Part shown: piece after piece, positions 1 through 64,000 of the stretch
How positions within the stretch are numbered: position 1 is the first letter of the stretch
Layout: every line of letters starts with the position of its first letter
NCBI RefSeq assembly: GCF_000972385.1
Contig: NZ_JXTE01000014.1
Location: 70,433-134,432, forward strand
DNA length: 64,000 nt
From: Streptomyces sp. WM6386
Lineage (GTDB): Bacteria > Actinomycetota > Actinomycetes > Streptomycetales > Streptomycetaceae
Direction: 5' to 3'
Notes under the pieces: model-generated
Databases searched by the model: none
Told to the model about the DNA's origin: nothing
Seen by the model: the letters and a program-made list of their open reading frames with translations, nothing else
Program-made: the position numbers and the translations under genes

Positions 1-490
1 ACGCCTGCCCGATGCGCACGCGTTGGCGCTCTCCGCCGGACAGCACGCCGAGCGGGACGTCCGCGTACGCCGACGCCCCGACCGACTCGAGGATCTCGTC
101 CACCCTGCGGCGGACGGCGGTGGTGCGCAGCCGTGGTCCGAAGCGGTGCCCGTCGATGCCGAAGCGCACGAGGTCGCGGGCGCGCAGCATGGCCTGCGCC
201 GACAACTCCGCCTGCTGGGGCACGTATCCGAGCTGTCGTGCCGCCTCGCGGGGAGTACGGCCCAGGACGGTCAGCGTCCCTGCGGACAGGGGCTGCCTGC
301 CCAGCAGGGCCTTGACGAAGCTGGTCTTGCCGGCCCCGTTCGGACCGAGCACGGCCACGAACTCGCCGGGGCGTACGTCGAGTTCGAGGTCGCTCCAGAC
401 GACCCGCTCGCCGTACGACAGGGCGGCCCCGCGCAGGCTGATGACCGCACCGGTTCCGCCCTGTGCCGGGATCCGGCCCGGGCCCCTCAC
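1..490 (-). CDS. Metal-type ABC transporter ATP-binding protein (partial)
   Basis: Cytoplasmic ATPase that would power uptake of the metal captured by the adjacent binding protein. The visible N-terminal ~163 residues contain a Walker A motif (GPNGAGKTS, about residue 45), a Q-loop (GYVPQQAEL) and the ABC signature LSGGERQR close to the window edge. Walker B and the C-terminus lie outside the window. The proposed GTG start (488-490) overlaps the TGA of the upstream gene in a GTGA, so the two are translationally coupled. A permease gene would be expected further left. The zinc/manganese assignment comes from the partner, not from this protein alone. Confidence 0.9.
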   Translation of the reverse strand, partial: MRGPGRIPAQGGTGAVISLRGAALSYGERVVWSDLELDVRPGEFVAVLGPNGAGKTSFVKALLGRQPLSAGTLTVLGRTPREAARQLGYVPQQAELSAQAMLRARDLVRFGIDGHRFGPRLRTTAVRRRVDEILESVGASAYADVPLGVLSGGERQRVRIGQA

Positions 491-1425
491 TTGTCCAGCG
501 CGCCCGCGAGCGCGTCGACGTTGGAGGTCATCCAGCCGAGGTAGTCCTTGCCGCTGGGCAGGGTCTCGGTCACGGGGACGACGGGGATGCCGGCCGCCTT
601 GGCCGCGGCCTCGGCCTTCTCGGTCTGCGGGCCGGAGGTCTGCGCGTTGTAGACGAGCGCCTCGACCTTCTTGCCGGAGAACAGCGCCAGCGCGGCCTGA
701 AGGATCTTGGGGGAGACGTCGCTGCCCTCCTCGATGGCCTCGCTGAACTCCGGGGGCGTGGCGTTCTCCAGCCCGCTCGCCTCGATCATGTACAGCGGCA
801 CGGGTTCGGTGATGGCCACGGCATCACCGCTGTGCTCCTTCTTGATCTGCGCCTCCTTCGCCTCCAGCGGCTGGAGCTTCGCCTTGAAGGCCTCGGCGTT
901 CTTGGTGAACGTGGCCGCGTCGTCGGGGTCGGCCTTGCCGAGGGCGACGGCGATGCTGTCGGCGATCTTGGAGACGGTGGGGAAGTCGTACCAGACGTGC
1001 TCGTTGAGCTCGCCGCCCTTCGGCGCGGTCTTGCCGGAGATCTTGACGGCGTTGAGGACCTCGGCGGAGGAGTTGCCGCTCTTCAGCATCCGGTCCACGA
1101 AGTCGTCGTAGCCGCCGCCGTTCTCGACGACGACCTTCGCCTTCGACAGGGCCAGCTGGTTCTGGGTGTTGGCCTCGTAGGAGTGCGGGTCCTGGTCCGG
1201 GTCGCTGATGATCGAGGTGACATCGACCTTCGTGCCGCCTATCTGCCCGACGATGTCGCCGTAGACGTTCGTCGAGGTCACGACCGGTATCGCGGAGGCG
1301 GCGGCCGGGCTCTGTGAGGCGCTCCCGCCGTTGTCGGAGTCCGACGAGCTGCCACAGCCTGCCAGGACGACCAGCGAGGTGCCGGTGATCAGGGCGGCCA
1401 GGCGCCGGGACGGGAACGTGGACAT
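487..1425 (-). CDS. Zinc/manganese-type ABC transporter substrate-binding lipoprotein
   Basis: Extracellular lipoprotein of the ZnuA/TroA cluster A-1 family that delivers a divalent metal to the ABC permease. A signal peptide ends in a lipobox (VVLAGCGSS, Cys about residue 24), and the conserved DPHSYE and NEHVWYDFPTV segments carry the metal-ligand histidines. There is no histidine-rich loop of the kind found in many ZnuA proteins. The ATG at 1423-1425 is preferred over an upstream start because GGAGG sits about six bases before it. At 312 residues it has the usual family length. A Zur-like palindrome lies about 48 bp upstream, which favours zinc over manganese. Confidence 0.9.
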   Translation of the reverse strand: MSTFPSRRLAALITGTSLVVLAGCGSSSDSDNGGSASQSPAAASAIPVVTSTNVYGDIVGQIGGTKVDVTSIISDPDQDPHSYEANTQNQLALSKAKVVVENGGGYDDFVDRMLKSGNSSAEVLNAVKISGKTAPKGGELNEHVWYDFPTVSKIADSIAVALGKADPDDAATFTKNAEAFKAKLQPLEAKEAQIKKEHSGDAVAITEPVPLYMIEASGLENATPPEFSEAIEEGSDVSPKILQAALALFSGKKVEALVYNAQTSGPQTEKAEAAAKAAGIPVVPVTETLPSGKDYLGWMTSNVDALAGALDK

Positions 1426-1472
1426 GGATCCTCCGCGAGGGGGTGGAGCAAGGGGACGCACGCCACGCTAGA

Positions 1473-1487
1473 TGAAAATGAATGTCA
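1473..1487. promoter_or_regulatory. Zur-like operator
   Basis: TGAAAATGAATGTCA is a near-palindrome matching the actinobacterial Zur box pattern (TGAAAAT-N-ATTTTCA). It lies upstream of the metal-binding lipoprotein gene, so zinc-dependent repression of that operon is the simplest reading. This is a pattern match only. Confidence 0.65.
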
Positions 1488-1512
1488 GAAGTATGACCGA
1501 ATCCGTTCCATG

Positions 1513-1527
1513 TGAAAACCATTGCCA
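1513..1527. promoter_or_regulatory. Second, weaker Zur-like operator
   Basis: TGAAAACCATTGCCA resembles the same half-site arrangement (TGAAAAC / ATTGCCA) 40 bp from the first box, in the gap shared with the divergent NiCoT gene. It could give cooperative Zur binding or control the permease gene. The right half is degenerate. Confidence 0.4.
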
Positions 1528-1564
1528 ATACTTGACGTGGCTGCTGGCCGAAACCTGACGCGGG

Positions 1565-1594
1565 CTTTGCCGCTGTCTGGTTGTACCTGCAAAG
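1565..1594. repeat. Inverted repeat upstream of NiCoT gene
   Basis: CTTTGC (1565-1570) and GCAAAG (1589-1594) form a perfect 6-bp inverted repeat with an 18-bp spacer in the NiCoT leader. It resembles the TTGC/GCAA arms of Nur (nickel Fur) boxes, but the spacing is longer than that family's, so its role is open. Confidence 0.3.
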
Positions 1595-1662
1595 AGTTCG
1601 CAGAAACCTGGGTGGCGCGGCTGAAGAACGGCCGTTCGCCGACAAGTGAGGCCCGCGCCGCC

Positions 1663-2778
1663 ATGACCACCGCTCACCGCATCCGCACCTCGATGACCCG
1701 GAAGGAGTGGGCGAGTCTCGGCGGGATGGCCGCGTTCGTCCTGGCACTGCATGTCATCGGTTGGTTCACGCTGGTGGTGATCGTCACGCCGGAGCACTAC
1801 AGCCTGGGGGAGAAGAGCTTCGGGATCGGCATCGGTGTCACCGCCTACACCCTCGGCATGCGGCACGCCTTCGACGCCGACCACATCGCCGCGATCGACA
1901 ACACCACCCGGAAGCTGATGAGCGAGGGGAAGCGGCCGCTGTCGGTGGGCTTCTGGTTCTCCCTCGGCCACTCCAGCATCGTCTTCGCGCTCGCCTTCCT
2001 GCTCTCGCTCGGGGTGAAGGCGCTGGCCGGACCGGTCGTGGACGACGGCTCCGCTCTGCACAGCGTCACCGGCTGGATCGGCACCACCGTCTCCGGGACC
2101 TTCCTGTACCTCATCGCGATCATCAACATGGTGATCATGGCCGGAATCTGGAAGGTCTTCCGGCAGATGCGCACCGGCCACTTCGACGAGGCCGCCCTGG
2201 AGGAGCAGCTCAACAACCGGGGCTTCATGAACCGCCTGTTGGGCCGTCTGATGAAGTCGATCACCGAGCCGTGGCAGATGTACCCGCTGGGCCTTCTCTT
2301 CGGCCTCGGCTTCGACACGGCGACCGAGATCGCGCTGCTCGTGCTGGCCGGCTCGGGCGCCGCGTCCGGGCTGCCCTGGTACGCGATCCTGTGTCTGCCG
2401 GTCCTGTTCGCGGCCGGCATGTCCCTGCTGGACACCATCGACGGCTCGTTCATGAACTTCGCCTACGGCTGGGCGTTCTCCAAGCCGGTCCGCAAGGTCT
2501 ACTACAACCTCACCATCACCGGACTGTCCGTCGCCGTCGCGCTCCTCATCGGCACGGTCGAACTGCTCGGCCTCATCGCCGAACAGGCCGACCTGCACGG
2601 CCCGTTCTGGGACTGGGTCTCCGGCCTCGACCTCAACATCATCGGCTACGTCGTCGTAGCACTGTTCTTCGCCACGTGGGCGGTGGCCTGGCTGGTGTGG
2701 AAGGTCGGCCGGATCGAGGAGAAGTGGACAGCGGGCCTGGCCCGTCCCGCCGCGCTCTCGCCGGGCGAGGAGGGCTGA
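1663..2778 (+). CDS. NiCoT-family nickel/cobalt permease
   Basis: Integral membrane transporter of the HoxN/NixA/NhlF family, expected to import Ni2+ and/or Co2+. The diagnostic transmembrane-II motif RHAFDADHIAAIDN appears at about residue 66, followed by the LGHSSIVF motif and a GLLFGLGFDTATE segment typical of the family. Several hydrophobic helices span its 371 residues, the usual size. The ATG at 1663 is chosen because the protein homology begins there. Its ribosome-binding site is weak, so ATG 1693 is possible. It is transcribed divergently from the zinc-type ABC operon and shares a gap with Zur- and Nur-like repeats. Confidence 0.9.
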   Translation: MTTAHRIRTSMTRKEWASLGGMAAFVLALHVIGWFTLVVIVTPEHYSLGEKSFGIGIGVTAYTLGMRHAFDADHIAAIDNTTRKLMSEGKRPLSVGFWFSLGHSSIVFALAFLLSLGVKALAGPVVDDGSALHSVTGWIGTTVSGTFLYLIAIINMVIMAGIWKVFRQMRTGHFDEAALEEQLNNRGFMNRLLGRLMKSITEPWQMYPLGLLFGLGFDTATEIALLVLAGSGAASGLPWYAILCLPVLFAAGMSLLDTIDGSFMNFAYGWAFSKPVRKVYYNLTITGLSVAVALLIGTVELLGLIAEQADLHGPFWDWVSGLDLNIIGYVVVALFFATWAVAWLVWKVGRIEEKWTAGLARPAALSPGEEG

Positions 2779-2799
2779 CCGGGGAGACTCATGTCCGCC

Positions 2800-3105
2800 G
2801 GCGTGGGTGGGCGGCCTTCGTGCGCGGGCCGTCCGGGGCGAAGCCGATGCCGCGGTGCCGCGCGTCGGGGGCGATCTCGGTTGCGGCGCGGGTGCGTTCG
2901 CAGGAGGCCGTCAGGTGGGCGGTGTCCGGGTAGCGGTCGGCGGTCACGTCATCGGTGGCGGGGCGGGCGGCCTCCGTGTACAGGCCGTCCGGGACGAACC
3001 CGATGCCGCGGTCCACGCGCCGGAGGCGGCGTGTGTGCGTTCGCAGGCGGGCGTCAGGCGCGCGGTGTCCGGGTAGCGGCCAGCGGTCACGTCACCGGTG
3101 GCGGG
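2800..3105. repeat. Imperfect tandem duplication (~150 bp x 2), no intact gene
   Basis: Two diverged copies (about 2805-2955 and 2955-3105) share blocks such as ggccgtccggg, gatgccgcgg, gtgcgttcgcagg and gcggtgtccgggtagcgg. The second copy lacks about 15 bases in the middle. Read on the minus strand, both encode RGIGF-PDG and RYPDTA-LT--CERT peptides, but frames break between copies and no start or ribosome-binding site fits. The 601-bp gap between 2778 and 3380 therefore looks like a duplicated, decayed coding sequence of unknown origin. On the plus strand 3200-3380 has coding-like composition but no recognisable product. Confidence 0.55.
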
Positions 3106-3379
3106 GGCGGTGGGCCGCAGCTCGGTCGCAGAGCGGCCCAGGCGAGCTGATGCTGAACAGACGGCGACCGTGTCGGTTCCCATGCTCCGGGCACGCGAGG
3201 GCCTCGCGTACGTGTGGAACCGCGGGCCGTCCTCGGCAACATGCTCGGCATGGAGGCCGGCTTCGTCGTCGACGGGGTCGTCCTGGCGCATGTCGGCCCG
3301 ACCGAGGTCCAGTTGGTCCCGCCGGCCAGGGCTCACGAGGACGCGCTCAGCGAGGGCGGGCCCGCCGCACCCCGGGGGG

Positions 3380-3943
3380 TCAGTCCTTCTTGCCGCGTCC
3401 GGTCAGGGTGTCGCGCAGCCGGTCGACCATCCCGACGCCCGGTGCCAGCAGTTTGTTGGCCGGAGGTGCGCTCGGGGTGGACGGGTGCGGGCGGGTGGGG
3501 GCGACCTTCTTGGCCTGGCGGACCTTGTCGCCCAGGGCGTCGAGGGCGTCGGGGGGACAGGACGCGCGGAGCCTGGGAAAGAGGTTCTGTTCCTCGTCGG
3601 CCACATGCGAGCGGATCTCGGTCATCAGCGTCGTCATGAGCCGGTCGAATTCGGGATCCTCGGCGTCGCAGCCCTCCAGGTCCTTCATGAGCCGCTCGGC
3701 CCGGGCATGGTCCTCGAGCTCCTGGTCGGCCAGGGCGTCCCCGCCCGCCACGTGCTCGCGCACGGCCGGATAGAGATAGGCCTCCTCGGCCACGGAGTGC
3801 CGCACCAGTTCCATCGTGACCTGGTCGGCGTACACCTTGCGGTCCTTGTCACCGGGCGCGAGACCGTCGATCCGGCCGAACAGCTCCTCGACCTCCCGAT
3901 GATCGGTCATCAGCTCGTCGATGACGTTCCCACCATGGCCCAT
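3380..3943 (-). CDS. Hemerythrin/HHE-domain protein
   Basis: Cytoplasmic four-helix HHE cation-binding protein, family roles being di-iron O2/NO sensing or oxidative-stress handling. Metal-ligand signatures are visible: MTDHREVEELF near residue 12, RHSVAEEAYLYP around 60 and VADEEQNLFPRL around 120. A basic, proline-rich C-terminal tail follows. The ATG at 3941-3943 is preceded by GGAGGTGGAGG. Longer in-frame extensions upstream have no homology and are rejected. It is divergent from the molybdopterin oxidoreductase gene, which would fit a respiratory or nitrosative-stress context, but this link is inference. Confidence 0.88.
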   Translation of the reverse strand: MGHGGNVIDELMTDHREVEELFGRIDGLAPGDKDRKVYADQVTMELVRHSVAEEAYLYPAVREHVAGGDALADQELEDHARAERLMKDLEGCDAEDPEFDRLMTTLMTEIRSHVADEEQNLFPRLRASCPPDALDALGDKVRQAKKVAPTRPHPSTPSAPPANKLLAPGVGMVDRLRDTLTGRGKKD

Positions 3944-4090
3944 GTCCTCCACCTCCCTGAACACAGCGGCCCGGACGGCCGCCCGCGGTCCCGAGTGCCC
4001 CGTCGGAGGCAGGCCCACACGACGGTGCGGGCAAGCCGGACACAGCGGGGTACTCGCCGGAACAGCCCGCTGGTACGTGGAGGTGACACG

Positions 4091-6490
4091 GTGACCGAAG
4101 CCCGTGACCGCATCAAGGACATCTGGGGAGCGCGCACTCCCTATGACCCCGGCACCCCCTGGCCCTCCCGCGCCGACGCGCACCTGGCCCCCGGTCTCGC
4201 CGAGGACGACGTGGAGAGGTGGGTGCCGTCCGCCTCGCTGCTGCACTCCAACGGTGACGCCATGGACATCGCCGTGCGCGACGGACGGATCGTGGGCGTG
4301 CGGGGCCGGACCACGGACCGTGTCAACCGTGGCCGCCTGGGCCCCAAGGATCTCTACGGATGGCAGGCCAACGGCTCCCCGGACCGGCTGACCCGTCCGC
4401 TCGTACGCCGGGCCGGGCGCCTGGTGGAGTGCGACTGGGACACGGCGATGGACCAGGTCGCGGGCCGCTCACGCGAACTGCTGGAGCAGCGCGGACCAGG
4501 GGCCATCGGCTTCTACACCACCGGTCAGCTCTTCCTCGAGGAGTACTACACGCTGGCCGTACTCGCCCGTGCCGGCATCGGCACCAACCATCTGGACGGG
4601 AACACCCGCCTGTGCACGGCCACGGCCGCCGAGGCGCTGAAGGAGACCTTCGGCTGCGACGGGCAGCCCGGTTCGTACGAGGACATCGACCACGCCGACG
4701 TGATCGCGCTGTTCGGACACAACATGGCCGAGACCCAGACCGTGCTGTGGATGCGCGTGCTGGACCGGCTCGCCGGGGCCCGACCGCCCCGTCTGGTCTG
4801 CGTGGACCCCCGGTACACCCCGGTGGCCCAGCAGGCCGAGGTGCATCTCGCCCCACGGCCCGGCACGAACGTCGCCCTGCTCGACGCGCTTCTGCACGAG
4901 ATCATCCGCAGGGACCTGATCGACCAGGAGTACATCGAGGCACACACGGTCGGCTTCGACGACCTGGCGGCCACGGTCGGGCCCTGCACTCCGCGGTGGG
5001 CGGCCGGAGTCTGCGACGTGACGGCGGCCGAGATCGAACGCGCGGCGGAACTCCTCGGCACCGCCGAACGGCTGACCTCCACGGTCCTTCAGGGCGTCTA
5101 CCAGTCCCACCAGGCCACGGCCGCCGCCGTCCAGATCAACAACCTGCACCTGATCCGCGGCATGCTGGGCCGCCACGGCTGCGGGCTGCTGCAGATGAAC
5201 GGCCAGCCCAGCGCGCAGAACACCCGGGAGTGCGGCGCCGACGGTGATCTGCCGGGGTTCCGGAACTGGCAGAACGACGACCATGTCGCCGACCTGGCGC
5301 GGGTGTGGAACGTACGCCCTCAGGACATCCCGCACCACGCGCCGCCGACACACGCGATGCAGATCTTCCGCTACGCCGAGCAGGGCTCGATCCGCATGCT
5401 CTGGATCACCGGCACCAACCCGGCGGTCTCCCTGCCCGAGCTGTCCCGCATCCGTTCGATCCTCGGCCAGGAGCGGCTGTTCGTGGTGGTGCAGGACCTG
5501 TTCCTCACCGAGACGGCACAACTGGCCGACGTGGTGCTGCCCGCGGCCACCTGGGGTGAGAAGACGGGCGTCCTCACCAACGCCGACCGCACCGTGCACC
5601 TGTCGGAGAAGGCCGTGGAACCACCGGGCGAAGCGCGAGCCGACCTGGACATCCTTCTCGACTACGCCGCCCGCATGGACTTCCGCGACAAGGACGGCGG
5701 TCCCCTGATCGGCTGGCACGACCCGGAGTCGGCGTTCGCGGCCTGGCAGCGGTGCAGCGCCGGACGCCCCTGCGACTACACCGGACTCAGCCACGACCGG
5801 TTGCGGCGGGCGGACAGCGGCATCCAGTGGCCCTGCACCGAGGAGACGCCCGACGGCACGGCGCGCCTGTACACCGACGGCATCACCTTCGCCGACCCCG
5901 GCACCTGCGAGAGCTACGGCAAGGACCTCGTCACCGGGGCGTCCGCCGAGGTCGTCGAGTACCGGTCGCTCAACCCGGACGGCAAGGCGGTCCTGAGGGC
6001 GGCGGAGTATCTGCCGCCCCACGAGGACACCTCCCCGGAGTACCCGGTGCAGCTGGTCACCGGCCGGACCGTCCACCACTTCCACACCCGCACGAAGACC
6101 GGCCGCGCTCCCGAGCTGAACGCCGCCGCCCCCGACGTATGGGCGGAGATGTCACCCGCCGAGGCCGCCCGCCAGGGTCTGTCCGACGGCGATCTGGTCC
6201 GGGTCGGCACCCCGCGCGGTGCGGTGCGCGCCCGGCTGCGGACCACCGCCATGCGGGACGGCGTGGTGTTCGTGCCGTTCCACTACGGCTACTGGGACAC
6301 ACCCGAGGGCCACCGGCCCCCGGACGGGAGCGCCGGCCGTGCCGCCAACGAGGGCACCATCACCGACTGGGACCCGGTCTCCAAGCAACCCCTGTTCAAG
6401 ACGTGTGCGGCCCGTGTCACCCTCGTCGCCCGCCGCGCCACACCGTCGGTCCGGGAGCGGACCGACGCCGACGCCGGGAGCCGCACATGA
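4091..6490 (+). CDS. Molybdopterin-dependent oxidoreductase (nitrate reductase/FDH-like), Fe-S ligands lost
   Basis: Member of the MopB/DMSO reductase superfamily (799 residues) that should bind bis-MGD. The GNTRLCTATA segment puts a cysteine (Cys175) where NapA/Nas-type enzymes have the Mo-ligating Cys, and the C-terminal molydopterin-binding domain (VTGRTVHHFHT, GTPRGAVRARL) is intact. The N-terminal 4Fe-4S motif is absent: the expected C-x2-C-x3-C region reads SASLLHSNGD, and GRLC is GRLG. Electron entry must therefore differ from that of the usual enzymes. The GTG start has GGAGGTG about six bases upstream. The substrate is unknown. The stop overlaps the next gene in ATGA. Confidence 0.85.
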   Translation: MTEARDRIKDIWGARTPYDPGTPWPSRADAHLAPGLAEDDVERWVPSASLLHSNGDAMDIAVRDGRIVGVRGRTTDRVNRGRLGPKDLYGWQANGSPDRLTRPLVRRAGRLVECDWDTAMDQVAGRSRELLEQRGPGAIGFYTTGQLFLEEYYTLAVLARAGIGTNHLDGNTRLCTATAAEALKETFGCDGQPGSYEDIDHADVIALFGHNMAETQTVLWMRVLDRLAGARPPRLVCVDPRYTPVAQQAEVHLAPRPGTNVALLDALLHEIIRRDLIDQEYIEAHTVGFDDLAATVGPCTPRWAAGVCDVTAAEIERAAELLGTAERLTSTVLQGVYQSHQATAAAVQINNLHLIRGMLGRHGCGLLQMNGQPSAQNTRECGADGDLPGFRNWQNDDHVADLARVWNVRPQDIPHHAPPTHAMQIFRYAEQGSIRMLWITGTNPAVSLPELSRIRSILGQERLFVVVQDLFLTETAQLADVVLPAATWGEKTGVLTNADRTVHLSEKAVEPPGEARADLDILLDYAARMDFRDKDGGPLIGWHDPESAFAAWQRCSAGRPCDYTGLSHDRLRRADSGIQWPCTEETPDGTARLYTDGITFADPGTCESYGKDLVTGASAEVVEYRSLNPDGKAVLRAAEYLPPHEDTSPEYPVQLVTGRTVHHFHTRTKTGRAPELNAAAPDVWAEMSPAEAARQGLSDGDLVRVGTPRGAVRARLRTTAMRDGVVFVPFHYGYWDTPEGHRPPDGSAGRAANEGTITDWDPVSKQPLFKTCAARVTLVARRATPSVRERTDADAGSRT

Positions 6491-6978
6491 GCGGCATCGC
6501 CCACATCCTCCGCGCCCTGCACGACGGCGAACGCGCGCTGGAGCGAGACCTGCTGGCAACCGCCGAACGTCACCGCACCGACCACGAGGTCCACCATGTG
6601 GCGGGCGACCTCGCCCAGTGGTCCCGCCACCACAGCGCCCGGCTCGCCGACACCGGCCGCCACTACGGCCTCGACCTCGACGGTCCGAAGGACGACCCGT
6701 CACCCGGCGCCCTTTCCGCCCTGCGGGAGAAGGCCGCCGAAGCCCTCGGCCGACGCCCCGAAGCCGGCCTGCTGCTCCTGCACGACCTGTGCGACCTGCA
6801 CCTGGCCGCGAGCCGCAACTCCCTGCACTGGGAGATGCTCGCCCAGGCCGCGAAGGCCACCCGCGACGAGCGGCTCCTCGACCTGGCCACCGACTGCCAT
6901 CCGCGGACCCTGCGGCAGATGCGCTGGACCAACACCCTCATCAAGGAACTGTCGCCACAGCTGCTGACCAGCGCATAG
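6487..6978 (+). CDS. Small helical protein coupled to the oxidoreductase
   Basis: A 163-residue, histidine- and glutamate-rich, all-helical protein without signal peptide or membrane segment. The pattern of H/E residues (ERHRTDHEVHHV, HDLCDLHLAASRNSLHWEML) suggests a ferritin-like or four-helix fold, but I do not recognise a named family. Its ATG overlaps the stop of the molybdopterin oxidoreductase (ATGA), so the two are made together and it could be an accessory or electron-transfer partner. Confidence 0.75.
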   Translation: MSGIAHILRALHDGERALERDLLATAERHRTDHEVHHVAGDLAQWSRHHSARLADTGRHYGLDLDGPKDDPSPGALSALREKAAEALGRRPEAGLLLLHDLCDLHLAASRNSLHWEMLAQAAKATRDERLLDLATDCHPRTLRQMRWTNTLIKELSPQLLTSA

Positions 6979-7094
6979 GAATCACCACAGGTCCGACCGC
7001 CGACGGCGCGCACATCGACGCCGGGGGTCCGGGTACTCGGTGTCCTCCGGCTCGTGTCCGACGGCCGGGCACACCCACGGCGACGGGAAGAACC

Positions 7095-7493
7095 ATGACC
7101 GAGCCCTCTCGCGAGAGTGCCGCCTCCGCGGCCCAGCAGGCCCTGCGCACGGTCGTCGACAAGGGCGCGGACGAGGCCGCGCTGAGTACGCTGGCCGGCA
7201 CCGAGGTACTGGTTCCCGCGCTGATCAACGGGGAGGGGCCGGGACCGAAGGCCCTGAGTCTGCCCGTGTACGAACAGGAGGACGGGACCGAACTGGTCCC
7301 CGTCTTCACCACGCTCGCCCGCATGGAGCGGGCCCTGCCGCAGATCCGACGGCACCGCAGCGTGGTGCTCGGCGCCCTCGCCCACGACTGGCCCTCGGAG
7401 AGCCTGACGCTCGTCATCGACGCCGGTACTCCCGAGCAACTCGCCCTCACGGCCCAGGGTGTGAAGACCTTCCTGGACCGCGACGACGGCTGA
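7095..7493 (+). CDS. SseB-domain protein
   Basis: A 132-residue cytoplasmic protein with the SseB N-terminal-like fold: STLAGTEVLVPAL, then PVYEQEDGTELVPVFTTLARME and a LVIDAGTPEQLALT segment, all typical of small actinobacterial SseB-family proteins of unknown function. The ATG has only a modest GGGAAG upstream. A 116-bp gap separates it from the preceding operon, and a strong hairpin follows it. Confidence 0.75.
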   Translation: MTEPSRESAASAAQQALRTVVDKGADEAALSTLAGTEVLVPALINGEGPGPKALSLPVYEQEDGTELVPVFTTLARMERALPQIRRHRSVVLGALAHDWPSESLTLVIDAGTPEQLALTAQGVKTFLDRDDG

Positions 7494-7500
7494 CCGGCAG

Positions 7501-7542
7501 ACGCCCCGGCCGCGCCAGGGAACCCGGGCGCGGCCGGGGCGT
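7501..7542. terminator. Bidirectional hairpin terminator
   Basis: Perfect 16-bp inverted repeat (arms 7501-7516 and 7527-7542, 10-nt loop) between two convergent genes. It is very GC-rich and lacks a U-tract, as is usual for streptomycete terminators. Confidence 0.85.
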
Positions 7543-7574
7543 CGCCAGGGTCCCCATTGCCCCTGCACAGTCCG

Positions 7575-9152
7575 TCAGGAGTGTTCGTCAGGTCGTCGTT
7601 CCGTCTCGTGCGGGAGCCGGCGGGGTCGGATGTCCCGCTTCTCCAGGGGCCGTACGGCGGGCCCCTGCACGATGTCTCCGTCGGGGGTGAAACGGGACCC
7701 GTGGCACGGGCACTCCCAGGCGCGTTCCGCCGGGTTGAAGGCGACCAGGCAGCCCAGGTGCGTACAGCGGGCGGAGACGGCGTGGAGCTGTCCGTTCTCG
7801 TCGCGGTGGACGGCACAGCGCTGTCCGCCGACGCGGACGACGGCCCCGTCTCCCGGGGCGATGTCATCCACCGAGCCCCCCGCGGCCGACGCCAGACGGT
7901 CCCCGACGAAGTGCCGGGCGACCTTGGCCTGGTTCTTGAGGAAGGCGGGGGCCTCACTGACCACGGTGCGGACGCGCCGGGGGTCGTACAGGTCGCTCCA
8001 GGCGGACTTGCGACCGGTGATCTGCTGTGCGAGAAGACGGCCCGCCATGATGCCGCCGCTCATTCCCCAACCGCCGAAGCCGGTGGCCACGTAGGTGTGA
8101 TGGGCACCCGCGTGCAGCGGGCCGACGAGCGGTACGGCATCGGTGGAGTCGTTGTCCTGCGTGGCCCATCGGTGCGTGAAGTCCAGGTCGCCGAAGTGCT
8201 CGGTGGCCCAGTCGGCGAGCCGTTCGAACCTGGCGTTCACATCGCCGGTGCCCGGCGTGAAGTGCTCGCCGGTGACGATCAGCAGCCGCTGTCCGTCCTC
8301 GTACGGGGCGGTGCGCACGGATCGGGTGCCCTGCTCGCGTGTGATGAACATGCCGTGCGGATCGAGGCCGGCGGGGATCGGCGCGGTCAGGACGAGCTCC
8401 CGGCGCGGGGACAGGCGGGTGAAGAGCAGCGCCCGGTCGAAGACGGGGTAGTGCGTGGCGACCACGACGTCGTCGGCCCGTACCGTCGCTCCTCCTTCGG
8501 TCCTCAGCGTGCAGGGACGGCCTTCGTCGAGGTCCACGACGCGGGTCCGCTCGTGGATCACCGCGCCCTGCCGGACCAGGTCCTCGGCGAGTGCCAGGAG
8601 GTACTTGCGGGGATGGAACTGCGCCTGCTCCGTCACCCGGACGGCGCCCGCGACGGAGAACGGCAGATCGGTCTCGGTCACGTACTCGGCGGGCAGCCCC
8701 GCCTCCCGCGCGGCGTCCGCCTCGGCCTTCAGCTCCTCGGTGCCGGCCGGGTCCTGGGCGTAGGTGAAGGCTGCCGTGTCCTCCCAGTCGCAGTCGATGC
8801 CGAGCTCGTCCACGATCTCGGCGGCATGCCGGACGGCCTCCGTCTGCGACCGCGCGTACAGCTTCGCGGCCTCGGGTCCCCGGGTTCGGCGCAGCCGGGC
8901 ATAGACGAGCGTGTGCAGGACGCTCAGTTTGGCGGTCGTGTGCCCGGTGACCCCGGTGGCGATCCGGTCGGCCTCCAGGACGGCCACTCGGCGGCCGGCG
9001 CGGGCCAGTTCCCAGGCGGTGCTGAGGCCCGCGATGCCGCCGCCGACGACGGCGACGTCGACCGTGAGGTCGGATTCCAGCGGCGGGCCCAGGGTTCCCG
9101 GGGGTGCGGTGTCGATCCAGTACGACCGGTGATCGTCTGCGGGTGCGTTCAT
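7575..9152 (-). CDS. FAD-dependent oxidoreductase with C-terminal Rieske domain
   Basis: A 525-residue cytoplasmic fusion. The N-terminal DAO-type domain carries a dinucleotide fold (VVGGGIAGLSTAWELA, about residue 35) and a C-terminal FAD-contact region (VATGFGGWGMSGGIMAG). The last ~100 residues form a Rieske 2Fe-2S domain with CTHLGC and CPCHGS. The family oxidises an unknown amine or similar substrate and hands electrons to the Rieske centre. The start at 9150-9152 is where homology begins, and its ribosome-binding site is weak. It is divergent from an SRPBCC gene, and the 160-bp gap between them shows no clear operator. Confidence 0.9.
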   Translation of the reverse strand: MNAPADDHRSYWIDTAPPGTLGPPLESDLTVDVAVVGGGIAGLSTAWELARAGRRVAVLEADRIATGVTGHTTAKLSVLHTLVYARLRRTRGPEAAKLYARSQTEAVRHAAEIVDELGIDCDWEDTAAFTYAQDPAGTEELKAEADAAREAGLPAEYVTETDLPFSVAGAVRVTEQAQFHPRKYLLALAEDLVRQGAVIHERTRVVDLDEGRPCTLRTEGGATVRADDVVVATHYPVFDRALLFTRLSPRRELVLTAPIPAGLDPHGMFITREQGTRSVRTAPYEDGQRLLIVTGEHFTPGTGDVNARFERLADWATEHFGDLDFTHRWATQDNDSTDAVPLVGPLHAGAHHTYVATGFGGWGMSGGIMAGRLLAQQITGRKSAWSDLYDPRRVRTVVSEAPAFLKNQAKVARHFVGDRLASAAGGSVDDIAPGDGAVVRVGGQRCAVHRDENGQLHAVSARCTHLGCLVAFNPAERAWECPCHGSRFTPDGDIVQGPAVRPLEKRDIRPRRLPHETERRPDEHS

Positions 9153-9312
9153 GGGAAGCCGAGTTCCCCGGCTGTTCTCCGTGAAGCGCTCGGGGATCCG
9201 GGTCAGGCGGCGCGTTTCGCGGGCCGGCGCGTGGAACCGTACGCACCGGCGGTCTTCGCTCCGCTTCCCCCGGGTACCCGGCGCGGACGACGAGAGTTGA
9301 GGAGGAGAGCTG

Positions 9313-9792
9313 ATGAGCACGGTCAAGGAATCGGTGGACGTCGAGGTCCCCGTCCACACCGCCTACAACCAGTGGACGCAGTTCGAGGAGTTCCCGCAGT
9401 TCATGGAGGGCGTCGAGGAGGTGCGCCAGCTCGACGACAAGCACAACCACTGGACGACCAAGATCGGTGGGGTGCGGCGCGAGTTCGACACCGAGATCGT
9501 CGACCAGCTCCCGGACGACCGGATCACCTGGCGGGTCATCGAGGGTGACGTCCGCCAGCGCGGAACGGTCAGGTTCCAGGAGCTGGACCCGACGCACACG
9601 CGGGTGGAGCTCACGATGGACGTCGAGCCCAGTGGTGTCGCCGAGAAGAGCGCGGACATGCTGGGTGTGCTCGACCGCCGCATCAAGGGAGACATGCGGC
9701 GCTTCAAGGACTACATCGAGCACCGCGGCGGCGAGACCGGCGCCTGGCGCGGCCGTATCCGGCCCGACGAGCCCGGTTCGCCTCTCATCTGA
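9313..9792 (+). CDS. SRPBCC-family (polyketide cyclase/dehydrase-like) protein
   Basis: A 159-residue START/SRPBCC hydrophobic-pocket protein. The hallmark N-terminus (VDVEVPVHTAYNQWTQFEEF) and the central GGVRREFDTEI and DDRITWRVIEG strands match the small stress-associated cyclase/dehydrase proteins common in streptomycetes. An excellent Shine-Dalgarno (GGAGGAG) lies before the ATG. No ligand can be predicted. Confidence 0.88.
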   Translation: MSTVKESVDVEVPVHTAYNQWTQFEEFPQFMEGVEEVRQLDDKHNHWTTKIGGVRREFDTEIVDQLPDDRITWRVIEGDVRQRGTVRFQELDPTHTRVELTMDVEPSGVAEKSADMLGVLDRRIKGDMRRFKDYIEHRGGETGAWRGRIRPDEPGSPLI

Positions 9793-9832
9793 GCCGCTCG
9801 TGAGGCCGGGAGGCACCGGGTGTCCGGCGGCG

Positions 9833-10096
9833 TCAGCGCCACTGTGGTGGGACGGCGGTCAACTGCCGCAGTACATCCCAGTCGTCCGGCCTCATCCCGG
9901 GCTCGGCCCAGGGGGCACCGGTGGCGACCCAGAGACCGCGCAGTTCGCGCACCTGTGAGACGGAGTCGTCGCCGAGGCCGGACTCGTTGCCGCAGCATGG
10001 GCAGATGACGTACTGCGGAACGCCGTACTCGTCGAACAGCGCGTCGGAGTCGTCGTATCCGCAGATCCGGCAGGCTGTCTCGGTGCTGTTCTCCAC
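9833..10096 (-). CDS. Small zinc-ribbon protein
   Basis: An 87-residue protein with two CxxC knuckles (CRICGYDD at residue 9 and CPCCGNES at about 33), which should form a single zinc ribbon. The rest is acidic and tryptophan-containing (GLWVATGAPWAEPGM), as in the conserved small hypothetical proteins of this type. It uses a GTG start (10094-10096). No function is assigned. Confidence 0.75.
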   Translation of the reverse strand: MENSTETACRICGYDDSDALFDEYGVPQYVICPCCGNESGLGDDSVSQVRELRGLWVATGAPWAEPGMRPDDWDVLRQLTAVPPQWR

Positions 10097-10357
10097 GGTC
10101 GCAGCCTATCGATCGCGCCCGTATCGGGGTGAGGAGGCCGGAGCGAGGGCTCCGGCCTCCGGTGGCGTCCGCTCAGACGCCGACGCGCTCCGCAGCACGG
10201 CCTGCGCCTGCTGCGGAGTGGCGCCCGGGGTATTGCTCAGTGGTGTGCAACTAAGGCGTTGTCCGCACCCGTGACCCGGCCGTTTCCGGGCAGCGCTTGA
10301 CGTGTCGTACCGGCAGGCGGTGAGGTGAGGCCAGACAGATCAACTCCGGGAGTTCGC

Positions 10358-11149
10358 ATGCCACTTGACGCCAAGCTCATCAACAGCGACGTGCCTCACT
10401 CCGCCCGGATCTGGAACTACTGGCTGGGCGGCAAGGACTGCTACGAGATCGACCGCCTCGTCGGTGACCAGATCGTCGAGGCGAACCCGCAGATTCTCGA
10501 CATAGCCCGGGCCCAGCGGGCCTTCCTCGTCCGTGCGGTGGAACACCTCGTCCGCGAGGTGGGTATACGCCAGTTCCTGGACGTCGGCACGGGGCTGCCC
10601 ACCGCCGACAACACCCACGAGGTCGCCCAGCGGATCGCCCCGGAGACCCGGATCGTCTACGTCGACAACGACCCCGTCGTGCTCGCCCATGCCGAGGCCC
10701 TGCTCACCAGCTCGCCCGAGGGCGTGACCGCCTATATCGATGCCGACATCCGCGACCCCGAGGGCATCCTGCGGACCGCCGCCGAGACGCTGGACTTCAC
10801 CGAGCCCATCGCGCTCGTGCTGCTGGGGATCACCGCCCACATCGTCGACGACCAGGCGTACGACATCGTCGGGCGGCTGGTCGAGGCACTGCCCTCCGGA
10901 AGCCACGTCGTGCTCTGCGACGACACCGAGGTGCTCGACCCCGAGGGCATGCGCACCATGATCGAGCAGTGGAACGAGGCGGGCGACAACCCGCGGGTCA
11001 ACCGGAGCCCCGAGGAGCTGGCCCGCTTCTTCGACGGCCTGGAGCTGGTCGACCCCGGGGTGGTCTCGGTCTCCCGCTGGCGCCCGGGACCGGCCGGCAC
11101 CGAGGGGCCGGAGGTCGACGACTTCGGGGGCGTGGGCCGCAAGCCGTGA
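10358..11149 (+). CDS. S-adenosyl methyltransferase, DUF574/PF04672 type
   Basis: A 263-residue Rossmann methyltransferase of the actinobacterial DUF574 family, whose substrates are mostly unknown. Family landmarks are the N-terminal SARIWNYWLGGKDCYEIDR, the SAM-binding FLDVGTGLPTADNTHEVAQ and VYVDNDPVVLAHA, and LLGITAHIV. The ATG at 10358 is used because homology starts with PLDAKLINSDVPHSAR, and a GGGAG precedes it. It is monocistronic and followed by a strong hairpin. Confidence 0.92.
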   Translation: MPLDAKLINSDVPHSARIWNYWLGGKDCYEIDRLVGDQIVEANPQILDIARAQRAFLVRAVEHLVREVGIRQFLDVGTGLPTADNTHEVAQRIAPETRIVYVDNDPVVLAHAEALLTSSPEGVTAYIDADIRDPEGILRTAAETLDFTEPIALVLLGITAHIVDDQAYDIVGRLVEALPSGSHVVLCDDTEVLDPEGMRTMIEQWNEAGDNPRVNRSPEELARFFDGLELVDPGVVSVSRWRPGPAGTEGPEVDDFGGVGRKP

Positions 11150-11205
11150 CAGCGGCGCGCCCCTTCCGCACGGGAGGGAGTGGCTACCGCACGCCGTACC
11201 GCCCA

Positions 11206-11240
11206 ACGGGCTCCCGGCCACCGACCCGCCGGGAGCCCGT
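11206..11240. terminator. Hairpin terminator after methyltransferase
   Basis: Perfect 12-bp inverted repeat (11206-11217 and 11229-11240, 11-nt loop) 57 bp beyond the methyltransferase stop. The rest of the gap to 11440 shows nothing recognisable. Confidence 0.8.
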
Positions 11241-11440
11241 CCGGTGCTTCCCCGTCTGCGTGTTCGGCGGTCGCGGGTAAACGGATGTCCCGCGAGGCGC
11301 CCTACGAGTCCGTGTCTCTCCAGGAAGCCCTGTGGTGGCATCCGGTGCACACCCGCTCGCGGGACGGTCGGCGGTCGTGGAGCACGGGCACGCCGCCTGG
11401 GCAGGACGAAGGCGGCGCTCCTCGCCGTGCGCCGCGTTTC

Positions 11441-12565
11441 TCAGCCCGAGTGAAGGATCCGGAAGCGGCCGGGTTCCGACGGATCGCGATCGACGACCTG
11501 GACCGGCGGCGAGGCCCACTGCCACACACTGATGCCCGGCGTGCGGGAGAACCCGATCCGCCCGCGGGTGCCCTCGACCGCGACGTGCGGCCAGGATACG
11601 GCGATGCGCGCCCGGTCCGTGCCGTGAGTACGCAGCAGGTCGGCGAGGACGGCGACCGTGTCGTAGCCCTCGAAGGCCACGAAGGAGGGCGCCTCGCCGA
11701 GCCGTTCGCGAAGGGCCGTCTCGACTTGCGCACCGAGCGGGGTGAGGTGCTCGGGCAGATAGCGCAGGAACGGGACCCCGGCGCCGTCCTCGCCCAGCAG
11801 CGTGGCCCATTCGGTGAGCTCCGGCTGCCCGGCCGGCGCACCGATCAGGACCTCGGCGAGACGCCGGTCGCGGCGGACGGACTCGACGATCGGGACGGCC
11901 GGCTCCGGGTGTCCGACGAGAAGAAGGAGGGCTGTGGCGCGCTGCTCGACGAGCGCGTCGCACACTGCCGCAGGAGCCAGCGCGCTCATGTCGAGTTCGG
12001 TGACGGTGCCGCCGCGCTCAGCGAGGTGGTCCCGCAGGATGCGGGTCCCGGATGCCCAGTAGACACTCGGCTGCGTCGCCATGGCGATACGGCTGTGGCC
12101 CGCGCCGAGGAGGAAGTCCGCGTAGATCCGCCAGCCGCGGGACTGCGGCGGCGAAAGGCGCGCGACCCAGTCCGTCGGCTGTTCCGTGAGCGCGTCGAGC
12201 ACCGCCGACGAGCAGAGGAACGGCACTCCGAGGGCGTCGGCACGGCCGGCGGCGGCCCGCGCGACGACGCTGTGATACTCCCCGGCGAGGGCGGCCACAC
12301 CCAGGCGAGCCAACTCGTCCACGGCCGCCGCGGCCTTCTCCGGATCGGCCGCGGTGTCCCGGACCACCAGTTCCAGGGGTCTGCCGGCGATCCCGCCGGT
12401 GTCGTTGACTTCGCGAGCGGCCAGTTCGAGGCCCGCGAGCACGTGCCGGCCCGCCTCGACCCAGCCAGGGCGAGTGAGCGGAACGAGGACGCCGATCCGG
12501 ACGGACGATCCGTCTCGCCGGGGTGGGTGCGCAGAGGTGATCATGCCGGACATTGCATCCAGCAC
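11441..12565 (-). CDS. Branched-chain-type periplasmic binding protein-like, no signal peptide
   Basis: A two-lobed Peripla_BP_6 protein (LivJ/amide-sensor type). IGVLVPLTRPGW begins the first lobe, followed by LELAAREVNDTGGIAGRPLELVVRD and a hinge with VAFEGYDTVAVLADLL. It lacks a signal peptide or lipobox, so it probably acts in the cytoplasm as a ligand sensor, as in some streptomycete homologues. The start is uncertain: GTG 12565 is given, while ATG 12553 or 12544 are equally possible. No transporter genes adjoin. Confidence 0.8.
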   Translation of the reverse strand: MLDAMSGMITSAHPPRRDGSSVRIGVLVPLTRPGWVEAGRHVLAGLELAAREVNDTGGIAGRPLELVVRDTAADPEKAAAAVDELARLGVAALAGEYHSVVARAAAGRADALGVPFLCSSAVLDALTEQPTDWVARLSPPQSRGWRIYADFLLGAGHSRIAMATQPSVYWASGTRILRDHLAERGGTVTELDMSALAPAAVCDALVEQRATALLLLVGHPEPAVPIVESVRRDRRLAEVLIGAPAGQPELTEWATLLGEDGAGVPFLRYLPEHLTPLGAQVETALRERLGEAPSFVAFEGYDTVAVLADLLRTHGTDRARIAVSWPHVAVEGTRGRIGFSRTPGISVWQWASPPVQVVDRDPSEPGRFRILHSG

Positions 12566-12681
12566 CCCTGCGGAGAGGCAAGCGGTTTTGGGGTCGTTCT
12601 CGGCTCTTGGGATGTGACGGCGGCCCGGCTATAGTCAACAATGTTAGTAGGTGTCTATTTGGCTAAGTGAGGCGGTCGGCG

Positions 12682-13485
12682 ATGACGGAGAACGGACCTC
12701 TGCGGTACGTCGCCCTCGGTGACAGCCAGACCGAAGGGTGCGGCGACGGCGACGACGTACGAGGACTGCGCGGATGGGCCGACCGGCTCGCCGAGCACCT
12801 CGCCCGGGACACACCGGAGCTCCTCTACGCCAACCTCGCCGTGCGTGGCCGTCTCGCCGGGCAGGTGCGGGACGAACAGCTCGCGCCTGCCCTCGCGTTG
12901 GAGCCCGGCCTCGCCACGGTCGTCGCCGGGGTCAACGACCTGCTGCGGCCCCGTTTCGACGCCGACGAGGTGGCCGGTCACCTGGAGGCGATGTTCGCCG
13001 CACTCACCGCGCAGGGCGCCCGGGTGGCGACGGTGACCTTCCCGGACATCGCCCGGATCACCCCGCTGGCCCGCCCGATCGCCCCCAGGATCATCGCCCT
13101 CAACGACCGCATCCGACAGGCCGCCGCCCGGCACGGGGTCGTGGTCGCCGAGACCTCCCACCACCCGGTCGTGACCGACCCGCGCCTGTGGAGCCCCGAC
13201 CGGCTGCACGCCGGCCCGCTCGGCCACGCCCGGATCGCCGCCGCCGTGGCCCAGGCCCTCGACCTGCCGGGCAGCGACGACGCTTGGACCCGCCCGCTGC
13301 CCGCCGACCCACGGGCGGCCTCCGGCCTGCGGGCGGTCGGCGGGGAGTTGCGCTGGGCCGGCTCCTTCCTCGGCCCCTGGCTCGTACGGCGGGTCCGGCG
13401 CCGGTCGTCCGGCGACGGCCGGCATGCCAAGCGACCCGAGCTGCTCGCGATGCCCCGGCCTGCTGCCATGCACCCCATTGACTAA
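12682..13485 (+). CDS. SGNH/GDSL hydrolase
   Basis: Cytoplasmic esterase/lipase-like SGNH hydrolase of 267 residues. Block I is ALGDSQTEG with nucleophile Ser15, block III is AGVNDLL (Asn85) and block V is DRLHAGPLGH (Asp173, His176), so the catalytic set is complete. The basic C-terminal tail (LVRRVRRRSSG) is variable in the family. ATG 12682 follows GAGG. A TATAGT-like -10 box lies near 12630. The stop codon is part of the palindrome in front of the PadR gene, so the two genes are probably co-regulated. Confidence 0.9.
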   Translation: MTENGPLRYVALGDSQTEGCGDGDDVRGLRGWADRLAEHLARDTPELLYANLAVRGRLAGQVRDEQLAPALALEPGLATVVAGVNDLLRPRFDADEVAGHLEAMFAALTAQGARVATVTFPDIARITPLARPIAPRIIALNDRIRQAAARHGVVVAETSHHPVVTDPRLWSPDRLHAGPLGHARIAAAVAQALDLPGSDDAWTRPLPADPRAASGLRAVGGELRWAGSFLGPWLVRRVRRRSSGDGRHAKRPELLAMPRPAAMHPID

Positions 13486-13493
13486 TCAATTAG
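13482..13493. promoter_or_regulatory. Palindrome, possible PadR operator
   Basis: CTAATCAATTAG is a near-perfect AT-rich palindrome directly before the PadR start (13503) and overlapping the GDSL stop. A related TAGTCAACAATG-like stretch lies upstream of the GDSL gene near 12633. Autoregulation by the PadR protein is an inference. Confidence 0.45.
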
Positions 13494-13502
13494 GTTGGTC
13501 CC

Positions 13503-14066
13503 ATGGCTCTGCGCAACGCGGTGATGGCCGCCCTCCTGGAGGGCGAGGCCTCCGGATACGACCTCGCCAAGGGCTTCGAGGCCTCCGTCGCCAACTTCTG
13601 GATGGCCACCCCGCAGCAGCTCTACCGCGAGCTGGAGCGCATGGAGACCGAAGGCCTCGTCCGCGCCCGCGTGGTCCAGCAGGAACGCCGCCCCAACAAG
13701 CGACTGTTCTCCCTCACCGAGGCCGGTCTGGAGATCCTGCGTGCGTACATCGCCGACGTGCCCGCGAAGCCGACCGCCATCCGCGACGAGCTGATGGTCA
13801 AGGTCCAGTGCGTCGACATCGGTGACGCCGACGCCGTACGGACCGCGATCGTCGAGCGCGTGGAGCGGTCCACCGCCAAGCTGGCCCGGTACGAGCGGAT
13901 GCGGGAGCGCATGCTGGCCGGCCGCACCGAGGACGAGTACTTCGCCGAGGCCGACCGCATCGGGCCCTATCTCACGCTGCTCGGCGGCATGGCCTTCGAA
14001 CGGTCGAACCTCAAGTGGGGCGAGACCGCCCTGAAGAGGCTCGACCAGCGCGGCGCACGCCCCTGA
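13503..14066 (+). CDS. PadR-family transcriptional regulator
   Basis: A 187-residue winged-helix regulator. The N-terminal PadR DNA-binding domain is clear (LRNAVMAALLEGEASGYDLA, QQLYRELERMETEGLV, RRPNKRLFSLTEAGLEIL), followed by the C-terminal helical Vir_act_alpha_C-type dimerisation domain. It typically represses neighbouring genes until a ligand binds. The upstream GDSL hydrolase gene is the likely target because of the shared palindrome. The gap between the genes is only 17 bp. Confidence 0.92.
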   Translation: MALRNAVMAALLEGEASGYDLAKGFEASVANFWMATPQQLYRELERMETEGLVRARVVQQERRPNKRLFSLTEAGLEILRAYIADVPAKPTAIRDELMVKVQCVDIGDADAVRTAIVERVERSTAKLARYERMRERMLAGRTEDEYFAEADRIGPYLTLLGGMAFERSNLKWGETALKRLDQRGARP

Positions 14067-14077
14067 GAGCGGCGCGC

Positions 14078-14292
14078 TCAGGTTCGGTCGCGTGTCTCCT
14101 CGTCGAAGAGGTCGACGCCGAGATCGGCCAGCCATTCGTCGGGGCGCGGGAGGCGGAGCACGGCTCGCATCCGGTACGACGGGACGGCGGCGACGGATGG
14201 ACGGTCACCTGCCCGCTGCTCGGCCGGACTCAACAGGTTCTCCCGCCACGACCGCCCGACCCGCAGGGTGCCGCCGCCGAGACGGGCGCCGA
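14078..14292 (-). pseudogene. Coding-like remnant, unrecognised
   Basis: An open frame without an in-frame ATG or GTG start runs from just after the amidohydrolase gene to a TGA at 14078-14080. Its residues (SWRENLLSPAEQR, then VLRLPRPDEWLADLGVDLFD) look like real protein rather than antisense noise. It may be the tail of a decayed gene or a very short gene with a rare start. It fills the 234-bp gap between PadR and the amidohydrolase. Confidence 0.3.
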
Positions 14293-14300
14293 CAACGCCC

Positions 14301-15653
14301 TCATCCGTGCACGACCCGCCCGGCGATGAACGTGGCGCGCACCTGCCCCGCGTCGGGCGCGCGCAGGGCCTCGCTCAGCGGCCGGTCCAGAAGCACGAGA
14401 TCGGCGGGCTGCCCCGGTGCGACGCGCCGCGGCGGGCCGCCCGGATCGAGAAGCGGGGACAGCAGGCCGCTCAGGACCGTGGCGGCCGGGACGCGCTCAC
14501 CAGGGCCGAGCACCCGCCCGGAGGCAGTGAGCCGCTCCGCCGCCGCACGCAGACAGGCCCAGGGGTCGGGATCCCCGTACGGCGCGTCGCTGCTCGCCGC
14601 CACCCGTACGCCCGCCCGCAGCAGACCGGCGTACGGCCACAGGTCCGGCCGGTCCTCGGGCTCGACGCGGTCCCAGTAGTCGTCACCGCGCCGGGCCACC
14701 AGCGTCGGTTGGGTGACCACCGTGATCCCGCGCACCGCCAACTCCTTGGCCAGGGCCGCGTCGGCGACGGCACAGTGCTCCACGCGGTCGCCCCGCAGGA
14801 CGCCGGCCCCGTCCACCGCGGCCAGGGTCAGGGCGAGGGCCACGCGGGTCACACAGTGCACGGCGACCGGGCGGCCGGCGGCGTGGGCCCGCCGTATGCG
14901 CTCGGTGAGGTCGCCGATGTCGGGGAGCGCGTGATCGGCTACCACCAGCTTCACCGGGCCGGCACTCAGCCGGGGATGATCCGCGGGGCCGCGGCCGGCG
15001 GCCATCAGCATGACGTGCTGGGGGAGTTCGTCCCGCCGTACCGCGTCCGCCACGGCCTCGGCCGCCCCCTCGTCCGGGGTCGCGTCCGCGAGATGGGTGA
15101 CCCCGAGGGCGGCCAGCCGCGCGCCCACCGCCCGCAGGGACGGCGGACGAGCGCCGAGCCGCTCGCGCAGCCAGGCATCGGCGCGCCACAGCAGCCCGCG
15201 CTCGACACCGGTGACCCCGAGCCGCTCCAGCCCCGCCGAGTTGACCACCCACAGCGCACCGGAACGATGCTGCACCCGCACCGGCAGCACCCGGTTCCAC
15301 CCGTCGAGGACATCCCGGTCGAGCTCACCGTGGACGACCTCGTCGTACCCCACCGCCCGCACCCACCCGTCCTCGCCCGGTACGGCCCGCGCGATCGACC
15401 CGGCCAGAGCGTCGCGGGAGACACCGGACACGTCGAGCGACGACTCCCGCGCCGCCATGGCCGCCAGGTGCAGATGGTGGTCGGCCAGCCCCGGAAGCAG
15501 AGCGCCCCCCTCACCTCGTACGACCAATTCGTCGTCCCGCGACGGAAGCCCAGGGCCGATCTCCGCCACGACATCCCCACGGACCCGGCAGTCGACCGGG
15601 CTGCCCTGCCAAGACCGCACCGACACGCCCCGCAGCAGCACATCACCGGTCAT
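14301..15653 (-). CDS. Amidohydrolase-3 family (YtcJ-like) metal-dependent hydrolase
   Basis: A 450-residue amidohydrolase-superfamily enzyme with the metal-binding HxH in LPGLADHHLHLAAMA, a later AVHCVTRVAL and DRVEHCAVAD, and the conserved ASSDAPYGDPDPW near the C-terminus. The beta-sandwich ends (LLRGVSVRSWQG, ADLVLLDRPLS) are present. Substrate unknown: this family acts on exocyclic C-N bonds. Its ATG lies 11 bp inside the end of the upstream enoyl-CoA-hydratase-like gene, so the pair is translationally coupled. Confidence 0.88.
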   Translation of the reverse strand: MTGDVLLRGVSVRSWQGSPVDCRVRGDVVAEIGPGLPSRDDELVVRGEGGALLPGLADHHLHLAAMAARESSLDVSGVSRDALAGSIARAVPGEDGWVRAVGYDEVVHGELDRDVLDGWNRVLPVRVQHRSGALWVVNSAGLERLGVTGVERGLLWRADAWLRERLGARPPSLRAVGARLAALGVTHLADATPDEGAAEAVADAVRRDELPQHVMLMAAGRGPADHPRLSAGPVKLVVADHALPDIGDLTERIRRAHAAGRPVAVHCVTRVALALTLAAVDGAGVLRGDRVEHCAVADAALAKELAVRGITVVTQPTLVARRGDDYWDRVEPEDRPDLWPYAGLLRAGVRVAASSDAPYGDPDPWACLRAAAERLTASGRVLGPGERVPAATVLSGLLSPLLDPGGPPRRVAPGQPADLVLLDRPLSEALRAPDAGQVRATFIAGRVVHG

Positions 15654-16617
15654 GGTCGTCGACCTCGTCCACCAGCCCCCACCGCAAGGCGGTCCCGGCG
15701 TCCAGCCGGGCGCCGCTCAGCATCAGCCACGCCGCCCGCCACCGCCCGATCCGCCGCGGCACACTCACTGTGCCGCCCGCGCCGGGCACCAGCCCCATCC
15801 GGACCTCCGGCAGCTGGAAGAAGGCGCCCGGCGAGGCCACCACGCGCCCGGCGAACGCGGCCATCTCGATGCCGGCGCCGACGGCCGCGCCCCGTACGCG
15901 TACCGTGACCCGGTCCCTCAGGCGGTCGATGAGCCGCCACGGTGCCCGGTCGAGCCGTACCAGATACGCGGCCACGAGATCGCGGGCGGTGCCGAACTCG
16001 GCCAGGTCGCCTCCGCTGCAGAACACCGGTCCCGCACCGGCGAGTTCCACCTCCTCGACCGAGTCGTCGAGGGCGGCGACCTCCAGGGCGTCGTAGAGCT
16101 CCTCACGCATCCGGAAGGCGAACGCGTTGCGCCGCGCGGGGCGGTCCAGCAGGATCGACAGCCTGCCGCCGTCCCGCGACAGCCGGACGCACTCCCCGTC
16201 GGCGAGTACCGCCCGCGGGCCACGTTCGGCGAGCCAGGCTGCGAACTCGTTTCCGCCCAAGAGCATGGAATAGGCCGCCGCCTCCGCGGCCAGCCCGTCG
16301 AGGGTGGTGAGCGAGGGGGTCTGCCGCAGCAGTCGGCCCAGCGTCACGGTGGCCTGCGGGTGGCGGTCGCCGACCTCGGCCAGCGCGGCGAACGCCTTCC
16401 ACGGGTCGGCCACAGGCACCAACTCATGGCCGGGACTGTCCACTTGGGGGCCGGCGAGCGTCAGCGTCAGTGCCTGGACCAGCGGCCTCAACCGCTCCGG
16501 CGGCCGCCGTGTCGCGATCCCGATGGTGAGCGGGAGGGAGTCGGCCACCCGGGCGGCGGCCTCCGCGACGCGCGTCGGATCGGCGGTGTGCCAGTCGTCG
16601 AGGTCCACCTGTTCCAT
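15643..16617 (-). CDS. Enoyl-CoA hydratase/isomerase family protein with N-terminal extension
   Basis: The C-terminal ~190 residues are a crotonase fold: LSILLDRPARRNAF, oxyanion-hole segments FCSGGDLAEFG and GAAVGAGIEMAAF, and LPEVRMGLVPGAGGT with the usual catalytic-region Glu. About 140 extra N-terminal residues precede it, giving 324 residues against the common 250-270. They form no domain I can name. It is divergent from the acyl-CoA mutase operon and its promoter gap contains the weak tandem palindromes at 16632/16653, so it may belong to the catabolic regulon. Confidence 0.85.
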   Translation of the reverse strand: MEQVDLDDWHTADPTRVAEAAARVADSLPLTIGIATRRPPERLRPLVQALTLTLAGPQVDSPGHELVPVADPWKAFAALAEVGDRHPQATVTLGRLLRQTPSLTTLDGLAAEAAAYSMLLGGNEFAAWLAERGPRAVLADGECVRLSRDGGRLSILLDRPARRNAFAFRMREELYDALEVAALDDSVEEVELAGAGPVFCSGGDLAEFGTARDLVAAYLVRLDRAPWRLIDRLRDRVTVRVRGAAVGAGIEMAAFAGRVVASPGAFFQLPEVRMGLVPGAGGTVSVPRRIGRWRAAWLMLSGARLDAGTALRWGLVDEVDDHDR

Positions 16618-16631
16618 GCCGTGAGCGTAGA

Positions 16632-16646
16632 CGGGATCCGATTCTC
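16632..16646. promoter_or_regulatory. Degenerate GAGAAT-N3-ATTCTC site A1
   Basis: CGGGATCCGATTCTC matches 9 of 12 consensus positions, with a perfect right half. Its centre is 21 bp from site A2. It lies between the divergent hydratase-like gene and the mutase operon. Confidence 0.4.
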
Positions 16647-16652
16647 TGTAGT

Positions 16653-16667
16653 GGTATTGGCATTCTC
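16653..16667. promoter_or_regulatory. Degenerate GAGAAT-N3-ATTCTC site A2
   Basis: GGTATTGGCATTCTC matches 9 of 12 positions with a perfect right half, 28 bp before the mutase start. Paired with A1. Confidence 0.45.
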
Positions 16668-16694
16668 ATTTTCTGCAAGTAGCGTATCCGTACG

Positions 16695-18275
16695 ATGAAT
16701 GACTTCGCCCAGACCTCGTCCGGCATCCCGCTCAAGCCGGTCTACGGACCGGCGGACCGGGTCGTCGAGCCGCCGGAACCCGGGGACTTCCCGTTCACGC
16801 GCGGCAATTACGCCTCCGGCTACCGGGGCCGGCTGTGGACGCTCAGGCAGTACTCGGGGTTCGGTACCGCGGAGGAGTCCAACCGCCGCTACCGGTATCT
16901 GCTGGAACAGGGCGGCACCGGACTGTCGGTCGCCCTCGACCTGCCCACCCAGTGCGGCTACGACTCCGACGACCCCGAGGTGAGCGAGGAGGTCGGGCGG
17001 GTCGGTGTCGCCATCGACACCCTCGCCGACGCCGAGGTGCTCTTCGAGGGCATCCCGCTGGACCGGATCAGCACCAGCTTCACCATCAACGGCACGGCGG
17101 CGATCCTGCTCGCCTTCCATGTGGCCGCCGCCGAGCGCCGGGGCGTGCCGCGGGCGAAGCTGACCGGGACCATCCAGAACGACATCCTCAAGGAGTACGC
17201 CTCCCGCGGGACCTGGATCTGGCCGCCGGAGCCGTCGCTCAGACTGATCGCCGACACCATCGAGTTCTGTGCGGCCGAGGTGCCGCGGTTCAACGCGATC
17301 TCCGTCGCCGGCGCGCACTTCCGCGACGCCGGGGCCAACGCCGTGCAGGAGATGGCGTTCACGCTCGCCGACGGGGTGACGTACTGCGACACCGTGCTGG
17401 AGCGCGGGCGTATGACGATCGATCAGTTCGCACCGCAGGTCTCCTTCTTCTTCTACACGCACGGCGATTTCTTCGAGGAGATCGCCAAGTACCGGGCGGG
17501 GCGCAGGCGTTGGGCGACCATCGTCCGGGAGCGTTACGGGGCGAGCTCCGACAGGGCGGCGATGTTCCGTTTCGGCTGTGTCGCGGGCGGTGCCTCGCTG
17601 TACGCGCCGCAGGCCCGCAACAACACCGTCCGGGTCGCCTACGAGGCGCTGGCCTCCGTGCTCGGCGGTGTCCAGTCGATGTTCACGGCCGCCTGGGACG
17701 AGCCCTTCGCGCTGCCCAGCGAGGAGTCGGCCACGCTCGCCCTGCGCACCCAGCAGATCCTCGCCCACGAGACCGGTGTCGCCCGGGTCGCGGACCCGCT
17801 CGGCGGCTCGTACTTCGTCGAGGCGCTCACCGACGCCACCGAGGAGCGGATCGTCGGGATCATGGCGGATCTGGAGCGGCACGGCGGCATGGTCCGGGCG
17901 ATCGAGGACGGCTATCTGCAAGGCCTCATCGCGGACGAGGCCTACCGTGTCCATCGGGCGGTCGAGGCGGGCGAGCGGCCCGTCATCGGCGTCAACCGGT
18001 ACGCCGACGAGGACGAGCCGGCCCCCGACATCGCCACCTACGAACTCGACGCCAGGGGCCGCGAGACTCAGCTGAAACGGCTCGCCCGGGTCAAGGCCGA
18101 GCGTGACCCGGCCGCCGTCCGCACCCGACTGGCCGCCCTCGCGCGCGCCGCCGAGGGCACCGACAACCTCATGGGTCCGCTCGTCGACTGCGCGGGCGCC
18201 TACTGCACGGTCGGCGAGATGGTCACCGCCCTCAAGAACGTGTGGGGCGAGTTCCAGCAGCCGGTGGTGTTCTGA
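16695..18275 (+). CDS. B12-dependent acyl-CoA mutase, large (substrate) subunit, methylmalonyl-CoA-mutase-like
   Basis: TIM-barrel subunit of 526 residues without a B12-binding domain, the two-protein layout of archaeal methylmalonyl-CoA mutases and of isobutyryl- and 2-hydroxyisobutyryl-CoA mutases. Aligning RQYSGF and AGAHFRDAG with the Propionibacterium enzyme places Tyr53, Arg171 and His208 at the spacing of its Tyr89, Arg207 and His244. Isobutyryl-CoA mutase has Phe and Gln at the first two positions, so a carboxylated substrate such as methylmalonyl-CoA is favoured. The stop overlaps the small-subunit start (TGATG). Confidence 0.9.
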   Translation: MNDFAQTSSGIPLKPVYGPADRVVEPPEPGDFPFTRGNYASGYRGRLWTLRQYSGFGTAEESNRRYRYLLEQGGTGLSVALDLPTQCGYDSDDPEVSEEVGRVGVAIDTLADAEVLFEGIPLDRISTSFTINGTAAILLAFHVAAAERRGVPRAKLTGTIQNDILKEYASRGTWIWPPEPSLRLIADTIEFCAAEVPRFNAISVAGAHFRDAGANAVQEMAFTLADGVTYCDTVLERGRMTIDQFAPQVSFFFYTHGDFFEEIAKYRAGRRRWATIVRERYGASSDRAAMFRFGCVAGGASLYAPQARNNTVRVAYEALASVLGGVQSMFTAAWDEPFALPSEESATLALRTQQILAHETGVARVADPLGGSYFVEALTDATEERIVGIMADLERHGGMVRAIEDGYLQGLIADEAYRVHRAVEAGERPVIGVNRYADEDEPAPDIATYELDARGRETQLKRLARVKAERDPAAVRTRLAALARAAEGTDNLMGPLVDCAGAYCTVGEMVTALKNVWGEFQQPVVF

Positions 18276-18664
18276 TGGGCACCCGGATCCTCATCGCCAA
18301 GCCCGGCCTCGACGGCCACGACCGAGGCGCCAAGATCGTCGCGCGGGCGCTGCGTGACGCCGGGTTCGAGGTCGTCTTCACCGGCATCCGGCAGAAGGTC
18401 GAGGACATCGTGGCGACCGCCGTCCAGGAGGACGTCGCGATGGTCGGCCTCAGCATGCTGTCCGGGGCGCATCTGGCGCTGACCGCCAGGACCGTGGCGG
18501 GCCTGAGAGCGGCGGACGCCGGGGACATCACCGTCGTCGTCGGCGGCACCATCCCGCCGGTGGACGTGCCGCGCCTGAAGGCCGCGGGCGCCGCTGCCGT
18601 GTTCCCCACCGGAACACCCCTTGACGTCGTGGTGGCGGACGTACGCGCCCTCACCTCGCCCTGA
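18275..18664 (+). CDS. B12-binding small subunit of acyl-CoA mutase
   Basis: A 129-residue cobalamin-binding Rossmann domain. The base-off signature DGHDRG (DxHxxG, His15) would supply the lower axial ligand, followed by VGLSMLSGAHL and the GGTIPPVDVPRL nucleotide-loop segment. It is one base out from, and coupled to, the large subunit. Together they should catalyse a radical carbon-skeleton rearrangement. Confidence 0.93.
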   Translation: MGTRILIAKPGLDGHDRGAKIVARALRDAGFEVVFTGIRQKVEDIVATAVQEDVAMVGLSMLSGAHLALTARTVAGLRAADAGDITVVVGGTIPPVDVPRLKAAGAAAVFPTGTPLDVVVADVRALTSP

Positions 18665-18678
18665 CACCTGGAGGGAAC

Positions 18679-19635
18679 GTGCGGATCGGAGTCATGATCG
18701 GGCCCGAGCGGGGGGACTCGGCGCGCAAGGCCGAGCGGATGCTCGCGGATGTGGAGTGGGCCGAGTCGGCCGGGATGGACACCGCCTGGATCCCCCAAGT
18801 CCCCACGGACTTCGACGCGTTGACCGCGGTGGCGCTGATGGGGGCCCGGACCACCCGCATCGAGCTGGGCACCGCCGTCGTCCCCCTCCAGGCCCAGCAC
18901 CCCGTCGCCCTGGCCCGTCAGGCCCTCTCCACGCAGGCGGCCACCGGCGGACGGCTCGCGCTCGGCGTCGGCCCCTCGCACCACTGGATCATCCAGGACA
19001 TGCTCGGCCTGCCCTACGCCCGCCCGGCCGGCCTCACCCGCGACTACCTCGACGTCCTCGACGCGGCATGGCGCGGCCCCGGCCCCGTCGACGTCGAGAA
19101 CCGCACCTACACCGTCCACAACCCCCTCGATCTCGCCCCCGTGGCCCCGCTGCCGATCCTCCTCGCCGCCCTCGGCCCGGTCATGCTGGCCCTCGCCGGG
19201 GAGCGCGCCGACGGAACCGTGCTGTGGATGGCCGACGAACGCGCCGTCGCCGACCATGTCGTCCCGCGCATCACGAAGGCCGCCGAGAGCGCCGGACGCC
19301 CGGCACCCCGCGTCGTCGCCGGCATCCCGGTGTGTCTGTGCGCCCCGTCCGAGGTCGACGCCGCCCGCGAGCGCGCCAACCGGATCCTGGGCGAGGCCGA
19401 GATCTCGCCCAACTACCGGCGGCTGCTGGACCACGGCGACGCCAGGGACGTCGGCGACCTGTGCGCGGCGGGCGACGAGACGGCGATCCGCCGGCGCTTC
19501 AGGCGTTTCGCGGACGCGGGCGTCACCGATCTCTCCGTACGTCTGCTGCCCATCGGCGAGGGCCGCGACGAACTGGTCGCCTCCAAACGCCGCACCCGGG
19601 AGATGATCGCGGACCTCGCGGCGGAGCTCAGGTGA
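18679..19635 (+). CDS. LLM-class, probably F420-dependent oxidoreductase
   Basis: A 318-residue luciferase-like TIM-barrel protein (MRIGVMIGPERGD, ARTTRIELGTAVVPLQAQHPV, LALGVGPSHHWI) of the bacterial luciferase superfamily that in actinomycetes usually uses F420 or FMN. The GTG start has GGAGGG upstream. It sits between the mutase subunits and a CoA-transferase and is coupled to the latter by GTGA, so it probably reduces or oxidises a CoA-pathway intermediate. Substrate unknown. Confidence 0.88.
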   Translation: MRIGVMIGPERGDSARKAERMLADVEWAESAGMDTAWIPQVPTDFDALTAVALMGARTTRIELGTAVVPLQAQHPVALARQALSTQAATGGRLALGVGPSHHWIIQDMLGLPYARPAGLTRDYLDVLDAAWRGPGPVDVENRTYTVHNPLDLAPVAPLPILLAALGPVMLALAGERADGTVLWMADERAVADHVVPRITKAAESAGRPAPRVVAGIPVCLCAPSEVDAARERANRILGEAEISPNYRRLLDHGDARDVGDLCAAGDETAIRRRFRRFADAGVTDLSVRLLPIGEGRDELVASKRRTREMIADLAAELR

Positions 19636-20678
19636 CCCCCGGACCCCTTGCGGGCCTGCGCATCCTCGAAGTCGGTCACATCCTCGCGGGCCCGTTCGCC
19701 ACCATGCACCTCGCCGACCTCGGCGCCGAGGTCACCAAGGTCGAGCCGCCCGGCGGGGACCTCTCGCGCCAGGTCGGCGACGCCTACTTCGCCAGCATCA
19801 ACCGCGGCAAGCGCAGCATCTGCCTCGACCTCACCACGGACCAAGGGCAGGCACACCTGGGCGAGTTGGCGGCCGACGCGCACGCCCTGCTGGTCAACCT
19901 CAAGCCGTCGGTCGTACGACGGCTGGGGCTGACGTACGACAGTCTGCGCCGGTACAACGAGCGGATCGTCTGCGTGGCCGTCACCGGCTACGGCCTGGAC
20001 GCCGGTGACGACCCGGCCTTCGACTACGTCATCCAGGCCGCCACCGGTGTCGCCGCCCTCACCGGCGACCCCGACGGCCCGCCGACCCTGCCCGGGTACT
20101 CCTCGGTCGACAACTCCGCCGCCCTGACCGCCGCGTTGGGACTGCTCGCCCAGATCGTGTCCGGCCGCGGCGGGCAGGTCGACGTGGCGCTGCGGGACGT
20201 GATGCTGTCCCAGCTCAACTACCGGGCGTCCGCCTACCTCAACGACGGGGTCGAGCCGCGCCGGCTGCCGTTCGGCGCGCACGCGTACTACGTGCCGGCC
20301 CAGCTGTTCCCCACGGCGGCAGGCCACTTGGCCCTGTTCATCACGCACGACGGCTTCTGGAAGACCTTCGCCGCGGAGGCCGGTGTCGAGGGCTTCCCGA
20401 CCATGGCGGAGCGGGCGGAGCGGCGGGACGAGGTCCTCGACGTCGTCACGCGGGCACTGAGCTCCGACACCGCCAAGCGCTGGGAGGCCCGGCTGCGGCC
20501 GCTCGGCATCGCGGCGGCGGCCGTCCGCACACTCCCCGAGGCCCTGGCGGCGACACCCGAGGTGATCGTGCAGGCCGGTGACTTCAGGCTGGTCGGCAGT
20601 CCCATCAGGATCGCCGGATACGAGCCCGCCTACGGCCCGCCGCCCGAGCTGGGCTCACTCGTAGTGGACGGTGACTGA
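19632..20678 (+). CDS. CaiB/BaiF (class III) CoA-transferase
   Basis: Cytoplasmic family III CoA-transferase or racemase of 348 residues: LRILEVGHILAGPFATMHLADLGAEVTKVEPP at the start (key residues GPFATM and KVEPP), NRGKRSICLDL, and GGQVDVALRDVML in which the catalytic Asp is expected. Alpha-methylacyl-CoA racemases belong to the same family and would fit a branched side-chain pathway. It ends the mutase operon and overlaps the end of the convergent reductase gene by 24 bp. Confidence 0.9.
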   Translation: MTPGPLAGLRILEVGHILAGPFATMHLADLGAEVTKVEPPGGDLSRQVGDAYFASINRGKRSICLDLTTDQGQAHLGELAADAHALLVNLKPSVVRRLGLTYDSLRRYNERIVCVAVTGYGLDAGDDPAFDYVIQAATGVAALTGDPDGPPTLPGYSSVDNSAALTAALGLLAQIVSGRGGQVDVALRDVMLSQLNYRASAYLNDGVEPRRLPFGAHAYYVPAQLFPTAAGHLALFITHDGFWKTFAAEAGVEGFPTMAERAERRDEVLDVVTRALSSDTAKRWEARLRPLGIAAAAVRTLPEALAATPEVIVQAGDFRLVGSPIRIAGYEPAYGPPPELGSLVVDGD

Positions 20679-21647
20679 TCCCTCGTCGGGTACGCCCTGA
20701 CAGGTGAGGACATAGCCCTCGGCCACCTCGTCCTGCGTCAGGGCGTCGTTCACACGCATGGTGGCGCTGCCCTCGGTGATCCTGGCCATGCAGGTGGCGC
20801 AGTTGCCCGCCTCGCAGGAGAAGGGCGGGGTGAGGCCGGCCCGCCGGGCGCTCTGCAGAAGCGTCTCGTTCGGGTGCTTCGTGATGGTGGCGCGCTTGGT
20901 GCCGAGGACGATGGTGACGGTGCCGCTGTCCACCGGCTGTGCCACGGGCGGTGGCTCGGGCGCTGCGCCGAACCGCTCGCTGAACACCCGGCCCGGCCCC
21001 GGCAGCACCGTCTCCACCAGCTCCATGAAGGGCTCGGGCCCGCACACATACGCGTCCGCACCGCCCTCCGCACCGACGAACTCCCGTATCGCGTCCGCGT
21101 CGAGGAGTCCCCGCTCGGCATCGAGATGCCGTACGACGGTCAGCCGGCCCGGGAACTTGGCGGCCAGCTCCGTCAGCGCCGCGTCGAAGATCGCCGAGGC
21201 CCGGTCCCGGTCGGCGCACAGCAGCCGCACCGGCCGGCAGGTCGCGGCCAGCGCGCTCTTGGCCAGGGAGAGGATCGGGGTGATGCCGCTGCCGCCGCTG
21301 AAGCCGAGCAGCGGAGTCTGTGCCGGACGCAGACAGAACAGGCCCCGCGGCTGGGTGAGTTCGACCTCGTCGCCCTCGCCGACATGGTCGTGCAGCCAGT
21401 TGGAGACCTTGCCGCCGGGGACGCGCTTGACCGTCGTCATCAGCTCGGCGTCCGTCTCCGGGGCGCTCGACATCGAGTAGGAGCGCAGCAGCTCCTTGCC
21501 GTCGGCCCGGATCCGGAAGACACAGAACTGCCCTGCCTGGTAGGCGAACGGGCCGTCGTGCGGGTCGAGGACGAAGGTCCGGGCGTCGGGAGTCTCCTGG
21601 ACGATCTTGACGACGGTCGCGCGCCGGAACAGGGCGGGGCTCGCCAT
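20655..21647 (-). CDS. Ferredoxin-NAD(P)H reductase with C-terminal 2Fe-2S domain (oxygenase reductase, KshB/HcaD/PaaE-like)
   Basis: A 330-residue electron-transfer protein. The FAD domain carries RSYSMSS (about residue 55), the NAD(P) domain GFSGGSGITPIL and YVCGPEPFM, and the plant-type ferredoxin domain CEAGNCATC plus a distal LTCQ cysteine. It should feed electrons to a Rieske oxygenase such as the one at 57031, the only candidate here, since no reductase lies beside that gene. The Shine-Dalgarno GAGGAGGG is excellent. A perfect regulon operator lies 44 bp upstream. Confidence 0.92.
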   Translation of the reverse strand: MASPALFRRATVVKIVQETPDARTFVLDPHDGPFAYQAGQFCVFRIRADGKELLRSYSMSSAPETDAELMTTVKRVPGGKVSNWLHDHVGEGDEVELTQPRGLFCLRPAQTPLLGFSGGSGITPILSLAKSALAATCRPVRLLCADRDRASAIFDAALTELAAKFPGRLTVVRHLDAERGLLDADAIREFVGAEGGADAYVCGPEPFMELVETVLPGPGRVFSERFGAAPEPPPVAQPVDSGTVTIVLGTKRATITKHPNETLLQSARRAGLTPPFSCEAGNCATCMARITEGSATMRVNDALTQDEVAEGYVLTCQGVPDEGSVTVHYE

Positions 21648-21690
21648 GGACGACCCTCCTCGGGCTCTGGTATCAAGGTTCTATCACTGC

Positions 21691-21705
21691 GAGAATACTA
21701 TTCTC
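21691..21705. promoter_or_regulatory. Perfect regulon operator B
   Basis: GAGAATACTATTCTC, 12 of 12 arm positions, between the divergent oxygenase reductase and acyl-CoA synthetase operon. Confidence 0.85.
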
Positions 21706-21745
21706 ATCATGCAGATGGGACCCTCTCAACAGGCGGGGACGAGAG

Positions 21746-23149
21746 ATGAGAGAACGGGCCGCGCTGGTCTTCGAGGACCGGGAGTACACCCTGGCCGCAC
21801 TGGAGGGCCTCGCGGACGGGCTGGCCGGCGAGTTGGAGCGGCGAGGTGTGCGGGCGGGGGAGCGGGTCGCGCTGATGTCCTCCAACCGGCCCGAGTTCGT
21901 GGTCGCGGTGCGGGCCGTGTGGCGGCTCGGCGCGGCGGTCGTGCTGCTCAGCCCGGCCTGGAAGCGGGGCGAGGTGGAACACGCCCTGGAGATCACCGGG
22001 GCGAGGCACGCCGTCGGTGACCATCCGGTGCTGGCGGAACTGATGCCGATGCGGCACCTGGACGAACCGGTCGCCCCCGGGTCGGGCTCCTTCGCACGAT
22101 CCCCCGAACAGGCCGACGCCGTCCTGGTGTTCAGCTCCGGCACGACCGGCATGCCCAAGGCCGTACGGCACACCCACGCGTCCCTCGCCGCCGCCGTACG
22201 GCACTGGCGCGACGCCCTGCGACTGACGTCACGGGACCGCATCCAGATCGCCACACCGCCCTCGCACATCCTCGGCCTCCTCAACATCGTCACCGCCCTG
22301 GAGACGGGCGCCTGGCTGCGGCTGCACCGCCGCTTCGACCTCGACCGGCTGCTCCAGCACATCGAACGCGACCGCATCACCGTCGAGATGGCCGTCGCCC
22401 CCATCGCACTCGCCATCGCCTCGCACCCGAAGCTGGAGTCGTACGACCTCTCCTCGCTCCGCTACATCATGTGGGGCGCCACACCGGTCACCCCGAGCGT
22501 CGCCGAGGCCGTCACCCGGCGCACCGGGGTCGGCTGGGTGCCCGCCTACGGAGCCACCGAACTGCCCGTCATCGCCTGCAACCCGCTCGACGGGGCCCGC
22601 CTGGACACCCCGGGACGGCCCGTGCCGGGGGTCAGCGCGCGGGTGGTCTCCCTGGACACCGGGCTGCCGGTCGGGCCGGGGGAGAGCGGCGAGATCGAGG
22701 TCCGCTCCGACTCCCTGATGGCCGGCTATCTGCCCGCCGAGGCGACGGTGGAGGCCCTGCACGACGGCTGGTACCGGACCGGGGACGTCGGCAGTCTCGA
22801 CGCCGACGGCTGGCTGCGGCTCACCGACCGCTCCAAGGAGATGATCAAAGTGCGGGCGTTCCAGGTCGCGCCCGCGGAGGTGGAGGCCGTGCTGCACGGC
22901 CATCCCGCGGTCGCCGACTGCGCGGTGTTCGGCGTCCCCGACCCGGCCGACGGGGAGGCGATCGTCGCGGCCGTACGCACGACCCGCCCGGTGGCGGCGG
23001 CCGAGCTCATCGAACTGGTCGGCGCGCGGCTCGCCTCCTACAAGCGACCGAGCCATGTGGAGTTCGTGCCAGAGATCCCCCGCCTGCCGTCCGGCAAGGT
23101 CCTGCGCCGGGTCCTCAAGGAGCGTCATGGATGTCCGTCTGACAGCTGA
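21746..23149 (+). CDS. Acyl-CoA synthetase (AMP-forming)
   Basis: A 467-residue ANL-superfamily ligase that would activate a carboxylic acid to its CoA thioester. The P-loop FSSGTTGMPKAVRHTH, the PAYGATELPVIA motif, WYRTGDVGSLDADGWL and the C-terminal PRLPSGKVLRR with the catalytic lysine are all visible. It is shorter than typical fatty-acyl ligases. First gene of an operon with a split acyl-CoA dehydrogenase and a hydratase, overlapping the next gene by 23 bp. The start ATG has a weak ribosome-binding site close to operator B. Confidence 0.92.
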   Translation: MRERAALVFEDREYTLAALEGLADGLAGELERRGVRAGERVALMSSNRPEFVVAVRAVWRLGAAVVLLSPAWKRGEVEHALEITGARHAVGDHPVLAELMPMRHLDEPVAPGSGSFARSPEQADAVLVFSSGTTGMPKAVRHTHASLAAAVRHWRDALRLTSRDRIQIATPPSHILGLLNIVTALETGAWLRLHRRFDLDRLLQHIERDRITVEMAVAPIALAIASHPKLESYDLSSLRYIMWGATPVTPSVAEAVTRRTGVGWVPAYGATELPVIACNPLDGARLDTPGRPVPGVSARVVSLDTGLPVGPGESGEIEVRSDSLMAGYLPAEATVEALHDGWYRTGDVGSLDADGWLRLTDRSKEMIKVRAFQVAPAEVEAVLHGHPAVADCAVFGVPDPADGEAIVAAVRTTRPVAAAELIELVGARLASYKRPSHVEFVPEIPRLPSGKVLRRVLKERHGCPSDS

Positions 23150-24020
23150 ACAACGTCAACTACGCGCTGCGGCGGCCCGGTTGGCCGACCATCTCGGTCC
23201 CGGCTCTGTCCTCGACCTGGACGACGGCGACCGCATCGCACGGCTGGAGAAGGCCGTCGAGGCCACCGGCTGGCGGGCCCTGCGCTCGGACGGGGCGTCG
23301 GGGGTCGAAGTCGCCCTGGTGGTCGAGGAGTTCGGGCGCGGCCTGGTCGACGTACCGCTCCTGGGCCCCGTACTCGCCGACGACCTGGCCCCGGGGGTCC
23401 CGGCGGCCACCGTCGTCGTGGACGGCGGGGCGCGGGACGCGCGGGGCCTGCGCAAGGGCGTCTTCGCGGAAGGCGGCCGTGTGCTGGCCGTCGACATCGG
23501 CCCCCTCATCCCGGGCGCCGACCTGACCCGCCACAACGCCTCCGTCACCGGCCCGCCGGAACGGATCGGCACCCTGAGCGCCGAAACCTGCGCCCGCCGA
23601 CGGGCGTTGGCCCTCGTGGCCACCACCGCCGACCTGGTCGGCACGGCCCGTGGCGCCCACACGCTGGCCGTCGCCCACGCCAAGCTGCGTGAGCAGTACG
23701 GCAGGCCGATCGGCACCTACCAGGCCGTGGCCCATCTGCTCGCCGAGGGACTGGCGTCCATCGAGGGCTCGGTGAGCGTGCTGCGGCACGCGGCCTGGGC
23801 GGTCGACGAGCTCACGCCCGAAGAGGCGCTCAGGGCGGCCCGGATCGCGAAGCTGTACTGCGCCCGCGCCGCCCGCACCGTCTGCGAGACGGCGATCCAG
23901 GTGCACGGCGGCATCGGCAACACCTGGGAGTGCCTCGCCCACGTCCATCTGCGGCGCGCCCTGGCGTCCACCGAGCTGTTCCCCGTACGCCTGGAGGAGA
24001 TCGACCGTGGACTTTCGTGA
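23127..24020 (+). CDS. Acyl-CoA dehydrogenase, small partner subunit (pair 1)
   Basis: A 297-residue half-type acyl-CoA dehydrogenase. It lacks the EPGAGSD segment of the beta-barrel domain but has REQYGRPIGTYQAVAH and the active-site VHGGIGNTWE with Glu268 where MCAD has its catalytic base. The missing elements are in the next gene. This is the arrangement of the heterotetrameric steroid-side-chain dehydrogenases of mycobacteria (ChsE-type). An AAGGAG lies before ATG 23127 inside the synthetase gene. Electrons would go to ETF. Confidence 0.9.
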   Translation: MDVRLTAEQRQLRAAAARLADHLGPGSVLDLDDGDRIARLEKAVEATGWRALRSDGASGVEVALVVEEFGRGLVDVPLLGPVLADDLAPGVPAATVVVDGGARDARGLRKGVFAEGGRVLAVDIGPLIPGADLTRHNASVTGPPERIGTLSAETCARRRALALVATTADLVGTARGAHTLAVAHAKLREQYGRPIGTYQAVAHLLAEGLASIEGSVSVLRHAAWAVDELTPEEALRAARIAKLYCARAARTVCETAIQVHGGIGNTWECLAHVHLRRALASTELFPVRLEEIDRGLS

Positions 24021-25095
24021 CTCCCCGCAGGAGGCCGCCTTCCGGGAGCGGCTGCGGACCTGGCTGACCGAGCGGGCCGGGGAGTTCCCGACCTCGGGCG
24101 ACGCCTACTGGGCGCGGCAGGGGGACTGGCACCGGGCGCTCCACGCGGCCGGCTTCTTCGGACTGTCCTGGCCCAAGGCGTACGGCGGTCAGGAACTGCC
24201 GCCCGTCTACGACGTCATCCTGGACGAGGAACTGGCCCGCGCCGGGACCCCGGCCCGCCCCAGCCTCGGCTACCTCGTGCAGGGCCTGGGCCGGCACGGC
24301 AGCGAGGAGCTGCGCCGCCGGTTCCTGCCCGGCATGATCGACGGCACCGAGCGCTGGTGTCAGGGCTTCAGCGAACCCGGTGCCGGGTCCGACCTCGCGG
24401 CCCTGACCACCAGCGCCACCCGTGACGGCGACACCTACGTCGTGCGCGGCCACAAGATCTGGACCAGCTACTCCGACGTCGCCGACCGGTGCCTGCTCCT
24501 CGCGCGCACCGATCCCGACGTACCCCGGCACGAGGGCCTCTCGGCGTTCGTGATCGCCATGAACCAAGTCGGCATCGAGCAGCGCCCGTTGACGATGATG
24601 AACGGGGTGACCAAGGAGTTCGGCCAGGTCCTCTTCGACGGCGCGACCGTGCCCGCGGACCAGATGGTCGGAGCGCCCGGCGAGGGCTGGGCGCTCGCCA
24701 TGACGGTCGTGGGGCATGAGCGGGAGCCCGCGACGCTGGGCTTCTCGGCCCGGTACGGCAAGCTCGTACGCGAACTCGCCGCCCGCACGCCGGGCGCCGC
24801 GCCACCGGAGCTGGCCTGGGCCGTCGTGGAGACGGAGATGCTGCGCCTGCACGTAAGGCGGCGGCTGTCCGAGCAGCTGGACGGGGTCTCGCACGGCCCG
24901 GAGGGGTCGTTGGACAAGCTGCTGATGACCTGGACGGAACAGACGGTCGGGCACGCGGCCCTCGCGATCGGCGGCACCGGCGACCCGGAGCTGCTGAACG
25001 CGTACCTCTACACCCGGGCGCAGAGCGTCATGGGCGGCACCTCGCAGATCCAGAAGAACATCATCGCCTCGCGCATCCTCGGACTGGGAGCCTGA
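24007..25095 (+). CDS. Acyl-CoA dehydrogenase, large partner subunit (pair 1)
   Basis: A 362-residue partner to the preceding protein. It has FSEPGAGSDLAAL and IWTSYSDVADR of the FAD/substrate-binding middle domain and MGGTSQIQKNIIASRILGL for FAD binding, but no GGxGxTxE active-site strand, which the small subunit supplies. GTG start with GGAGGAG, overlapping the small subunit by 14 bp, so equal production is likely. Confidence 0.92.
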   Translation: MDFRDSPQEAAFRERLRTWLTERAGEFPTSGDAYWARQGDWHRALHAAGFFGLSWPKAYGGQELPPVYDVILDEELARAGTPARPSLGYLVQGLGRHGSEELRRRFLPGMIDGTERWCQGFSEPGAGSDLAALTTSATRDGDTYVVRGHKIWTSYSDVADRCLLLARTDPDVPRHEGLSAFVIAMNQVGIEQRPLTMMNGVTKEFGQVLFDGATVPADQMVGAPGEGWALAMTVVGHEREPATLGFSARYGKLVRELAARTPGAAPPELAWAVVETEMLRLHVRRRLSEQLDGVSHGPEGSLDKLLMTWTEQTVGHAALAIGGTGDPELLNAYLYTRAQSVMGGTSQIQKNIIASRILGLGA

Positions 25096-25096
25096 C

Positions 25097-25870
25097 GTGA
25101 CGGAGAACCTGTACGGCATGCCAAAAGAGATCCAGGTCCGGGCGGACGGCCCGCTGCGGATCATCACCCTGAACCGGCCCGACGCACTCAACGCCGTCGA
25201 CGACTCGCTCCACACCGGCCTCGCCCGGCTGTGGCTTCGCCTGGGCGAGGACCGCGACGCCCGTGCGGCGGTGCTCACCGGCGCGGGCAAGGCGTTCTCG
25301 GCGGGCGGTGACTTCGGCTATCTCGACGAGATCCGGCAGGACGCGGACCTGCGCGCCCGCACCATCGCGCACGGCCGGGACATCGTCCTCGGCATGGTCC
25401 GCTGCCGGGTCCCCGTCGTCGCGGCCGTCAACGGGCCCGCCGTGGGCCTGGGGTGCAGCCTCGTCGCCCTCAGCGACACCGTCTACATCGCCGAGTCCGC
25501 CTATCTGTCCGACCCGCACGTCCAGGTCGGCCTGGTCGCCGCCGACGGCGGCCCGCTCACCTGGCCTCTGCACACCAGCCTGCTGCTTGCCAAGGAGTAC
25601 GCCCTGACCGGCGCCCGTATCCCGGCCGGGAAGGCCGTCGCCATGGGCCTCGCGAACCATGTGGTGGCCGACCCCCTGGCCGAGGCGACGGCCTGCGCCA
25701 AGCGGATCGCGGGACTGCCCAGGCAGGCCGTCGAGAGCACGAAAAGGCTTCTCAACCTGCACCTGGAACGGGCGGTCCTCGCGACCCTCGACTTCGCGAC
25801 GACGGCCGAGGAACAGTCCTTCCAGACGGAGGACTTCCGCTCGACCCTCGCGCGGCTGACCGGTCAGTAG
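25097..25870 (+). CDS. Enoyl-CoA hydratase/isomerase
   Basis: A 257-residue crotonase (ITLNRPDALNAV, FSAGGDFGYLD, GPAVGLGCSLVALSD). The usual second catalytic-Glu segment reads HVQVGLVAADGG, so Glu is not present at the common EVxLGLxP position and an isomerase or modified hydratase role is possible. One base follows the dehydrogenase stop. It would act on the enoyl-CoA from pair 1. Confidence 0.88.
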   Translation: MTENLYGMPKEIQVRADGPLRIITLNRPDALNAVDDSLHTGLARLWLRLGEDRDARAAVLTGAGKAFSAGGDFGYLDEIRQDADLRARTIAHGRDIVLGMVRCRVPVVAAVNGPAVGLGCSLVALSDTVYIAESAYLSDPHVQVGLVAADGGPLTWPLHTSLLLAKEYALTGARIPAGKAVAMGLANHVVADPLAEATACAKRIAGLPRQAVESTKRLLNLHLERAVLATLDFATTAEEQSFQTEDFRSTLARLTGQ

Positions 25871-25926
25871 GCTGCCGTAACGATCTTCATGCGCGTGATC
25901 ACCACACTGGTCAGGACGGTGACACC

Positions 25927-26694
25927 TCACTTCGGGGGGAACCTCAACGCCCCGTCGAGGCGGACGACTTCGCCGTTGAGGTAGTCGTTCTCGCAGATGT
26001 GCTGGACCAGGGACGCGAACTCGGGGGAGCGCCCCATGCGCCGGGGATGGGGCACCTGCGGCCCCCAGTACGCCTCCAGCTGGTCACCGGCCTTGCCGTA
26101 GGCGGGAGTCAGGAAGGTGCCGGGAGCGATCGTGACGACGCGAATGCCGAGCGGGGACAGGTCGCGGGCGGCGACCAGGGTCATGGCGGCCACCCCGCCC
26201 TTGGCGGCGGCGTAGGGGAGCTGGCCGATCTGGCCCTCGTACGCGGCGATCGACGCCGTGTTGACGACGACACCGCGGGCGCCGTCCTCGTCGACGGGCT
26301 CGTGCCGGGCCATGGCGGCGGCGGTCAGGCGCAGCACGTTGAAGACGCCGGTCAGATAGATGTCGATGGTCTGCCGGAACCCGGCCAGGTCCAGGGGCTC
26401 GCCGTCCCGGCCGATCAGCCGGCCGCCGCTCGCGGGGCCGCCGTGGGTGTCCACCGAGATCCGCAGCGGGGCGAGCGCCTGCGCCGCCCCGACGGCCGCG
26501 CGCACGTCGTCCTCGCTGGTGGCGTCGGTGCGCACGTAGCGCACGCCCAGCTCCGCCTCCAGGGCCTTGCCCTTGTCGTCGGCGAGGTCCGCGACGACGA
26601 CCGCCGCACCCGCCGTGTGGAGCCGGCGGACCGTCGCCTCGCCCAGACCTCCCGCCCCGCCGACCACGACCGCGGACGACCCCGCTATCTGCAT
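25927..26694 (-). CDS. Short-chain dehydrogenase, 3-hydroxyacyl-CoA dehydrogenase type 2-like
   Basis: A 255-residue NAD(P)-dependent SDR. The cofactor loop is [14 protein letters not shown], Asp of VVVADLADD favours NAD, and the active site is [10 protein letters not shown] with YAAAKGG. The overall pattern resembles HSD17B10/FabG-like 3-hydroxyacyl-CoA dehydrogenases. ATG 26694 is chosen for the AGGGAG before it. It is divergent from a thiolase and shares operator C, so the two would run the last steps of beta-oxidation together. Confidence 0.88.
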
Positions 26695-26728
26695 GACAGC
26701 TCCCTTGCGAGTCATGTTCTAGTTTTGC

Positions 26729-26743
26729 GAGAGTAGCATTCTC
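26729..26743. promoter_or_regulatory. Regulon operator C
   Basis: GAGAGTAGCATTCTC, 11 of 12 arm positions, between the divergent SDR and thiolase genes. Confidence 0.8.
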
Positions 26744-26774
26744 ATCTGTTGGTGTGACCGAGTTGGAGGCGTCC

Positions 26775-27923
26775 ATGCCCGAGGCAGTCATCGTGTCCGC
26801 CCTGCGCACCCCCGTCGGCACCGCGGTCAAGGGCGCCCTGCGCGACACCACCGCCTTCGACCTGGCCCGCCACATCGTCGGCGCCGCGGCGAAAGGGCTC
26901 GACCCGGACCGCGTCGACGACGTGATCCTCGGCGAGGGCCTCTACGGCGGCGGCGTCATCGCCCGCCACGCCGCGCTGACCGCGGGGCTCACCTCGGTCC
27001 CCGGCGCGGCCTGCAACCGGCACTGCGCGGCGGGCCTGGAGGCCGTGGCGGGCGCGGCCGGGAGTGTGCGGGCGGGGATGGACGGGCTGGTCGTCGCGGG
27101 AGGGGTCAACTCGGCGTCCACGGCGCCGAAGTCGCGCTTCCGGGTCGACGGGGAGTGGGCCGAGCCGTGGCTGCCGCCCACCCACCCCGACCGGCCGGAC
27201 GCGCCCAACGCCGACATGTCGATCTGCATCGGCTGGAACGTGGCCCAGCGGGCCGGCGTCTCCCGTGCGGAGATGGACGCGTGGGCGCTGCGCTCGCACC
27301 GCAACGCCGTGCGCGCCATCGACGAGGGCCGTTTCGACGCCGAGATCGTGCCTATCGAGACCCCGCACGGGCTCTTCTCGGTCGACGAGCATCCGCGCAG
27401 GGACACGTCGGCGGAGAAGCTCGCCGGGCTGAAGCCGCTGCATCCGGAGATCGAGGGGTTCAGCATCACCGCCGGCAACGCCTGCGGTGGGAACGACGGG
27501 GCCGCCGCCCTGGTGGTCGCGAGCGAGGCGGTCGCGGCCGGTGAGGGACTGCCCGCCCTGGCGACCGTGCGCGCCTGGGCGTCCGTCGGCGTCGACCCCG
27601 CCGAGACCGGCCTCTCCCCGGTGAAGGCGATCCCCAAGGCGCTGGCCCGCGCGGGCCTCACCACCTCCGACGTCGACCTGTTCGAGATCAACGAGGCCTT
27701 CGCCTCGGTGACCGTCGCCGCCGTCCGCCTCCTCGACCTCGACCCCGAAACGGTCAACGTCAACGGCAGCGGCTGCTCCCTCGGCCACCCCGTCGCCGCC
27801 ACCGGTGCCCGCATGCTGGTCACCCTCGTCCACGAACTGCGGCGGCGCGGCGGCGGGATAGGCGTGGCGTCCCTGTGCGCGGGCGGCGGGATGGGCTCCG
27901 CGATGGTCGTGGAGGTCGGCTGA
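26775..27923 (+). CDS. Thiolase (acetyl-CoA acyltransferase)
   Basis: A 382-residue thiolase completing beta-oxidation by CoA-dependent cleavage of a 3-ketoacyl-CoA. All active-site motifs are present: nucleophile Cys84 in ACNRHCAAGLEA, NEAFAS, GHPVAATGAR and CAGGGMGSAM with the second Cys. ATG 26775 is preceded by GGAGG at ideal distance and preferred to GTG 26754. It is the only intact thiolase in the window. Confidence 0.93.
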   Translation: MPEAVIVSALRTPVGTAVKGALRDTTAFDLARHIVGAAAKGLDPDRVDDVILGEGLYGGGVIARHAALTAGLTSVPGAACNRHCAAGLEAVAGAAGSVRAGMDGLVVAGGVNSASTAPKSRFRVDGEWAEPWLPPTHPDRPDAPNADMSICIGWNVAQRAGVSRAEMDAWALRSHRNAVRAIDEGRFDAEIVPIETPHGLFSVDEHPRRDTSAEKLAGLKPLHPEIEGFSITAGNACGGNDGAAALVVASEAVAAGEGLPALATVRAWASVGVDPAETGLSPVKAIPKALARAGLTTSDVDLFEINEAFASVTVAAVRLLDLDPETVNVNGSGCSLGHPVAATGARMLVTLVHELRRRGGGIGVASLCAGGGMGSAMVVEVG

Positions 27924-27928
27924 GGGGC

Positions 27929-28339
27929 GCCGTGATCTGCGGCAGGTCCGCGGTCGTACGGATCCCGGGCTGCGCCGCGCATACGAACGGCACCGCGTTC
28001 ACCGCCCGGTGGGATCCATGCTCCCCGGATGGTGGAACTGCCCGCGCGTGGTGACGATGTTCGCCCCCGACTCCAGCAGCCGGCAGACCTCGCCCAGGTC
28101 GCACACGAGCGGCATGTACAGCACACAGTTCGCCCCGAGGCCCACGATGTGTCCGACGTCCCGCGTGGCGGTCACCCCCGTCGTCGGGAGCCCGCACAGC
28201 TCGCCCGCGTCCAGCCCCGCCTTGCCGGCCGAGTGGACGTACAACCCGCCGGCGACAGGTCGGGGTGCTCGACGACGGCCCGCAGCGAGCGGCTGCCGAT
28301 GGTTCCGGTGGCCCACTGGACGACCCGGTAGGGTCTCAC
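27929..28339 (-). pseudogene. Dihydrodipicolinate-reductase-like (DapB/amine dehydrogenase-like) pseudogene, internally deleted
   Basis: Begins with a GTG (28337-28339) overlapping the thioesterase stop in GTGA, and reads RPYRVVQWATGTIGSRSLR, the N-terminus of the DapB-like NAD(P)-dependent reductases common in actinobacterial CoA-catabolic operons. A one-base loss near 28245 shifts the frame, the protein resumes as LYVHSAGKAGLDAGELCG and runs to GQFHHPGSMDP. The next recognisable piece is VNAVPFVCAAQPGI, the family's C-terminal end, in yet another frame. Roughly the middle half or more of a ~350-residue protein is missing. It cannot make a functional enzyme. Confidence 0.8.
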
Positions 28340-29157
28340 GCCGTCTCCCGGGCCAGACGCAGCAGGGCTTCCTGGGCGTAGGAGGCGACCAGCGAGCCGT
28401 CCCGCGTGAAGACGTCGCCCCGGCCGAAGCAGCGGCCGTGGGCCAGGACCGGGCTGTGCTGGCGCAACAGCAGCCAGTCGTCGGCGCGGAAGGGGCGGTG
28501 GAACCACACCGTGTGTGAGGTGACGGCGGACGTGAACGCCTTCTGCGCATCGCGCTGGCCGATGCCGTCGAGCGGGCGCAGGGCCGTCCCGATGAGGGTG
28601 AGATCGGTGGCGTACGCCGTGAGGGCCGGTGTCAGGTCCGGATCGGCCGTCGGCATGCGCATCCAGAGGGCGAACTCCGGCGGGCCGGTCTCGGCGGAGT
28701 CCAGGTCGGCCGCGGCGCGCGTCTCCCAGGGGAGGAGATGCAAGTCGATCCGGTGCTCGGGGCCGAGGACGGCCGGCACCGGTTCCGAGGTCTGGTGGCT
28801 CGGCCCGTCCTCGGCGGAGTGCAGTGAGACGGAGGCGGTGGCGACCACGCCGTGCTTCTGCCGGGCCACGACCGTCAGGGTGGCGAAGGTGCCGCCCTCG
28901 TGATGGCGTACCACCTCGTAGCGGACGGGATCCTCGGGCCGTCCCGCCCTCGGGAACAGGACGTGGAGCGACTTGATGCCCTTGTCCGGGCAGCTCAGCC
29001 GGGCCGCCCGGACGGACTGGGCGAGCAACTGCCCGCCGAACAGCCGGTGATAGCCGAGTCGCTGGTTCCGGGCCCCGTAGTCCGTACCGTCCGGGGCCGG
29101 ACGAAGGTCGAGGCAGGAGAGCAGGTCGTCCCAGAGTTCACTCGTGGCAATGGGCAT
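28336..29157 (-). CDS. tesB: Acyl-CoA thioesterase II (TesB-like)
   Basis: A 273-residue double hot-dog thioesterase that hydrolyses acyl-CoA to acid and CoA, releasing or recycling CoA in beta-oxidation. Family hallmarks: RLFGGQLLAQSVRAA, SLHVLFPRAG, a second hot-dog with TSHTVWFHRPFRADDWLLL and GRCFGRGDVFTRDGSLVAS. The ATG at 29155-29157 lies just downstream of operator D. It led a two-gene operon with the now broken DapB-like gene. Confidence 0.92.
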   Translation of the reverse strand: MPIATSELWDDLLSCLDLRPAPDGTDYGARNQRLGYHRLFGGQLLAQSVRAARLSCPDKGIKSLHVLFPRAGRPEDPVRYEVVRHHEGGTFATLTVVARQKHGVVATASVSLHSAEDGPSHQTSEPVPAVLGPEHRIDLHLLPWETRAAADLDSAETGPPEFALWMRMPTADPDLTPALTAYATDLTLIGTALRPLDGIGQRDAQKAFTSAVTSHTVWFHRPFRADDWLLLRQHSPVLAHGRCFGRGDVFTRDGSLVASYAQEALLRLARETA

Positions 29158-29188
29158 GCCAGCGAGAGTAAGCGATATTTTCCTCTAT

Positions 29189-29203
29189 GAGAATGTGCTT
29201 CTT
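29189..29203. promoter_or_regulatory. Regulon operator D
   Basis: GAGAATGTGCTTCTT, 10 of 12 arm positions, 32 bp upstream of the thioesterase start. Confidence 0.6.
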
Positions 29204-29208
29204 CAGTG

Positions 29209-29877
29209 CTAGCTGAGCGTGAACCCCTTCGCGCAGAAGTCCCAGATCTCGTCGGCGGTGATCGGGTGGGAGCCCGTCTGGCCGCTGGACTGCGCGTTGA
29301 ACATGACGGTCTGCATGGTCAGGGCCGCCACCCGGCGGGGCTTGAAGCCCTCGCGCAGCAGGCCGGCCTCCTCGAGGTCCGTCATCAGCTCGGTGAGCAG
29401 GGCGAGCAGCGGTGCGTTCGCGACCCGCATCTCGTTGGGGTGCGAGACCAGCAGGCGCAGCGCGAAGTCGGTGAACAGCGGGCGCTTCGCGGCCGGGTTG
29501 GGGCAGGAGTCCTCGAACAGGGTCTGCAGGGCGACCTTGAGCCGGTCCAGCGGGTTCGAGTGCTCGGCCGCGGTGGTGCGCAACTGCTCCGCCGACTTGC
29601 TCATGGCGTCCTCGAACAGGGCGAGCAGCAGCTCGTGCTTGCCGTCGAAGTGCTGGTAGAAGCTGCGCAGCGACTGCTTGGAGCGGTCGACGACCTCCTG
29701 GACGGTGAAGTCCGTCGTCCCCTTCTCCGCCATGATCGCCTGGGCCGCGTCGAGGAACCGCTCCACCCGCTGCTCGGCCCGGCGCTTGGCCGCCTGGGTG
29801 GAACGCTCGACCGCGCGCTGCTTCCAGGCCGGCTCTTCGGTGGGGGTGCTCAAGGGCTGGTCCGCCTTCTGTGCCAT
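29209..29877 (-). CDS. TetR/AcrR-family regulator, probable regulon repressor
   Basis: A 222-residue one-component regulator. A ~40-residue charged N-terminal arm precedes the TetR_N helix-turn-helix (FLDAAQAIMAEKGTTDFTVQ, then VVDRSKQSLRSFYQHFDGK). The C-terminal ligand domain is helical and in this context may sense an acyl-CoA or pathway intermediate. ATG 29875-29877 is used. The perfect 19-bp palindrome at 29969-29987 lies 92 bp upstream and also serves the divergent dehydrogenase operon, the classic autoregulatory layout, which makes this the best candidate for recognising GAGAAT-N3-ATTCTC. Confidence 0.9.
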   Translation of the reverse strand: MAQKADQPLSTPTEEPAWKQRAVERSTQAAKRRAEQRVERFLDAAQAIMAEKGTTDFTVQEVVDRSKQSLRSFYQHFDGKHELLLALFEDAMSKSAEQLRTTAAEHSNPLDRLKVALQTLFEDSCPNPAAKRPLFTDFALRLLVSHPNEMRVANAPLLALLTELMTDLEEAGLLREGFKPRRVAALTMQTVMFNAQSSGQTGSHPITADEIWDFCAKGFTLS

Positions 29878-29968
29878 GGGGAGAACTTTACTGCAGTGTA
29901 GCGACAACAGGCCTACCGACCAGGTCGGACACTGCCTCTCCCTATGGCGAGACTCTTAATTTCTCTGA

Positions 29969-29987
29969 GCGAGAATGTTATTCTCGC
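29969..29987. promoter_or_regulatory. Perfect extended regulon operator E
   Basis: GAGAATGTTATTCTC (29971-29985) flanked by GC on both sides gives a perfect 8-bp-arm palindrome between the TetR gene and acyl-CoA dehydrogenase pair 2. Confidence 0.88.
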
Positions 29988-30030
29988 CGTTCCATCGCGA
30001 TGTGCCGGTACACGGGCAGGGGAGGCCCCC

Positions 30031-31029
30031 ATGCTGTTGGAGTTCGACGCCGAGCAGCGGCTGTGGCAGGACACCGTGCACAAGGCCGTACTGAAGGAGT
30101 GCCCACCGGCCCTGATCCGCCGTATCGCCGACGAAGGCGCCGACCCGGAACCGCTGTGGCGGGTCTACGCCGATCTCGGCTGGACCGAACTGACCGACCC
30201 CGCCGACGCCGTCGAGCTGGCGATCGTCCTGGAGGAGCTGGGCCGCGCCACCGACCCGACGCCCTACCTCGCGACGATGACCCAGTTCGCCCCCCTCGCA
30301 CCGGACCTCGCCGAACCGGGGCGGTCGGGCACCGCCGTGTACGGCGGCGTCACCGCCCGCGCCGAGAACGGCGACTGGGTGCTGGAGGGCGTCGGACGTC
30401 ATGTACTGGACGGCGACCGGGCCGAACAGCTGGCCGTGGTGACCGCGGGAGGCGTCTTCGTCGTACCCGCCACCGCCGTGAGCGCCGTACGGTCCGCCGT
30501 CTTCGACCCCGTCCTGCACATCGCCGACGTCCTGTTCGACCACGTACGCGTGCCCGCCCGCGGCCGCAGCGCCGCCGACCCCGAACGCGCCCGCCACCAG
30601 GCCCTGACCGGCCTGGCCCTGACCATGGTCGGCGCCTGCCGGCGCGCCCTGGACCTGGTCCTCGACCACGTCCGCACCCGGCACCAGTTCGGCGCCCCCA
30701 TCGGCTCCTTCCAGGCCGTGCAGCACAAGGCGGCCGACATGCACGTGGCTGTCGAGCGGGCCCGCGCCCTCGGCTACTTCGCGGCACTGACGATCGCCGA
30801 GGACGACCCCCGGCGCCGGCTGGCCTCCGCGATGGCCAAGGCGGCGGCGGGCGAATGCCAGGCCCTGGTGTTCCGCAACGCCGTGCAGCTGTTCGGGGCG
30901 ATGGGACACACCTGGGAGAACGACCTGCAGTTCGCGATCAAACGGGCCAAGGCGGGCGAGCTGCTGCTCGGCGGCGCCGCCGAGCACCGGGCGCTGATAG
31001 CCGAGGAGTGCCGTGCGACTGACCTTTGA
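30031..31029 (+). CDS. Acyl-CoA dehydrogenase, small partner subunit (pair 2)
   Basis: A 332-residue half-type dehydrogenase with TRHQFGAPIGSFQAVQH and the active-site strand FGAMGHTWEND, Glu296 aligning with the MCAD base, but without the EPGAGSD and GGTSEIQ segments. Those lie in the next gene. GGGGAGG precedes the ATG. First gene of a three-gene operon under operator E. Confidence 0.9.
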   Translation: MLLEFDAEQRLWQDTVHKAVLKECPPALIRRIADEGADPEPLWRVYADLGWTELTDPADAVELAIVLEELGRATDPTPYLATMTQFAPLAPDLAEPGRSGTAVYGGVTARAENGDWVLEGVGRHVLDGDRAEQLAVVTAGGVFVVPATAVSAVRSAVFDPVLHIADVLFDHVRVPARGRSAADPERARHQALTGLALTMVGACRRALDLVLDHVRTRHQFGAPIGSFQAVQHKAADMHVAVERARALGYFAALTIAEDDPRRRLASAMAKAAAGECQALVFRNAVQLFGAMGHTWENDLQFAIKRAKAGELLLGGAAEHRALIAEECRATDL

Positions 31030-32188
31030 CACCGACGTCGAAGCCTTCCGCGCCGAGTTCGCGGCGTTCCTGGAGGCCCACCTCCCCACCGAGGCGGAGG
31101 CCGGCGAGCGGTCCCGCTCCACGGGGCACCTCCCCGACTGGGCCCGGCGCTGGCAGCGGCTCCAGTTCGACGAGGGCTGGCTGCTGCCGGGCAACCCGCC
31201 GCAGTACGGCGGTCGCAACGCCACCGTGGTCCAGCAGTACGTCCATATGGAGGAGCTGTCCCGGCGCCGCATCTTCCACAGCTTCAACCCGCAGGGCGTC
31301 GGCATCATCGCCGCCTCCCTGCTCACCTTCGGCGCCGAGGAGCAGAAACGGCGCTGGGCCGTGCCCGTCCTGCGCGCCGAACTCACCGCCGCCCTCGGCA
31401 TGAGCGAACCCGGCGCCGGCTCCGACCTCGCCTCCCTGCGTACCCGCGCCGAACCGATGGGCGACCACTTCCTGGTCAACGGCCAGAAGGTGTGGACCTC
31501 CGGCGCCCACGACGCCGACGTCCTGCTCACCTTCGTCCGCACCGACCCGGACGCCCCCAAGCACAAGGGCATCAGCGTCCTGCTGATCCCCACCGACAGC
31601 CCCGGCCTGACCCGCCGCCCCTTCGCCTCGTACACCAACCCCGAGGACAAGGACTTCAACGAGGTCTTCTTCGAGGACGTACGGGTTCCGGCGGAGAACC
31701 TCGTCGGTCCCCTGAACGAGGGCTGGCGGGTGGCAAGCGGCTCGCTCGGCCACGAGCGCACCCTGATGTGGGTGAGCGAGGCCGAACGGCTCGGCGACAT
31801 CGTGCGGGACTTCCGCCCCACGGGCCCGCTGGAGAAGGACTGGTACGCCACCCTCGTCATGGACCTCCAGGCGCTGCGCCTGCTGGGCTCGGCCGCCCTG
31901 TCCCGCGCCGCCCGCGGCGAACAGGACGTACCGGCCCTGTCCGTACTGAAGGTCTTCGGCTCCGAGGCCTCCCAACGCGCCCTGGAGAAGGTCCTGGAGG
32001 CGGCCGGTCCCGACGGGCTGATCCACCCGGCGACCACGGCACCGGCGTACCACATGACCTACGACGACAACTTCGCCGGCTGGTTCCACCGCTACGCCCG
32101 CAGCTTCGGCGCGACCATCGCCGGCGGTACGTCCGAGATCCAGCGCACCATCATCGCCGAGCGCGTGCTCGGCCTGCCCCGACGCTGA
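31013..32188 (+). CDS. Acyl-CoA dehydrogenase, large partner subunit (pair 2)
   Basis: A 391-residue subunit with MSEPGAGSDLASLRT, GQKVWTSGAHDADV and AGGTSEIQRTIIAERVLGL, lacking its own active-site Glu strand. GTG start overlapping the small subunit by 17 bp. Together they should form an alpha2beta2 flavoenzyme that accepts bulky acyl-CoA. Confidence 0.92.
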   Translation: MRLTFDTDVEAFRAEFAAFLEAHLPTEAEAGERSRSTGHLPDWARRWQRLQFDEGWLLPGNPPQYGGRNATVVQQYVHMEELSRRRIFHSFNPQGVGIIAASLLTFGAEEQKRRWAVPVLRAELTAALGMSEPGAGSDLASLRTRAEPMGDHFLVNGQKVWTSGAHDADVLLTFVRTDPDAPKHKGISVLLIPTDSPGLTRRPFASYTNPEDKDFNEVFFEDVRVPAENLVGPLNEGWRVASGSLGHERTLMWVSEAERLGDIVRDFRPTGPLEKDWYATLVMDLQALRLLGSAALSRAARGEQDVPALSVLKVFGSEASQRALEKVLEAAGPDGLIHPATTAPAYHMTYDDNFAGWFHRYARSFGATIAGGTSEIQRTIIAERVLGLPRR

Positions 32189-32197
32189 GGAGTCGCC

Positions 32198-32980
32198 GTG
32201 CACATCCTGTACGAGGTGAAGGACCGCATCGCGACCCTCACCCTGAACCGGCCCGAGGTCGCCAACGCCCAGAACATGGCCCTCCTCGACGAACTCGACG
32301 AGGCGTGGACGCGGGCCGCGCAGGACGAGGACGTGAAGGTCGTGGTCCTGCGTGCCGAGGGCAGGCACTTCTCCGCCGGGCACGACCTCAAGGACCGCTG
32401 GCCCGCCCCCGACGAGATCACCCTGGAGTGGATCTACCGGGCCGAGACCCGCCGCTACCTCGAGTACACCCTGCGCTGGCGCAACCTGCCCAAGCCGTCG
32501 ATCGCCGCGGTGCAGGGGCGCTGTATCGCGGGCGGGCTGATGCTGTGCTGGCCGTGCGATCTGATCGTCGCCGCGCAGGACGCGCTGTTCTCGGACCCGG
32601 TGGTGACGATGGGTATCGGCGGCGTCGAATACCACGGCCACACCTGGGAGTTGGGTGCCCGCAAGGCGAAGGAGATCCTGTTCACCGGCCGCCCGCTGAC
32701 CGCGCAGGAGGCGGAGAAGACCGGCATGGTCAACCAGGTGGTGCCGCGTGACGAGTTGGACTCGCGGACCCGCGAACTCGCCGAGCAGATCGCGAAGATG
32801 CCGGCGTTCGGGCTGCGGCAGGCCAAGCGGGCGGTCAACCAGACGTTGGACGTGCAGGGCTTCTACGCCGCCGTCCAGTCGGTGTTCGACGTCCACCAGA
32901 CCGGACACGGGAACGCGCTGAGTGTGAGCGGCTATCCGATCCTGGCGAAGCTGGACGAGATGAAGGAGAAGCTGCGCTAA
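32198..32980 (+). CDS. Enoyl-CoA hydratase
   Basis: A 260-residue crotonase: LTLNRPEVANAQN, FSAGHDLKDRW, GRCIAGGLMLCWPCDLIVA, then DPVVTMGIGGVEYHGH. The common catalytic Glu region is again non-standard, and the YHGH segment is typical of an actinobacterial subgroup. Nine bases follow the dehydrogenase stop. It would hydrate the product of pair 2. Confidence 0.9.
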   Translation: MHILYEVKDRIATLTLNRPEVANAQNMALLDELDEAWTRAAQDEDVKVVVLRAEGRHFSAGHDLKDRWPAPDEITLEWIYRAETRRYLEYTLRWRNLPKPSIAAVQGRCIAGGLMLCWPCDLIVAAQDALFSDPVVTMGIGGVEYHGHTWELGARKAKEILFTGRPLTAQEAEKTGMVNQVVPRDELDSRTRELAEQIAKMPAFGLRQAKRAVNQTLDVQGFYAAVQSVFDVHQTGHGNALSVSGYPILAKLDEMKEKLR

Positions 32981-33032
32981 GCGCTCCGCTGGAAGTGCGG
33001 TGGACGGGTTGTTGTTCGTCTGCGGCGCCGTC

Positions 33033-33071
33033 GTGGCTGGTCGCGCAGTTCCCCGCGCCCCTTCGGGGCGC
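33033..33071. repeat. Streptomyces-type intergenic hairpin element
   Basis: A perfect GCGCCCC-TTC-GGGGCGC hairpin (33055-33071) follows the stretch gtcgcgcagttccccgc. This combination recurs between convergent genes throughout streptomycete genomes and here separates the hydratase from the convergent dehydrogenase. It may also act as a terminator. The remaining gap to 33195 shows nothing else. Confidence 0.6.
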
Positions 33072-33195
33072 TGCCGACCTGCGGCGAACCTTGGACAAGC
33101 CCGAACATGTGCGATGGACAGGAACAGGACCGCCGCTTCGACGTCCGGAAGCGGCGCGAGCCCGTGCCGCAGTTCCGGTCGGGGACGGACTCACT

Positions 33196-33957
33196 TCACA
33201 GGTGCACCAGCCTTGGCGCAGCCCCTGCGGCCCGCAGCCGCGCCCCCGCCTCGCGCGTCAACTCCCGTGCGCTGCCCAGCAGTCCGTCCAGGACGAGGGC
33301 CCGGCGGACGTTTCCGTGCAGGGGGTGCTCCGCCGTGAATCCGATGCCGCCGAGCACCTGCTGACAGTGTCGCGCCGCCGTGAGCGCCGCCTCGCCGGCC
33401 GCCGCCTTCGCCAGGAGGGAGCCGAAGGGATCCGTGGCGGCGATCAGTGTGGCCTCCGCGCCCTCCAGTGCGACCAGGGTCTCCGCCAGCCGGTGCCGTA
33501 CCGCCTGGAAGGCGGCGAGCGGGCGGCCGAACTGGGCGCGGTCCAGTGCGTGGATCCGGGCGAGGGCCAGCATGGTCCGGCCCGTGCCGAGGAGCCACCA
33601 GCCGAGGGCCCGGTGCCCGGCGGCGAGGGGGAGCGGCTTGCCCGACGGGACGGTGCGCAGGGGGAGTTCAGGATCGAGCGTCGTCGCCGGGCCGGAGGGT
33701 GACCACACCACCCATGCGCCGCCCGCGTACGGCAACGCGGGCGTGCCGCCGCCCATCACGTCGTTGAGCAGCGAGGCGTGCGTCCCCGTCTCGCCGAGGA
33801 GTCCGAACACCATGCGGATCGCCGGCTCGGGGTACTCGGACAGGAGGTCGCGCCAGCCCAGATCCGTCAGCGCCGCATCCAGCGCGGCCCCCGAGGGCGT
33901 CGTCGTCATCGTCTTGCGGAACGTCTCGGTGAGCAGCTCCAGCTCCGCCCCGTCCAT
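33196..33957 (-). CDS. Acyl-CoA dehydrogenase, small partner subunit (pair 3)
   Basis: A short, 253-residue half-type dehydrogenase with RAQFGRPLAAFQAVRH and the strand VLGGIGFTAEHP, Glu210 at the catalytic position. The N-terminal domain is strongly reduced. AAGGAG precedes the ATG, 3 bp after the large-subunit stop. Last gene of the operon starting at 36012. Confidence 0.88.
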   Translation of the reverse strand: MDGAELELLTETFRKTMTTTPSGAALDAALTDLGWRDLLSEYPEPAIRMVFGLLGETGTHASLLNDVMGGGTPALPYAGGAWVVWSPSGPATTLDPELPLRTVPSGKPLPLAAGHRALGWWLLGTGRTMLALARIHALDRAQFGRPLAAFQAVRHRLAETLVALEGAEATLIAATDPFGSLLAKAAAGEAALTAARHCQQVLGGIGFTAEHPLHGNVRRALVLDGLLGSARELTREAGARLRAAGAAPRLVHL

Positions 33958-33960
33958 GCC

Positions 33961-35064
33961 TCACTCCTTCCCGAGGTCCAGCAGCCGGCGGGCGATGATG
34001 TTCCGCTGGATCTCCGCCGTACCGCCGTAGATCGTGGCCGCGCGCGAGTACAGGTACTCGGTGCGCCAGGTCGAGTCGCCGAGCTCCAATGCCCCCGGCA
34101 GCAGGTCCCGGGCGGTGTCGAACAGCCGCTGTTCCGCCGTGGCCAGGAGCACCTTGTCCACCGAGGTCTCCGGACCGAGCCGGGCCCCCTCGGCGAGCCG
34201 CCGCTGGGTCATGTGCGAGCGGCAGCGGATCGTGTGGAGGGCCAGATACGCGGCGCCCAGCGCGGCCTCGTCGGGCTCCGGGGTCTCTTCGAGCAGACGG
34301 TCCAGGCGGGTGTAGAGGTGGGCCACGCGGTGCCAGAAGCAGGTCGAGCGTTCATGCGGGAGCAGGTCCATCGCCAGGCTCCAGCCGTCCCCGGGGCGGC
34401 CGAGCATCCGGTCGGCGGGGACGACGACGTCGTCCAGGAAGACCTCCGCGAACTCGTCGACGCCGTGCATCGTGCGCAGCGGCCGGACCGTGATGCCCGG
34501 GGTGTCCATGTCGACGAAGAAGGCGGTGATGCCGCCGTGGCCGGGTGCGGTGCGGGTGAGGAGGACGCAGCGGGCCGCGTACTGGGCGAGGCTCGTCCAG
34601 ACCTTCTGGCCGTTCACCACCCAGGTGCCGTCGTCCCGGCGGGCCGCCCGGGTGGTCAGGGACGCCAGGTCGCTGCCGGAACCCGGTTCGGAGAAGCCCT
34701 GGCACCACTGTTCACGGCCGCTCAGCAGCAACGGGACCATTTCGGCGGCCAGTTCGGGAGGCGCGTACGACATCAGCGTCGGGACGAGAACCTCGACCAT
34801 CGAGTAGAGGCCGGGCTCGGCGAGGCCGCGGGTGGCGACCTCCTCGCCGAGCACCGCCCGGAACACGGCCGGCCCGCCGAGCCCCCTCACCTCGGCGGGC
34901 CAGCCGTAGCGCATCCAACCCGCCTCGAACAGGGCCCCGCGGACCCGGCCGAGCTGGGCGACCTGCGCGTCCAGGGAGTGGTCGGGGTTGGGGGAGAGGT
35001 CGTGTTCCGCGAGCCAGTCCGACAGGGCGGAGCGGAACTCCGCCACGGTCGCGTAGGCGCTCAT
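33961..35064 (-). CDS. Acyl-CoA dehydrogenase, large partner subunit (pair 3)
   Basis: A 367-residue partner with FSEPGSGSDLASLTT, GQKVWTSLAQYA and YGGTAEIQRNIIARRLL and without the GGxGxTxE strand. Start overlaps the end of the NTF2-like gene by 4 bp. The reversed gene order (large first) differs from pairs 1 and 2, so the three pairs are not simple tandem copies. Confidence 0.92.
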   Translation of the reverse strand: MSAYATVAEFRSALSDWLAEHDLSPNPDHSLDAQVAQLGRVRGALFEAGWMRYGWPAEVRGLGGPAVFRAVLGEEVATRGLAEPGLYSMVEVLVPTLMSYAPPELAAEMVPLLLSGREQWCQGFSEPGSGSDLASLTTRAARRDDGTWVVNGQKVWTSLAQYAARCVLLTRTAPGHGGITAFFVDMDTPGITVRPLRTMHGVDEFAEVFLDDVVVPADRMLGRPGDGWSLAMDLLPHERSTCFWHRVAHLYTRLDRLLEETPEPDEAALGAAYLALHTIRCRSHMTQRRLAEGARLGPETSVDKVLLATAEQRLFDTARDLLPGALELGDSTWRTEYLYSRAATIYGGTAEIQRNIIARRLLDLGKE

Positions 35065-35477
35065 ACGGCCGGGCGGTCGAAGGCGTGCGGGCGGCCCGAG
35101 TCGTGGGCGCCGCTGCGGCGGATGAACGTCATGGCACGCGTTCGCAGCCGCCAGCCCCGCGGAGTGCGCGTGTAGGTGTCGTCGTAGTAGCCGATCCGCA
35201 GGTCGTGGGTGGCGTGGTCGACGAAGCAGAGGGGCTGTGTGCCCTTCGCCGTGTCGCCGTCCGTCTCCTCGATGACCGGTGTCCCGGTGAGGAACAGTCC
35301 CTTGGGGGCGGCCGCCACCAGCGCAGGGAACTCCGTGAGGGGATAGGTGTCGCCGAAGGCGCTGTAGGTGCCGTCGGGGGTGAAGACCGTGAGCAGTGCG
35401 TCGATGTCGCCCCGGGTGATGGTCACCGCGTAGCGGGCCAGGAGCTGCTGGATCTCCACGAGGTCGTCAGTGGTCAT
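35061..35477 (-). CDS. NTF2/SnoaL-like protein
   Basis: A 138-residue cone-shaped alpha+beta protein of the SnoaL_4/steroid-isomerase-like superfamily (IQQLLARYAVTITRGDIDAL, VFTPDGTYSAFGD, WRLRTRAMTFIRR). Members are hydratases, isomerases or small accessory proteins. Its catalytic residues cannot be assigned confidently. It overlaps both neighbours, firmly embedding it in the dehydrogenase operon. Confidence 0.85.
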   Translation of the reverse strand: MTTDDLVEIQQLLARYAVTITRGDIDALLTVFTPDGTYSAFGDTYPLTEFPALVAAAPKGLFLTGTPVIEETDGDTAKGTQPLCFVDHATHDLRIGYYDDTYTRTPRGWRLRTRAMTFIRRSGAHDSGRPHAFDRPAV

Positions 35478-36012
35478 GGCCGCTCTCCTCCGGGACGGGC
35501 TGTACGCCGAACGTGTTGAACGCCATCGCCAGCACGGCGTAGGTCCCGACCGTGAACACCAGGTCCATCCGCTGGCGCTCGTCGAGATGTCCGGCGAGCG
35601 CCTCCCAGGTGCGGTCGGACAGTTCGGAGTGGTCCTCCAGTTCGTCGACCGCGGTCAGGACCAGGCTGTCCAGGGGCTTGTCCGCCTTGCCCCGGCCCGC
35701 CGCCTCGATCTCGGCCTCCGTCAGCCCCGCCTCCCGCGCCAGCTTCACGTGGTGGGCCCACTCGTACGCGCAGTTCCTGCGCCCGGCCACGCGCAGTGTC
35801 GCCAGTTCTCGCACCCGGGGCGGCAGCGTCGAGCGGAACAGGATGTAGGTGCTGAAGGAGAGGAACGCCTGCGTCAGATCGGGATGGCGGGCCAGCCGGG
35901 ACATCGCCGGGCCGGCGTCGTGCTCGTTGCGCATCCGCCTGGGGAGGAGCGCGGACAGCGCCTCGCGTGTGCGGTCGTCCCATTCCTCGTCCGGCAGCGG
36001 GGGAAGGCGCAT
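35467..36012 (-). CDS. Carboxymuconolactone decarboxylase/AhpD-like protein
   Basis: A 181-residue CMD-family protein (TLPPRVRELATLRVAGRRNCAYEWAHHVKLAREAGL). The AhpD CxxC pair is absent, having a single Cys followed by EWAHH, a form frequent in actinobacterial catabolic operons. Promoter-proximal gene of the operon with pair 3. AGGGAG lies before the ATG and perfect operator F lies 24 bp upstream. Confidence 0.88.
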   Translation of the reverse strand: MRLPPLPDEEWDDRTREALSALLPRRMRNEHDAGPAMSRLARHPDLTQAFLSFSTYILFRSTLPPRVRELATLRVAGRRNCAYEWAHHVKLAREAGLTEAEIEAAGRGKADKPLDSLVLTAVDELEDHSELSDRTWEALAGHLDERQRMDLVFTVGTYAVLAMAFNTFGVQPVPEESGHDH

Positions 36013-36032
36013 CCGTAACTCCCTTGGGCTGA

Positions 36033-36053
36033 GGCGAGAATGACATTCTCGCC
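36033..36053. promoter_or_regulatory. Perfect extended regulon operator F
   Basis: GAGAATGACATTCTC (36036-36050) with GGC/GCC flanks makes a perfect palindrome with 9-bp arms, the best site in the window, upstream of the CMD-like gene. Confidence 0.88.
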
Positions 36054-36097
36054 ATACGGCCTGAAGGTTTCCACGTCGGTGGTGAGGGCGTCAACCG

Positions 36098-36562
36098 TCA
36101 GGTGCGCAGCTTGCCGAAGTCCCAACTGATGACGTTCGCGGGCCGGATTCTGAGCCATGCGTGCCGTCCGTCGTACTGGAAGGGGCGCCCGCCCGCGTAC
36201 TTGGCCGCGAACAGCCGCTCAGGGTCGGCGAGTTCGTCCAGAGGCTCGCCTCTACGGGGTGTCTCGCCCACCACCTGGGCGCTTCCCAGCAGCTCCACGC
36301 CGCGCAGCCGCAGGAAGTCGAAGCCTCCGTCGTCGACGAGCACGCTGATGTCGGGATTGTTGCCGATGTCAGCCCAACGTCGGCTTTTTGTCAGGGAGTT
36401 GAGCCACAATGCCGTTCCGTCCCAGACGAACCAGAGCGCGCTCGCGTGCGGGCGGCCGCCCGGCCCCGCCGTCGCGACCCGGCACACCGGCTGAGCGCGC
36501 AGGAAGGTGTCCCGCTCCTCGTCCGTCATGGCGATCTTCGTGCCCCTGCGTTGACCGGGCAT
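36098..36562 (-). CDS. Pyridoxamine-5'-phosphate-oxidase-like (FMN/F420-binding) protein
   Basis: A 154-residue split-barrel flavoprotein (VCRVATAGPGGRPHASALWFVWDG, LTKSRRWADIGNNPDISVLVDDG) of the PPOX class that in actinomycetes often uses F420 for reductions. GGGAGGA before the ATG. Divergent from the aldehyde dehydrogenase operon. Confidence 0.88.
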   Translation of the reverse strand: MPGQRRGTKIAMTDEERDTFLRAQPVCRVATAGPGGRPHASALWFVWDGTALWLNSLTKSRRWADIGNNPDISVLVDDGGFDFLRLRGVELLGSAQVVGETPRRGEPLDELADPERLFAAKYAGGRPFQYDGRHAWLRIRPANVISWDFGKLRT

Positions 36563-36591
36563 GATTCCTCCCGCTCTTCGATGAATGCCTA

Positions 36592-36640
36592 ATTCTCGTG
36601 CACGGATGGTTGCTTCTCTTCTGATGAGAAGCTACTTTCC
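36592..36640. promoter_or_regulatory. Degenerate operator region before ALDH operon
   Basis: Contains a clean right half-site (ATTCTC, 36592-36597), a CTTCTC half-site (36613) and GAGAAGCTACTTTCC (36626-36640, 8 of 12). No full palindrome is present. It is the promoter gap of the long operon beginning at 36699. Confidence 0.35.
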
Positions 36641-36698
36641 ACCGCAGGCGGGGCCGTGGCAAGCCGGACCCCGCGTCACCCGGAAGAGATGGGGAGCC

Positions 36699-38153
36699 GT
36701 GAGTCTTTTCCATGAGGACCGGCTGTTGATCGACGGTGAACTCGTCCACGCGGGACACAGCTTCGAGACCGTCGATCCGTCCACCGGAAAGGTGCTGGGC
36801 ACGGCGTCCGACGCACAGGCCGCACATGTCGAGGCGGCCGTCGCCGCGGCCCGCCGGGCGTTCGACACCACCGACTGGATGCGCGACCGCGAGCTGCGAC
36901 TGCGCTGTCTGCGCCAGCTGTACCGGGCGCTGCTGGGGCACCGCGAGGAACTGCGCGAGCTGACCATCGCGGAGGTGGGCGCACCCCGCTCGCTGACCCA
37001 CGGCACCCAGCTCGACGAGCCGATCGAGCTGGTCAAGTGGTACGCCGACCTCCTGGAACGCTATGAGTTCCGCGAAGAGCTCGCCTTACGGGAGAGCCGC
37101 GGCCGGCCGCACCGCCGCTGGCTGGAGAAGGAGGCGGCCGGAGTGGTCGCCGCGATCCTGCCGTACAACTTCCCCAACCAGCTCGCCCTCGCCAAACTCG
37201 CCCCGGCCCTCGCCGCCGGCTGCACGGTCGTCCTCAAGGGCGCCCCCGACACCCCGTGGACCACACTCGCCCTCGGCCGGATCATCGCCGAGGAGACCGA
37301 CATCCCCGCCGGGGTCGTCAACGTCCTCACCTCCTCACGGCCCGAGACCGGCGAGCTGCTCACCACCCACCCCGACGTCGACATGATCAGCTTCACCGGG
37401 TCGACCCCGGTCGGCCGGGCCGTCATGGCGGCCGCCTCGGCCACGCTGAAGAAGGTGTTCCTGGAACTCGGCGGCAAGTCGGCGATGCTCGTGCTCGACG
37501 ACGCCGACCTCACCCAGGCCGCGATGCTCGCCGCCTTCACCGTCTGCACCCACGCGGGCCAGGGCTGCGGGATCACCTCACGGCTCCTGGTCCCGCGCGC
37601 CCGCCACGACGAGGCGGTCCAGCTGGTCGCCGCCATGCTCGCCCGGGTGACCTACGGCGATCCGACGGACCCCACCACCCACATGGGACCCCTGATCAGC
37701 GAACGGCAGCGGACCAAGGTGCACGGCCTGGTCGAGCGCGCCGTCACCGCCGGGGCCCGCCTGGTCACCGGCGGCCGGCCCGCCGAGCGCGAGGGCTTCT
37801 TCTACGAACCGACGCTGCTCGCCGACGTCGATCCCGGCTCCGAGATCGCCCGGGAGGAGATCTTCGGACCCGTCCTGGTCGTCATCCCCTACGACGACGA
37901 GGACCACGCCGTCCGGATCGCCAACGACTCGGTGTACGGCCTGTCCGGAGCGGTGCTCGGCGCCGACGACGACCGGGCGGTCGCGGTGGCGCGGCGGATC
38001 CGCAGCGGCAGTTTCAGCATCAACGGGGGCATGTTCTTCGGCCCCGACGCCCCGTTCGGCGGCTTCAGGCAGTCCGGCATCGGACGGGAGATGGGTGTGG
38101 CGGGGCTGGAGGAGTTCCTCGAGCTCAAGACATTCGGCGTCCCGGCCAAGTAG
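36699..38153 (+). CDS. Aldehyde dehydrogenase (NAD(P)+)
   Basis: A 484-residue class I/II-type ALDH oxidising an aldehyde to an acid. Active-site residues are present: Asn157 in LPYNFPNQ, Lys180, Glu256 in LELGGKS and nucleophile Cys290 in AGQGCGITS. The GTG start at 36699 is where homology begins, with GGAAGAG and GGGGAG upstream. It leads the longest operon of the window, running through the ABC importer to the dehydrogenase at 49131. Confidence 0.92.
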   Translation: MSLFHEDRLLIDGELVHAGHSFETVDPSTGKVLGTASDAQAAHVEAAVAAARRAFDTTDWMRDRELRLRCLRQLYRALLGHREELRELTIAEVGAPRSLTHGTQLDEPIELVKWYADLLERYEFREELALRESRGRPHRRWLEKEAAGVVAAILPYNFPNQLALAKLAPALAAGCTVVLKGAPDTPWTTLALGRIIAEETDIPAGVVNVLTSSRPETGELLTTHPDVDMISFTGSTPVGRAVMAAASATLKKVFLELGGKSAMLVLDDADLTQAAMLAAFTVCTHAGQGCGITSRLLVPRARHDEAVQLVAAMLARVTYGDPTDPTTHMGPLISERQRTKVHGLVERAVTAGARLVTGGRPAEREGFFYEPTLLADVDPGSEIAREEIFGPVLVVIPYDDEDHAVRIANDSVYGLSGAVLGADDDRAVAVARRIRSGSFSINGGMFFGPDAPFGGFRQSGIGREMGVAGLEEFLELKTFGVPAK

Positions 38154-38181
38154 CCGGGGACGGCACCGAGGAGGAAACCTC

Positions 38182-39570
38182 GTGAAGGTCCAGGCAATCC
38201 CCGCCGCCCTGCTGGCGGCCGCTCTGCTCGCCGTGGCCGGATGCGGCGGCCACGACGACGCCGGTGAGTCCGACGGCGGCGACGGCACCCCCACCAAGGC
38301 CGCGCAACAGGCGGCCACCGGCGACTTCGGTGATCTGAAGGGCCTCTGCGGATCCGGCACGGCGAAGAGCGCGCCCGCACAGGGCGTCACCGCCGACGAG
38401 ATCAAGGTCGGCGTCTTCTCCGACATCGGCTTCACCAAGAAGTCCGAGTTCGTGGACGCCGCGAAGGTGTTCACCTCCTGGTGCAACGCGGCCGGTGGCA
38501 TCAACGGCCGCAAGCTCGTCGCCACCACCCGCGACTCCAAGCTGATGGAGGTCCGCCGGCGCATGCTGGAGGCCTGCAAGGAGGACTTCGCGCTGGTCGG
38601 CGGCGGCGCGGCCCTGGACGCCCTCGGCGTCAAGGACCGGCTGGAGTGCACGCTGCCCGACTTCCCCGGCCAGGTGAGCCAGATCCAGAACAACGGATCC
38701 GACCTACAGCTCAACGCGACGGGCGGCGCGTCCTTCAACCGCTACGCGGGCTACTACGAGTGGCTCCTGAAGGAGGGCCATCCGGGCTCCGCGGACGCCA
38801 TCGGCACCATCGGCGGCGACGTCCCGGTCACCAAGGTCATCAACGCCGAGTCGCAGGAAGGTCTCCAGGCCGCCGGCGCGAAGATCATCTACAAGGACCT
38901 CTACCCCGCCCAGGGGGTGTCCGACTGGACGCCCTACGCCCAGTCCATCAAGAGCAAGGGCGTCAAGGGCCTCGTCTTCAACGGCGACTTCGTCAGCCTG
39001 GCCAAGCTGGAACAGGTCCTGACCGGCATGAACTACAAGCTCGACTGGATCGACGCCAACAACAACTCCTACGGCCCCGCATTCCTCCAACTCGCGGGCA
39101 AGTCCCTCGACTTCCAGAACAACCTGGCCGACCTCAGCGGTGTGTACCCGCTGGAGAAGGCCGCCGACAACCCCGCCACCGAGCAGATCGTCGCCCTCTT
39201 CAAGCAGTACGCCCCGAAGGCCCAGGTCACCCTGCCCGCCGTACGCGGCTTCGCGTCCTGGCTGCTGTTCGCCAAGTCCGCCAAGAGCTGCGGCGACGAC
39301 CTCACCCGCACCTGCGTCTACGAGGCGGCCCGCAAGGAGTCCGCGTGGACGGGCGGCGGACTGCTCGCCCCGGTCGACCTGACCACGTCGGATGCCGCGC
39401 TGACCTGCTTCAACATCGAGAAGGCCACCTCCAAGGGCTGGGAGCCCGCCGACTTCGGTCCGACCGACGGCGCCTACCGCTGTGACGCCGCCGCCTACAA
39501 GTTCAAGGGTGACTACGGCAAGCCCCTGACCCTGGCCGACGTCGGCAAGAGCATGAGCGATGTGAAGTGA
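38182..39570 (+). CDS. ABC transporter substrate-binding lipoprotein, branched-chain type
   Basis: A 462-residue extracellular lipoprotein (lipobox LLAVAGCGG, Cys about 21) of the LivJ/Peripla_BP_6 group: DEIKVGVFSDIGFTKKSEF, SWCNAAGGINGRKLVATTRD. Such proteins in catabolic operons bind aromatic or alicyclic acids as often as amino acids. GTG start preceded by GAGGAGG. It gives the importer its specificity. Confidence 0.9.
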   Translation: MKVQAIPAALLAAALLAVAGCGGHDDAGESDGGDGTPTKAAQQAATGDFGDLKGLCGSGTAKSAPAQGVTADEIKVGVFSDIGFTKKSEFVDAAKVFTSWCNAAGGINGRKLVATTRDSKLMEVRRRMLEACKEDFALVGGGAALDALGVKDRLECTLPDFPGQVSQIQNNGSDLQLNATGGASFNRYAGYYEWLLKEGHPGSADAIGTIGGDVPVTKVINAESQEGLQAAGAKIIYKDLYPAQGVSDWTPYAQSIKSKGVKGLVFNGDFVSLAKLEQVLTGMNYKLDWIDANNNSYGPAFLQLAGKSLDFQNNLADLSGVYPLEKAADNPATEQIVALFKQYAPKAQVTLPAVRGFASWLLFAKSAKSCGDDLTRTCVYEAARKESAWTGGGLLAPVDLTTSDAALTCFNIEKATSKGWEPADFGPTDGAYRCDAAAYKFKGDYGKPLTLADVGKSMSDVK

Positions 39571-39579
39571 CGTGAAGTG

Positions 39580-41691
39580 ATGGAACAGTTCCTCACCTTC
39601 GGGATCGTCGGCCTGAGCACCGCCGCCATCTACGCGATGATCAGCAGCGGCCTGGTCCTCACCTACGTCACCACCGGCGTGTTCAACTTCGCGCACGGGG
39701 CGGCGGGCATGCTGGCGGCGTTCTGCTACTGGCAGTTCACCGTCGGCTGGGGCTGGCCGGTGCCGGTCGCGCTCGCACTGGTGCTGCTGGTGCTCGCCCC
39801 GGGCTTCGGCCTCGCCGTGGAACGCATCCTGATGCGGCCCGTGCAGCGCCTCGGCGAGGCCGAACGGCTGGTGATGACGGTGGCGCTGCTCAGCGGCGCC
39901 ATCGCCGCCGCCCGCTGGATCTGGGACCCCAACGTCCCGCGCCCGCTGGAGGTCTTCTTCGCCGACCAAAAACCCTTCCACCTGGGCCCCGCCACCGTCA
40001 CCTGGCACCAGGCCCTCACCATGACCGTCGCCGTGGCCGTCGCGGCGGGCCTGTGGTTCCTCCTCAACCGCACCCGAACCGGCGCCGAGATGCGCGCCAC
40101 GGTCGACGACCGCGCCCTGGTACAGCTGACCGGAGCCGACCCGATCCGGGCCAGCCGCGTCGCCTGGATCCTCGGCACCCAACTCGCCGCTGTCGGCGGC
40201 ATATTGATCGCCCCGACCGTCGCCCTCGACGCCTCCCAGCTCTCCCTCCTCATCGTCAGCGCCTATACCGCCGCCGTCTTCGGGAGGCTCCGCAGCCTCC
40301 CCCTGACCTTCGCCGGCGCCATCGCCGTCGGCTGCCTGGAGAGCTACCTCACCGGCTACCTCCCCCAGAACGACTACCTGCCGGGCCTGCGCCTCGCCGC
40401 CCCCGCCCTGCTGCTCTTCCTGGCGTTGCTCGTCTTCCGCCATCCCCGTCTGCGCGGCCGGGACCACCGACTCGTCCAGGTCCCGGCCCCGACCCTGCGC
40501 GGCACGGCGGTCTTCGCGCTGTCGACCGTCGCGTTCGCGGTCGTCCTCGCCACCACCCTGGGCGAGGCGGACCTCGTCACCTACGGCCCGATCTTCTCCC
40601 TGGGCATCGTCGCCCTCTCCTACATCCCCCTGGCCGGGTACGCCGGACAGATCTCCCTTTGCCAGCTGAGCATGGCCGGCATCGGCGCGGTCGTCTGGGG
40701 ACACCTCGGCGCACACGGCGAGTCGTGGGCGCTGGCGGCCGCGATCGCGGTGTCGGCGGCGGCCGGTGCGCTGATCGCGCTACCCGCACTCCGCTTCTCC
40801 GGCGTGTATCTCGCCCTGGGGACCGCGGCGTTCGCGGTCGTCCTCGACCGCTGGATCTTCACCCTGCCCTCCTTCGAGGTGCTCGGCGTGCGGATCGCGC
40901 TCTTCGACCAGGGCTCGGTGGAGATGGCGGGCCCCGGCCTCTTCGGTCTACGACTCGACTCCGAGGCCGAGTTGATGATCCTGGCCGCCGTCTGCCTGGG
41001 CCTCGCATCCCTCGGCGTCGCCCGTCTGCGCCGCAGCGGGTTCGGGCGCCGACTGATCGCACTGAGGGACAGCGAGGCGGCGTACGCGACGCTCGGCGGC
41101 AACCTCCTGATCACCAAGGTGCTGGTGTTCTCCCTGTCGGCGGGCATCGCAGGTCTCGGCGGCGCGCTCTACGGCATGCAGCAACGGTCCATCACCGCCG
41201 AGCAGTTCAACCTCGTCGCCGGACTGCCCATCTTCCTGGTCGCCGTGATCGGCGGACTCGGTGCGGTGGGCAACGGCCTGTTCGCCGGCACGGCCTTCGT
41301 CGGCCCGAACCTCCTGATCGGCCTGGCCTCCTGGACCCAGAACATCGTCAGCGTCCTGCCCGCCCTGGCCGGCATGGGCCTCGGCCACAGCCCCCAGGGC
41401 ATCATCACCAGGTTCCGCCGGGAATGGGAGCCCCTGGGCCGTGACCGGATCGCCCTGCCCGCGCTGCTCGGCGGGCTGACACTGGGCTGGGTGCTGCGGC
41501 TCACCGACGTCGTCAACGGCTGGACGTTCCTGCTCGGTTCACTGGCCCTGGCATACGCCCTGCGTGGGTACGCGGCCGCCCGCCAGACCCCGAGGACCGA
41601 GCCGGACGTGCCGGTCGAGTGGTGGGGCGTACGGCGTCCCTGGCGCCCTCAGGACGGGGAGGTGCTGGCCCGTGCCACTGCTGGACGTTAG
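39580..41691 (+). CDS. Fused LivH-LivM ABC permease
   Basis: A 703-residue membrane protein joining both permease halves of a branched-chain-type importer. The N-terminal LivH part contains GVFNFAHGAAGMLAA and GAEMRATVDDRALVQLTG. From about residue 305 the LivM part begins, with LAGYAGQISLCQLSMAGIGA and RRLIALRDSEAAYATLGGN. About 16-18 hydrophobic helices are expected. ATG 39580 is preferred to the adjacent GTG 39577. It overlaps the ATPase gene by 20 bp. Confidence 0.9.
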   Translation: MEQFLTFGIVGLSTAAIYAMISSGLVLTYVTTGVFNFAHGAAGMLAAFCYWQFTVGWGWPVPVALALVLLVLAPGFGLAVERILMRPVQRLGEAERLVMTVALLSGAIAAARWIWDPNVPRPLEVFFADQKPFHLGPATVTWHQALTMTVAVAVAAGLWFLLNRTRTGAEMRATVDDRALVQLTGADPIRASRVAWILGTQLAAVGGILIAPTVALDASQLSLLIVSAYTAAVFGRLRSLPLTFAGAIAVGCLESYLTGYLPQNDYLPGLRLAAPALLLFLALLVFRHPRLRGRDHRLVQVPAPTLRGTAVFALSTVAFAVVLATTLGEADLVTYGPIFSLGIVALSYIPLAGYAGQISLCQLSMAGIGAVVWGHLGAHGESWALAAAIAVSAAAGALIALPALRFSGVYLALGTAAFAVVLDRWIFTLPSFEVLGVRIALFDQGSVEMAGPGLFGLRLDSEAELMILAAVCLGLASLGVARLRRSGFGRRLIALRDSEAAYATLGGNLLITKVLVFSLSAGIAGLGGALYGMQQRSITAEQFNLVAGLPIFLVAVIGGLGAVGNGLFAGTAFVGPNLLIGLASWTQNIVSVLPALAGMGLGHSPQGIITRFRREWEPLGRDRIALPALLGGLTLGWVLRLTDVVNGWTFLLGSLALAYALRGYAAARQTPRTEPDVPVEWWGVRRPWRPQDGEVLARATAGR

Positions 41692-42382
41692 CGCAGTGAC
41701 CGTCGCCTTCGGCGGAAACCGCGCCCTGGACGGCGTAGGCCTCCAGGCCGAACGCGGCCGGGTCACCGGCCTCATCGGACCCAACGGGGCCGGCAAGAGC
41801 ACCCTGTTCGACGTGGTGTCCGGGCTGCGCAGGCCCGCCACGGGCAAGGTCGTCCTCGACGGCCGGGACGTCACCCGTCTCGGCCCCGCCCGCCGCTCCC
41901 GGCACGGACTGGCCCGCACCTTCCAACGCCTGGAACTCTTCGGCCGGTTGAGCGTCCGCGACAACCTCCTCGTCGCCGCGGAACTCGGCCCCGACCGCCG
42001 ACGGGCACACGCGTGCGCGGACGGCATCCTCGGACGTCTCGGCCTCACCGGCATCGCCGACGCGAGCGCCGACACCCTGCCCACCGGAGTGGCCCGCCTG
42101 GTCGAGGTCGGCCGCGCCCTCGCCCTACGCCCCGGCCTGCTGCTCCTCGACGAACCCGCCGCAGGCCAGGACGGTGAGGAGACGGAGCGGTTCGCGGCCC
42201 TGCTGCGCTCGCTCGCCGACGACGGGACGGCCGTCGTCCTCGTCGAGCACGACATGGGACTGGTGATGGGCGTGTGCGACGAGGTGTACGTGCTCGACCT
42301 CGGCAAGGTCATCGCCATGGGACCGCCCGAGGTGATCCGCGCCGACGAGACCGTGCTGGCGGCCTATCTGGGGGACGCGTGA
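41672..42382 (+). CDS. ABC transporter ATP-binding protein, LivG-like
   Basis: A 236-residue ATPase with Walker A GPNGAGKST, LARTFQRLELFGRLSVRDNL, Walker B LLLLDEPAAGQ and the switch His in VLVEHDMGLVM. The signature loop is unusual, LPTGVARLVE instead of LSxGQ. GTG start with GGGGAGG about nine bases upstream. Confidence 0.92.
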   Translation: MPLLDVSAVTVAFGGNRALDGVGLQAERGRVTGLIGPNGAGKSTLFDVVSGLRRPATGKVVLDGRDVTRLGPARRSRHGLARTFQRLELFGRLSVRDNLLVAAELGPDRRRAHACADGILGRLGLTGIADASADTLPTGVARLVEVGRALALRPGLLLLDEPAAGQDGEETERFAALLRSLADDGTAVVLVEHDMGLVMGVCDEVYVLDLGKVIAMGPPEVIRADETVLAAYLGDA

Positions 42383-43086
42383 ACACCCTGCTCGAACTGC
42401 GCGCCGTACGCGCCGCCCACGAGGGCGTCACCGTCCTGCACGGAGTGGACCTGGCCGTCGCCGCGGGCCAGGTCGTGGCGCTGCTCGGCCCCAACGGCGC
42501 GGGAAAGACGACCACCTTGCGGGTCGCTGCCGGAATCCATCCCGCGCTCTCCGGTCAACTCCTGCTCGGCGGACGGGACATGACCGGAGCGAACCCGCGC
42601 GACCTCGCCCGGGCGGGCATCTGTCTCATCCCCGAGGGGCGCGGGGTGTTCCCCAATCTGTCGGTCCGCGACAACCTCCTGATGATGACCTTCACCGGCC
42701 GCGGTCGCGAGGAGATCGAGGAGACCGCGTTCGCGCGCTTCCCGGTCCTCGCCCAGCGGGCCGGACAGGCGGCCGGCACCCTCTCCGGCGGCGAGCAGCA
42801 GATGCTCGCCCTCGCCCGCGGACTGGCCACCGACCCCGCCGCCCTCCTCCTCGACGAACTGTCCATGGGACTGGCCCCTTTGGTCGTCTCCCGCCTCTAC
42901 GAACAGGTCGTCGAGATCGCCCGGCAGGGCGTGGCGGTCCTGGTCGTCGAGCAGTTCGCGGCGGCCGTCCTCGGCATCGCCGACCACGCCGCCGTCCTCG
43001 TACGCGGCCGCGTCCGACGCCAGGGCAGCCCCGACGACGGCCTGCGCGACGAACTGTCCGCCCTCTACCTGGGGAGTCCCGCATGA
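42379..43086 (+). CDS. ABC transporter ATP-binding protein, LivF-like
   Basis: A 235-residue second ATPase with Walker A GPNGAGKTT, the LivF-typical ICLIPEGRGVFPNLSVRDNL, signature LSGGEQQMLALARGL and Walker B LLLDELSMGLAP. GTGA overlap with LivG. With the fused permease and lipoprotein it completes a canonical four-part importer from only four genes. Confidence 0.93.
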   Translation: MNTLLELRAVRAAHEGVTVLHGVDLAVAAGQVVALLGPNGAGKTTTLRVAAGIHPALSGQLLLGGRDMTGANPRDLARAGICLIPEGRGVFPNLSVRDNLLMMTFTGRGREEIEETAFARFPVLAQRAGQAAGTLSGGEQQMLALARGLATDPAALLLDELSMGLAPLVVSRLYEQVVEIARQGVAVLVVEQFAAAVLGIADHAAVLVRGRVRRQGSPDDGLRDELSALYLGSPA

Positions 43087-43478
43087 CACCCACCGAGCCA
43101 CGTACCGACTCCCGTGCGGATCGCTTCGTCCGCGAACTCGCCGAGCTCAGGGTCCCCGATCCGGCCGCCGCCCGCTCCGCCCTGTGGCTCCGCGTCGGCG
43201 GCGCCCTGATGACCGTAGGGCTGGTGCTCGCGCTGTCGGCCTACCTCGTCACCCACAACACCCAGAGCCCCCTCGACCAGCGCGACGGCCTAGCCCTGGG
43301 CCTCGGCGGCATCGCCGCGACCGTCGTGGGCGCCGCGCTGTTCCTGCGCCACTCGCTCACCGGCTTCCTGCGGTTCTGGATGGCCCGCCAGTCCCACGAC
43401 CTCGCCGTGCTCGCCGACCGTCTGTGCGAAAGGGACCTGAACCATGACCTCACCAGCAGCGACGCTGCGCCCCGGTGA
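43083..43478 (+). CDS. Small membrane protein in importer operon
   Basis: A 131-residue protein with two transmembrane helices (WLRVGGALMTVGLVLALSAYL, cut here at residues 36-56, and GLGGIAATVVGAALFLRHSL) and a charged C-terminus. No named family recognised. It is coupled to LivF by ATGA overlap and overlaps the next gene by 35 bp. Confidence 0.8.
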   Translation: MTPTEPRTDSRADRFVRELAELRVPDPAAARSALWLRVGGALMTVGLVLALSAYLVTHNTQSPLDQRDGLALGLGGIAATVVGAALFLRHSLTGFLRFWMARQSHDLAVLADRLCERDLNHDLTSSDAAPR

Positions 43479-43761
43479 CCAGCTGGCGGGCGCGCAGAGC
43501 ACCACGAAGGTGGTTGTCGTCCGTGCTCCCGCGGACCGGTGCCCGGAGATCACCTGCGGCGCCACCCCGATGATCCCCGCGGCCACGGCACCGCCCGCGC
43601 CCGCCACGAACGCCGAGCCGGACACCCTCCTCGGCAAGCGCTACGTCGACGCCGACGGCACTCTCGAGCTGCTCTGCACCTATGCCGGAACCGGTGAACT
43701 GGCCTGCGACGGCGTCCCCATGACCTTGAAGGCCGCCAAACCCCTCCCGGCCTCCGACTGA
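43444..43761 (+). CDS. Small conserved Cys-containing protein
   Basis: A 105-residue soluble protein with four cysteines (DRCPEITCGATPM, LELLCTYAGTGELACDG) and a conserved-looking GKRYVDADGTLELL. Similar small proteins accompany CoA-catabolic operons in actinobacteria, but I know no function. Whether the cysteines bind metal is not evident. It overlaps the membrane-protein gene by 35 bp in another frame. Confidence 0.7.
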   Translation: MTSPAATLRPGDQLAGAQSTTKVVVVRAPADRCPEITCGATPMIPAATAPPAPATNAEPDTLLGKRYVDADGTLELLCTYAGTGELACDGVPMTLKAAKPLPASD

Positions 43762-43781
43762 CAACCGAAAGGCACGGCAAG

Positions 43782-45080
43782 ATGCTCAAGGACGACATGA
43801 TCCTGATCAGCGTCGACGACCACATCATCGAGCCGCCCGACATGTTCGTGAACCACCTCCCGGAGCGGTACCGCAAGGACGCCCCCCAACTCGTGCACCG
43901 CGACGACGGCACCGACGTCTGGCAGTTCAGGGGCGTCACGATCACCAACTCCGCGCTGAACGCGGTCGCGGGGCGTCCCAAGGAGGAGTACGGCGTCGAA
44001 CCGCAGGGCCTCGACGAGATCCGCCCCGGCTGCTACGACGTCCACGAGCGGATCAAGGACATGAACGCGGGCGGTGTCCTCGCCCAGATGAACTTCCCCT
44101 CCTTCCCCGGCTTCTCGGCCCGTCTCTTCGCCACCGAGGACACGGACTTCTCGCTCGCCCTGGTCCGGGCGTACAACGACTGGCACATCGACGAGTGGTG
44201 CGGCGCTTACCCCGGCCGCTTCATCCCCATGGCGCTGCCCGCCATCTGGGACGCCGAACTGTGCGCTGCCGAGGTCCGCCGGGTCGCCGAGAAGGGCTGT
44301 CACTCGCTGACGTTCACGGAGAACCCGGCCGTGCTCGGCTACCCGAGCTTCCACGACGAGTACTGGAACCCGCTGTGGCGGGCCCTGTCCGACACGGACA
44401 CCGTGATGTCCGTGCACATCGGGTCGTCGGGCCGTCTCGCGATCCCCGCCGCAGACTCACCGCCCGACGTGATGATCACGCTCCAGCCGATGAACATCGT
44501 CTCGGCCGCCGCCGACCTGGTGTGGTCCCGCCCGGTCAAGGACTTCCCCGACCTGAAGATCGCCCTGTCGGAGGGCGGCACGGGCTGGATCCCGTACTTC
44601 CTGGAGCGCCTGGACCGCACCTACGAGATGCACTCGACGTGGACCCTCCAGGACTTCGGCGGCAAGCTCCCCTCCGACGTCTTCCGTGAGCACTTCCTGA
44701 CCTGCTTCATCACCGACAAGCTCGGCGTACGACTGCGGCACGAGATCGGCATCGACAACATCTGCTGGGAGGGTGACTACCCACACAGCGACTCCCTGTG
44801 GCCGGACGCGCCGGAACAACTCCACGACGTCCTGGAGTCCTGCGACGTCCCGGACTGCGACGCCTCGAAGATCACGTACGAGAACGCGATGCGCTGGTAC
44901 TCCTTCGACCCCTTCGCGCACATCCCGCGCGAGCAGGCCACGGTGGGCGCGCTGCGCAAGGCGGCCGAGGGCCACGACGTCAGCGTCCGCCCACGCAGCC
45001 GCCAACTGGTGGAGCCCGCGGACAAGTTGGCGTCGTTCCGGTCGAAGGCCCGCGCGGCGGCCGCGGCGGCAGCCCAGTGA
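43782..45080 (+). CDS. Amidohydrolase-2 family (ACMSD-like) hydrolase/decarboxylase
   Basis: A 432-residue TIM-barrel metalloenzyme of COG2159. The N-terminal ISVDDHIIEPPDMF replaces the strict HxH of ACMSD by DHxxEP, a known variant in this family. VMSVHIGSSG supplies the middle His and WEGDYPHSDSLWP the C-terminal Asp. Members perform hydrolytic C-C cleavage or decarboxylation in ring degradation. AAAGGCACGGCAAG upstream is a weak ribosome-binding site. Confidence 0.9.
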   Translation: MLKDDMILISVDDHIIEPPDMFVNHLPERYRKDAPQLVHRDDGTDVWQFRGVTITNSALNAVAGRPKEEYGVEPQGLDEIRPGCYDVHERIKDMNAGGVLAQMNFPSFPGFSARLFATEDTDFSLALVRAYNDWHIDEWCGAYPGRFIPMALPAIWDAELCAAEVRRVAEKGCHSLTFTENPAVLGYPSFHDEYWNPLWRALSDTDTVMSVHIGSSGRLAIPAADSPPDVMITLQPMNIVSAAADLVWSRPVKDFPDLKIALSEGGTGWIPYFLERLDRTYEMHSTWTLQDFGGKLPSDVFREHFLTCFITDKLGVRLRHEIGIDNICWEGDYPHSDSLWPDAPEQLHDVLESCDVPDCDASKITYENAMRWYSFDPFAHIPREQATVGALRKAAEGHDVSVRPRSRQLVEPADKLASFRSKARAAAAAAAQ

Positions 45081-45835
45081 CGGGACGCTTCGACCCCACC
45101 GGCCGCTCGGCACTGGTGACGGGAGCGGCGGGCGGCATCGGCGCGGCGGTCGGCCACGCCCTCGCCGAGGCCGGCGCCGCGGTCCTCGTCACGGACGTGG
45201 ACGGTGCCGCCGCCGCGGCCGTCGCCGGGAAGATCACGGCCGCGGGCGGCACGGCGGACAGTGCGGCGCTGGACGTACGGGACCGGGGCGCGGCCGACGC
45301 CGCCGTGGCCAAGGCGGCTTCACTCTCGGACGGGCGGCTGCACATCCTGGTGAACAACGCCGGCATCACCGCGCCGGCCATGTTCGCGGATCTGGAGGAG
45401 GACAGCTTCCGCCGACTCCTCGACATCCATGTCCTCGGCACCTTCACCTGCTCGCAGGCCGAGCTCCCGCACCTGCCCGTCGACGGCACCGGACGCATCA
45501 TCAACGTCACCTCCTCGGCCGGCCTGACCGGCACCCTCGGACAGGTCGACTACTCCGCCGCCAAGGCCGCGGTCATCGGTATGACCAAATCCCTGGCGCG
45601 GGAGCCGGCCCGCAAGCAGATCAAGGTCAACGCCCTGGCACCGCCGGCCGCGACCCCGATGACCGAGACCGTCCGCACCGACGAGAGGTTCGCCGCGACG
45701 ATGCTCGCCCGTATCCCGTTGGGCCGCTGGGCCGAGCCCGAGGAGGTCGCCGGTGCCTTCGTGTTCCTGGCCTCGGACGCGGCCTCCTTCGTCACCGGGC
45801 AGGTGCTGCCGGTCGACGGCGGCCTGGTGATCTGA
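45077..45835 (+). CDS. Short-chain dehydrogenase (FabG-like)
   Basis: A 252-residue NAD(P)-dependent SDR: GAAGGIGAAVGHALAEAG, DVD in VTDVDGAA, LVNNAGITAPAM, SSAGLTGTLGQVDYSAAKAA with the YxxxK pair, and a PVDGGLVI end. A 3-hydroxyacyl-CoA or alcohol dehydrogenase role is likely. Coupled by GTGA to the upstream amidohydrolase. Confidence 0.9.
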   Translation: MTGRFDPTGRSALVTGAAGGIGAAVGHALAEAGAAVLVTDVDGAAAAAVAGKITAAGGTADSAALDVRDRGAADAAVAKAASLSDGRLHILVNNAGITAPAMFADLEEDSFRRLLDIHVLGTFTCSQAELPHLPVDGTGRIINVTSSAGLTGTLGQVDYSAAKAAVIGMTKSLAREPARKQIKVNALAPPAATPMTETVRTDERFAATMLARIPLGRWAEPEEVAGAFVFLASDAASFVTGQVLPVDGGLVI

Positions 45836-47013
45836 TGCGTTCTCCGCAACATCGGGGGCCGCTGTCCGGGGTCACGGTGGTGGCGCTGGAACAGGCCGTC
45901 TCCGCCCCGCTGTGCACCAGGGTGCTGTGCGACCTCGGCGCCCGGGTGATCAAGGTGGAGAACCCGGACGGCGGCGACTCCGCCCGGCACATCGACAATG
46001 TGGTCAACGGCCAGGCCGCGCACTTCGTATGGGTCAACCGCGGCAAGGAGTCCGTGACGCTGGACCTCAAGTCCGAGGCGGGGATGGCGGTCCTGCACCG
46101 GCTGCTCGACCGTGCCGACGTCCTCGTCTCCAACCTCACGCCCGGAACCACGGCCAAGCTCGGCCTCGCCCCCGACGACCTGGCCGCCGGCCACCCCGAC
46201 CTGATCGCGGTCGAGATCGACGGCTACGGCCAGGGCGGCCCCCTCTCCCGCAAACGCGCCTACGACCTTCTCGTCCAGGCCGAGTCGGGAGTCTGCGCGA
46301 TCACCGGACACCCCGGCGCCCCGGCCAAGCCGGGCCCGCCCATCGCGGACGCGAGCACCGGTCTGTACACGGCACTGTCCATCGTGGCGCTGCTGTACGG
46401 GGGAGAGCGACGCGGCACCCGCGGCGGTGCCGTCGCCGTGAGCCTCTTCGACACCATGACCGAGCTCATGGGGTATCCGCTCACCTACACCCGCCACTCG
46501 GGCGTGGAGCAGCAGCCGATCGGTCTCGGCTCGCCCGCCGTCGCCCCGTACGGCGCCTACCGCACGGCGGACGGACAGACCGTCGTCCTCGGGACCACGA
46601 ACGACCGCGAATGGCAGCGCCTGGCCCGGGACCTGCTGCACCGCCCCGATCTGGCGGACGACGAGCGGCTGCGCACCAACCCCGGCCGGGTGGCACACCG
46701 CGAGCTGCTCGACACGGTGATCGGCGCCTGGTGCGCCCGGCACGACCTGGCCCATGTCCAGCGGCGCGCGGACGAGGCCGGCATCGGCAACTCCCGCTAC
46801 AACACGCCGCGCGACGTCCTCGCCCACCCGCATCTGGCCGCCCGCGACCGCTGGCGCACCGTCGACACGCCGGGTGGCCCGACCCTCGCCCTCCTGCCGC
46901 CGCCGGTCATCACCGGGTACGACCCGCCCATGGGGGCCGTCCCGGGCCTCGGCGAACACACGGCGCAGGTGCTCGCCGAACTCGGCCTGACAGAAGGGGA
47001 GATCACCGGGTGA
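45835..47013 (+). CDS. CaiB/BaiF (class III) CoA-transferase
   Basis: A 392-residue family III CoA-transferase with VALEQAVSAPLCTRVLCDLGARVIK at the N-terminus (key APLCTR and VIKVENP), NRGKESVTLDL, GYGQGGPLSRKRAYDLL and the GLYTAL helix. It would load CoA onto an imported or ring-opened acid without ATP. TGATG coupling to the SDR. Confidence 0.92.
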   Translation: MRSPQHRGPLSGVTVVALEQAVSAPLCTRVLCDLGARVIKVENPDGGDSARHIDNVVNGQAAHFVWVNRGKESVTLDLKSEAGMAVLHRLLDRADVLVSNLTPGTTAKLGLAPDDLAAGHPDLIAVEIDGYGQGGPLSRKRAYDLLVQAESGVCAITGHPGAPAKPGPPIADASTGLYTALSIVALLYGGERRGTRGGAVAVSLFDTMTELMGYPLTYTRHSGVEQQPIGLGSPAVAPYGAYRTADGQTVVLGTTNDREWQRLARDLLHRPDLADDERLRTNPGRVAHRELLDTVIGAWCARHDLAHVQRRADEAGIGNSRYNTPRDVLAHPHLAARDRWRTVDTPGGPTLALLPPPVITGYDPPMGAVPGLGEHTAQVLAELGLTEGEITG

Positions 47014-47810
47014 GCGTACTGCTGTCGAGCGACACCGGAGGCGTACGGACCCTCACCCTGAACCGACCGCACCGCAAGAACGCGATCGACCCCGAGCTGT
47101 GGAGCGCCCTGCGGGACGCGCTCACCCGAGCGGCCGACGACGAAGTGCGGGCTCTCGTCCTCACCGGCGCCGAGGGAGCCTTCTGCTCGGGCGCCGACCT
47201 CAAGGCCGTGGACACCAGACACCCCCTCGACAAACTCCGTGCCCTCAACGAAGTCACCCTCCTCCTGCACGAGTTGCCGATCCCGACGATCGCCAAGGTC
47301 GACGGTGTCGCCGTCGGCGCGGGCTGGAACCTGGCCCTTGGCTGCGACCTGGTCGTGGCCACCCCGCGCTCTCGCTTCGCACAGATCTTCACCCGCCGAG
47401 GACTCTCCCCGGACTGCGGCGGCACCTGGCTGCTGCCGAGGCTCGCGGGACCGCAACAGGCGAAACGGCTCGCGCTGCTGGCCGACATGATCGACGCGGA
47501 GGAGGCACGGTCGCTCAACCTCGTCACCTGGGTGGTGCCGGGCGAGCGGATCGACACCTACGTCACCGACCTCGCGGACCGGCTGGCCGCCGGCCCGCCC
47601 GTGGCCCTCGCCCAGACCAAGGCCCTCCTCGACGAGGGGACCGGCCGCACCCTGCGCGAGGCGCTCACCGGGGAGGCCCGCGCGCAGGCGGTCAACTTCG
47701 CCACGACCGACGTACCGGAGGCGTACGCGGCGTTCGCGGAGAAACGCGAACCGCGCTTCACCGGCCGCTGGTACCGCCCCTCGGAGGACTCTTCATGCGC
47801 GAAGCAGTGA
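47010..47810 (+). CDS. Enoyl-CoA hydratase/isomerase
   Basis: A 266-residue crotonase (LTLNRPHRKNAIDPELW, FCSGADLKAVDT, DGVAVGAGWNLALGCDL, RGLSPDCGGTWLLPRL). The second active-site position is Asp in SPDCGG, as in many isomerase/hydratase relatives. GTGA overlap with the CoA-transferase. Confidence 0.91.
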   Translation: MSVLLSSDTGGVRTLTLNRPHRKNAIDPELWSALRDALTRAADDEVRALVLTGAEGAFCSGADLKAVDTRHPLDKLRALNEVTLLLHELPIPTIAKVDGVAVGAGWNLALGCDLVVATPRSRFAQIFTRRGLSPDCGGTWLLPRLAGPQQAKRLALLADMIDAEEARSLNLVTWVVPGERIDTYVTDLADRLAAGPPVALAQTKALLDEGTGRTLREALTGEARAQAVNFATTDVPEAYAAFAEKREPRFTGRWYRPSEDSSCAKQ

Positions 47811-47968
47811 TCGTCGATCGCGCTGGGGCATCCGCTCGGCGCGTCCGGAGCGGTCCTGACGACCGCGTGATTCATCACATGCGCGCCCACGGCCTCCGCT
47901 ACGGCCCGCAGACCATGTGCGAGGGCGCCGGCACGGCCAACGCCACGCTCGTCGAACTCGCTTCCTGA
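47795..47968 (+). pseudogene. Thiolase remnant: N- and C-termini joined, middle deleted
   Basis: After a good GGAGGA the ATG reads MREAVIVD, the start of many thiolases, and then jumps to ALGHPLGASGAVLTT (read in a shifted frame) and RVIHHMRAHGLRYGPQTMCEG, the thiolase C-terminus with its active-site Cys. About 330 residues including the nucleophile are gone. A second shift restores the original frame, so a 57-residue open frame to TGA remains. It cannot be a thiolase. The reading frame could be chance. Confidence 0.85.
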
Positions 47969-47982
47969 CCGGAGGTCCCCTC

Positions 47983-49131
47983 GTGCGCCGAGACGTCTTC
48001 ACCGCCGACCACGACGAATTCCGCGCACTGGCAAGGGACTTCGTGGCCAAGGAGGTGGTCCCGCACTACGCGGCCTGGGAGAAGGCGGGCCGCCTGCCGC
48101 GCTCCCTGTTCGAACAGCTCGGTGCGCTGGGCATGCTGGGTGTGGCGATCCCCGAGGAGTACGGAGGGGCGGGCCAGGACGACTACCGTTACAACGTGGT
48201 GCTCCAGGAGGAAGCCGCGCGGGCGCTGGTCACCCTGGGCACCGTCCGTACCCAACTCGACGTCGTCCTGCCGTACTTCCTCACCTACGCCGACGACGAG
48301 CAGCGCCGCCGCTGGTTCCCCGGCCTCGCGTCGGGGCGGCTGCTGACGGCCGTCGCGATGACGGAACCCGGCACGGGCTCGGATCTCGCGGGCATCCGCA
48401 CGACGGCGGTGCGGGACGGGGACACGTATGTCCTGAACGGTGCCAAGACGTTCATCACCGGCGGCCTGCTCGCCGACCTGGTGATCGTGGTGGTCCGTAC
48501 GTCCACCGACCCCGAGAACCGCCGGGCCGGTCTGACTCTGCTGGTGGTGGAGGACGGCATGCCCGGCCTCACCCGCGGCCGTGTCCTGGACAAGATGGGC
48601 ATCAAGGTCCAGGACACCGTCGAGCTCGCCTTCGACGACGTACGCGTCCCGGTGGCCAACCGCCTGGGGGAGGAGGGCGCGGCCTTCGGGTACCTCGGCC
48701 ACAATCTCCCGCAGGAACGGATGACGGTGGCGGTGGGCTCGGTCGCCCAGGCTCGTGCGGCGCTGGACGCGACTGTTGACCACGTCCGGGAGCGACAGGT
48801 CTTCGGCAAGCCGGTCGCGTCCTTCCAGAACACGAAGTTCGAACTCGCCGCCGTGTCCGCCGAGATCGAGGCCGCGCAGGCCATGCTGGATCGCGCGGTC
48901 CTCGAACTCGTCGCGGGCGAACTGTCCGGCGCGGACGCGGCGAGGGTCAAGCTCTTCTGCACGGAGATGCAGGCTCGGGCGGTCGACCGCTGCCTCCAAC
49001 TCTTCGGCGGCTACGGCTATATGGCGGAGCACCCGATCTCCCGCCTGTACGCCGACGCCCGCATCACCCGTATCTACGCCGGCACCAGCGAGGTGATGAA
49101 GGTGATCATCGCCAAGTCGCTGGGGCTGTGA
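47983..49131 (+). CDS. Acyl-CoA dehydrogenase (single-chain)
   Basis: A complete 382-residue acyl-CoA dehydrogenase: MTEPGTGSDLAGIRTTA, AKTFITGG, RQVFGKPVASFQNTKF, LFGGYGYMAEHPISRLY with catalytic-position Glu, and YAGTSEVMKVIIAKSLGL. GTG start with GGAGG seven bases upstream. Last gene of the long operon. Electrons go to ETF. Confidence 0.94.
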   Translation: MRRDVFTADHDEFRALARDFVAKEVVPHYAAWEKAGRLPRSLFEQLGALGMLGVAIPEEYGGAGQDDYRYNVVLQEEAARALVTLGTVRTQLDVVLPYFLTYADDEQRRRWFPGLASGRLLTAVAMTEPGTGSDLAGIRTTAVRDGDTYVLNGAKTFITGGLLADLVIVVVRTSTDPENRRAGLTLLVVEDGMPGLTRGRVLDKMGIKVQDTVELAFDDVRVPVANRLGEEGAAFGYLGHNLPQERMTVAVGSVAQARAALDATVDHVRERQVFGKPVASFQNTKFELAAVSAEIEAAQAMLDRAVLELVAGELSGADAARVKLFCTEMQARAVDRCLQLFGGYGYMAEHPISRLYADARITRIYAGTSEVMKVIIAKSLGL

Positions 49132-49137
49132 GGGGCA

Positions 49138-49542
49138 TCAGCTGTTGAGCCAACTGTTGTAGGAGGCGCGGTCGATGAGGTCGGCCAGACCGAGCGCCGC
49201 GGGAGCGATGACGAGCTCGGCGACTGCGAACCGCACACAGCCGGGGGCGAACACGGTGACTGCGTCGGACTGGCTCCTGACCGTCCGCCAGTCCCGCCAG
49301 CGCCTGATGTCGTCCCTGCTGCACAGCCAGAAGAACAGGCCGCCGGCCAGGAAGAACCCACCTGTGACCAGGGCGAGGAAGCCCACGGCTCCGAGGAGGG
49401 CCGCCCGGTCGTCCGGATCGACCACGAAGAATGCCCCCAGGCACAGCACGGCAGCGGCACCCGCCCCATACAGCGCACCCCGCCGCACCACGTCCCACAG
49501 CCGCAGCCGTGGCGTCCTCACCCCGTCCCTGCCCACGATCAT
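49138..49542 (-). CDS. Small integral membrane protein
   Basis: A 134-residue protein with three hydrophobic helices (around residues 22-40, 48-72 and 105-120). No family recognised. It lies 6 bp from the end of the convergent dehydrogenase and has no obvious link to catabolism. Confidence 0.7.
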   Translation of the reverse strand: MIVGRDGVRTPRLRLWDVVRRGALYGAGAAAVLCLGAFFVVDPDDRAALLGAVGFLALVTGGFFLAGGLFFWLCSRDDIRRWRDWRTVRSQSDAVTVFAPGCVRFAVAELVIAPAALGLADLIDRASYNSWLNS

Positions 49543-49557
49543 GGGCGCACTCTAACC

Positions 49558-50580
49558 TCACGCCCCGTAGCGGGTCGTCTCCGCCAGCTCGGCCGCGCTC
49601 TTCATCAGGTCCAGCACCATCGGCCCGAACGCCCGCAACTTCTCGTTGACCCCGGCCCGTTGGAACCCCTGCTCAAGAACCACACCCAGCTTCCACTGGG
49701 CCAGGACGTCGTAGTAGTCCATGTCGTCGACCTGGCGGCCCGAGACCTCGGAGTAGTGCTGGACCAGGGCGTCCCGGGAGGGCATGCCGGTCAGGTCGAC
49801 GTACGACGCCGTCGCCGCCTCGGGGGCGTTCGTGTCCTCGGGCCAGCCGCGGAGCATCCAGGCGAGGTCCAGTTTGGGGTCGCCCACCGTGCCCATCTCC
49901 CAGTCGACGATGGCGGCGAGGCGGGCGGGGGCGCTGTGGCGGTACATGACGTTGGCGAACTGGTAGTCGCCGTGCATCAGGCCGGGTACGTAGTCGAGCG
50001 GTCTGTGGGCGCGCAGCCAGGCCGCCGCGACCTCGAATCCGGGCAGCTCGCGTCCCTTCACCCGCTCCAAGTAGCGCGTCCAGCGGTCGACCTGGCGTTC
50101 GTGGAAGCCGTCGGGGCGGCCGAGGTCGGCCAGGCCCTTCGCCTTCCAGTCCACCCGGGACAGCAGGGCCACCCCCTCCGTCATGGCGTACGCCAGCCCC
50201 GCCCGGGCCGCCAGGTCCGAGTCGAAGGGGGCCGGCCAGCCCCGTCCTACGTTCATCGGCGACCAGCCGTCGACGAACTCCATGAGATAGAAGGTGCGGC
50301 CCAGGACGGACGGGTCCGCGCAGACGGCGATCGCCTCGGTGTGCGGGACGTCCGTGCCGTTGAGTGCCTCGATGATCCGCCATTCCCGGAAGATGCCCTC
50401 GTCGCGGGCGGCCGGTGCCGTGGTCGGCGGGATGCGCAGGGCGCAGTGGAGTTCGCCGCGGCGGATCTCGTAGATCTCGTTCTGGGCGCCGCCGGAGACG
50501 TAACGGTGTTCGATCGGCTCGCCCTTCCCGGGCAGCCCGGACTCGTCCAGCCAGCCCGCCAGGCGCTCGACGTCGATCAT
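49558..50580 (-). CDS. APH-family kinase, ACAD10/11 kinase-domain/LvaA-like
   Basis: A 340-residue aminoglycoside-phosphotransferase-fold kinase with catalytic loop GLMHGDYQFANVMY and metal-binding IVDWEMGTVGDPKLDL. Paired with an acyl-CoA dehydrogenase it matches the domain pair of mammalian ACAD10/11 and the lva levulinate pathway, in which a kinase phosphorylates a 4-hydroxyacyl-CoA before elimination. It is not an antibiotic-resistance gene by context. Its start overlaps the dehydrogenase stop by one base. Confidence 0.9.
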   Translation of the reverse strand: MIDVERLAGWLDESGLPGKGEPIEHRYVSGGAQNEIYEIRRGELHCALRIPPTTAPAARDEGIFREWRIIEALNGTDVPHTEAIAVCADPSVLGRTFYLMEFVDGWSPMNVGRGWPAPFDSDLAARAGLAYAMTEGVALLSRVDWKAKGLADLGRPDGFHERQVDRWTRYLERVKGRELPGFEVAAAWLRAHRPLDYVPGLMHGDYQFANVMYRHSAPARLAAIVDWEMGTVGDPKLDLAWMLRGWPEDTNAPEAATASYVDLTGMPSRDALVQHYSEVSGRQVDDMDYYDVLAQWKLGVVLEQGFQRAGVNEKLRAFGPMVLDLMKSAAELAETTRYGA

Positions 50581-51866
50581 CAGGCCTCCAGGAAGTCGGC
50601 GTATTTCGCGCGTGCCGCTTCGACGCGCTTGGGCAGGTAGGCGCTGGGCCACAGGTCCTCGCTCGGCTTGTGGTCGCGCAGCACCTGCCGGGCCACCGTC
50701 ACCTTGTGCACCTCGGTCGGTCCGTCGGCGATACCGAGGACGCTCGCGCCCAGCAGCATCCGGAACAGGGGCATGTCGCCGCTCACACCGAGGGCGCCGT
50801 GGATCTGGATGGCGCGGTGCGCGATGTCGTGCAGGACGCCCGGCAGCAGCACCTTGACCATCGCGATGTCCTTGCGGACCTTGCGGTAGTCGTTGTACTT
50901 GTCGATCTTCCACGCGGTGTGCAGCACGGCCAGCCGGAACTGCTGGAGCTGGGCCCACGAGTCGGCTATGTGTCCCTGCACGAACTGCTTGTCCGCGAGC
51001 ACAGTGCCCTGGGTGTGCCGGCTCAGGGCCCGCTCGCACATCATGTCGAACGCTTTGCCCGTCAGCCCGATCGTCCGCATCGCGTGGTGGATGCGGCCGC
51101 CGCCGAGTCGCGTCTGGGCGATCACGAAGGCCTGGCCCTCGCCCCCGAGCAGCGCGTCCGCCGGGACCCGTACGCCCTCGTAGTGCACGAGTGCGTGGGA
51201 GCCGCGCTCCTGCGGCTCACCGGCGAGAGCGACGTTCCGCTCGATGACGATCCCCGGGGTGTCGGCCGGGACCAGGAACATCGACATGCTCTGGTACGGG
51301 TCGCCCTCGGGGGCCGTCACCGCCATGACGATGAGGAACGCGGCGGTCCTGGCGTTGGACGAGAAGTACTTCCACCCGTCGATGACCCACTCGTCACCGT
51401 CCCGCGCCGCCCGCGTGGTGAACTCCTTGGGATCCGCGCCGGCCTGCGGCTCGGTCATCGAGTAGCAGGAGAAGATCTCGCCCTCCAGCAGCGGCCGCAG
51501 ATACCGCTCCTTCTGCGCCTCGGTGCCGTAGTGGGCGAGGATCTCGGCGTTGCCGGTGTCCGGGGCCTGGCAGCCGAAGACGATCGGCGCCCACGAGGCG
51601 CGGCCCAGGATCTCGTTGAGCAGGCAGAGCTTGACCTGTCCGTGGCCCTCGCCGCCCAGGTCGGGGCCGAGGTGGGTGGCCCACAGTCCGTGGGCGCGTA
51701 CTTCCTTCTTGAGCGGGTCCAGGACCCGGCGGAGGTTCTCGTCGGGCGGGGTGAACTGCAGGCCGTCCCACAGGAGATCAAGGGGTTCGACCTCCTCCCG
51801 CACGAAGCGGTCCGCCCAGTCGAGCTGTGCCTGAAATTCGGGTTCGGTTTCGAAGTCCCACGACAT
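50580..51866 (-). CDS. Acyl-CoA dehydrogenase, ACAD10/11-like
   Basis: A 428-residue dehydrogenase of the ACAD10/11 type: MTEPQAGADPKEFTT, DGWKYFSSNARTAAF, RLGGGRIHHAMRTIG, the Q-rich IQIHGALGVSGDMPLFRM in place of the GGxGxTxE strand, and DGPTEVHKVTVARQVL. In ACAD11-like enzymes this region lacks the usual Glu, in keeping with a different reaction. It is divergent from a TetR gene across the tandem operator H. Confidence 0.93.
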   Translation of the reverse strand: MSWDFETEPEFQAQLDWADRFVREEVEPLDLLWDGLQFTPPDENLRRVLDPLKKEVRAHGLWATHLGPDLGGEGHGQVKLCLLNEILGRASWAPIVFGCQAPDTGNAEILAHYGTEAQKERYLRPLLEGEIFSCYSMTEPQAGADPKEFTTRAARDGDEWVIDGWKYFSSNARTAAFLIVMAVTAPEGDPYQSMSMFLVPADTPGIVIERNVALAGEPQERGSHALVHYEGVRVPADALLGGEGQAFVIAQTRLGGGRIHHAMRTIGLTGKAFDMMCERALSRHTQGTVLADKQFVQGHIADSWAQLQQFRLAVLHTAWKIDKYNDYRKVRKDIAMVKVLLPGVLHDIAHRAIQIHGALGVSGDMPLFRMLLGASVLGIADGPTEVHKVTVARQVLRDHKPSEDLWPSAYLPKRVEAARAKYADFLEA

Positions 51867-51888
51867 TGTGTCTCCTTCCGGCGGCTGT

Positions 51889-51903
51889 CAGAATAGCGTT
51901 CTC
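51889..51903. promoter_or_regulatory. Regulon operator H1 (tandem)
   Basis: CAGAATAGCGTTCTC, 10 of 12, 22 bp upstream of the dehydrogenase start and abutting the TetR start. Centre 21 bp from H2. Confidence 0.7.
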
Positions 51904-52557
51904 ATGAAGGAGAATACAATTCCCCATCCACGGAACGGCGTTGCCGACCGCATCGCGCAGCGCGCGCTGGCCGGTCGGGGAGCCCACTACGCGAGCGAGG
52001 TGCGCGCCCTCCTCGGCGCGGCGCTGGAGGTGATGCGCGACCGCGGCACGGCCTCTCGGCCGCGGGTCGCGGACATCGTGGCGGCGGCCGGACTCTCGAA
52101 CGAGGCGTTCTACCGGCACTTCCGCTCGAAGGACGCCCTGGTCGCCGCGCTCATGGAAGACGGCGCCGAGCGGCTGTGCGGCTACATCGCCCACCGGATG
52201 GCCAAGCAGTCCACGCCCAGGGGCAAGGTCCGCAGCTGGGTCGAGGGTGTCCTCTCCCAGGCCATGGACGAGGACACCGCGGCGACGACACTCGCCGTGA
52301 TGTGGAATGCGGGCACGGTCGCCGAGGGCTTCCTCGCCGGCCCCCCGACCGCCGCCGGCCTGCTCGCGACCCTGCTGCGCGAGCCGTATGCCGAACTCGG
52401 CAGCACCGACCCGGACCTGGACGCGTCCCTGGCCGCCCACGCGACCGTGGGCGGGCTCGCGGACCACCTGTGGCGACGCGAGCGGCCCACGGCGGCCGAC
52501 GTCGACCACATCACACGGTTTCTGCTCCGCAGCGTCGATCAGGAGGTGGGCCCATGA
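51904..52557 (+). CDS. TetR-family regulator (second)
   Basis: A ~217-residue TetR protein: LLGAALEVMRDRGTASRPRVADIV, AAGLSNEAFYRHFRSKDALVAAL. The HTH differs from that of the 29209 regulator. ATG 51904 has no Shine-Dalgarno and operator H2 overlaps the first codons, so either the mRNA is leaderless or the true start is GTG 52000. Coupled by ATGA to a VOC gene. Confidence 0.88.
   Translation: MKENTIPHPRNGVADRIAQRALAGRGAHYASEVRALLGAALEVMRDRGTASRPRVADIVAAAGLSNEAFYRHFRSKDALVAALMEDGAERLCGYIAHRMAKQSTPRGKVRSWVEGVLSQAMDEDTAATTLAVMWNAGTVAEGFLAGPPTAAGLLATLLREPYAELGSTDPDLDASLAAHATVGGLADHLWRRERPTAADVDHITRFLLRSVDQEVGP
51910..51924. promoter_or_regulatory. Regulon operator H2 (tandem)
   Basis: GAGAATACAATTCCC, 11 of 12, overlapping the annotated start of the TetR gene. 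Confidence 0.7.
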
Positions 52558-53006
52558 AGGCCGCCGATCAGTTCCACATCGGGATAGTCGTCGACGACCT
52601 CGCCGCCGCGGCGGCCGAGCTGTCGGCCGTGTTCGGCTACGAGTGGTGCGCCGAGACGGGCGCGGAAGTGAAGGTGACCCTGCCGGCCGGGGACACCGTG
52701 CTCGACCTCAGGAACGTGTACTCGACGACCACACCCCGTCTGGAGCTCGTGCGGAGCATCCCGGGCACACTGTGGGAGCCGGGCTCGGGCGTCCACCACC
52801 TGGGGTACTGGTCCGACGACGTGGCAGCCGACTCCGCGGAGCTCGCCCGGTACGGCTACGGGGCCGAGGCCATGGGCAGACGGCCCGACGGCACGCCGTA
52901 CTGGGCCTTCCACCGCAGCGGCACCGGACCGCTCGTCGAGCTCGTGAGCCGTGAACTCCAGCCGGTGCTGGAGCAGTTCTGGGCGAGCCAAGGGGTGGCG
53001 TCATGA
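52554..53006 (+). CDS. VOC/glyoxalase-fold protein
   Basis: A 150-residue vicinal-oxygen-chelate protein (FHIGIVVDDLAAAAAELS, GVHHLGYWSDD, GPLVELVSRE). Metal ligands of the family fall at His8, His in VHHLG and Glu in LVELVS. It resembles methylmalonyl-CoA epimerase-like/steroid-operon VOC proteins, substrate unknown. ATGA overlaps on both sides. Confidence 0.87.
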   Translation: MKAADQFHIGIVVDDLAAAAAELSAVFGYEWCAETGAEVKVTLPAGDTVLDLRNVYSTTTPRLELVRSIPGTLWEPGSGVHHLGYWSDDVAADSAELARYGYGAEAMGRRPDGTPYWAFHRSGTGPLVELVSRELQPVLEQFWASQGVAS

Positions 53007-53827
53007 CGACGGTGGGGATCGTGACCGGGGCGGGCCGAGGCATGGGCCTGGAGTGCGCGCGCCGGCTCACCGGCACGGTTGACCGGCTGCTGCTCATCGA
53101 CCTGGACGAGAAGACGGTGACCGAGGCGGCCGACGCGCTCTCGGGACAGGGCGCGGCAGTAGAGCCGTACGCCCTCGACATCACCGACCGCGAAGGGCTC
53201 GCGCGTCTCGCGGACCGTGCTCGCGCACTCGGCACCCTCCGCGCCGTCGCCCACGCCGCCGGCATCTCGCCGACCATGGCCGACTGGCGCCGGATCCTCA
53301 CCGTGGACCTCGTCGGCACGGCTCTCCTGGCCGAGGCGCTGCGCCCGCTCGCCACCGCCGGGACGGCGACCGTGTGCTTCGCCTCGATGGCGGCGCACAT
53401 CGGCATCCCCGAGCCGGACCCGGCGGCGGACGCGGCCCTGGCGGACCCGCTCGCCGCGGATTTCCCGGACCGTCTGCACGCCGCCCTCGGCCCCGCCGTC
53501 GAGGATCCGGGCGTCGCCTATTCCTGGGCCAAGCGCGGTGTCCACCGCTTGGTCCAGCGGGAGGCCATGCGCGTCGGACCCGTCGGCGCACGCGTCTGCT
53601 CGGTGTCGCCCGGCATCGTCGCCACCCCGCAGGGACTGCGGGAGGCGGAGCACCATCCGTCGATGAAGGCGCTCGTGGACGGGTCGGCCCTCGGCCGCGA
53701 GGGACGACCGGAGGAACTCGCCTCCGTCGTCGCCTTCCTGCTCTCCGACGAGGCGTCGTTCCTGACCGGCGTGGACGTGCTCGCGGACGGCGGGGTGTGC
53801 GCGGCCCTGGCTACGCGCCGGGCATGA
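53003..53827 (+). CDS. Short-chain dehydrogenase
   Basis: A 274-residue SDR with GAGRGMGLECARRL, LIDLDE (NAD-type Asp), AHAAGISPTM, and an active site at SMAAHIGIP plus YSWAKRGVHR. An insertion of about 25 residues separates Ser and Tyr, a trait of the 3-alpha-HSD/carveol-DH branch. Overlaps the VOC gene by 4 bp and the convergent DUF1330 gene by 17 bp. Confidence 0.88.
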   Translation: MTTVGIVTGAGRGMGLECARRLTGTVDRLLLIDLDEKTVTEAADALSGQGAAVEPYALDITDREGLARLADRARALGTLRAVAHAAGISPTMADWRRILTVDLVGTALLAEALRPLATAGTATVCFASMAAHIGIPEPDPAADAALADPLAADFPDRLHAALGPAVEDPGVAYSWAKRGVHRLVQREAMRVGPVGARVCSVSPGIVATPQGLREAEHHPSMKALVDGSALGREGRPEELASVVAFLLSDEASFLTGVDVLADGGVCAALATRRA

Positions 53828-54116
53828 CGAAGCCGGTCACGATCACGGCGTGGGACTCGGCCGCCGCCTGCCGCAGCGGCTTCGCCTTCCCGTACGCGGG
53901 CGACGCGTACCAGGCGCGGGCCGCTTCCACCGACTCGAATTCGAGGACGACGGTCCGGTCGCCGTGCCACTCGCCCTCGAGGACCTGGGGCGAGGGGTCG
54001 GCGGCCAGCACGGCGGCCCCGCTCTCGGCCAGCGAGGGCCCGGCGGCGCGGCCGTACGCGGCCATGCCGGCCGGGTCCTTGATGGCCTCGGTCACGATGA
54101 CGTAGGCCTTCGGCAT
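53811..54116 (-). CDS. DUF1330 family protein
   Basis: A 101-residue ferredoxin-like dimeric alpha+beta barrel protein (KAYVIVTEAIKDPAGMAAYG, RTVVLEFESVEAARAWYASPAYG). Function unknown, a frequent companion of oxygenase operons. It follows the ferredoxin gene after 21 bp. Confidence 0.9.
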   Translation of the reverse strand: MPKAYVIVTEAIKDPAGMAAYGRAAGPSLAESGAAVLAADPSPQVLEGEWHGDRTVVLEFESVEAARAWYASPAYGKAKPLRQAAAESHAVIVTGFVMPGA

Positions 54117-54137
54117 GGCTCTCCTCGAAGCTCGAAG

Positions 54138-54326
54138 TCAGCTGACGCTGATGGCGCGTTCGGGACACATCCCGGCGGCGGAGCGCACGACGTCCTCGAA
54201 CTCGGCGGGGACGTCCGGGGTCTCGACCACGGCGTAGCCGTCGTCGCCGATGTCGAACACCTCGGGGCAGAGCGAGCAGCACACACCGTGTCCCCGGCAG
54301 CGGTCGTCGTCCACGGTGACCTGCAT
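54138..54326 (-). CDS. 3Fe-4S ferredoxin (P450 partner)
   Basis: A 62-residue ferredoxin: CRGHGVCCSLCPEVF and a distal MCPERAI cysteine. The second CxxC position is Gly-His, the pattern of 3Fe-4S P450 redox partners. TGATG coupling to the P450 gene makes the pairing firm. No ferredoxin reductase lies beside them. Confidence 0.92.
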   Translation of the reverse strand: MQVTVDDDRCRGHGVCCSLCPEVFDIGDDGYAVVETPDVPAEFEDVVRSAAGMCPERAISVS

Positions 54327-55603
54327 CAGGACTCGCTCCACTCCAGGCCGAGGTGGGTGAGTCCGCGCAGGATGAAGGTCGGGACGTACTGGTAGCGGCG
54401 GGCGTCGGCCGGTCCGTGCGCTCGTTCGGAGATACGGATGTCCGAGGTGCGGTCCAGCAGTCGTTCGATGGTCACCCGGGCCTCGGCGCGGGCCAGCGGG
54501 GCGCCCGGGCAGGCGTGGACACCGCGGCCGAAGGCCATGTGCCGTCGCACGTTCGCCCGGGCGACGTCGAAGGCGGCCGGGTTCTCGAACTGGCGCGGAT
54601 CGCGGTTCGCGGCGCCGTTGAGCACCATCACCGTGGTGCCAGCCGGGAGCGCGACCCCGCCGACCGTGGTCGGTACCTTCGACAGCCGGAAGTCGCCCTT
54701 GACCGGGCTCTCGATGCGCAGGGTCTCCTCGATGAAGTTCGGGATGCGGTCGCGTTCGGTACGCAACAGCCGTTGCAGGTCGGGCTGTTCGGCGATCAGC
54801 CGCAGCGCCGCGCTGAGCAGGCGGACGGTGGTCTCCTGGCCCGCCGCGAAGAGGTTGGCGGCGACCCGGACCACGTCGGCGACCTCGGGTGTCGAGCCGT
54901 CCGGGAAGGTCGCGGTGGCCAGACCCGTCAGCACGTCCGCACGCGGTGCGCGGCGGCGCTCCTCGACGTACGCCGTGAAGCGGCCGTACAGATACTCCAG
55001 CGGGGAGTGGCCCATCGTGTCGTCGCCCGTGCTGCCGATCCCGGCCTCGTCCTGAGGCCGCCGCTGGAGCTTCGCCATGAACTCCTGGCGGTCCTCCTCG
55101 GGCACGCCGAGCAGGTCGGCGATGACCAGCAGGGTGAAGGGTCCGGCGAAACCGCCGATGAACTCCCCTTCGCCCGGGGCGAGATACGTGTCCAGGAGAG
55201 CGTCGGCGAGGTGCCACATGGACGCCTCGTTCTCCTTGAGGCGCTTCGGCGTGATCAGCCGCATCAACAGGGCGCGATGGTCCGTGTGCGTGGGCGGATC
55301 GAGGGTGGGCAGCTGGTCGCTCATCGGAAGCTCGGCGCGGTGCCGCTCGATGAGCCCGCTGATGTCGTCGCCCTCCAGCGGCACCGGGAAGCCCGGGAAG
55401 GGGCCGCTGACGGAGACGCAGGCGGAGAAGGCGTCCGTGTCGTTGTAGACCTGCGACGCCTCTTCGTACCCGGTCACCATCACCACGTCGTGATGGCTCT
55501 CGCGCTGCACGGGACACCGCCCGCGCAGCGCCTCGAAGTAGGGATAGGGGTCCGCGACGAGCGCCTCGTCCCGGAAGAAGTCGATCGCCTCGAAGTCGTC
55601 CAC
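54326..55603 (-). CDS. Cytochrome P450
   Basis: A 425-residue soluble bacterial P450: I-helix AGQETT (254-259), EETLR (292-296) and heme loop FGRGVHACPG with Cys365 as thiolate ligand. The acid-alcohol pair is Glu-Thr instead of Asp-Thr. It should hydroxylate the pathway substrate or its side chain, using the adjacent ferredoxin. GTG start (55601-55603). Operator I lies 90 bp upstream. Confidence 0.95.
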   Translation of the reverse strand: MDDFEAIDFFRDEALVADPYPYFEALRGRCPVQRESHHDVVMVTGYEEASQVYNDTDAFSACVSVSGPFPGFPVPLEGDDISGLIERHRAELPMSDQLPTLDPPTHTDHRALLMRLITPKRLKENEASMWHLADALLDTYLAPGEGEFIGGFAGPFTLLVIADLLGVPEEDRQEFMAKLQRRPQDEAGIGSTGDDTMGHSPLEYLYGRFTAYVEERRRAPRADVLTGLATATFPDGSTPEVADVVRVAANLFAAGQETTVRLLSAALRLIAEQPDLQRLLRTERDRIPNFIEETLRIESPVKGDFRLSKVPTTVGGVALPAGTTVMVLNGAANRDPRQFENPAAFDVARANVRRHMAFGRGVHACPGAPLARAEARVTIERLLDRTSDIRISERAHGPADARRYQYVPTFILRGLTHLGLEWSES

Positions 55604-55692
55604 GTCTGCTCGGCTCTCTGTCGGTCAGGGCCCTGACGCCGAGGGACGGTAGCACAATTCTCCATTTGGTGGAATCTTGGATGTACGTTTCC

Positions 55693-55707
55693 GAGAGCGC
55701 CATTCTC
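55693..55707. promoter_or_regulatory. Regulon operator I
   Basis: GAGAGCGCCATTCTC, 10 of 12, with a perfect right half, between the P450 and the divergent CMD-like operon. An extra ATTCTC half-site lies at 55657. Confidence 0.65.
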
Positions 55708-55729
55708 ATACAGTGACCCAGGGAGACCT

Positions 55730-56101
55730 ATGGAAGAGTCCGAGGCGCTGAGCGCCGCCCGCGGGATGCGTCGTGCGGTGCTCGGCGACGCCCATGTCGA
55801 CGGCGCCACCGCCGACCCCGACCCCGTGGCCGGCGAGTTCGAGGACTACCTCACCGCGACGGCGTGGGGCGTCTGGACCCGCGGTGGCCTGAGCTCACGT
55901 GATCGCAGCCTCCTCGTCCTGGCGATGACCGCCGCACTCGGCCGTATGGAGGAGTTCCGCATCCACGCGGAGAGCGCACCGCGTGCCGGTGTGAGCGACG
56001 CCGAGGTCGACGAGCTGCTGTTCCAGATCGCCGCCTACGCCGGTGCACCGGCGGGGAGTTCGGCCCGCCGGGTCGTCACGGCCGTACGGAGGCAGAGGTG
56101 A
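55730..56101 (+). CDS. Carboxymuconolactone decarboxylase-like protein
   Basis: A 123-residue PcaC-like CMD protein (GVWTRGGLSSRDRSLLVLAM, EEFRIHAESAPRAGVSDAEVDE). PcaC decarboxylates 4-carboxymuconolactone. The His of RIHAE is at the expected active-site position, but context does not confirm the protocatechuate pathway. GTGA overlap with the next gene. Confidence 0.85.
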   Translation: MEESEALSAARGMRRAVLGDAHVDGATADPDPVAGEFEDYLTATAWGVWTRGGLSSRDRSLLVLAMTAALGRMEEFRIHAESAPRAGVSDAEVDELLFQIAAYAGAPAGSSARRVVTAVRRQR

Positions 56102-56943
56102 CCGTCGGGTTCGTGGGCCTCGGCAACATGGGCGGCGTCCTGGCCGCGAACCTCGTCGCCACAGGCCATGAGGTGGTGGCCCACGACACCCTCGGCCCGC
56201 AGCGCGCACCCGAAGGGGCCGTCTACGCCCCTGACGTGGCCGAAGTCGCCCGCAGCACCGATGTGTTGGTGCTCAGCCTCCCCGACGGCACCGCCTGCGA
56301 GCAGGTCGCCCGCGAGCTCCTCGCCGCCGAGGGCCGACGCGTCCGTCACGTCGTGGACACCTCGACCGTCGGCGTGAGCGCGGCCCGGGCCGTGGCCGAA
56401 CTGCTCGCCGGGGAGAAGGTCGGCTATGTCGACGCCCCGGTGTCGGGCGGCGTCGCCGGAGCACGGGCCCGCACCCTCACCGTGATGTACGCGGGCTCCG
56501 ACGACGACTGCTCCCAGGTCGAGGAGGTGCTGGCCGGTCTGAGCGACCGCCGGCATCGGGTCGGCGCGCGCCCCGGCATGGCCCAGGCGCTCAAGCTCGC
56601 CAACAACTTCCTCTCCGCCACGACCCTCGCCGCCACGAGTGAGGCCGTCGCCTTCGGACTGGCGGCCGGCCTCGACATGGCCACCATGCTCGACGTGCTG
56701 AACGGATCGAGCGGCCGCAGCGCCGCCACCGAGGACAAGTTCCCCCGCCATGTCCTGACCGGCCGCTACGCCGCAGGCTTCACCAACTCCCTGATGAGCA
56801 AGGACGTACAGCTCTATCTGCGGGAGGCGGGCACCGGCCCGGGGTCGATCGGGGACGCGGTCGGGGCGCTGTGGGAGCGGTTCGCGCGGGTCGAGAGGGG
56901 TGCCGACTTCACCCGGATCTATCCGTACGTGGAGGGTTCTTGA
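56098..56943 (+). CDS. 3-Hydroxyisobutyrate dehydrogenase-family oxidoreductase
   Basis: A 281-residue beta-hydroxyacid dehydrogenase: GFVGLGNMGGVLAANLV (NAD fold), DAPVSGGVAGARA (substrate loop) and ALKLANNFLSA with the catalytic Lys. Substrate is a 3-hydroxy acid or its semialdehyde. Two-gene operon with the CMD-like protein, directly followed by operator J. Confidence 0.9.
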   Translation: MTVGFVGLGNMGGVLAANLVATGHEVVAHDTLGPQRAPEGAVYAPDVAEVARSTDVLVLSLPDGTACEQVARELLAAEGRRVRHVVDTSTVGVSAARAVAELLAGEKVGYVDAPVSGGVAGARARTLTVMYAGSDDDCSQVEEVLAGLSDRRHRVGARPGMAQALKLANNFLSATTLAATSEAVAFGLAAGLDMATMLDVLNGSSGRSAATEDKFPRHVLTGRYAAGFTNSLMSKDVQLYLREAGTGPGSIGDAVGALWERFARVERGADFTRIYPYVEGS

Positions 56944-56957
56944 CGCTCCGACGCGGG

Positions 56958-56974
56958 CGAGAATAGCATTCTCG
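56958..56974. promoter_or_regulatory. Perfect regulon operator J
   Basis: GAGAATAGCATTCTC (56959-56973) flanked by C/G, perfect palindrome, 57 bp upstream of the Rieske oxygenase start. Confidence 0.87.
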
Positions 56975-57030
56975 TACGGAGAGACTGAGATTATCGTTCC
57001 TCCGTACAGCCGACTGGAGGACCAGACCCC

Positions 57031-58302
57031 ATGGCGCACTTCAAGAAGCCCGAAGCGGGCAGCTGGACCGAGCACCTCAAGATCGGCACGGAGCCGGTCA
57101 GTTACGAGGACTCGATCTCGCCCGAGCACTACGAACGCGAGCGGGACGCGATCTTCCGGCGGACCTGGCTGAACGTCGGCCGCGTGGAGCAACTCCCCAA
57201 GCGGGGCAGCTTCTTCACCAAGGAGCTGGACGCGGCCCGCACCTCGGTCATCGTCGCCCGCGGCACGGACGACGAGGTGCGCGCCTTCCACAACGTGTGC
57301 CGGCACCGCGGCAACAAGCTCGTGTGGAACGACTTCCCGCGCGAGGAGACCAGCGGGGTCTGCCGCCAGTTCACCTGCAAGTACCACGCCTGGCGCTACG
57401 ACCTGGAGGGCAAGCTCGCCTTCGTCCAGCAGGAGCAGGAGTTCTTCGACCTCGACAAGTCGAGTTACGGGCTGAAGCAGGTGCAGGCGGAGGTGTGGGA
57501 GGGGTTCGTCTTCGTGAACCTCGACCCCGAGAACACCACCCCGCTACGGGAGTACCTGGGCGAGTTCGCCCACGGCATCGAGGGCTATCCGTTCCACAAG
57601 ATGACGCAGGCCCACAAGTACCGGGCCGAGATCGGCGCCAACTGGAAGCTCTTCATCGACGCGTTCGCCGAGTTCTACCACGCGCCGATCCTGCACGCGG
57701 GCCAGTACACCTCCGACGAGGCCCGCAAGATCCAGAAGTACGGCTACGAGGCGCTGCACTACGGCATCGACGGCCCGCACAGCATGGTCTCCTCGTGGGG
57801 CGGCATCGCCCCGCCGCACGACCGCGCGATGGTCAAGCCCATCGAAGGCGCCCTGCGCAGCGGTCTGTTCGGCCCGTGGGAGGCGCCGGACATCGGTGTG
57901 GAGACGGCGGACCTGCCGTCGGCCATCAACCCGACCCGCGACAAGCGCTGGGGCATGGATTCCTTCGTCTTCTTCCCCAACTTCATGCTGTTGGTCTGGC
58001 GGCCCAACTGGGTGCTCACCTACCACTACTGGCCGACCGCCTACAACACCCACATCTTCGAGGCGACCTGCTACTTCGTCCCGCCGCAGAACGCCTTCCA
58101 GCGCCTCCAGCAGGAGCTGGCCGTCGTCTCGTTCAAGGAGTACGGCCTCCAGGACGGCAACACCCTGGAGGCGACGCAGACGATGCTCGAGTCGCGCGCG
58201 GTGAGCGAGTTCCCGCTCAACGACCAGGAGGTCCTGCTCCGGCATCTGCACCAGACCGCCCGCCAGTACGTCAGCGACCACGAGCAGCGCACCGCGTCTT
58301 GA
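57031..58302 (+). CDS. Rieske non-heme iron oxygenase, alpha subunit
   Basis: A 423-residue ring-hydroxylating oxygenase. Rieske ligands are Cys90, His92, Cys116 and His119 (CRHRG, CKYHAW). The mononuclear-iron site is FAEFYHAPILH with His217 and His222, Glu214 replacing the bridging Asp of dioxygenases as in choline-monooxygenase-type enzymes. There is no beta subunit, so an alpha3 assembly is likely. Electrons probably come from the reductase at 20655, under the same operator type. Confidence 0.94.
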   Translation: MAHFKKPEAGSWTEHLKIGTEPVSYEDSISPEHYERERDAIFRRTWLNVGRVEQLPKRGSFFTKELDAARTSVIVARGTDDEVRAFHNVCRHRGNKLVWNDFPREETSGVCRQFTCKYHAWRYDLEGKLAFVQQEQEFFDLDKSSYGLKQVQAEVWEGFVFVNLDPENTTPLREYLGEFAHGIEGYPFHKMTQAHKYRAEIGANWKLFIDAFAEFYHAPILHAGQYTSDEARKIQKYGYEALHYGIDGPHSMVSSWGGIAPPHDRAMVKPIEGALRSGLFGPWEAPDIGVETADLPSAINPTRDKRWGMDSFVFFPNFMLLVWRPNWVLTYHYWPTAYNTHIFEATCYFVPPQNAFQRLQQELAVVSFKEYGLQDGNTLEATQTMLESRAVSEFPLNDQEVLLRHLHQTARQYVSDHEQRTAS

Positions 58303-58313
58303 GGAGACCGAAC

Positions 58314-58646
58314 ATGCCCACTGCCGTCTTCCCGCCCGAGTTCGCCGCCCTGGAGCCGTTCGCCGACTGGGCGGTGCCGACCGAGAAGGCCCGCTACGCC
58401 AAGCGGATCGCCTCCACCATGGATGAGCTCGACGCCTTCTACGACACGGCGTTCCCGCTGCTGAAGGGCGGCACGGAGTATCTCCAGAACGTATCGATGC
58501 AGGACATCTCCGAGCCGGACAAGCATCTGCTGTGGCTGTTCTGCGCGCTGGTGACCGTCGCCTTCTCGGTGGAGGCCTGGCGTCAGCCCAAGGTCCCCGA
58601 CACCGGACCCGCGAGCATCGACGCCGTGGTCGAGCCGGCCGTCTGA
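58314..58646 (+). CDS. Small protein coupled to Rieske oxygenase
   Basis: A 110-residue helical protein (LEPFADWAVPTEKARYAKR, LLWLFCALVTVAFSVEAW). Not recognised by name. The hydrophobic stretch is short and may be buried or membrane-associated. It lies 11 bp after the oxygenase with a GAGGAG ribosome-binding site and is coupled to the next gene (TGATG), so it is probably an oxygenase accessory. Confidence 0.8.
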   Translation: MPTAVFPPEFAALEPFADWAVPTEKARYAKRIASTMDELDAFYDTAFPLLKGGTEYLQNVSMQDISEPDKHLLWLFCALVTVAFSVEAWRQPKVPDTGPASIDAVVEPAV

Positions 58647-59905
58647 TGCCCCGCCCCCGCACCCCTCAGCCACCCGTCCGTCTCCGCAGCGCCCGGATGC
58701 TCGCCGTCGACAAGGGGGAACTCGTCGAGCCGGGTGACCTGTTGATCGAGGGCGACCGCATCACCGCGATCGCCCCGACGACGGTCCCCGAGGACGCCGT
58801 GGAGATCGACCTCGGCGACCTCACCCTCCTGCCGGGCCTGATGGACATGGAGGTCAACCTCCTGCTCGGCGGCCCCGACCACCGCAGCCCGCTGAACGCG
58901 GTCCAGGACGACCCGGCCGTACGCACCCTCCGTGCCGTGGCCAATGCCCGCCGGACGCTCCGCTCGGGCTTCACGACCGTACGGAACCTCGGTCTGTTCG
59001 TGCAGACGGGTGGGCTGTTGCTGGACGTGGCCCTGAAGAAGGCGATCGATCTCGGCTGGATCGAGGGGCCGAGGGTCGTCCCGGCGGGCCACGCCATCAC
59101 CCCGACCGGCGGTCACCTGGACCCGACGATGTTCCAGGCGTTCGCCCCGCACATCATGCCCCTCACCGTCGAGGAGGGGATCGCCAACGGCGTCGACGAG
59201 GTGCGCAAGGCGGTCCGCTACCAGATCAAGCACGGCGCCCGGGTCATCAAGGTGTGCGCGTCCAACGGCGTCATGTCCCACACGGGCCCGGCCGGTGCCC
59301 AGCAGTACTCCGACGAGGAACTGCGGGCGATAGCCGACGAGGCGCACCGGGCCGGTCTGAAAGTGGCGGCCCACTGTATGGGAGACAAGGCGGTCCGGGC
59401 CGCGCTGGACGCGGGCATCGACTGCATCGAGCACGGCTTCCTGGCGAGCGACGAGGTCCTGGACCTGATGGTGGAGCGGGGCACGTTCCTGGTGGCCACC
59501 ACGTACATAGCCGACGGCATGGACGTCTCCAAGGCAGCACCCGAACTCCAGGCCAAGGCCGCCGACGTGTTCCCCCGCGCCAAGGCGACGATCAGCCGCG
59601 CCATCGAACGGGGCGTGCGTATCGCCTGCGGGACGGACGCCCCGGCGGTCCCGCACGGCAGGGGAGCGAAGGAACTGCTGGCGTTGGTCGACCGAGGCAT
59701 GACCCCCCTGGCAGCCATCCGCGCCGCGACGACGGTAGCCGCCGACCTGATCGACGCGGACGACCGGGGCCGCCTGGAACCGGGCCTCCTGGCCGACGTG
59801 ATCGCCGTCCCGGGCGACCCCCTGACGGACATCGGCGTGACCGAGGACGTCCGGTTCGTGATGAAGGGCGGCCAGGTGTACCGGCACGAGGACACGGCAG
59901 GCTGA
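58646..59905 (+). CDS. Amidohydrolase family protein lacking the HxH motif
   Basis: A 419-residue imidazolonepropionase-like amidohydrolase. The strand-1 motif expected as DxHxH reads LPGLMDMEVNLL, that is Glu and Asn in place of the histidines. Later elements are normal: HGARVIKVCASNGV with the bridging Lys, AAHCMGDKAV, CIEHGFLASDE and GTDAPAVPHG. It may bind one metal or use another chemistry. Third gene of the oxygenase operon. Confidence 0.88.
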   Translation: MPRPRTPQPPVRLRSARMLAVDKGELVEPGDLLIEGDRITAIAPTTVPEDAVEIDLGDLTLLPGLMDMEVNLLLGGPDHRSPLNAVQDDPAVRTLRAVANARRTLRSGFTTVRNLGLFVQTGGLLLDVALKKAIDLGWIEGPRVVPAGHAITPTGGHLDPTMFQAFAPHIMPLTVEEGIANGVDEVRKAVRYQIKHGARVIKVCASNGVMSHTGPAGAQQYSDEELRAIADEAHRAGLKVAAHCMGDKAVRAALDAGIDCIEHGFLASDEVLDLMVERGTFLVATTYIADGMDVSKAAPELQAKAADVFPRAKATISRAIERGVRIACGTDAPAVPHGRGAKELLALVDRGMTPLAAIRAATTVAADLIDADDRGRLEPGLLADVIAVPGDPLTDIGVTEDVRFVMKGGQVYRHEDTAG

Positions 59906-59935
59906 GGCTCGCCGCGCGCGGGTAGTCTGCCCGGC

Positions 59936-60334
59936 GTGTTCGAATACCACGGCTGGATCACGGTCCGCGAGACCGCCGAGGACGATGACGACGACGCCCG
60001 GCTCCAGGAGATCGTCGACGGCATCGCGGCGCGCATCCGGGAGCTCGACAGCCCGTACCTGCTCGACCTGAGGTGGATGAACGGAGAGGCGTTCATCCAC
60101 CTCGGGGGCTTCCGCAACCACCATGACCCAAAGATCCCTGCGTTCTTCCGCGAGGTCGGACAGCGGGCTCCCGGCTCCTACGGTCTGCTGCACCTGTGGG
60201 ACGACGAGGACCCGGGCCGCGAGAACGAGTTCCGGGTCCTGCGGCTGGTCCGTGGCCGGGTGGCCGAGGACACGGAGACGCTGCTGTCACCGTGCATCCC
60301 CGTGCTGGAGGACCCCTTCACACCTTCCGCGTGA
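59936..60334 (+). CDS. Imm7-family immunity-like protein
   Basis: A 132-residue protein beginning FEYHGWITVRETAED and containing LLDLRWMNGEAFIHLGGFRN, features of immunity protein 7 from polymorphic-toxin systems. A TAGTCT -10-like box 9 bp before the GTG suggests a leaderless transcript. No toxin gene is adjacent, so it may be an orphan immunity gene. It overlaps the convergent SDR by 17 bp. Confidence 0.75.
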   Translation: MFEYHGWITVRETAEDDDDDARLQEIVDGIAARIRELDSPYLLDLRWMNGEAFIHLGGFRNHHDPKIPAFFREVGQRAPGSYGLLHLWDDEDPGRENEFRVLRLVRGRVAEDTETLLSPCIPVLEDPFTPSA

Positions 60335-61082
60335 TCCCCCCATCCACCCGCACGATCGCCCCGGTGGTGAAACTCGACGCCCGGCTGGCGAAGTGCAGGG
60401 CCAGCGGGGCCACGTCGTCCGGCTGCCCCAGCCGCCCCAGCGGCACGAACGAAGCGTCGAAGTCGGCCGCCTCCCACTCCTTGTGCGCGCCGGTACGGAC
60501 CGGCCCCGGAAGAATGGCGTTGACCCGGACCTTGGGCGCGTACGCCTCCGCGAGACCGATGGTGAGGGCGTTGAGGCCCGCCTTGGCGCAGGCGTACGGC
60601 AGTTCGTGGACGCTCGCCAGCAGCGACCCCGCGGTGCCGATGTTGATGACGGACCCGCCCCCGTGGTCCGCCATGTGCTTGGCGGCCAGTACCGCGAGCC
60701 GGAACGGTCCCTTCAGATTCACCGCGAGGGTCTTGTCGTAGAGCTCCTCGCTGACCGTGTCGAGACTCTCGTACAACGGCGACATGCCCGCGTTGTTGAC
60801 CAGCACGTCGAGGCCGCCGAACTCCTCGACCGTCTCGGCGACCAGCCGCTCGCAGTCGTCCCACCGGCCCACATGGCAGGCGACGCCCACCGCCCGCCGC
60901 CCGGTGGACGCCCGTACCTCCTCGGCCACCGCCCGGCACGCCTCGACCTTGCGGGAGGCGACGACGACATCGGCGCCGGCCTCCGCGAGGGTCTGCACGA
61001 TGGCCCGGCCGATGCCGCGCGACCCGCCGGTGACCACGGCCACCTTGCCGGTCAGGTCATGGAGTTCCGTGAAGGAGGTCAT
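60318..61082 (-). CDS. Short-chain dehydrogenase
   Basis: A 254-residue SDR (GGSRGIGRAIVQTL, LVNNAGMSPLYES, GTAGSLLASVHELPYACAKAG, VDGGITRKV). The residue after the second strand is Ser-Arg (VVASRK), indicating NADP preference. It follows the acyl-CoA synthetase after 6 bp, so the two form an operon. Confidence 0.9.
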   Translation of the reverse strand: MTSFTELHDLTGKVAVVTGGSRGIGRAIVQTLAEAGADVVVASRKVEACRAVAEEVRASTGRRAVGVACHVGRWDDCERLVAETVEEFGGLDVLVNNAGMSPLYESLDTVSEELYDKTLAVNLKGPFRLAVLAAKHMADHGGGSVINIGTAGSLLASVHELPYACAKAGLNALTIGLAEAYAPKVRVNAILPGPVRTGAHKEWEAADFDASFVPLGRLGQPDDVAPLALHFASRASSFTTGAIVRVDGGITRKV

Positions 61083-61088
61083 GGGCGA

Positions 61089-62573
61089 TCAGCCTTTCCG
61101 TAGCGTCGTCAGCAGCCGGCGCCGCAGGAGCTTTCCGGTGGGGGTGTACGGGAGTTCGTCGCGGAAGACGACCACGTCCGGTGTCTTGGAGCCCCGCAGC
61201 CGGGCACGCACCCAGGCGCGCAGCGCATCCGCGTCGACGCTCGCCCCCGCGTGGGTGACCACGAACGCGGCGATCCGCTCACCCCATTCCTCGTCCGGCA
61301 CCCCCACCACCGCGGCCTCGCGTACGGCGGCATGCCGCAGCAGCACGTCCTCGACCTCGGCCGGGGCGATGTTCTCCCCGCCCCGGATGATGGTGTCGTC
61401 GGCGCGGCCCTCGATGAACAGGTAGCCGTCGTCGTCGAAGTGGGCGAGATCGCGCGTGTGGAACCAGCCGTCCGGCGCCGGGAGTGTGGCGTCCCCCATG
61501 TACTCCCCGGACACCTGCGGTCCGCGCACCCACAACTCGCCCGCCACACCGGCAGGTTGGGCGGCTCCCGACGCGTCCCGGATCTCCGCCTCGACCCCCG
61601 GCACCATGCGTCCGGCCGACCGCAGTCGTGCCCGCTCGGTCGGATCGGCGCAGGACAGGGCGGCCCGGTGGTCCTCGGGGCCCAGCAGCGCGATGGTCGA
61701 ACTGGTCTCGGTCAGGCCGTAGGCGTTGGTGAACCCGGTGTCCGGGAAGGCCCGCAGAGCGGCCTCCAGCACGGTGTGCGGCATCCGGGCCCCGCCGTAC
61801 GCCAGCGACCGCAGCGTCGGCACCTCGGCCGGCCGCCCGTCCAGATGCTCGACGACTCGGGCCAGCATGGTCGGTACGACCATGGCGGACGTGACCCCTT
61901 CGGAGCGCACCAGCCGCAGCCAGGCCCCGGGTTCGAAGGCGCCGAGATGCACCATGCGCCGCCCCGCGTAGAGGTTGCTGAGCACGGAGCCGACGCCCGC
62001 CACGTGGTACGGCGGCACACTGGCCAGCACGGCGTCGTCCGGGGACGCGGAGCCGAACTCCACGGTCTGCAGGACGTAACTGCTCAGATGCCGATGACGC
62101 AGAACCGCCGCCTTCGGTGCGGCAGTCGTCCCGCTCGTGAACAGCAGCACGGCCGGGTCGTCCGCGTCCGCCTCCCGGCCCTCGACCGGCTCCGCCGCCA
62201 GCCCCTGGGCCAGAAGGGCTTCGGGGGTACGGACATCGAGACCCGGGAACGCTCCGGCAAGCTCTTCGTCGGCGACCACCAGAGGTTTCCCGGTGTGCTT
62301 GAGCAGACCGGCCAACGCCGCCTTCGACAACCGGTAGTTGACCGGCACCAGTGGCACACCTGCCAGCGCGGCACCGAGCAACAACACGGTGAAGGCAGGC
62401 CCGTTGACCCCCGCGAACACCAACTCCCGGGCGCCGCTGCGGTGGACGACGGACGCGACACCCGCCGCGGCCCGTCGCAGCCGCGCACAGGTCATACCGG
62501 AGTCGCGCGGGCCGACCGCCACCCGGTCCGGATCGCCGGCCACGGCCATGTCGAGCAACATCGCGATGTTCAA
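61089..62573 (-). CDS. Acyl-CoA synthetase (AMP-forming)
   Basis: A 494-residue ANL ligase: LLFTSGTTAAPKAAVLRH (P-loop), NAYGLTETSSTIAL, WFHTRDLAHFDDDGYL, GGENIAPAEVEDVLL and PTGKLLRRRL with the catalytic Lys. The TTG start at 62571-62573 has AAGGAAG eight bases upstream, while ATG 62561 has none, so TTG is preferred. Divergent from the last dehydrogenase across operators K1/K2. Confidence 0.92.
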   Translation of the reverse strand: MNIAMLLDMAVAGDPDRVAVGPRDSGMTCARLRRAAAGVASVVHRSGARELVFAGVNGPAFTVLLLGAALAGVPLVPVNYRLSKAALAGLLKHTGKPLVVADEELAGAFPGLDVRTPEALLAQGLAAEPVEGREADADDPAVLLFTSGTTAAPKAAVLRHRHLSSYVLQTVEFGSASPDDAVLASVPPYHVAGVGSVLSNLYAGRRMVHLGAFEPGAWLRLVRSEGVTSAMVVPTMLARVVEHLDGRPAEVPTLRSLAYGGARMPHTVLEAALRAFPDTGFTNAYGLTETSSTIALLGPEDHRAALSCADPTERARLRSAGRMVPGVEAEIRDASGAAQPAGVAGELWVRGPQVSGEYMGDATLPAPDGWFHTRDLAHFDDDGYLFIEGRADDTIIRGGENIAPAEVEDVLLRHAAVREAAVVGVPDEEWGERIAAFVVTHAGASVDADALRAWVRARLRGSKTPDVVVFRDELPYTPTGKLLRRRLLTTLRKG

Positions 62574-62599
62574 GAGGAGGTCTTCCTTTCGAGACGAGC

Positions 62600-62614
62600 G
62601 CGAACGATATTCTA
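62600..62614. promoter_or_regulatory. Degenerate regulon operator K1 (tandem)
   Basis: GCGAACGATATTCTA, 9 of 12. Centre 22 bp from K2. Confidence 0.45.
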
Positions 62615-62621
62615 CTTACAG

Positions 62622-62636
62622 GGAAACCACATTCTC
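62622..62636. promoter_or_regulatory. Degenerate regulon operator K2 (tandem)
   Basis: GGAAACCACATTCTC, 9 of 12, with a perfect right half 12 bp before the dehydrogenase start. Confidence 0.5.
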
Positions 62637-62648
62637 CAGGGAGCGTCC

Positions 62649-63815
62649 GTGGATTTCGAGCTCACCGAGCAGCAGGAGGACATCCAGGCGGGCGTCCGCG
62701 AACTGGCCGCGTCCTTCGGACCCGAGTACTGGGCCGAACGGGACGAGTGCGCGGAGTTCCCCTGGAGCTTCTACGACGCCTTCGCCAAGGCCGGATGGCT
62801 GGGCATCGCCGTCCCCGAGGAGTACGGCGGGGGAGGACTCGGCGTCCTGGAGGCCTCGCTGCTGCTCGAGGAGGTGGCGGCCTCAGGCGCCGGCATGAAC
62901 GGCTGCAGCACCATGCACCTGACCATCTTCGGCCTCAACGTCCTGGCGAAGCACGGCAGTGAGGAACTCCGCCGCGAGATCCTGCCGCATGCCGTCTCGG
63001 GCGACCTGCACGTCTGCTTCGGTGTCACCGAACCCGACGCCGGCACCGACACCACCAGCATCTCCACATTCGCCCGCCGCGACGGCGACCACTATGTGAT
63101 CGACGGCCGCAAGATCTGGATCACCAAGGCCGGAGACTCCCAGAAGATGGTCCTCCTCGCCCGCACCACCCCGCGCGAGGAGGTCGACAAACCGACCAAG
63201 GGCATCTCCGTCTTCCTCGTCGACGTGGACCGCACGGCCATGGACGTCCGGCCGATCCCCAAGATGGGCCGCAACGCCGTGGCGTCCAACGAGATCTTCA
63301 TCGACGGACTGCGCGTCCCGGTGGGCGCGCGGATAGGCGAGGAGGGCGAGGGCTTCCGCTATCTGCTCGACGGGCTCAACCCGGAGCGCATCCTGCTCGC
63401 CCACGAAGCCCTCGGCCTCGGCAGGGCGGCACTGGACGCCGCGACCCGGTACGCCCGCGACCGTGTCGTCTTCGGCCGCCCCATCGGCCAGAACCAGGGC
63501 ATCGCCTTCCCCCTCGCCGAGGCCCTCACCCGGCTCGACGCGGCCCGGCTCATGGCCCGCAACGCGGCCTGGCGCTACGACCGGGGCCTGAAGTGCGGAC
63601 GCGAGGCCAACATGGCCAAGTTCCTGTGCGCCGACGCGGGCTTCCAGGCCGCCGACCGCGCGGTGCAGACCCTGGGAGGCATGGGGTACGCCCGTGAGTA
63701 CCACGTCGAGCGGTACTTCCGGGAGTCCCGGCTGCTGCGGCTCGCCCCGGTCAGCCAGGAGATGGTGCTCAACTACGTGTCCCAGCACGTGCTGGGACTG
63801 CCGAGGTCGTACTGA
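62649..63815 (+). CDS. Acyl-CoA dehydrogenase (single-chain)
   Basis: A 388-residue complete dehydrogenase: VTEPDAGTDTTSISTFA, GRKIWITKAGDS, RVVFGRPIGQNQGI, TLGGMGYAREYHVERYF with Glu at the catalytic region, and LAPVSQEMVLNYVSQHVL. GTG start with AGGGAG. Monocistronic, closed by a bidirectional terminator shared with the ETF gene. Confidence 0.94.
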   Translation: MDFELTEQQEDIQAGVRELAASFGPEYWAERDECAEFPWSFYDAFAKAGWLGIAVPEEYGGGGLGVLEASLLLEEVAASGAGMNGCSTMHLTIFGLNVLAKHGSEELRREILPHAVSGDLHVCFGVTEPDAGTDTTSISTFARRDGDHYVIDGRKIWITKAGDSQKMVLLARTTPREEVDKPTKGISVFLVDVDRTAMDVRPIPKMGRNAVASNEIFIDGLRVPVGARIGEEGEGFRYLLDGLNPERILLAHEALGLGRAALDAATRYARDRVVFGRPIGQNQGIAFPLAEALTRLDAARLMARNAAWRYDRGLKCGREANMAKFLCADAGFQAADRAVQTLGGMGYAREYHVERYFRESRLLRLAPVSQEMVLNYVSQHVLGLPRSY

Positions 63816-63853
63816 CACGTCACAGCGCGACGGCCCCCACGACCACCGCCGCC

Positions 63854-63885
63854 GGGGGTGGCTGACAGATGCCGCAGCCACCCCC
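63854..63885. terminator. Bidirectional hairpin terminator
   Basis: Perfect 11-bp inverted repeat (63854-63864 and 63875-63885, 10-nt loop) between the convergent dehydrogenase and ETF genes. Confidence 0.85.
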
Positions 63886-63901
63886 TCGGTGCACAACCAC
63901 G

Positions 63902-64000
63902 TCAGCCCTTGCGGGTGTTGATCTCCTCGGTGAGGGCGGGGACGACGTCGAAGAGGTCGCCGACGACGCCGTAGTCGACGAGGTCGAAGATCGGGGCCTC
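63902..64000 (-). CDS. etfA: Electron transfer flavoprotein alpha subunit (C-terminal end, partial)
   Basis: The last 32 codons read DYGVVGDLFDVVPALTEEI and end RKG-stop, the conserved C-terminus of ETF alpha (FixB). The ETF heterodimer takes electrons from acyl-CoA dehydrogenases and passes them to the quinone pool, so it is the expected partner of every dehydrogenase in this window. The remainder, and presumably etfB, lie beyond the right edge. Confidence 0.85.
   Translation of the reverse strand, partial: EAPIFDLVDYGVVGDLFDVVPALTEEINTRKG

Follow-up and report, generated by a model that had tools for sequence, protein, structure and literature searches.

A probable palindromic operator and its putative TetR-type repressor in a catabolic gene cluster of Streptomyces sp. 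WM6386

The window analysed here, a 64-kb stretch (64,000 nucleotides) of the Streptomyces sp. WM6386 genome, carries repeated copies of the palindrome GAGAAT-N3-ATTCTC in front of catabolic genes, raising the question of whether these form one operator, which protein reads it and what the genes degrade.

Distribution of the palindrome

At up to two mismatches, 10 copies were found in the window (four perfect, two with one mismatch and four with two) against 0.46 expected, and none of 100 shuffles reached 10. The original prediction had listed nine (21691, 26729, 29189, 29971, 36036, 51889, 51910, 55693 and 56959) and placed them in promoter gaps, mostly between divergent operons; all nine were recovered at these positions, with a tenth, at 56981 with two mismatches, missing from the list. 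By the gene calls made in this analysis, in which about 7% of the window is intergenic, all ten lie between predicted genes, and five of the eight promoter gaps are divergent (21691, 26729, 29971, 51889/51910 and 55693), so "mostly divergent" holds; the other three (29189, 36036 and 56959/56981) face one operon. A matrix built from other genomes' sites ranked the same ten sites top, all intergenic, but because it was trained on sites of the same pattern with at most one mismatch, the ranking is partly circular and only the intergenic position is independent.

The top-ranked site (perfect, 21691–21705, 32.2 bits) separates a flavin/2Fe-2S reductase gene (20655–21647, minus strand) from an operon for acyl-CoA ligase 1, a first split acyl-CoA dehydrogenase (ACAD) pair and an enoyl-CoA hydratase (21746–25870, plus). 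A one-mismatch site (26729–26743), with a weak partner at 26707, lies between the genes for a short-chain dehydrogenase (SDR; 25927–26694, minus) and a thiolase (26775–27923, plus). Upstream of the acyl-CoA thioesterase gene (28336–29157, minus) and downstream of a TetR-type gene, TetR1 (29209–29877, minus; 222 aa), stands a two-mismatch site (29189–29203), and the gap between TetR1 and the operon for split ACAD pair 2 and an enoyl-CoA hydratase (30031–32980, plus) holds a perfect site (29971–29985) in an autoregulatory position, 22 bp from a weak three-mismatch partner (29949–29963). The perfect site at 36036–36050 precedes a minus-strand operon for a CMD-family protein, a SnoaL-like protein and split ACAD pair 3 (33196–36012). 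Sites with two mismatches (51889–51903) and one (51910–51924), 21 bp apart, separate an operon for an APH-type kinase and an ACAD, matching the halves of ACAD11 (49558–51866, minus), from a second TetR gene, TetR2 (52000–52557, plus). A CYP150-like P450 gene (54326–55603, minus; 6dcd, E 2.7e-159), followed downstream by genes for a ferredoxin and a DUF1330 protein, and a plus-strand CMD-dehydrogenase operon share a two-mismatch site (55693–55707). The perfect site at 56959–56973 and a second operator 22 bp away (56981–56995, two mismatches) precede the operon for a Rieske oxygenase, a small protein and amidohydrolase 1 (57031–59905, plus).

Two plus-strand operons have no site of their own in the window: one for an aldehyde dehydrogenase, a binding protein, a Liv-type ABC transporter and two small proteins (36699–43761), and one for amidohydrolase 2, an SDR, a CoA-transferase III, a hydratase and an ACAD (43782–49131). 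The operon encoding large and small subunits of a B12-dependent acyl-CoA mutase, an LLM-class oxidoreductase and a CoA-transferase III (16695–20678, plus) has a weak site upstream (16653, 8.9 bits); in the matrix scan of the window, neither the mutase nor the aldehyde dehydrogenase/transporter operon showed a convincing own site. The extent first proposed, about 47 kb (16632..62636), needs correction: the operators span 21.7–57.0 kb, the cluster appears to start near 14.1–14.3 kb, and the contig stops where the window does, being probably continued by contig C334, whose start carries further genes of the same kind.

In the 9.2-Mb genome there are five perfect sites, four in the window and one at C334:5423, and three one-mismatch sites, two in the window and one at a gene end on contig C457, so that seven of eight fall in the window or on C334. 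Of the two-mismatch copies, 36 of 41 lie outside the cluster region; with a reversed-pattern control giving 15 sites at up to two mismatches genome-wide, two-mismatch matches are uninformative at this scale. These outlying copies are what a chance or general promoter element would predict, but perfect sites hardly occur outside the cluster, are lacking in 232 of 246 genomes of the genus and track TetR1, leaving that explanation with almost no probability. Among operators in relatives, 6 of 74 fall inside predicted genes. Of 82 sites, 36 have a partner at 21–22 bp, against an average of 0.5 and a maximum of 3 in 500 shuffles of the flanks, a new observation beyond the original prediction.

The candidate regulator

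TetR1 matches PF00440 (TetR_N; 38.4 bits, cut-off 24), its AlphaFold model has ten helices (mean pLDDT 84.3) with TetR matches in a PDB fold search, and its invariant columns crowd in residues 16–91, the span holding the DNA-binding domain. Among the best 120 of 5516 homologues, all names given are of the TetR/AcrR kind; a search of plasmids gave no match at E ≤ 1e-40. Foldseek placed EthR2, FadR and QacR among the 50 matches listed, at 14–21% identity, which does not decide the ligand.

Among the matches listed, 71 of the 79 TetR1 loci with upstream DNA carry a perfect site within 200 bp upstream, and 77 of 79 carry one with at most two mismatches (reversed-pattern control, 0); these loci are the best matches of the homologue search, many from related mycobacteria. 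Across 246 genus genomes, the present one included, TetR1 occurs in 14, a perfect site in 14 and both in 12 (Fisher p 1e-16, kinship ignored), and all 12 genomes with at least two perfect sites carry TetR1; one (G156) has two TetR1 genes and 11 sites. Six other perfect-site genomes were checked: G073 and G078, with three sites each, have TetR1, and four one-site genomes lack it. Two genus genomes and S. canus have TetR1 without a perfect site, and all three lack the pair-3 ACAD used as a cluster marker; this joint absence of site and marker is a new observation. Counting against the tie, G028 and G182 carry one perfect site each without TetR1, and S. pseudovenezuelae, which lacks the cluster, still has a one-mismatch site immediately downstream of TetR1.

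Many site-gene pairings are kept in relatives despite shuffled gene order. A site with at most two mismatches faces the SDR gene in 7/7 regions, TetR1 in 8/8, the reductase gene in 8/9 and two head genes of the C334 type in 8/8 and 7/7; CMD (6/8), thiolase (4/9) and Rieske (3/8) heads face one less often, and 22 gene families, mostly inner genes, never do. Mycobacteria and other actinobacteria likewise combine the operator with these genes and TetR1.

TetR2 was considered as an alternative master regulator, since it adjoins the paired site in the window and in G013, and its relatives in G078 and G102 (40% and 37% identical) belong to operons with a perfect site at their head. However, when 13 candidates were scored per genome, no more than 6 of the 12 genus genomes with at least two perfect sites had TetR2 (E ≤ 1e-20), whereas all 12 have TetR1; two genomes with TetR2 and no TetR1 (G234 and G264) have no perfect site, and a 70% identical relative in G105 has no site with at most one mismatch beside it. 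TetR2 as master was rejected on the 6/12 count and is judged very improbable; it is probably a target or a local regulator.

TetR1 and GAGAAT-N3-ATTCTC thus very probably belong to one regulon. With nearly the same confidence, we take the palindrome to be the operator of TetR1, an autoregulated repressor of the catabolic set, and repression as its mode of action is likewise highly probable. The predicted single TetR-type factor is strongly supported by comparative genomics and can now be named as TetR1; its predicted control of uptake found less support, the transporter operon at 36699 being without a convincing site, while in relatives LivHM faces a site in 2/5 regions. Beside the computed operator identity, TetR1 co-occurrence, kept targets and paired spacing, we infer TetR1 binding, repression, ligand and substrate along the following lines. 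Each 15-bp palindrome, in most cases some tens of bases before a start codon, would be occupied by a TetR1 dimer, joined at many promoters by a second dimer two helical turns (21–22 bp) away, and TetR1 would repress its own gene as well as the catabolic set. A pathway intermediate, probably an acyl-CoA thioester, would release TetR1 and switch on oxygenases, CoA activation, several specialised beta-oxidation cycles and probably uptake, all serving the use of a single compound that is branched or polycyclic and most likely resembles an isoprenoid or a steroid. For an acyl-CoA as inducer, the chances appear about even.

Comparison with mycobacterial TetR regulons

KstR and KstR2 of mycobacteria and rhodococci are autoregulated TetR repressors that act through short palindromes on numerous scattered catabolic operons. 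The present cluster shares with their regulons the TetR factor, palindromes, dispersed operons, autoregulation and split steroid-type ACAD targets, and a KstR/KstR2-type cholesterol regulon would account for this common mode of regulation, for the second ACAD subunit of pair 2 being nearest Tcur3483 in the PDB and for a ChsH2-Ltp2-type aldolase. The operators differ, as originally noted: against the consensus sequences of these regulators, the window has no perfect KstR match and one KstR2 match with one mismatch where 1.24 are expected by chance. TetR1 is no orthologue either, matching solved KstR and KstR2 (E 3e-4 to 1e-3) more weakly than other TetR proteins, and the enzyme set differs as far as recognised; none of the family matches obtained was named for the 9,10-seco steroid pathway enzymes KstD, KshA or HsaC, although Pfam has few families so specific. 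KstR or KstR2 as regulator was rejected on the operator letters and the weak TetR1 similarity, and this reading is very improbable.

The guess that TetR1 is the Rv0767c orthologue also arose, from an Rv0768-like aldehyde dehydrogenase gene together with those for P450, CMD and dehydrogenase. The gene beside the Rv0768-type gene, which by gene order is at the Rv0767c position, was compared in 4.4-kb loci of M. vaccae, M. peregrinum, M. triplex and M. manitobense: it is 28% identical to TetR1 in one genome and gives no match at E ≤ 1e-3 in three, none of the four loci contains GAGAAT-N3-ATTCTC at up to two mismatches, and their intergenic stretches share TGGACA-N2-TGTCCA. This shared palindrome fits the enrichment of GAC/GTC that passages of PMC10312376 report for Rv0767c sites. 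Passages of PMC6593523 describe a "motif X" of Rv0767c/G155_05115 in phytosterol-induced mycobacterial genes, with a TetR factor and palindrome before P450, SDR and aldehyde dehydrogenase genes; our regulon is like it in being actinobacterial, with a TetR factor, a palindrome and P450 and dehydrogenase targets, and unlike it in the TetR protein and the palindrome at the locus, the letters of motif X, given in a figure only, being outside the comparison. Synteny and palindrome speak against orthology, and control by an Rv0767c orthologue is slightly less credible still than control by KstR. Further mycobacterial TetR motifs appear only as logos in PMC4482099.

Enzymes and possible substrate

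The split ACADs, aldolase, B12 mutase and ACAD11-like pair suggest that the molecule broken down is branched or polycyclic, perhaps of isoprenoid or steroid type. The aldolase resembles the steroid side-chain aldolase ChsH2-Ltp2 (6ok1), both parts of which are present on contig C334, but there they are fused in one 547-aa chain. The mutase has separate large and B12-binding subunits, as in 2-hydroxyisobutyryl-CoA mutase, its best solved match, and methylmalonyl-CoA mutase. At two discriminating positions it has Tyr and Arg, as methylmalonyl-CoA mutase does, whereas Ile and Gln stand there in the aligned 2-hydroxyisobutyryl-CoA mutase, and identity with the latter was therefore rejected. The Arg207 and Tyr89 equivalents of methylmalonyl-CoA mutase are kept, while the His-Arg before Gly-Tyr89 is Gln-Cys, so that neither known mutase is fully matched; the kept Arg207 equivalent makes a carboxylated intermediate likely.

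That intermediate would also suit a real regulon with another substrate, such as an alicyclic or branched aliphatic acid, a polyketide fragment or a xenobiotic, as would the Liv-type transporter, the several CoA-transferases and amidohydrolases, and one split ACAD resembling pimeloyl-CoA dehydrogenase below the family cut-off. On the other side, the CYP150-type P450, the Ltp2-like aldolase and the presence of three split ACAD pairs are features known from bulky isoprenoid-derived rings or side chains. CYP150A5 oxidises beta-ionone, according to passages of PMC6237146. We give an isoprenoid- or steroid-like substrate about even odds and rate a non-isoprenoid one as somewhat less probable than that; one substrate class and an undescribed pathway are plausible. 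Equally balanced is the broader possibility of a further large TetR regulon beside KstR/KstR2, with one often paired operator governing an undescribed ring or isoprenoid route (three split ACADs, fused aldolase, B12 mutase acting on a branched intermediate with a carboxyl group, ACAD11-like kinase/dehydrogenase) and passed as an island among Streptomyces, mycobacteria, Actinomadura and Prauserella. Open-licence papers yielded no description of the operator sequence, none of CYP150A6, no lead from CYP150/terpenes, CYP188/CYP190 or triterpenoid catabolism clusters, and, for Rieske/ACAD/TetR clusters, nothing beyond the Rv0767c motif X (PMC6593523) and KstR/KstR2-type work (PMC3068626).

Generically named ligases, dehydrogenases, P450s and oxygenases may thereby be gathered into a single regulon whose regulator is named and whose operator can serve in searches, which makes the substrate question testable: repressor and reporter would provide an inducer screen, and the operator a gene list. 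There may be a bearing on mycobacterial CYP150/ferredoxin genes, treated under secondary metabolism in parts of PMC6237146, with CYP150 family similarity as the one link.

The APH kinase and its neighbouring ACAD are, from alignment, homologous to two ACAD11 domains, corresponding to residues 45–320 and 418–770 of 8v3v, respectively, but are separate proteins, unlike ACAD11. LvaA-LvaC and ACAD10-ACAD11 form a 4-hydroxyacyl-CoA system, as described in passages of PMC11342911. ACAD11 is among the top matches and not the first, with 9o56 and 3dxp scoring higher for the kinase and 4hr3 for the ACAD.

Predicted operator sites in the host genome

The 9.2-Mb host genome is assembled in 856 contigs, with the window occupying C46:70433-134432, up to the right end of that contig; window genes were called by a codon-based script and named by Pfam and NCBIfam, and their start codons may lie some codons off. 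Scanning the window for GAGAAT-N3-ATTCTC revealed 10 sites with up to two mismatches, compared to 0.46 expected. The original prediction had proposed checking the motif's frequency genome-wide, and four of the five perfect copies proved to lie in the window, with the fifth at position 5423 of contig C334; two of the three one-mismatch sites were also in the window, the third being at a gene end on contig C457. Since 36 of the 41 two-mismatch sites in the whole-genome scan fell elsewhere, and a reversed-pattern control matched 15 host sites at up to two mismatches, only strict sites are informative. A weight matrix built from the relatives' sites recovered the nine operator copies initially placed in promoter gaps (21691, 26729, 29189, 29971, 36036, 51889, 51910, 55693 and 56959): together with a site at 56981, they were the ten highest-scoring sites of the window, each lying between genes and reaching 12 to 32 bits, compared to a top score of 7.8 bits in five shuffled windows, the ranking being partly circular in that the training sites were chosen with the same pattern.

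We scanned 55 offsets around 82 primary sites, a non-independent set drawn from related clusters, for secondary sites with up to four mismatches. Secondary sites (65 over all 55 offsets) piled up at offsets 22 (28) and 21 (10), followed by offset 28 (7), and 36 of the 82 primary sites had a partner at 21-22 bp; when flanks were shuffled 500 times, such partners averaged 0.5 and never exceeded 3. Window pairs were observed at 51889/51910, 56959/56981 and 29949/29971, with a weak partner site at 26707; two weak sites 22 bp apart (62600/62622; 4.8 and 5.8 bits, within the shuffled-window range) precede the acyl-CoA dehydrogenase (ACAD) gene at 62649. This phasing of two DNA turns suggests that two dimers would bind on the same face of the DNA.

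Known actinobacterial regulators were weighed as alternatives. Sites matching the KstR and KstR2 consensus were absent from the window or at chance level, which argues against a KstR or KstR2 regulon and agrees with the initial view that the motif is unlike their operators. A palindromic "motif X" of phytosterol-induced genes is assigned to the Rv0767c orthologue in PMC6593523. An Rv0767c regulon was rejected, as in the four mycobacteria compared the gene next to the Rv0768-type gene encodes a different protein and has no GAGAAT-N3-ATTCTC site. The intergenic stretches of all four Rv0768-type loci (L176-L179) share TGGACA-N2-TGTCCA, which is likely the operator of the Rv0767c-type regulator. 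No paper naming the GAGAAT-N3-ATTCTC operator was found among the open-access papers searched.

Distribution of the operator and its probable cognate regulator

Perfect sites were present in 8 of 100 genomes, host included. Besides the host, G013, G014, G073 and G078 carried several each, mostly grouped (one of six in G014 and one of three in G078 lay apart from the rest); G028, G062 and G099 had a single site apiece. The regions around the relatives' sites contained many of the same genes in shuffled order, and many of these genes had a site at their start, as in the window; the same pattern was observed in M. peregrinum, M. triplex, Actinomadura sp. OS1-43 and Prauserella endophytica. Six of seven named genomes had perfect sites, S. 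canus being the exception, and control sites numbered 0 in all seven. The fetched regions, with the window, C334 and G028 set aside, held 74 sites with no more than one mismatch, and 68 of them were intergenic. The site-to-start-codon distance was short (median 43 bases, quartiles 22 and 91; 155 starts), which suits repression, and of 82 sites, 42 faced divergent starts, 36 a start on one side and 4 none. By region, the genes facing a site included the short-chain dehydrogenase (SDR, 7/7), TetR1 (8/8) and the reductase (8/9), and less regularly the thiolase (4/9) and the Rieske oxygenase (3/8).

We infer that TetR1 (29209-29877, minus strand), rather than TetR2 (52000-52557, plus strand), is the cognate repressor. 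Named genomes held at least 302 TetR1 relatives, of which the best 80 were analysed, 79 with upstream DNA; the closest named locus among the matches listed was that of Streptomyces sp. S3(2020) (96% identical), which points to Streptomyces as the host genus. Within 200 bp upstream of these best 79 loci, a perfect site was found in 71, one with up to one mismatch in 74 and with up to two in 77, compared to 0 for the reversed-pattern control. Across 246 genus genomes (host included), 14 had a perfect site, 14 had TetR1 and 12 had both (P = 1e-16, uncorrected for kinship). TetR1 was present in all 12 genus genomes with two or more perfect sites; TetR2, found in eight genus genomes, occurred in six of these 12, while its other two carriers lack both TetR1 and a perfect site. 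Outside the genus, TetR1 was detected in G073 and G078, with three sites each, and it was not found in the single-site genomes G062 and G099 (outside the genus) or G028 and G182 (within it). The congener G156 carries two TetR1 genes alongside 11 perfect sites, which form two groups ~0.5 Mb apart plus one site at 8.95 Mb; this genome may hold two copies of the island. In-frame stops were noted in TetR1 of G174 (C2:3304357-3305001, TGA) and TetR2 of G186 (C1:90988-91533), and both genes look inactivated.

TetR1 occurred without any perfect site in S. canus (G106), S. pseudovenezuelae (G011, locus L056) and G174, and the split ACAD encoded at 33961-35064 was absent from all three at E ≤ 1e-80, the same search being positive in G014 and G073; perfect operators are thus missing where the targets are missing. 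TetR1 was 92% identical in the S. canus locus (L052) and 83% in L056, with no catabolic cluster within the 10-kb flanks of either. The site upstream had two mismatches in both loci, and L056 had a one-mismatch site directly downstream of TetR1. These orphan genes, around position 10000 in both loci and seemingly at the same chromosomal site, can be read either as remnants after loss or as an earlier state.

Pathway enzymes, substrate and uptake

The window encodes three split ACAD pairs, and the pair-2 subunit, the one searched, was nearest to Tcur3483, followed by 4x28. The mutase was nearest overall to 2-hydroxyisobutyryl-CoA mutase, yet at two positions occupied by Ile and Gln in that enzyme it carries Tyr and Arg, as methylmalonyl-CoA mutase does, and it differs from methylmalonyl-CoA mutase at two residues before Gly-Tyr89; the Tyr/Arg pattern makes a carboxylated pathway intermediate likely, though not certain. 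The adjacent oxidoreductase scored above the cut-off of the F420-dependent family TIGR03564. Among the hits of the kinase and ACAD encoded at 49558-51866 are the two halves of ACAD11, a system that channels 4-hydroxyacyl-CoAs to beta-oxidation (PMC11342911). The P450 is CYP150-like, and M. marinum CYP150A5 oxidises beta-ionone (PMC6237146). The Rieske oxygenase was nearest to carnitine monooxygenase, the match being limited to the first half. Together, these similarities suggest that the substrate is bulky and branched and resembles an isoprenoid or steroid, a reading about as likely to hold as to fail. Relatives of the ACAD11-like kinase gene also lie under a perfect site off the main cluster at G078 C1:5632001, G102 C1:231750 and G104 C22:72839, the first two loci also having an ACAD and a TetR2 relative.

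On the original prediction that uptake falls within the regulon, LivHM faces a site in two of five regions (G013 and G014); in the window the transporter operon (36699) has no strong site of its own, the gap before it scoring at most 1.9 bits. The mutase operon likewise had no strong site of its own in the window, the one at 16653 scoring 8.9 bits. Both operons likely belong to the regulon here, and uptake may proceed via a Liv-type transporter, whereas the ABC genes of the Prauserella cluster are just ~30% like LivG. The catabolic cluster also contains an Imm7-type immunity protein gene (59936-60334, plus strand), with no toxin recognised among the neighbours scanned, and a tRNA-Val called by ARAGORN inside a predicted protein gene (23544-23643, minus strand) is probably a false call.

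Probable island edges and contig C334

In L052 and L056, TetR1 is flanked on one side by relatives of the window genes at 11441-14066 and on the other by relatives of the GntR and CoA-transferase genes of C334, so the island probably begins, on its left, at about 14.1-14.3 kb of the window, and the C46 end and C334 start are probably neighbours in the genome. The start of C334 carries further genes of like kind, namely CoA-transferases, two AMP ligases, amidohydrolase 2, hydratase, TauD, SDR, aldehyde dehydrogenase and P450. It also encodes a ChsH2/Ltp2-type aldolase of 547 aa (L016:16400-18043, plus strand) with the ChsH2-like and Ltp2-like parts fused in a single chain, whereas the ChsH2 and Ltp2 of the aldolase 6ok1 are two proteins.
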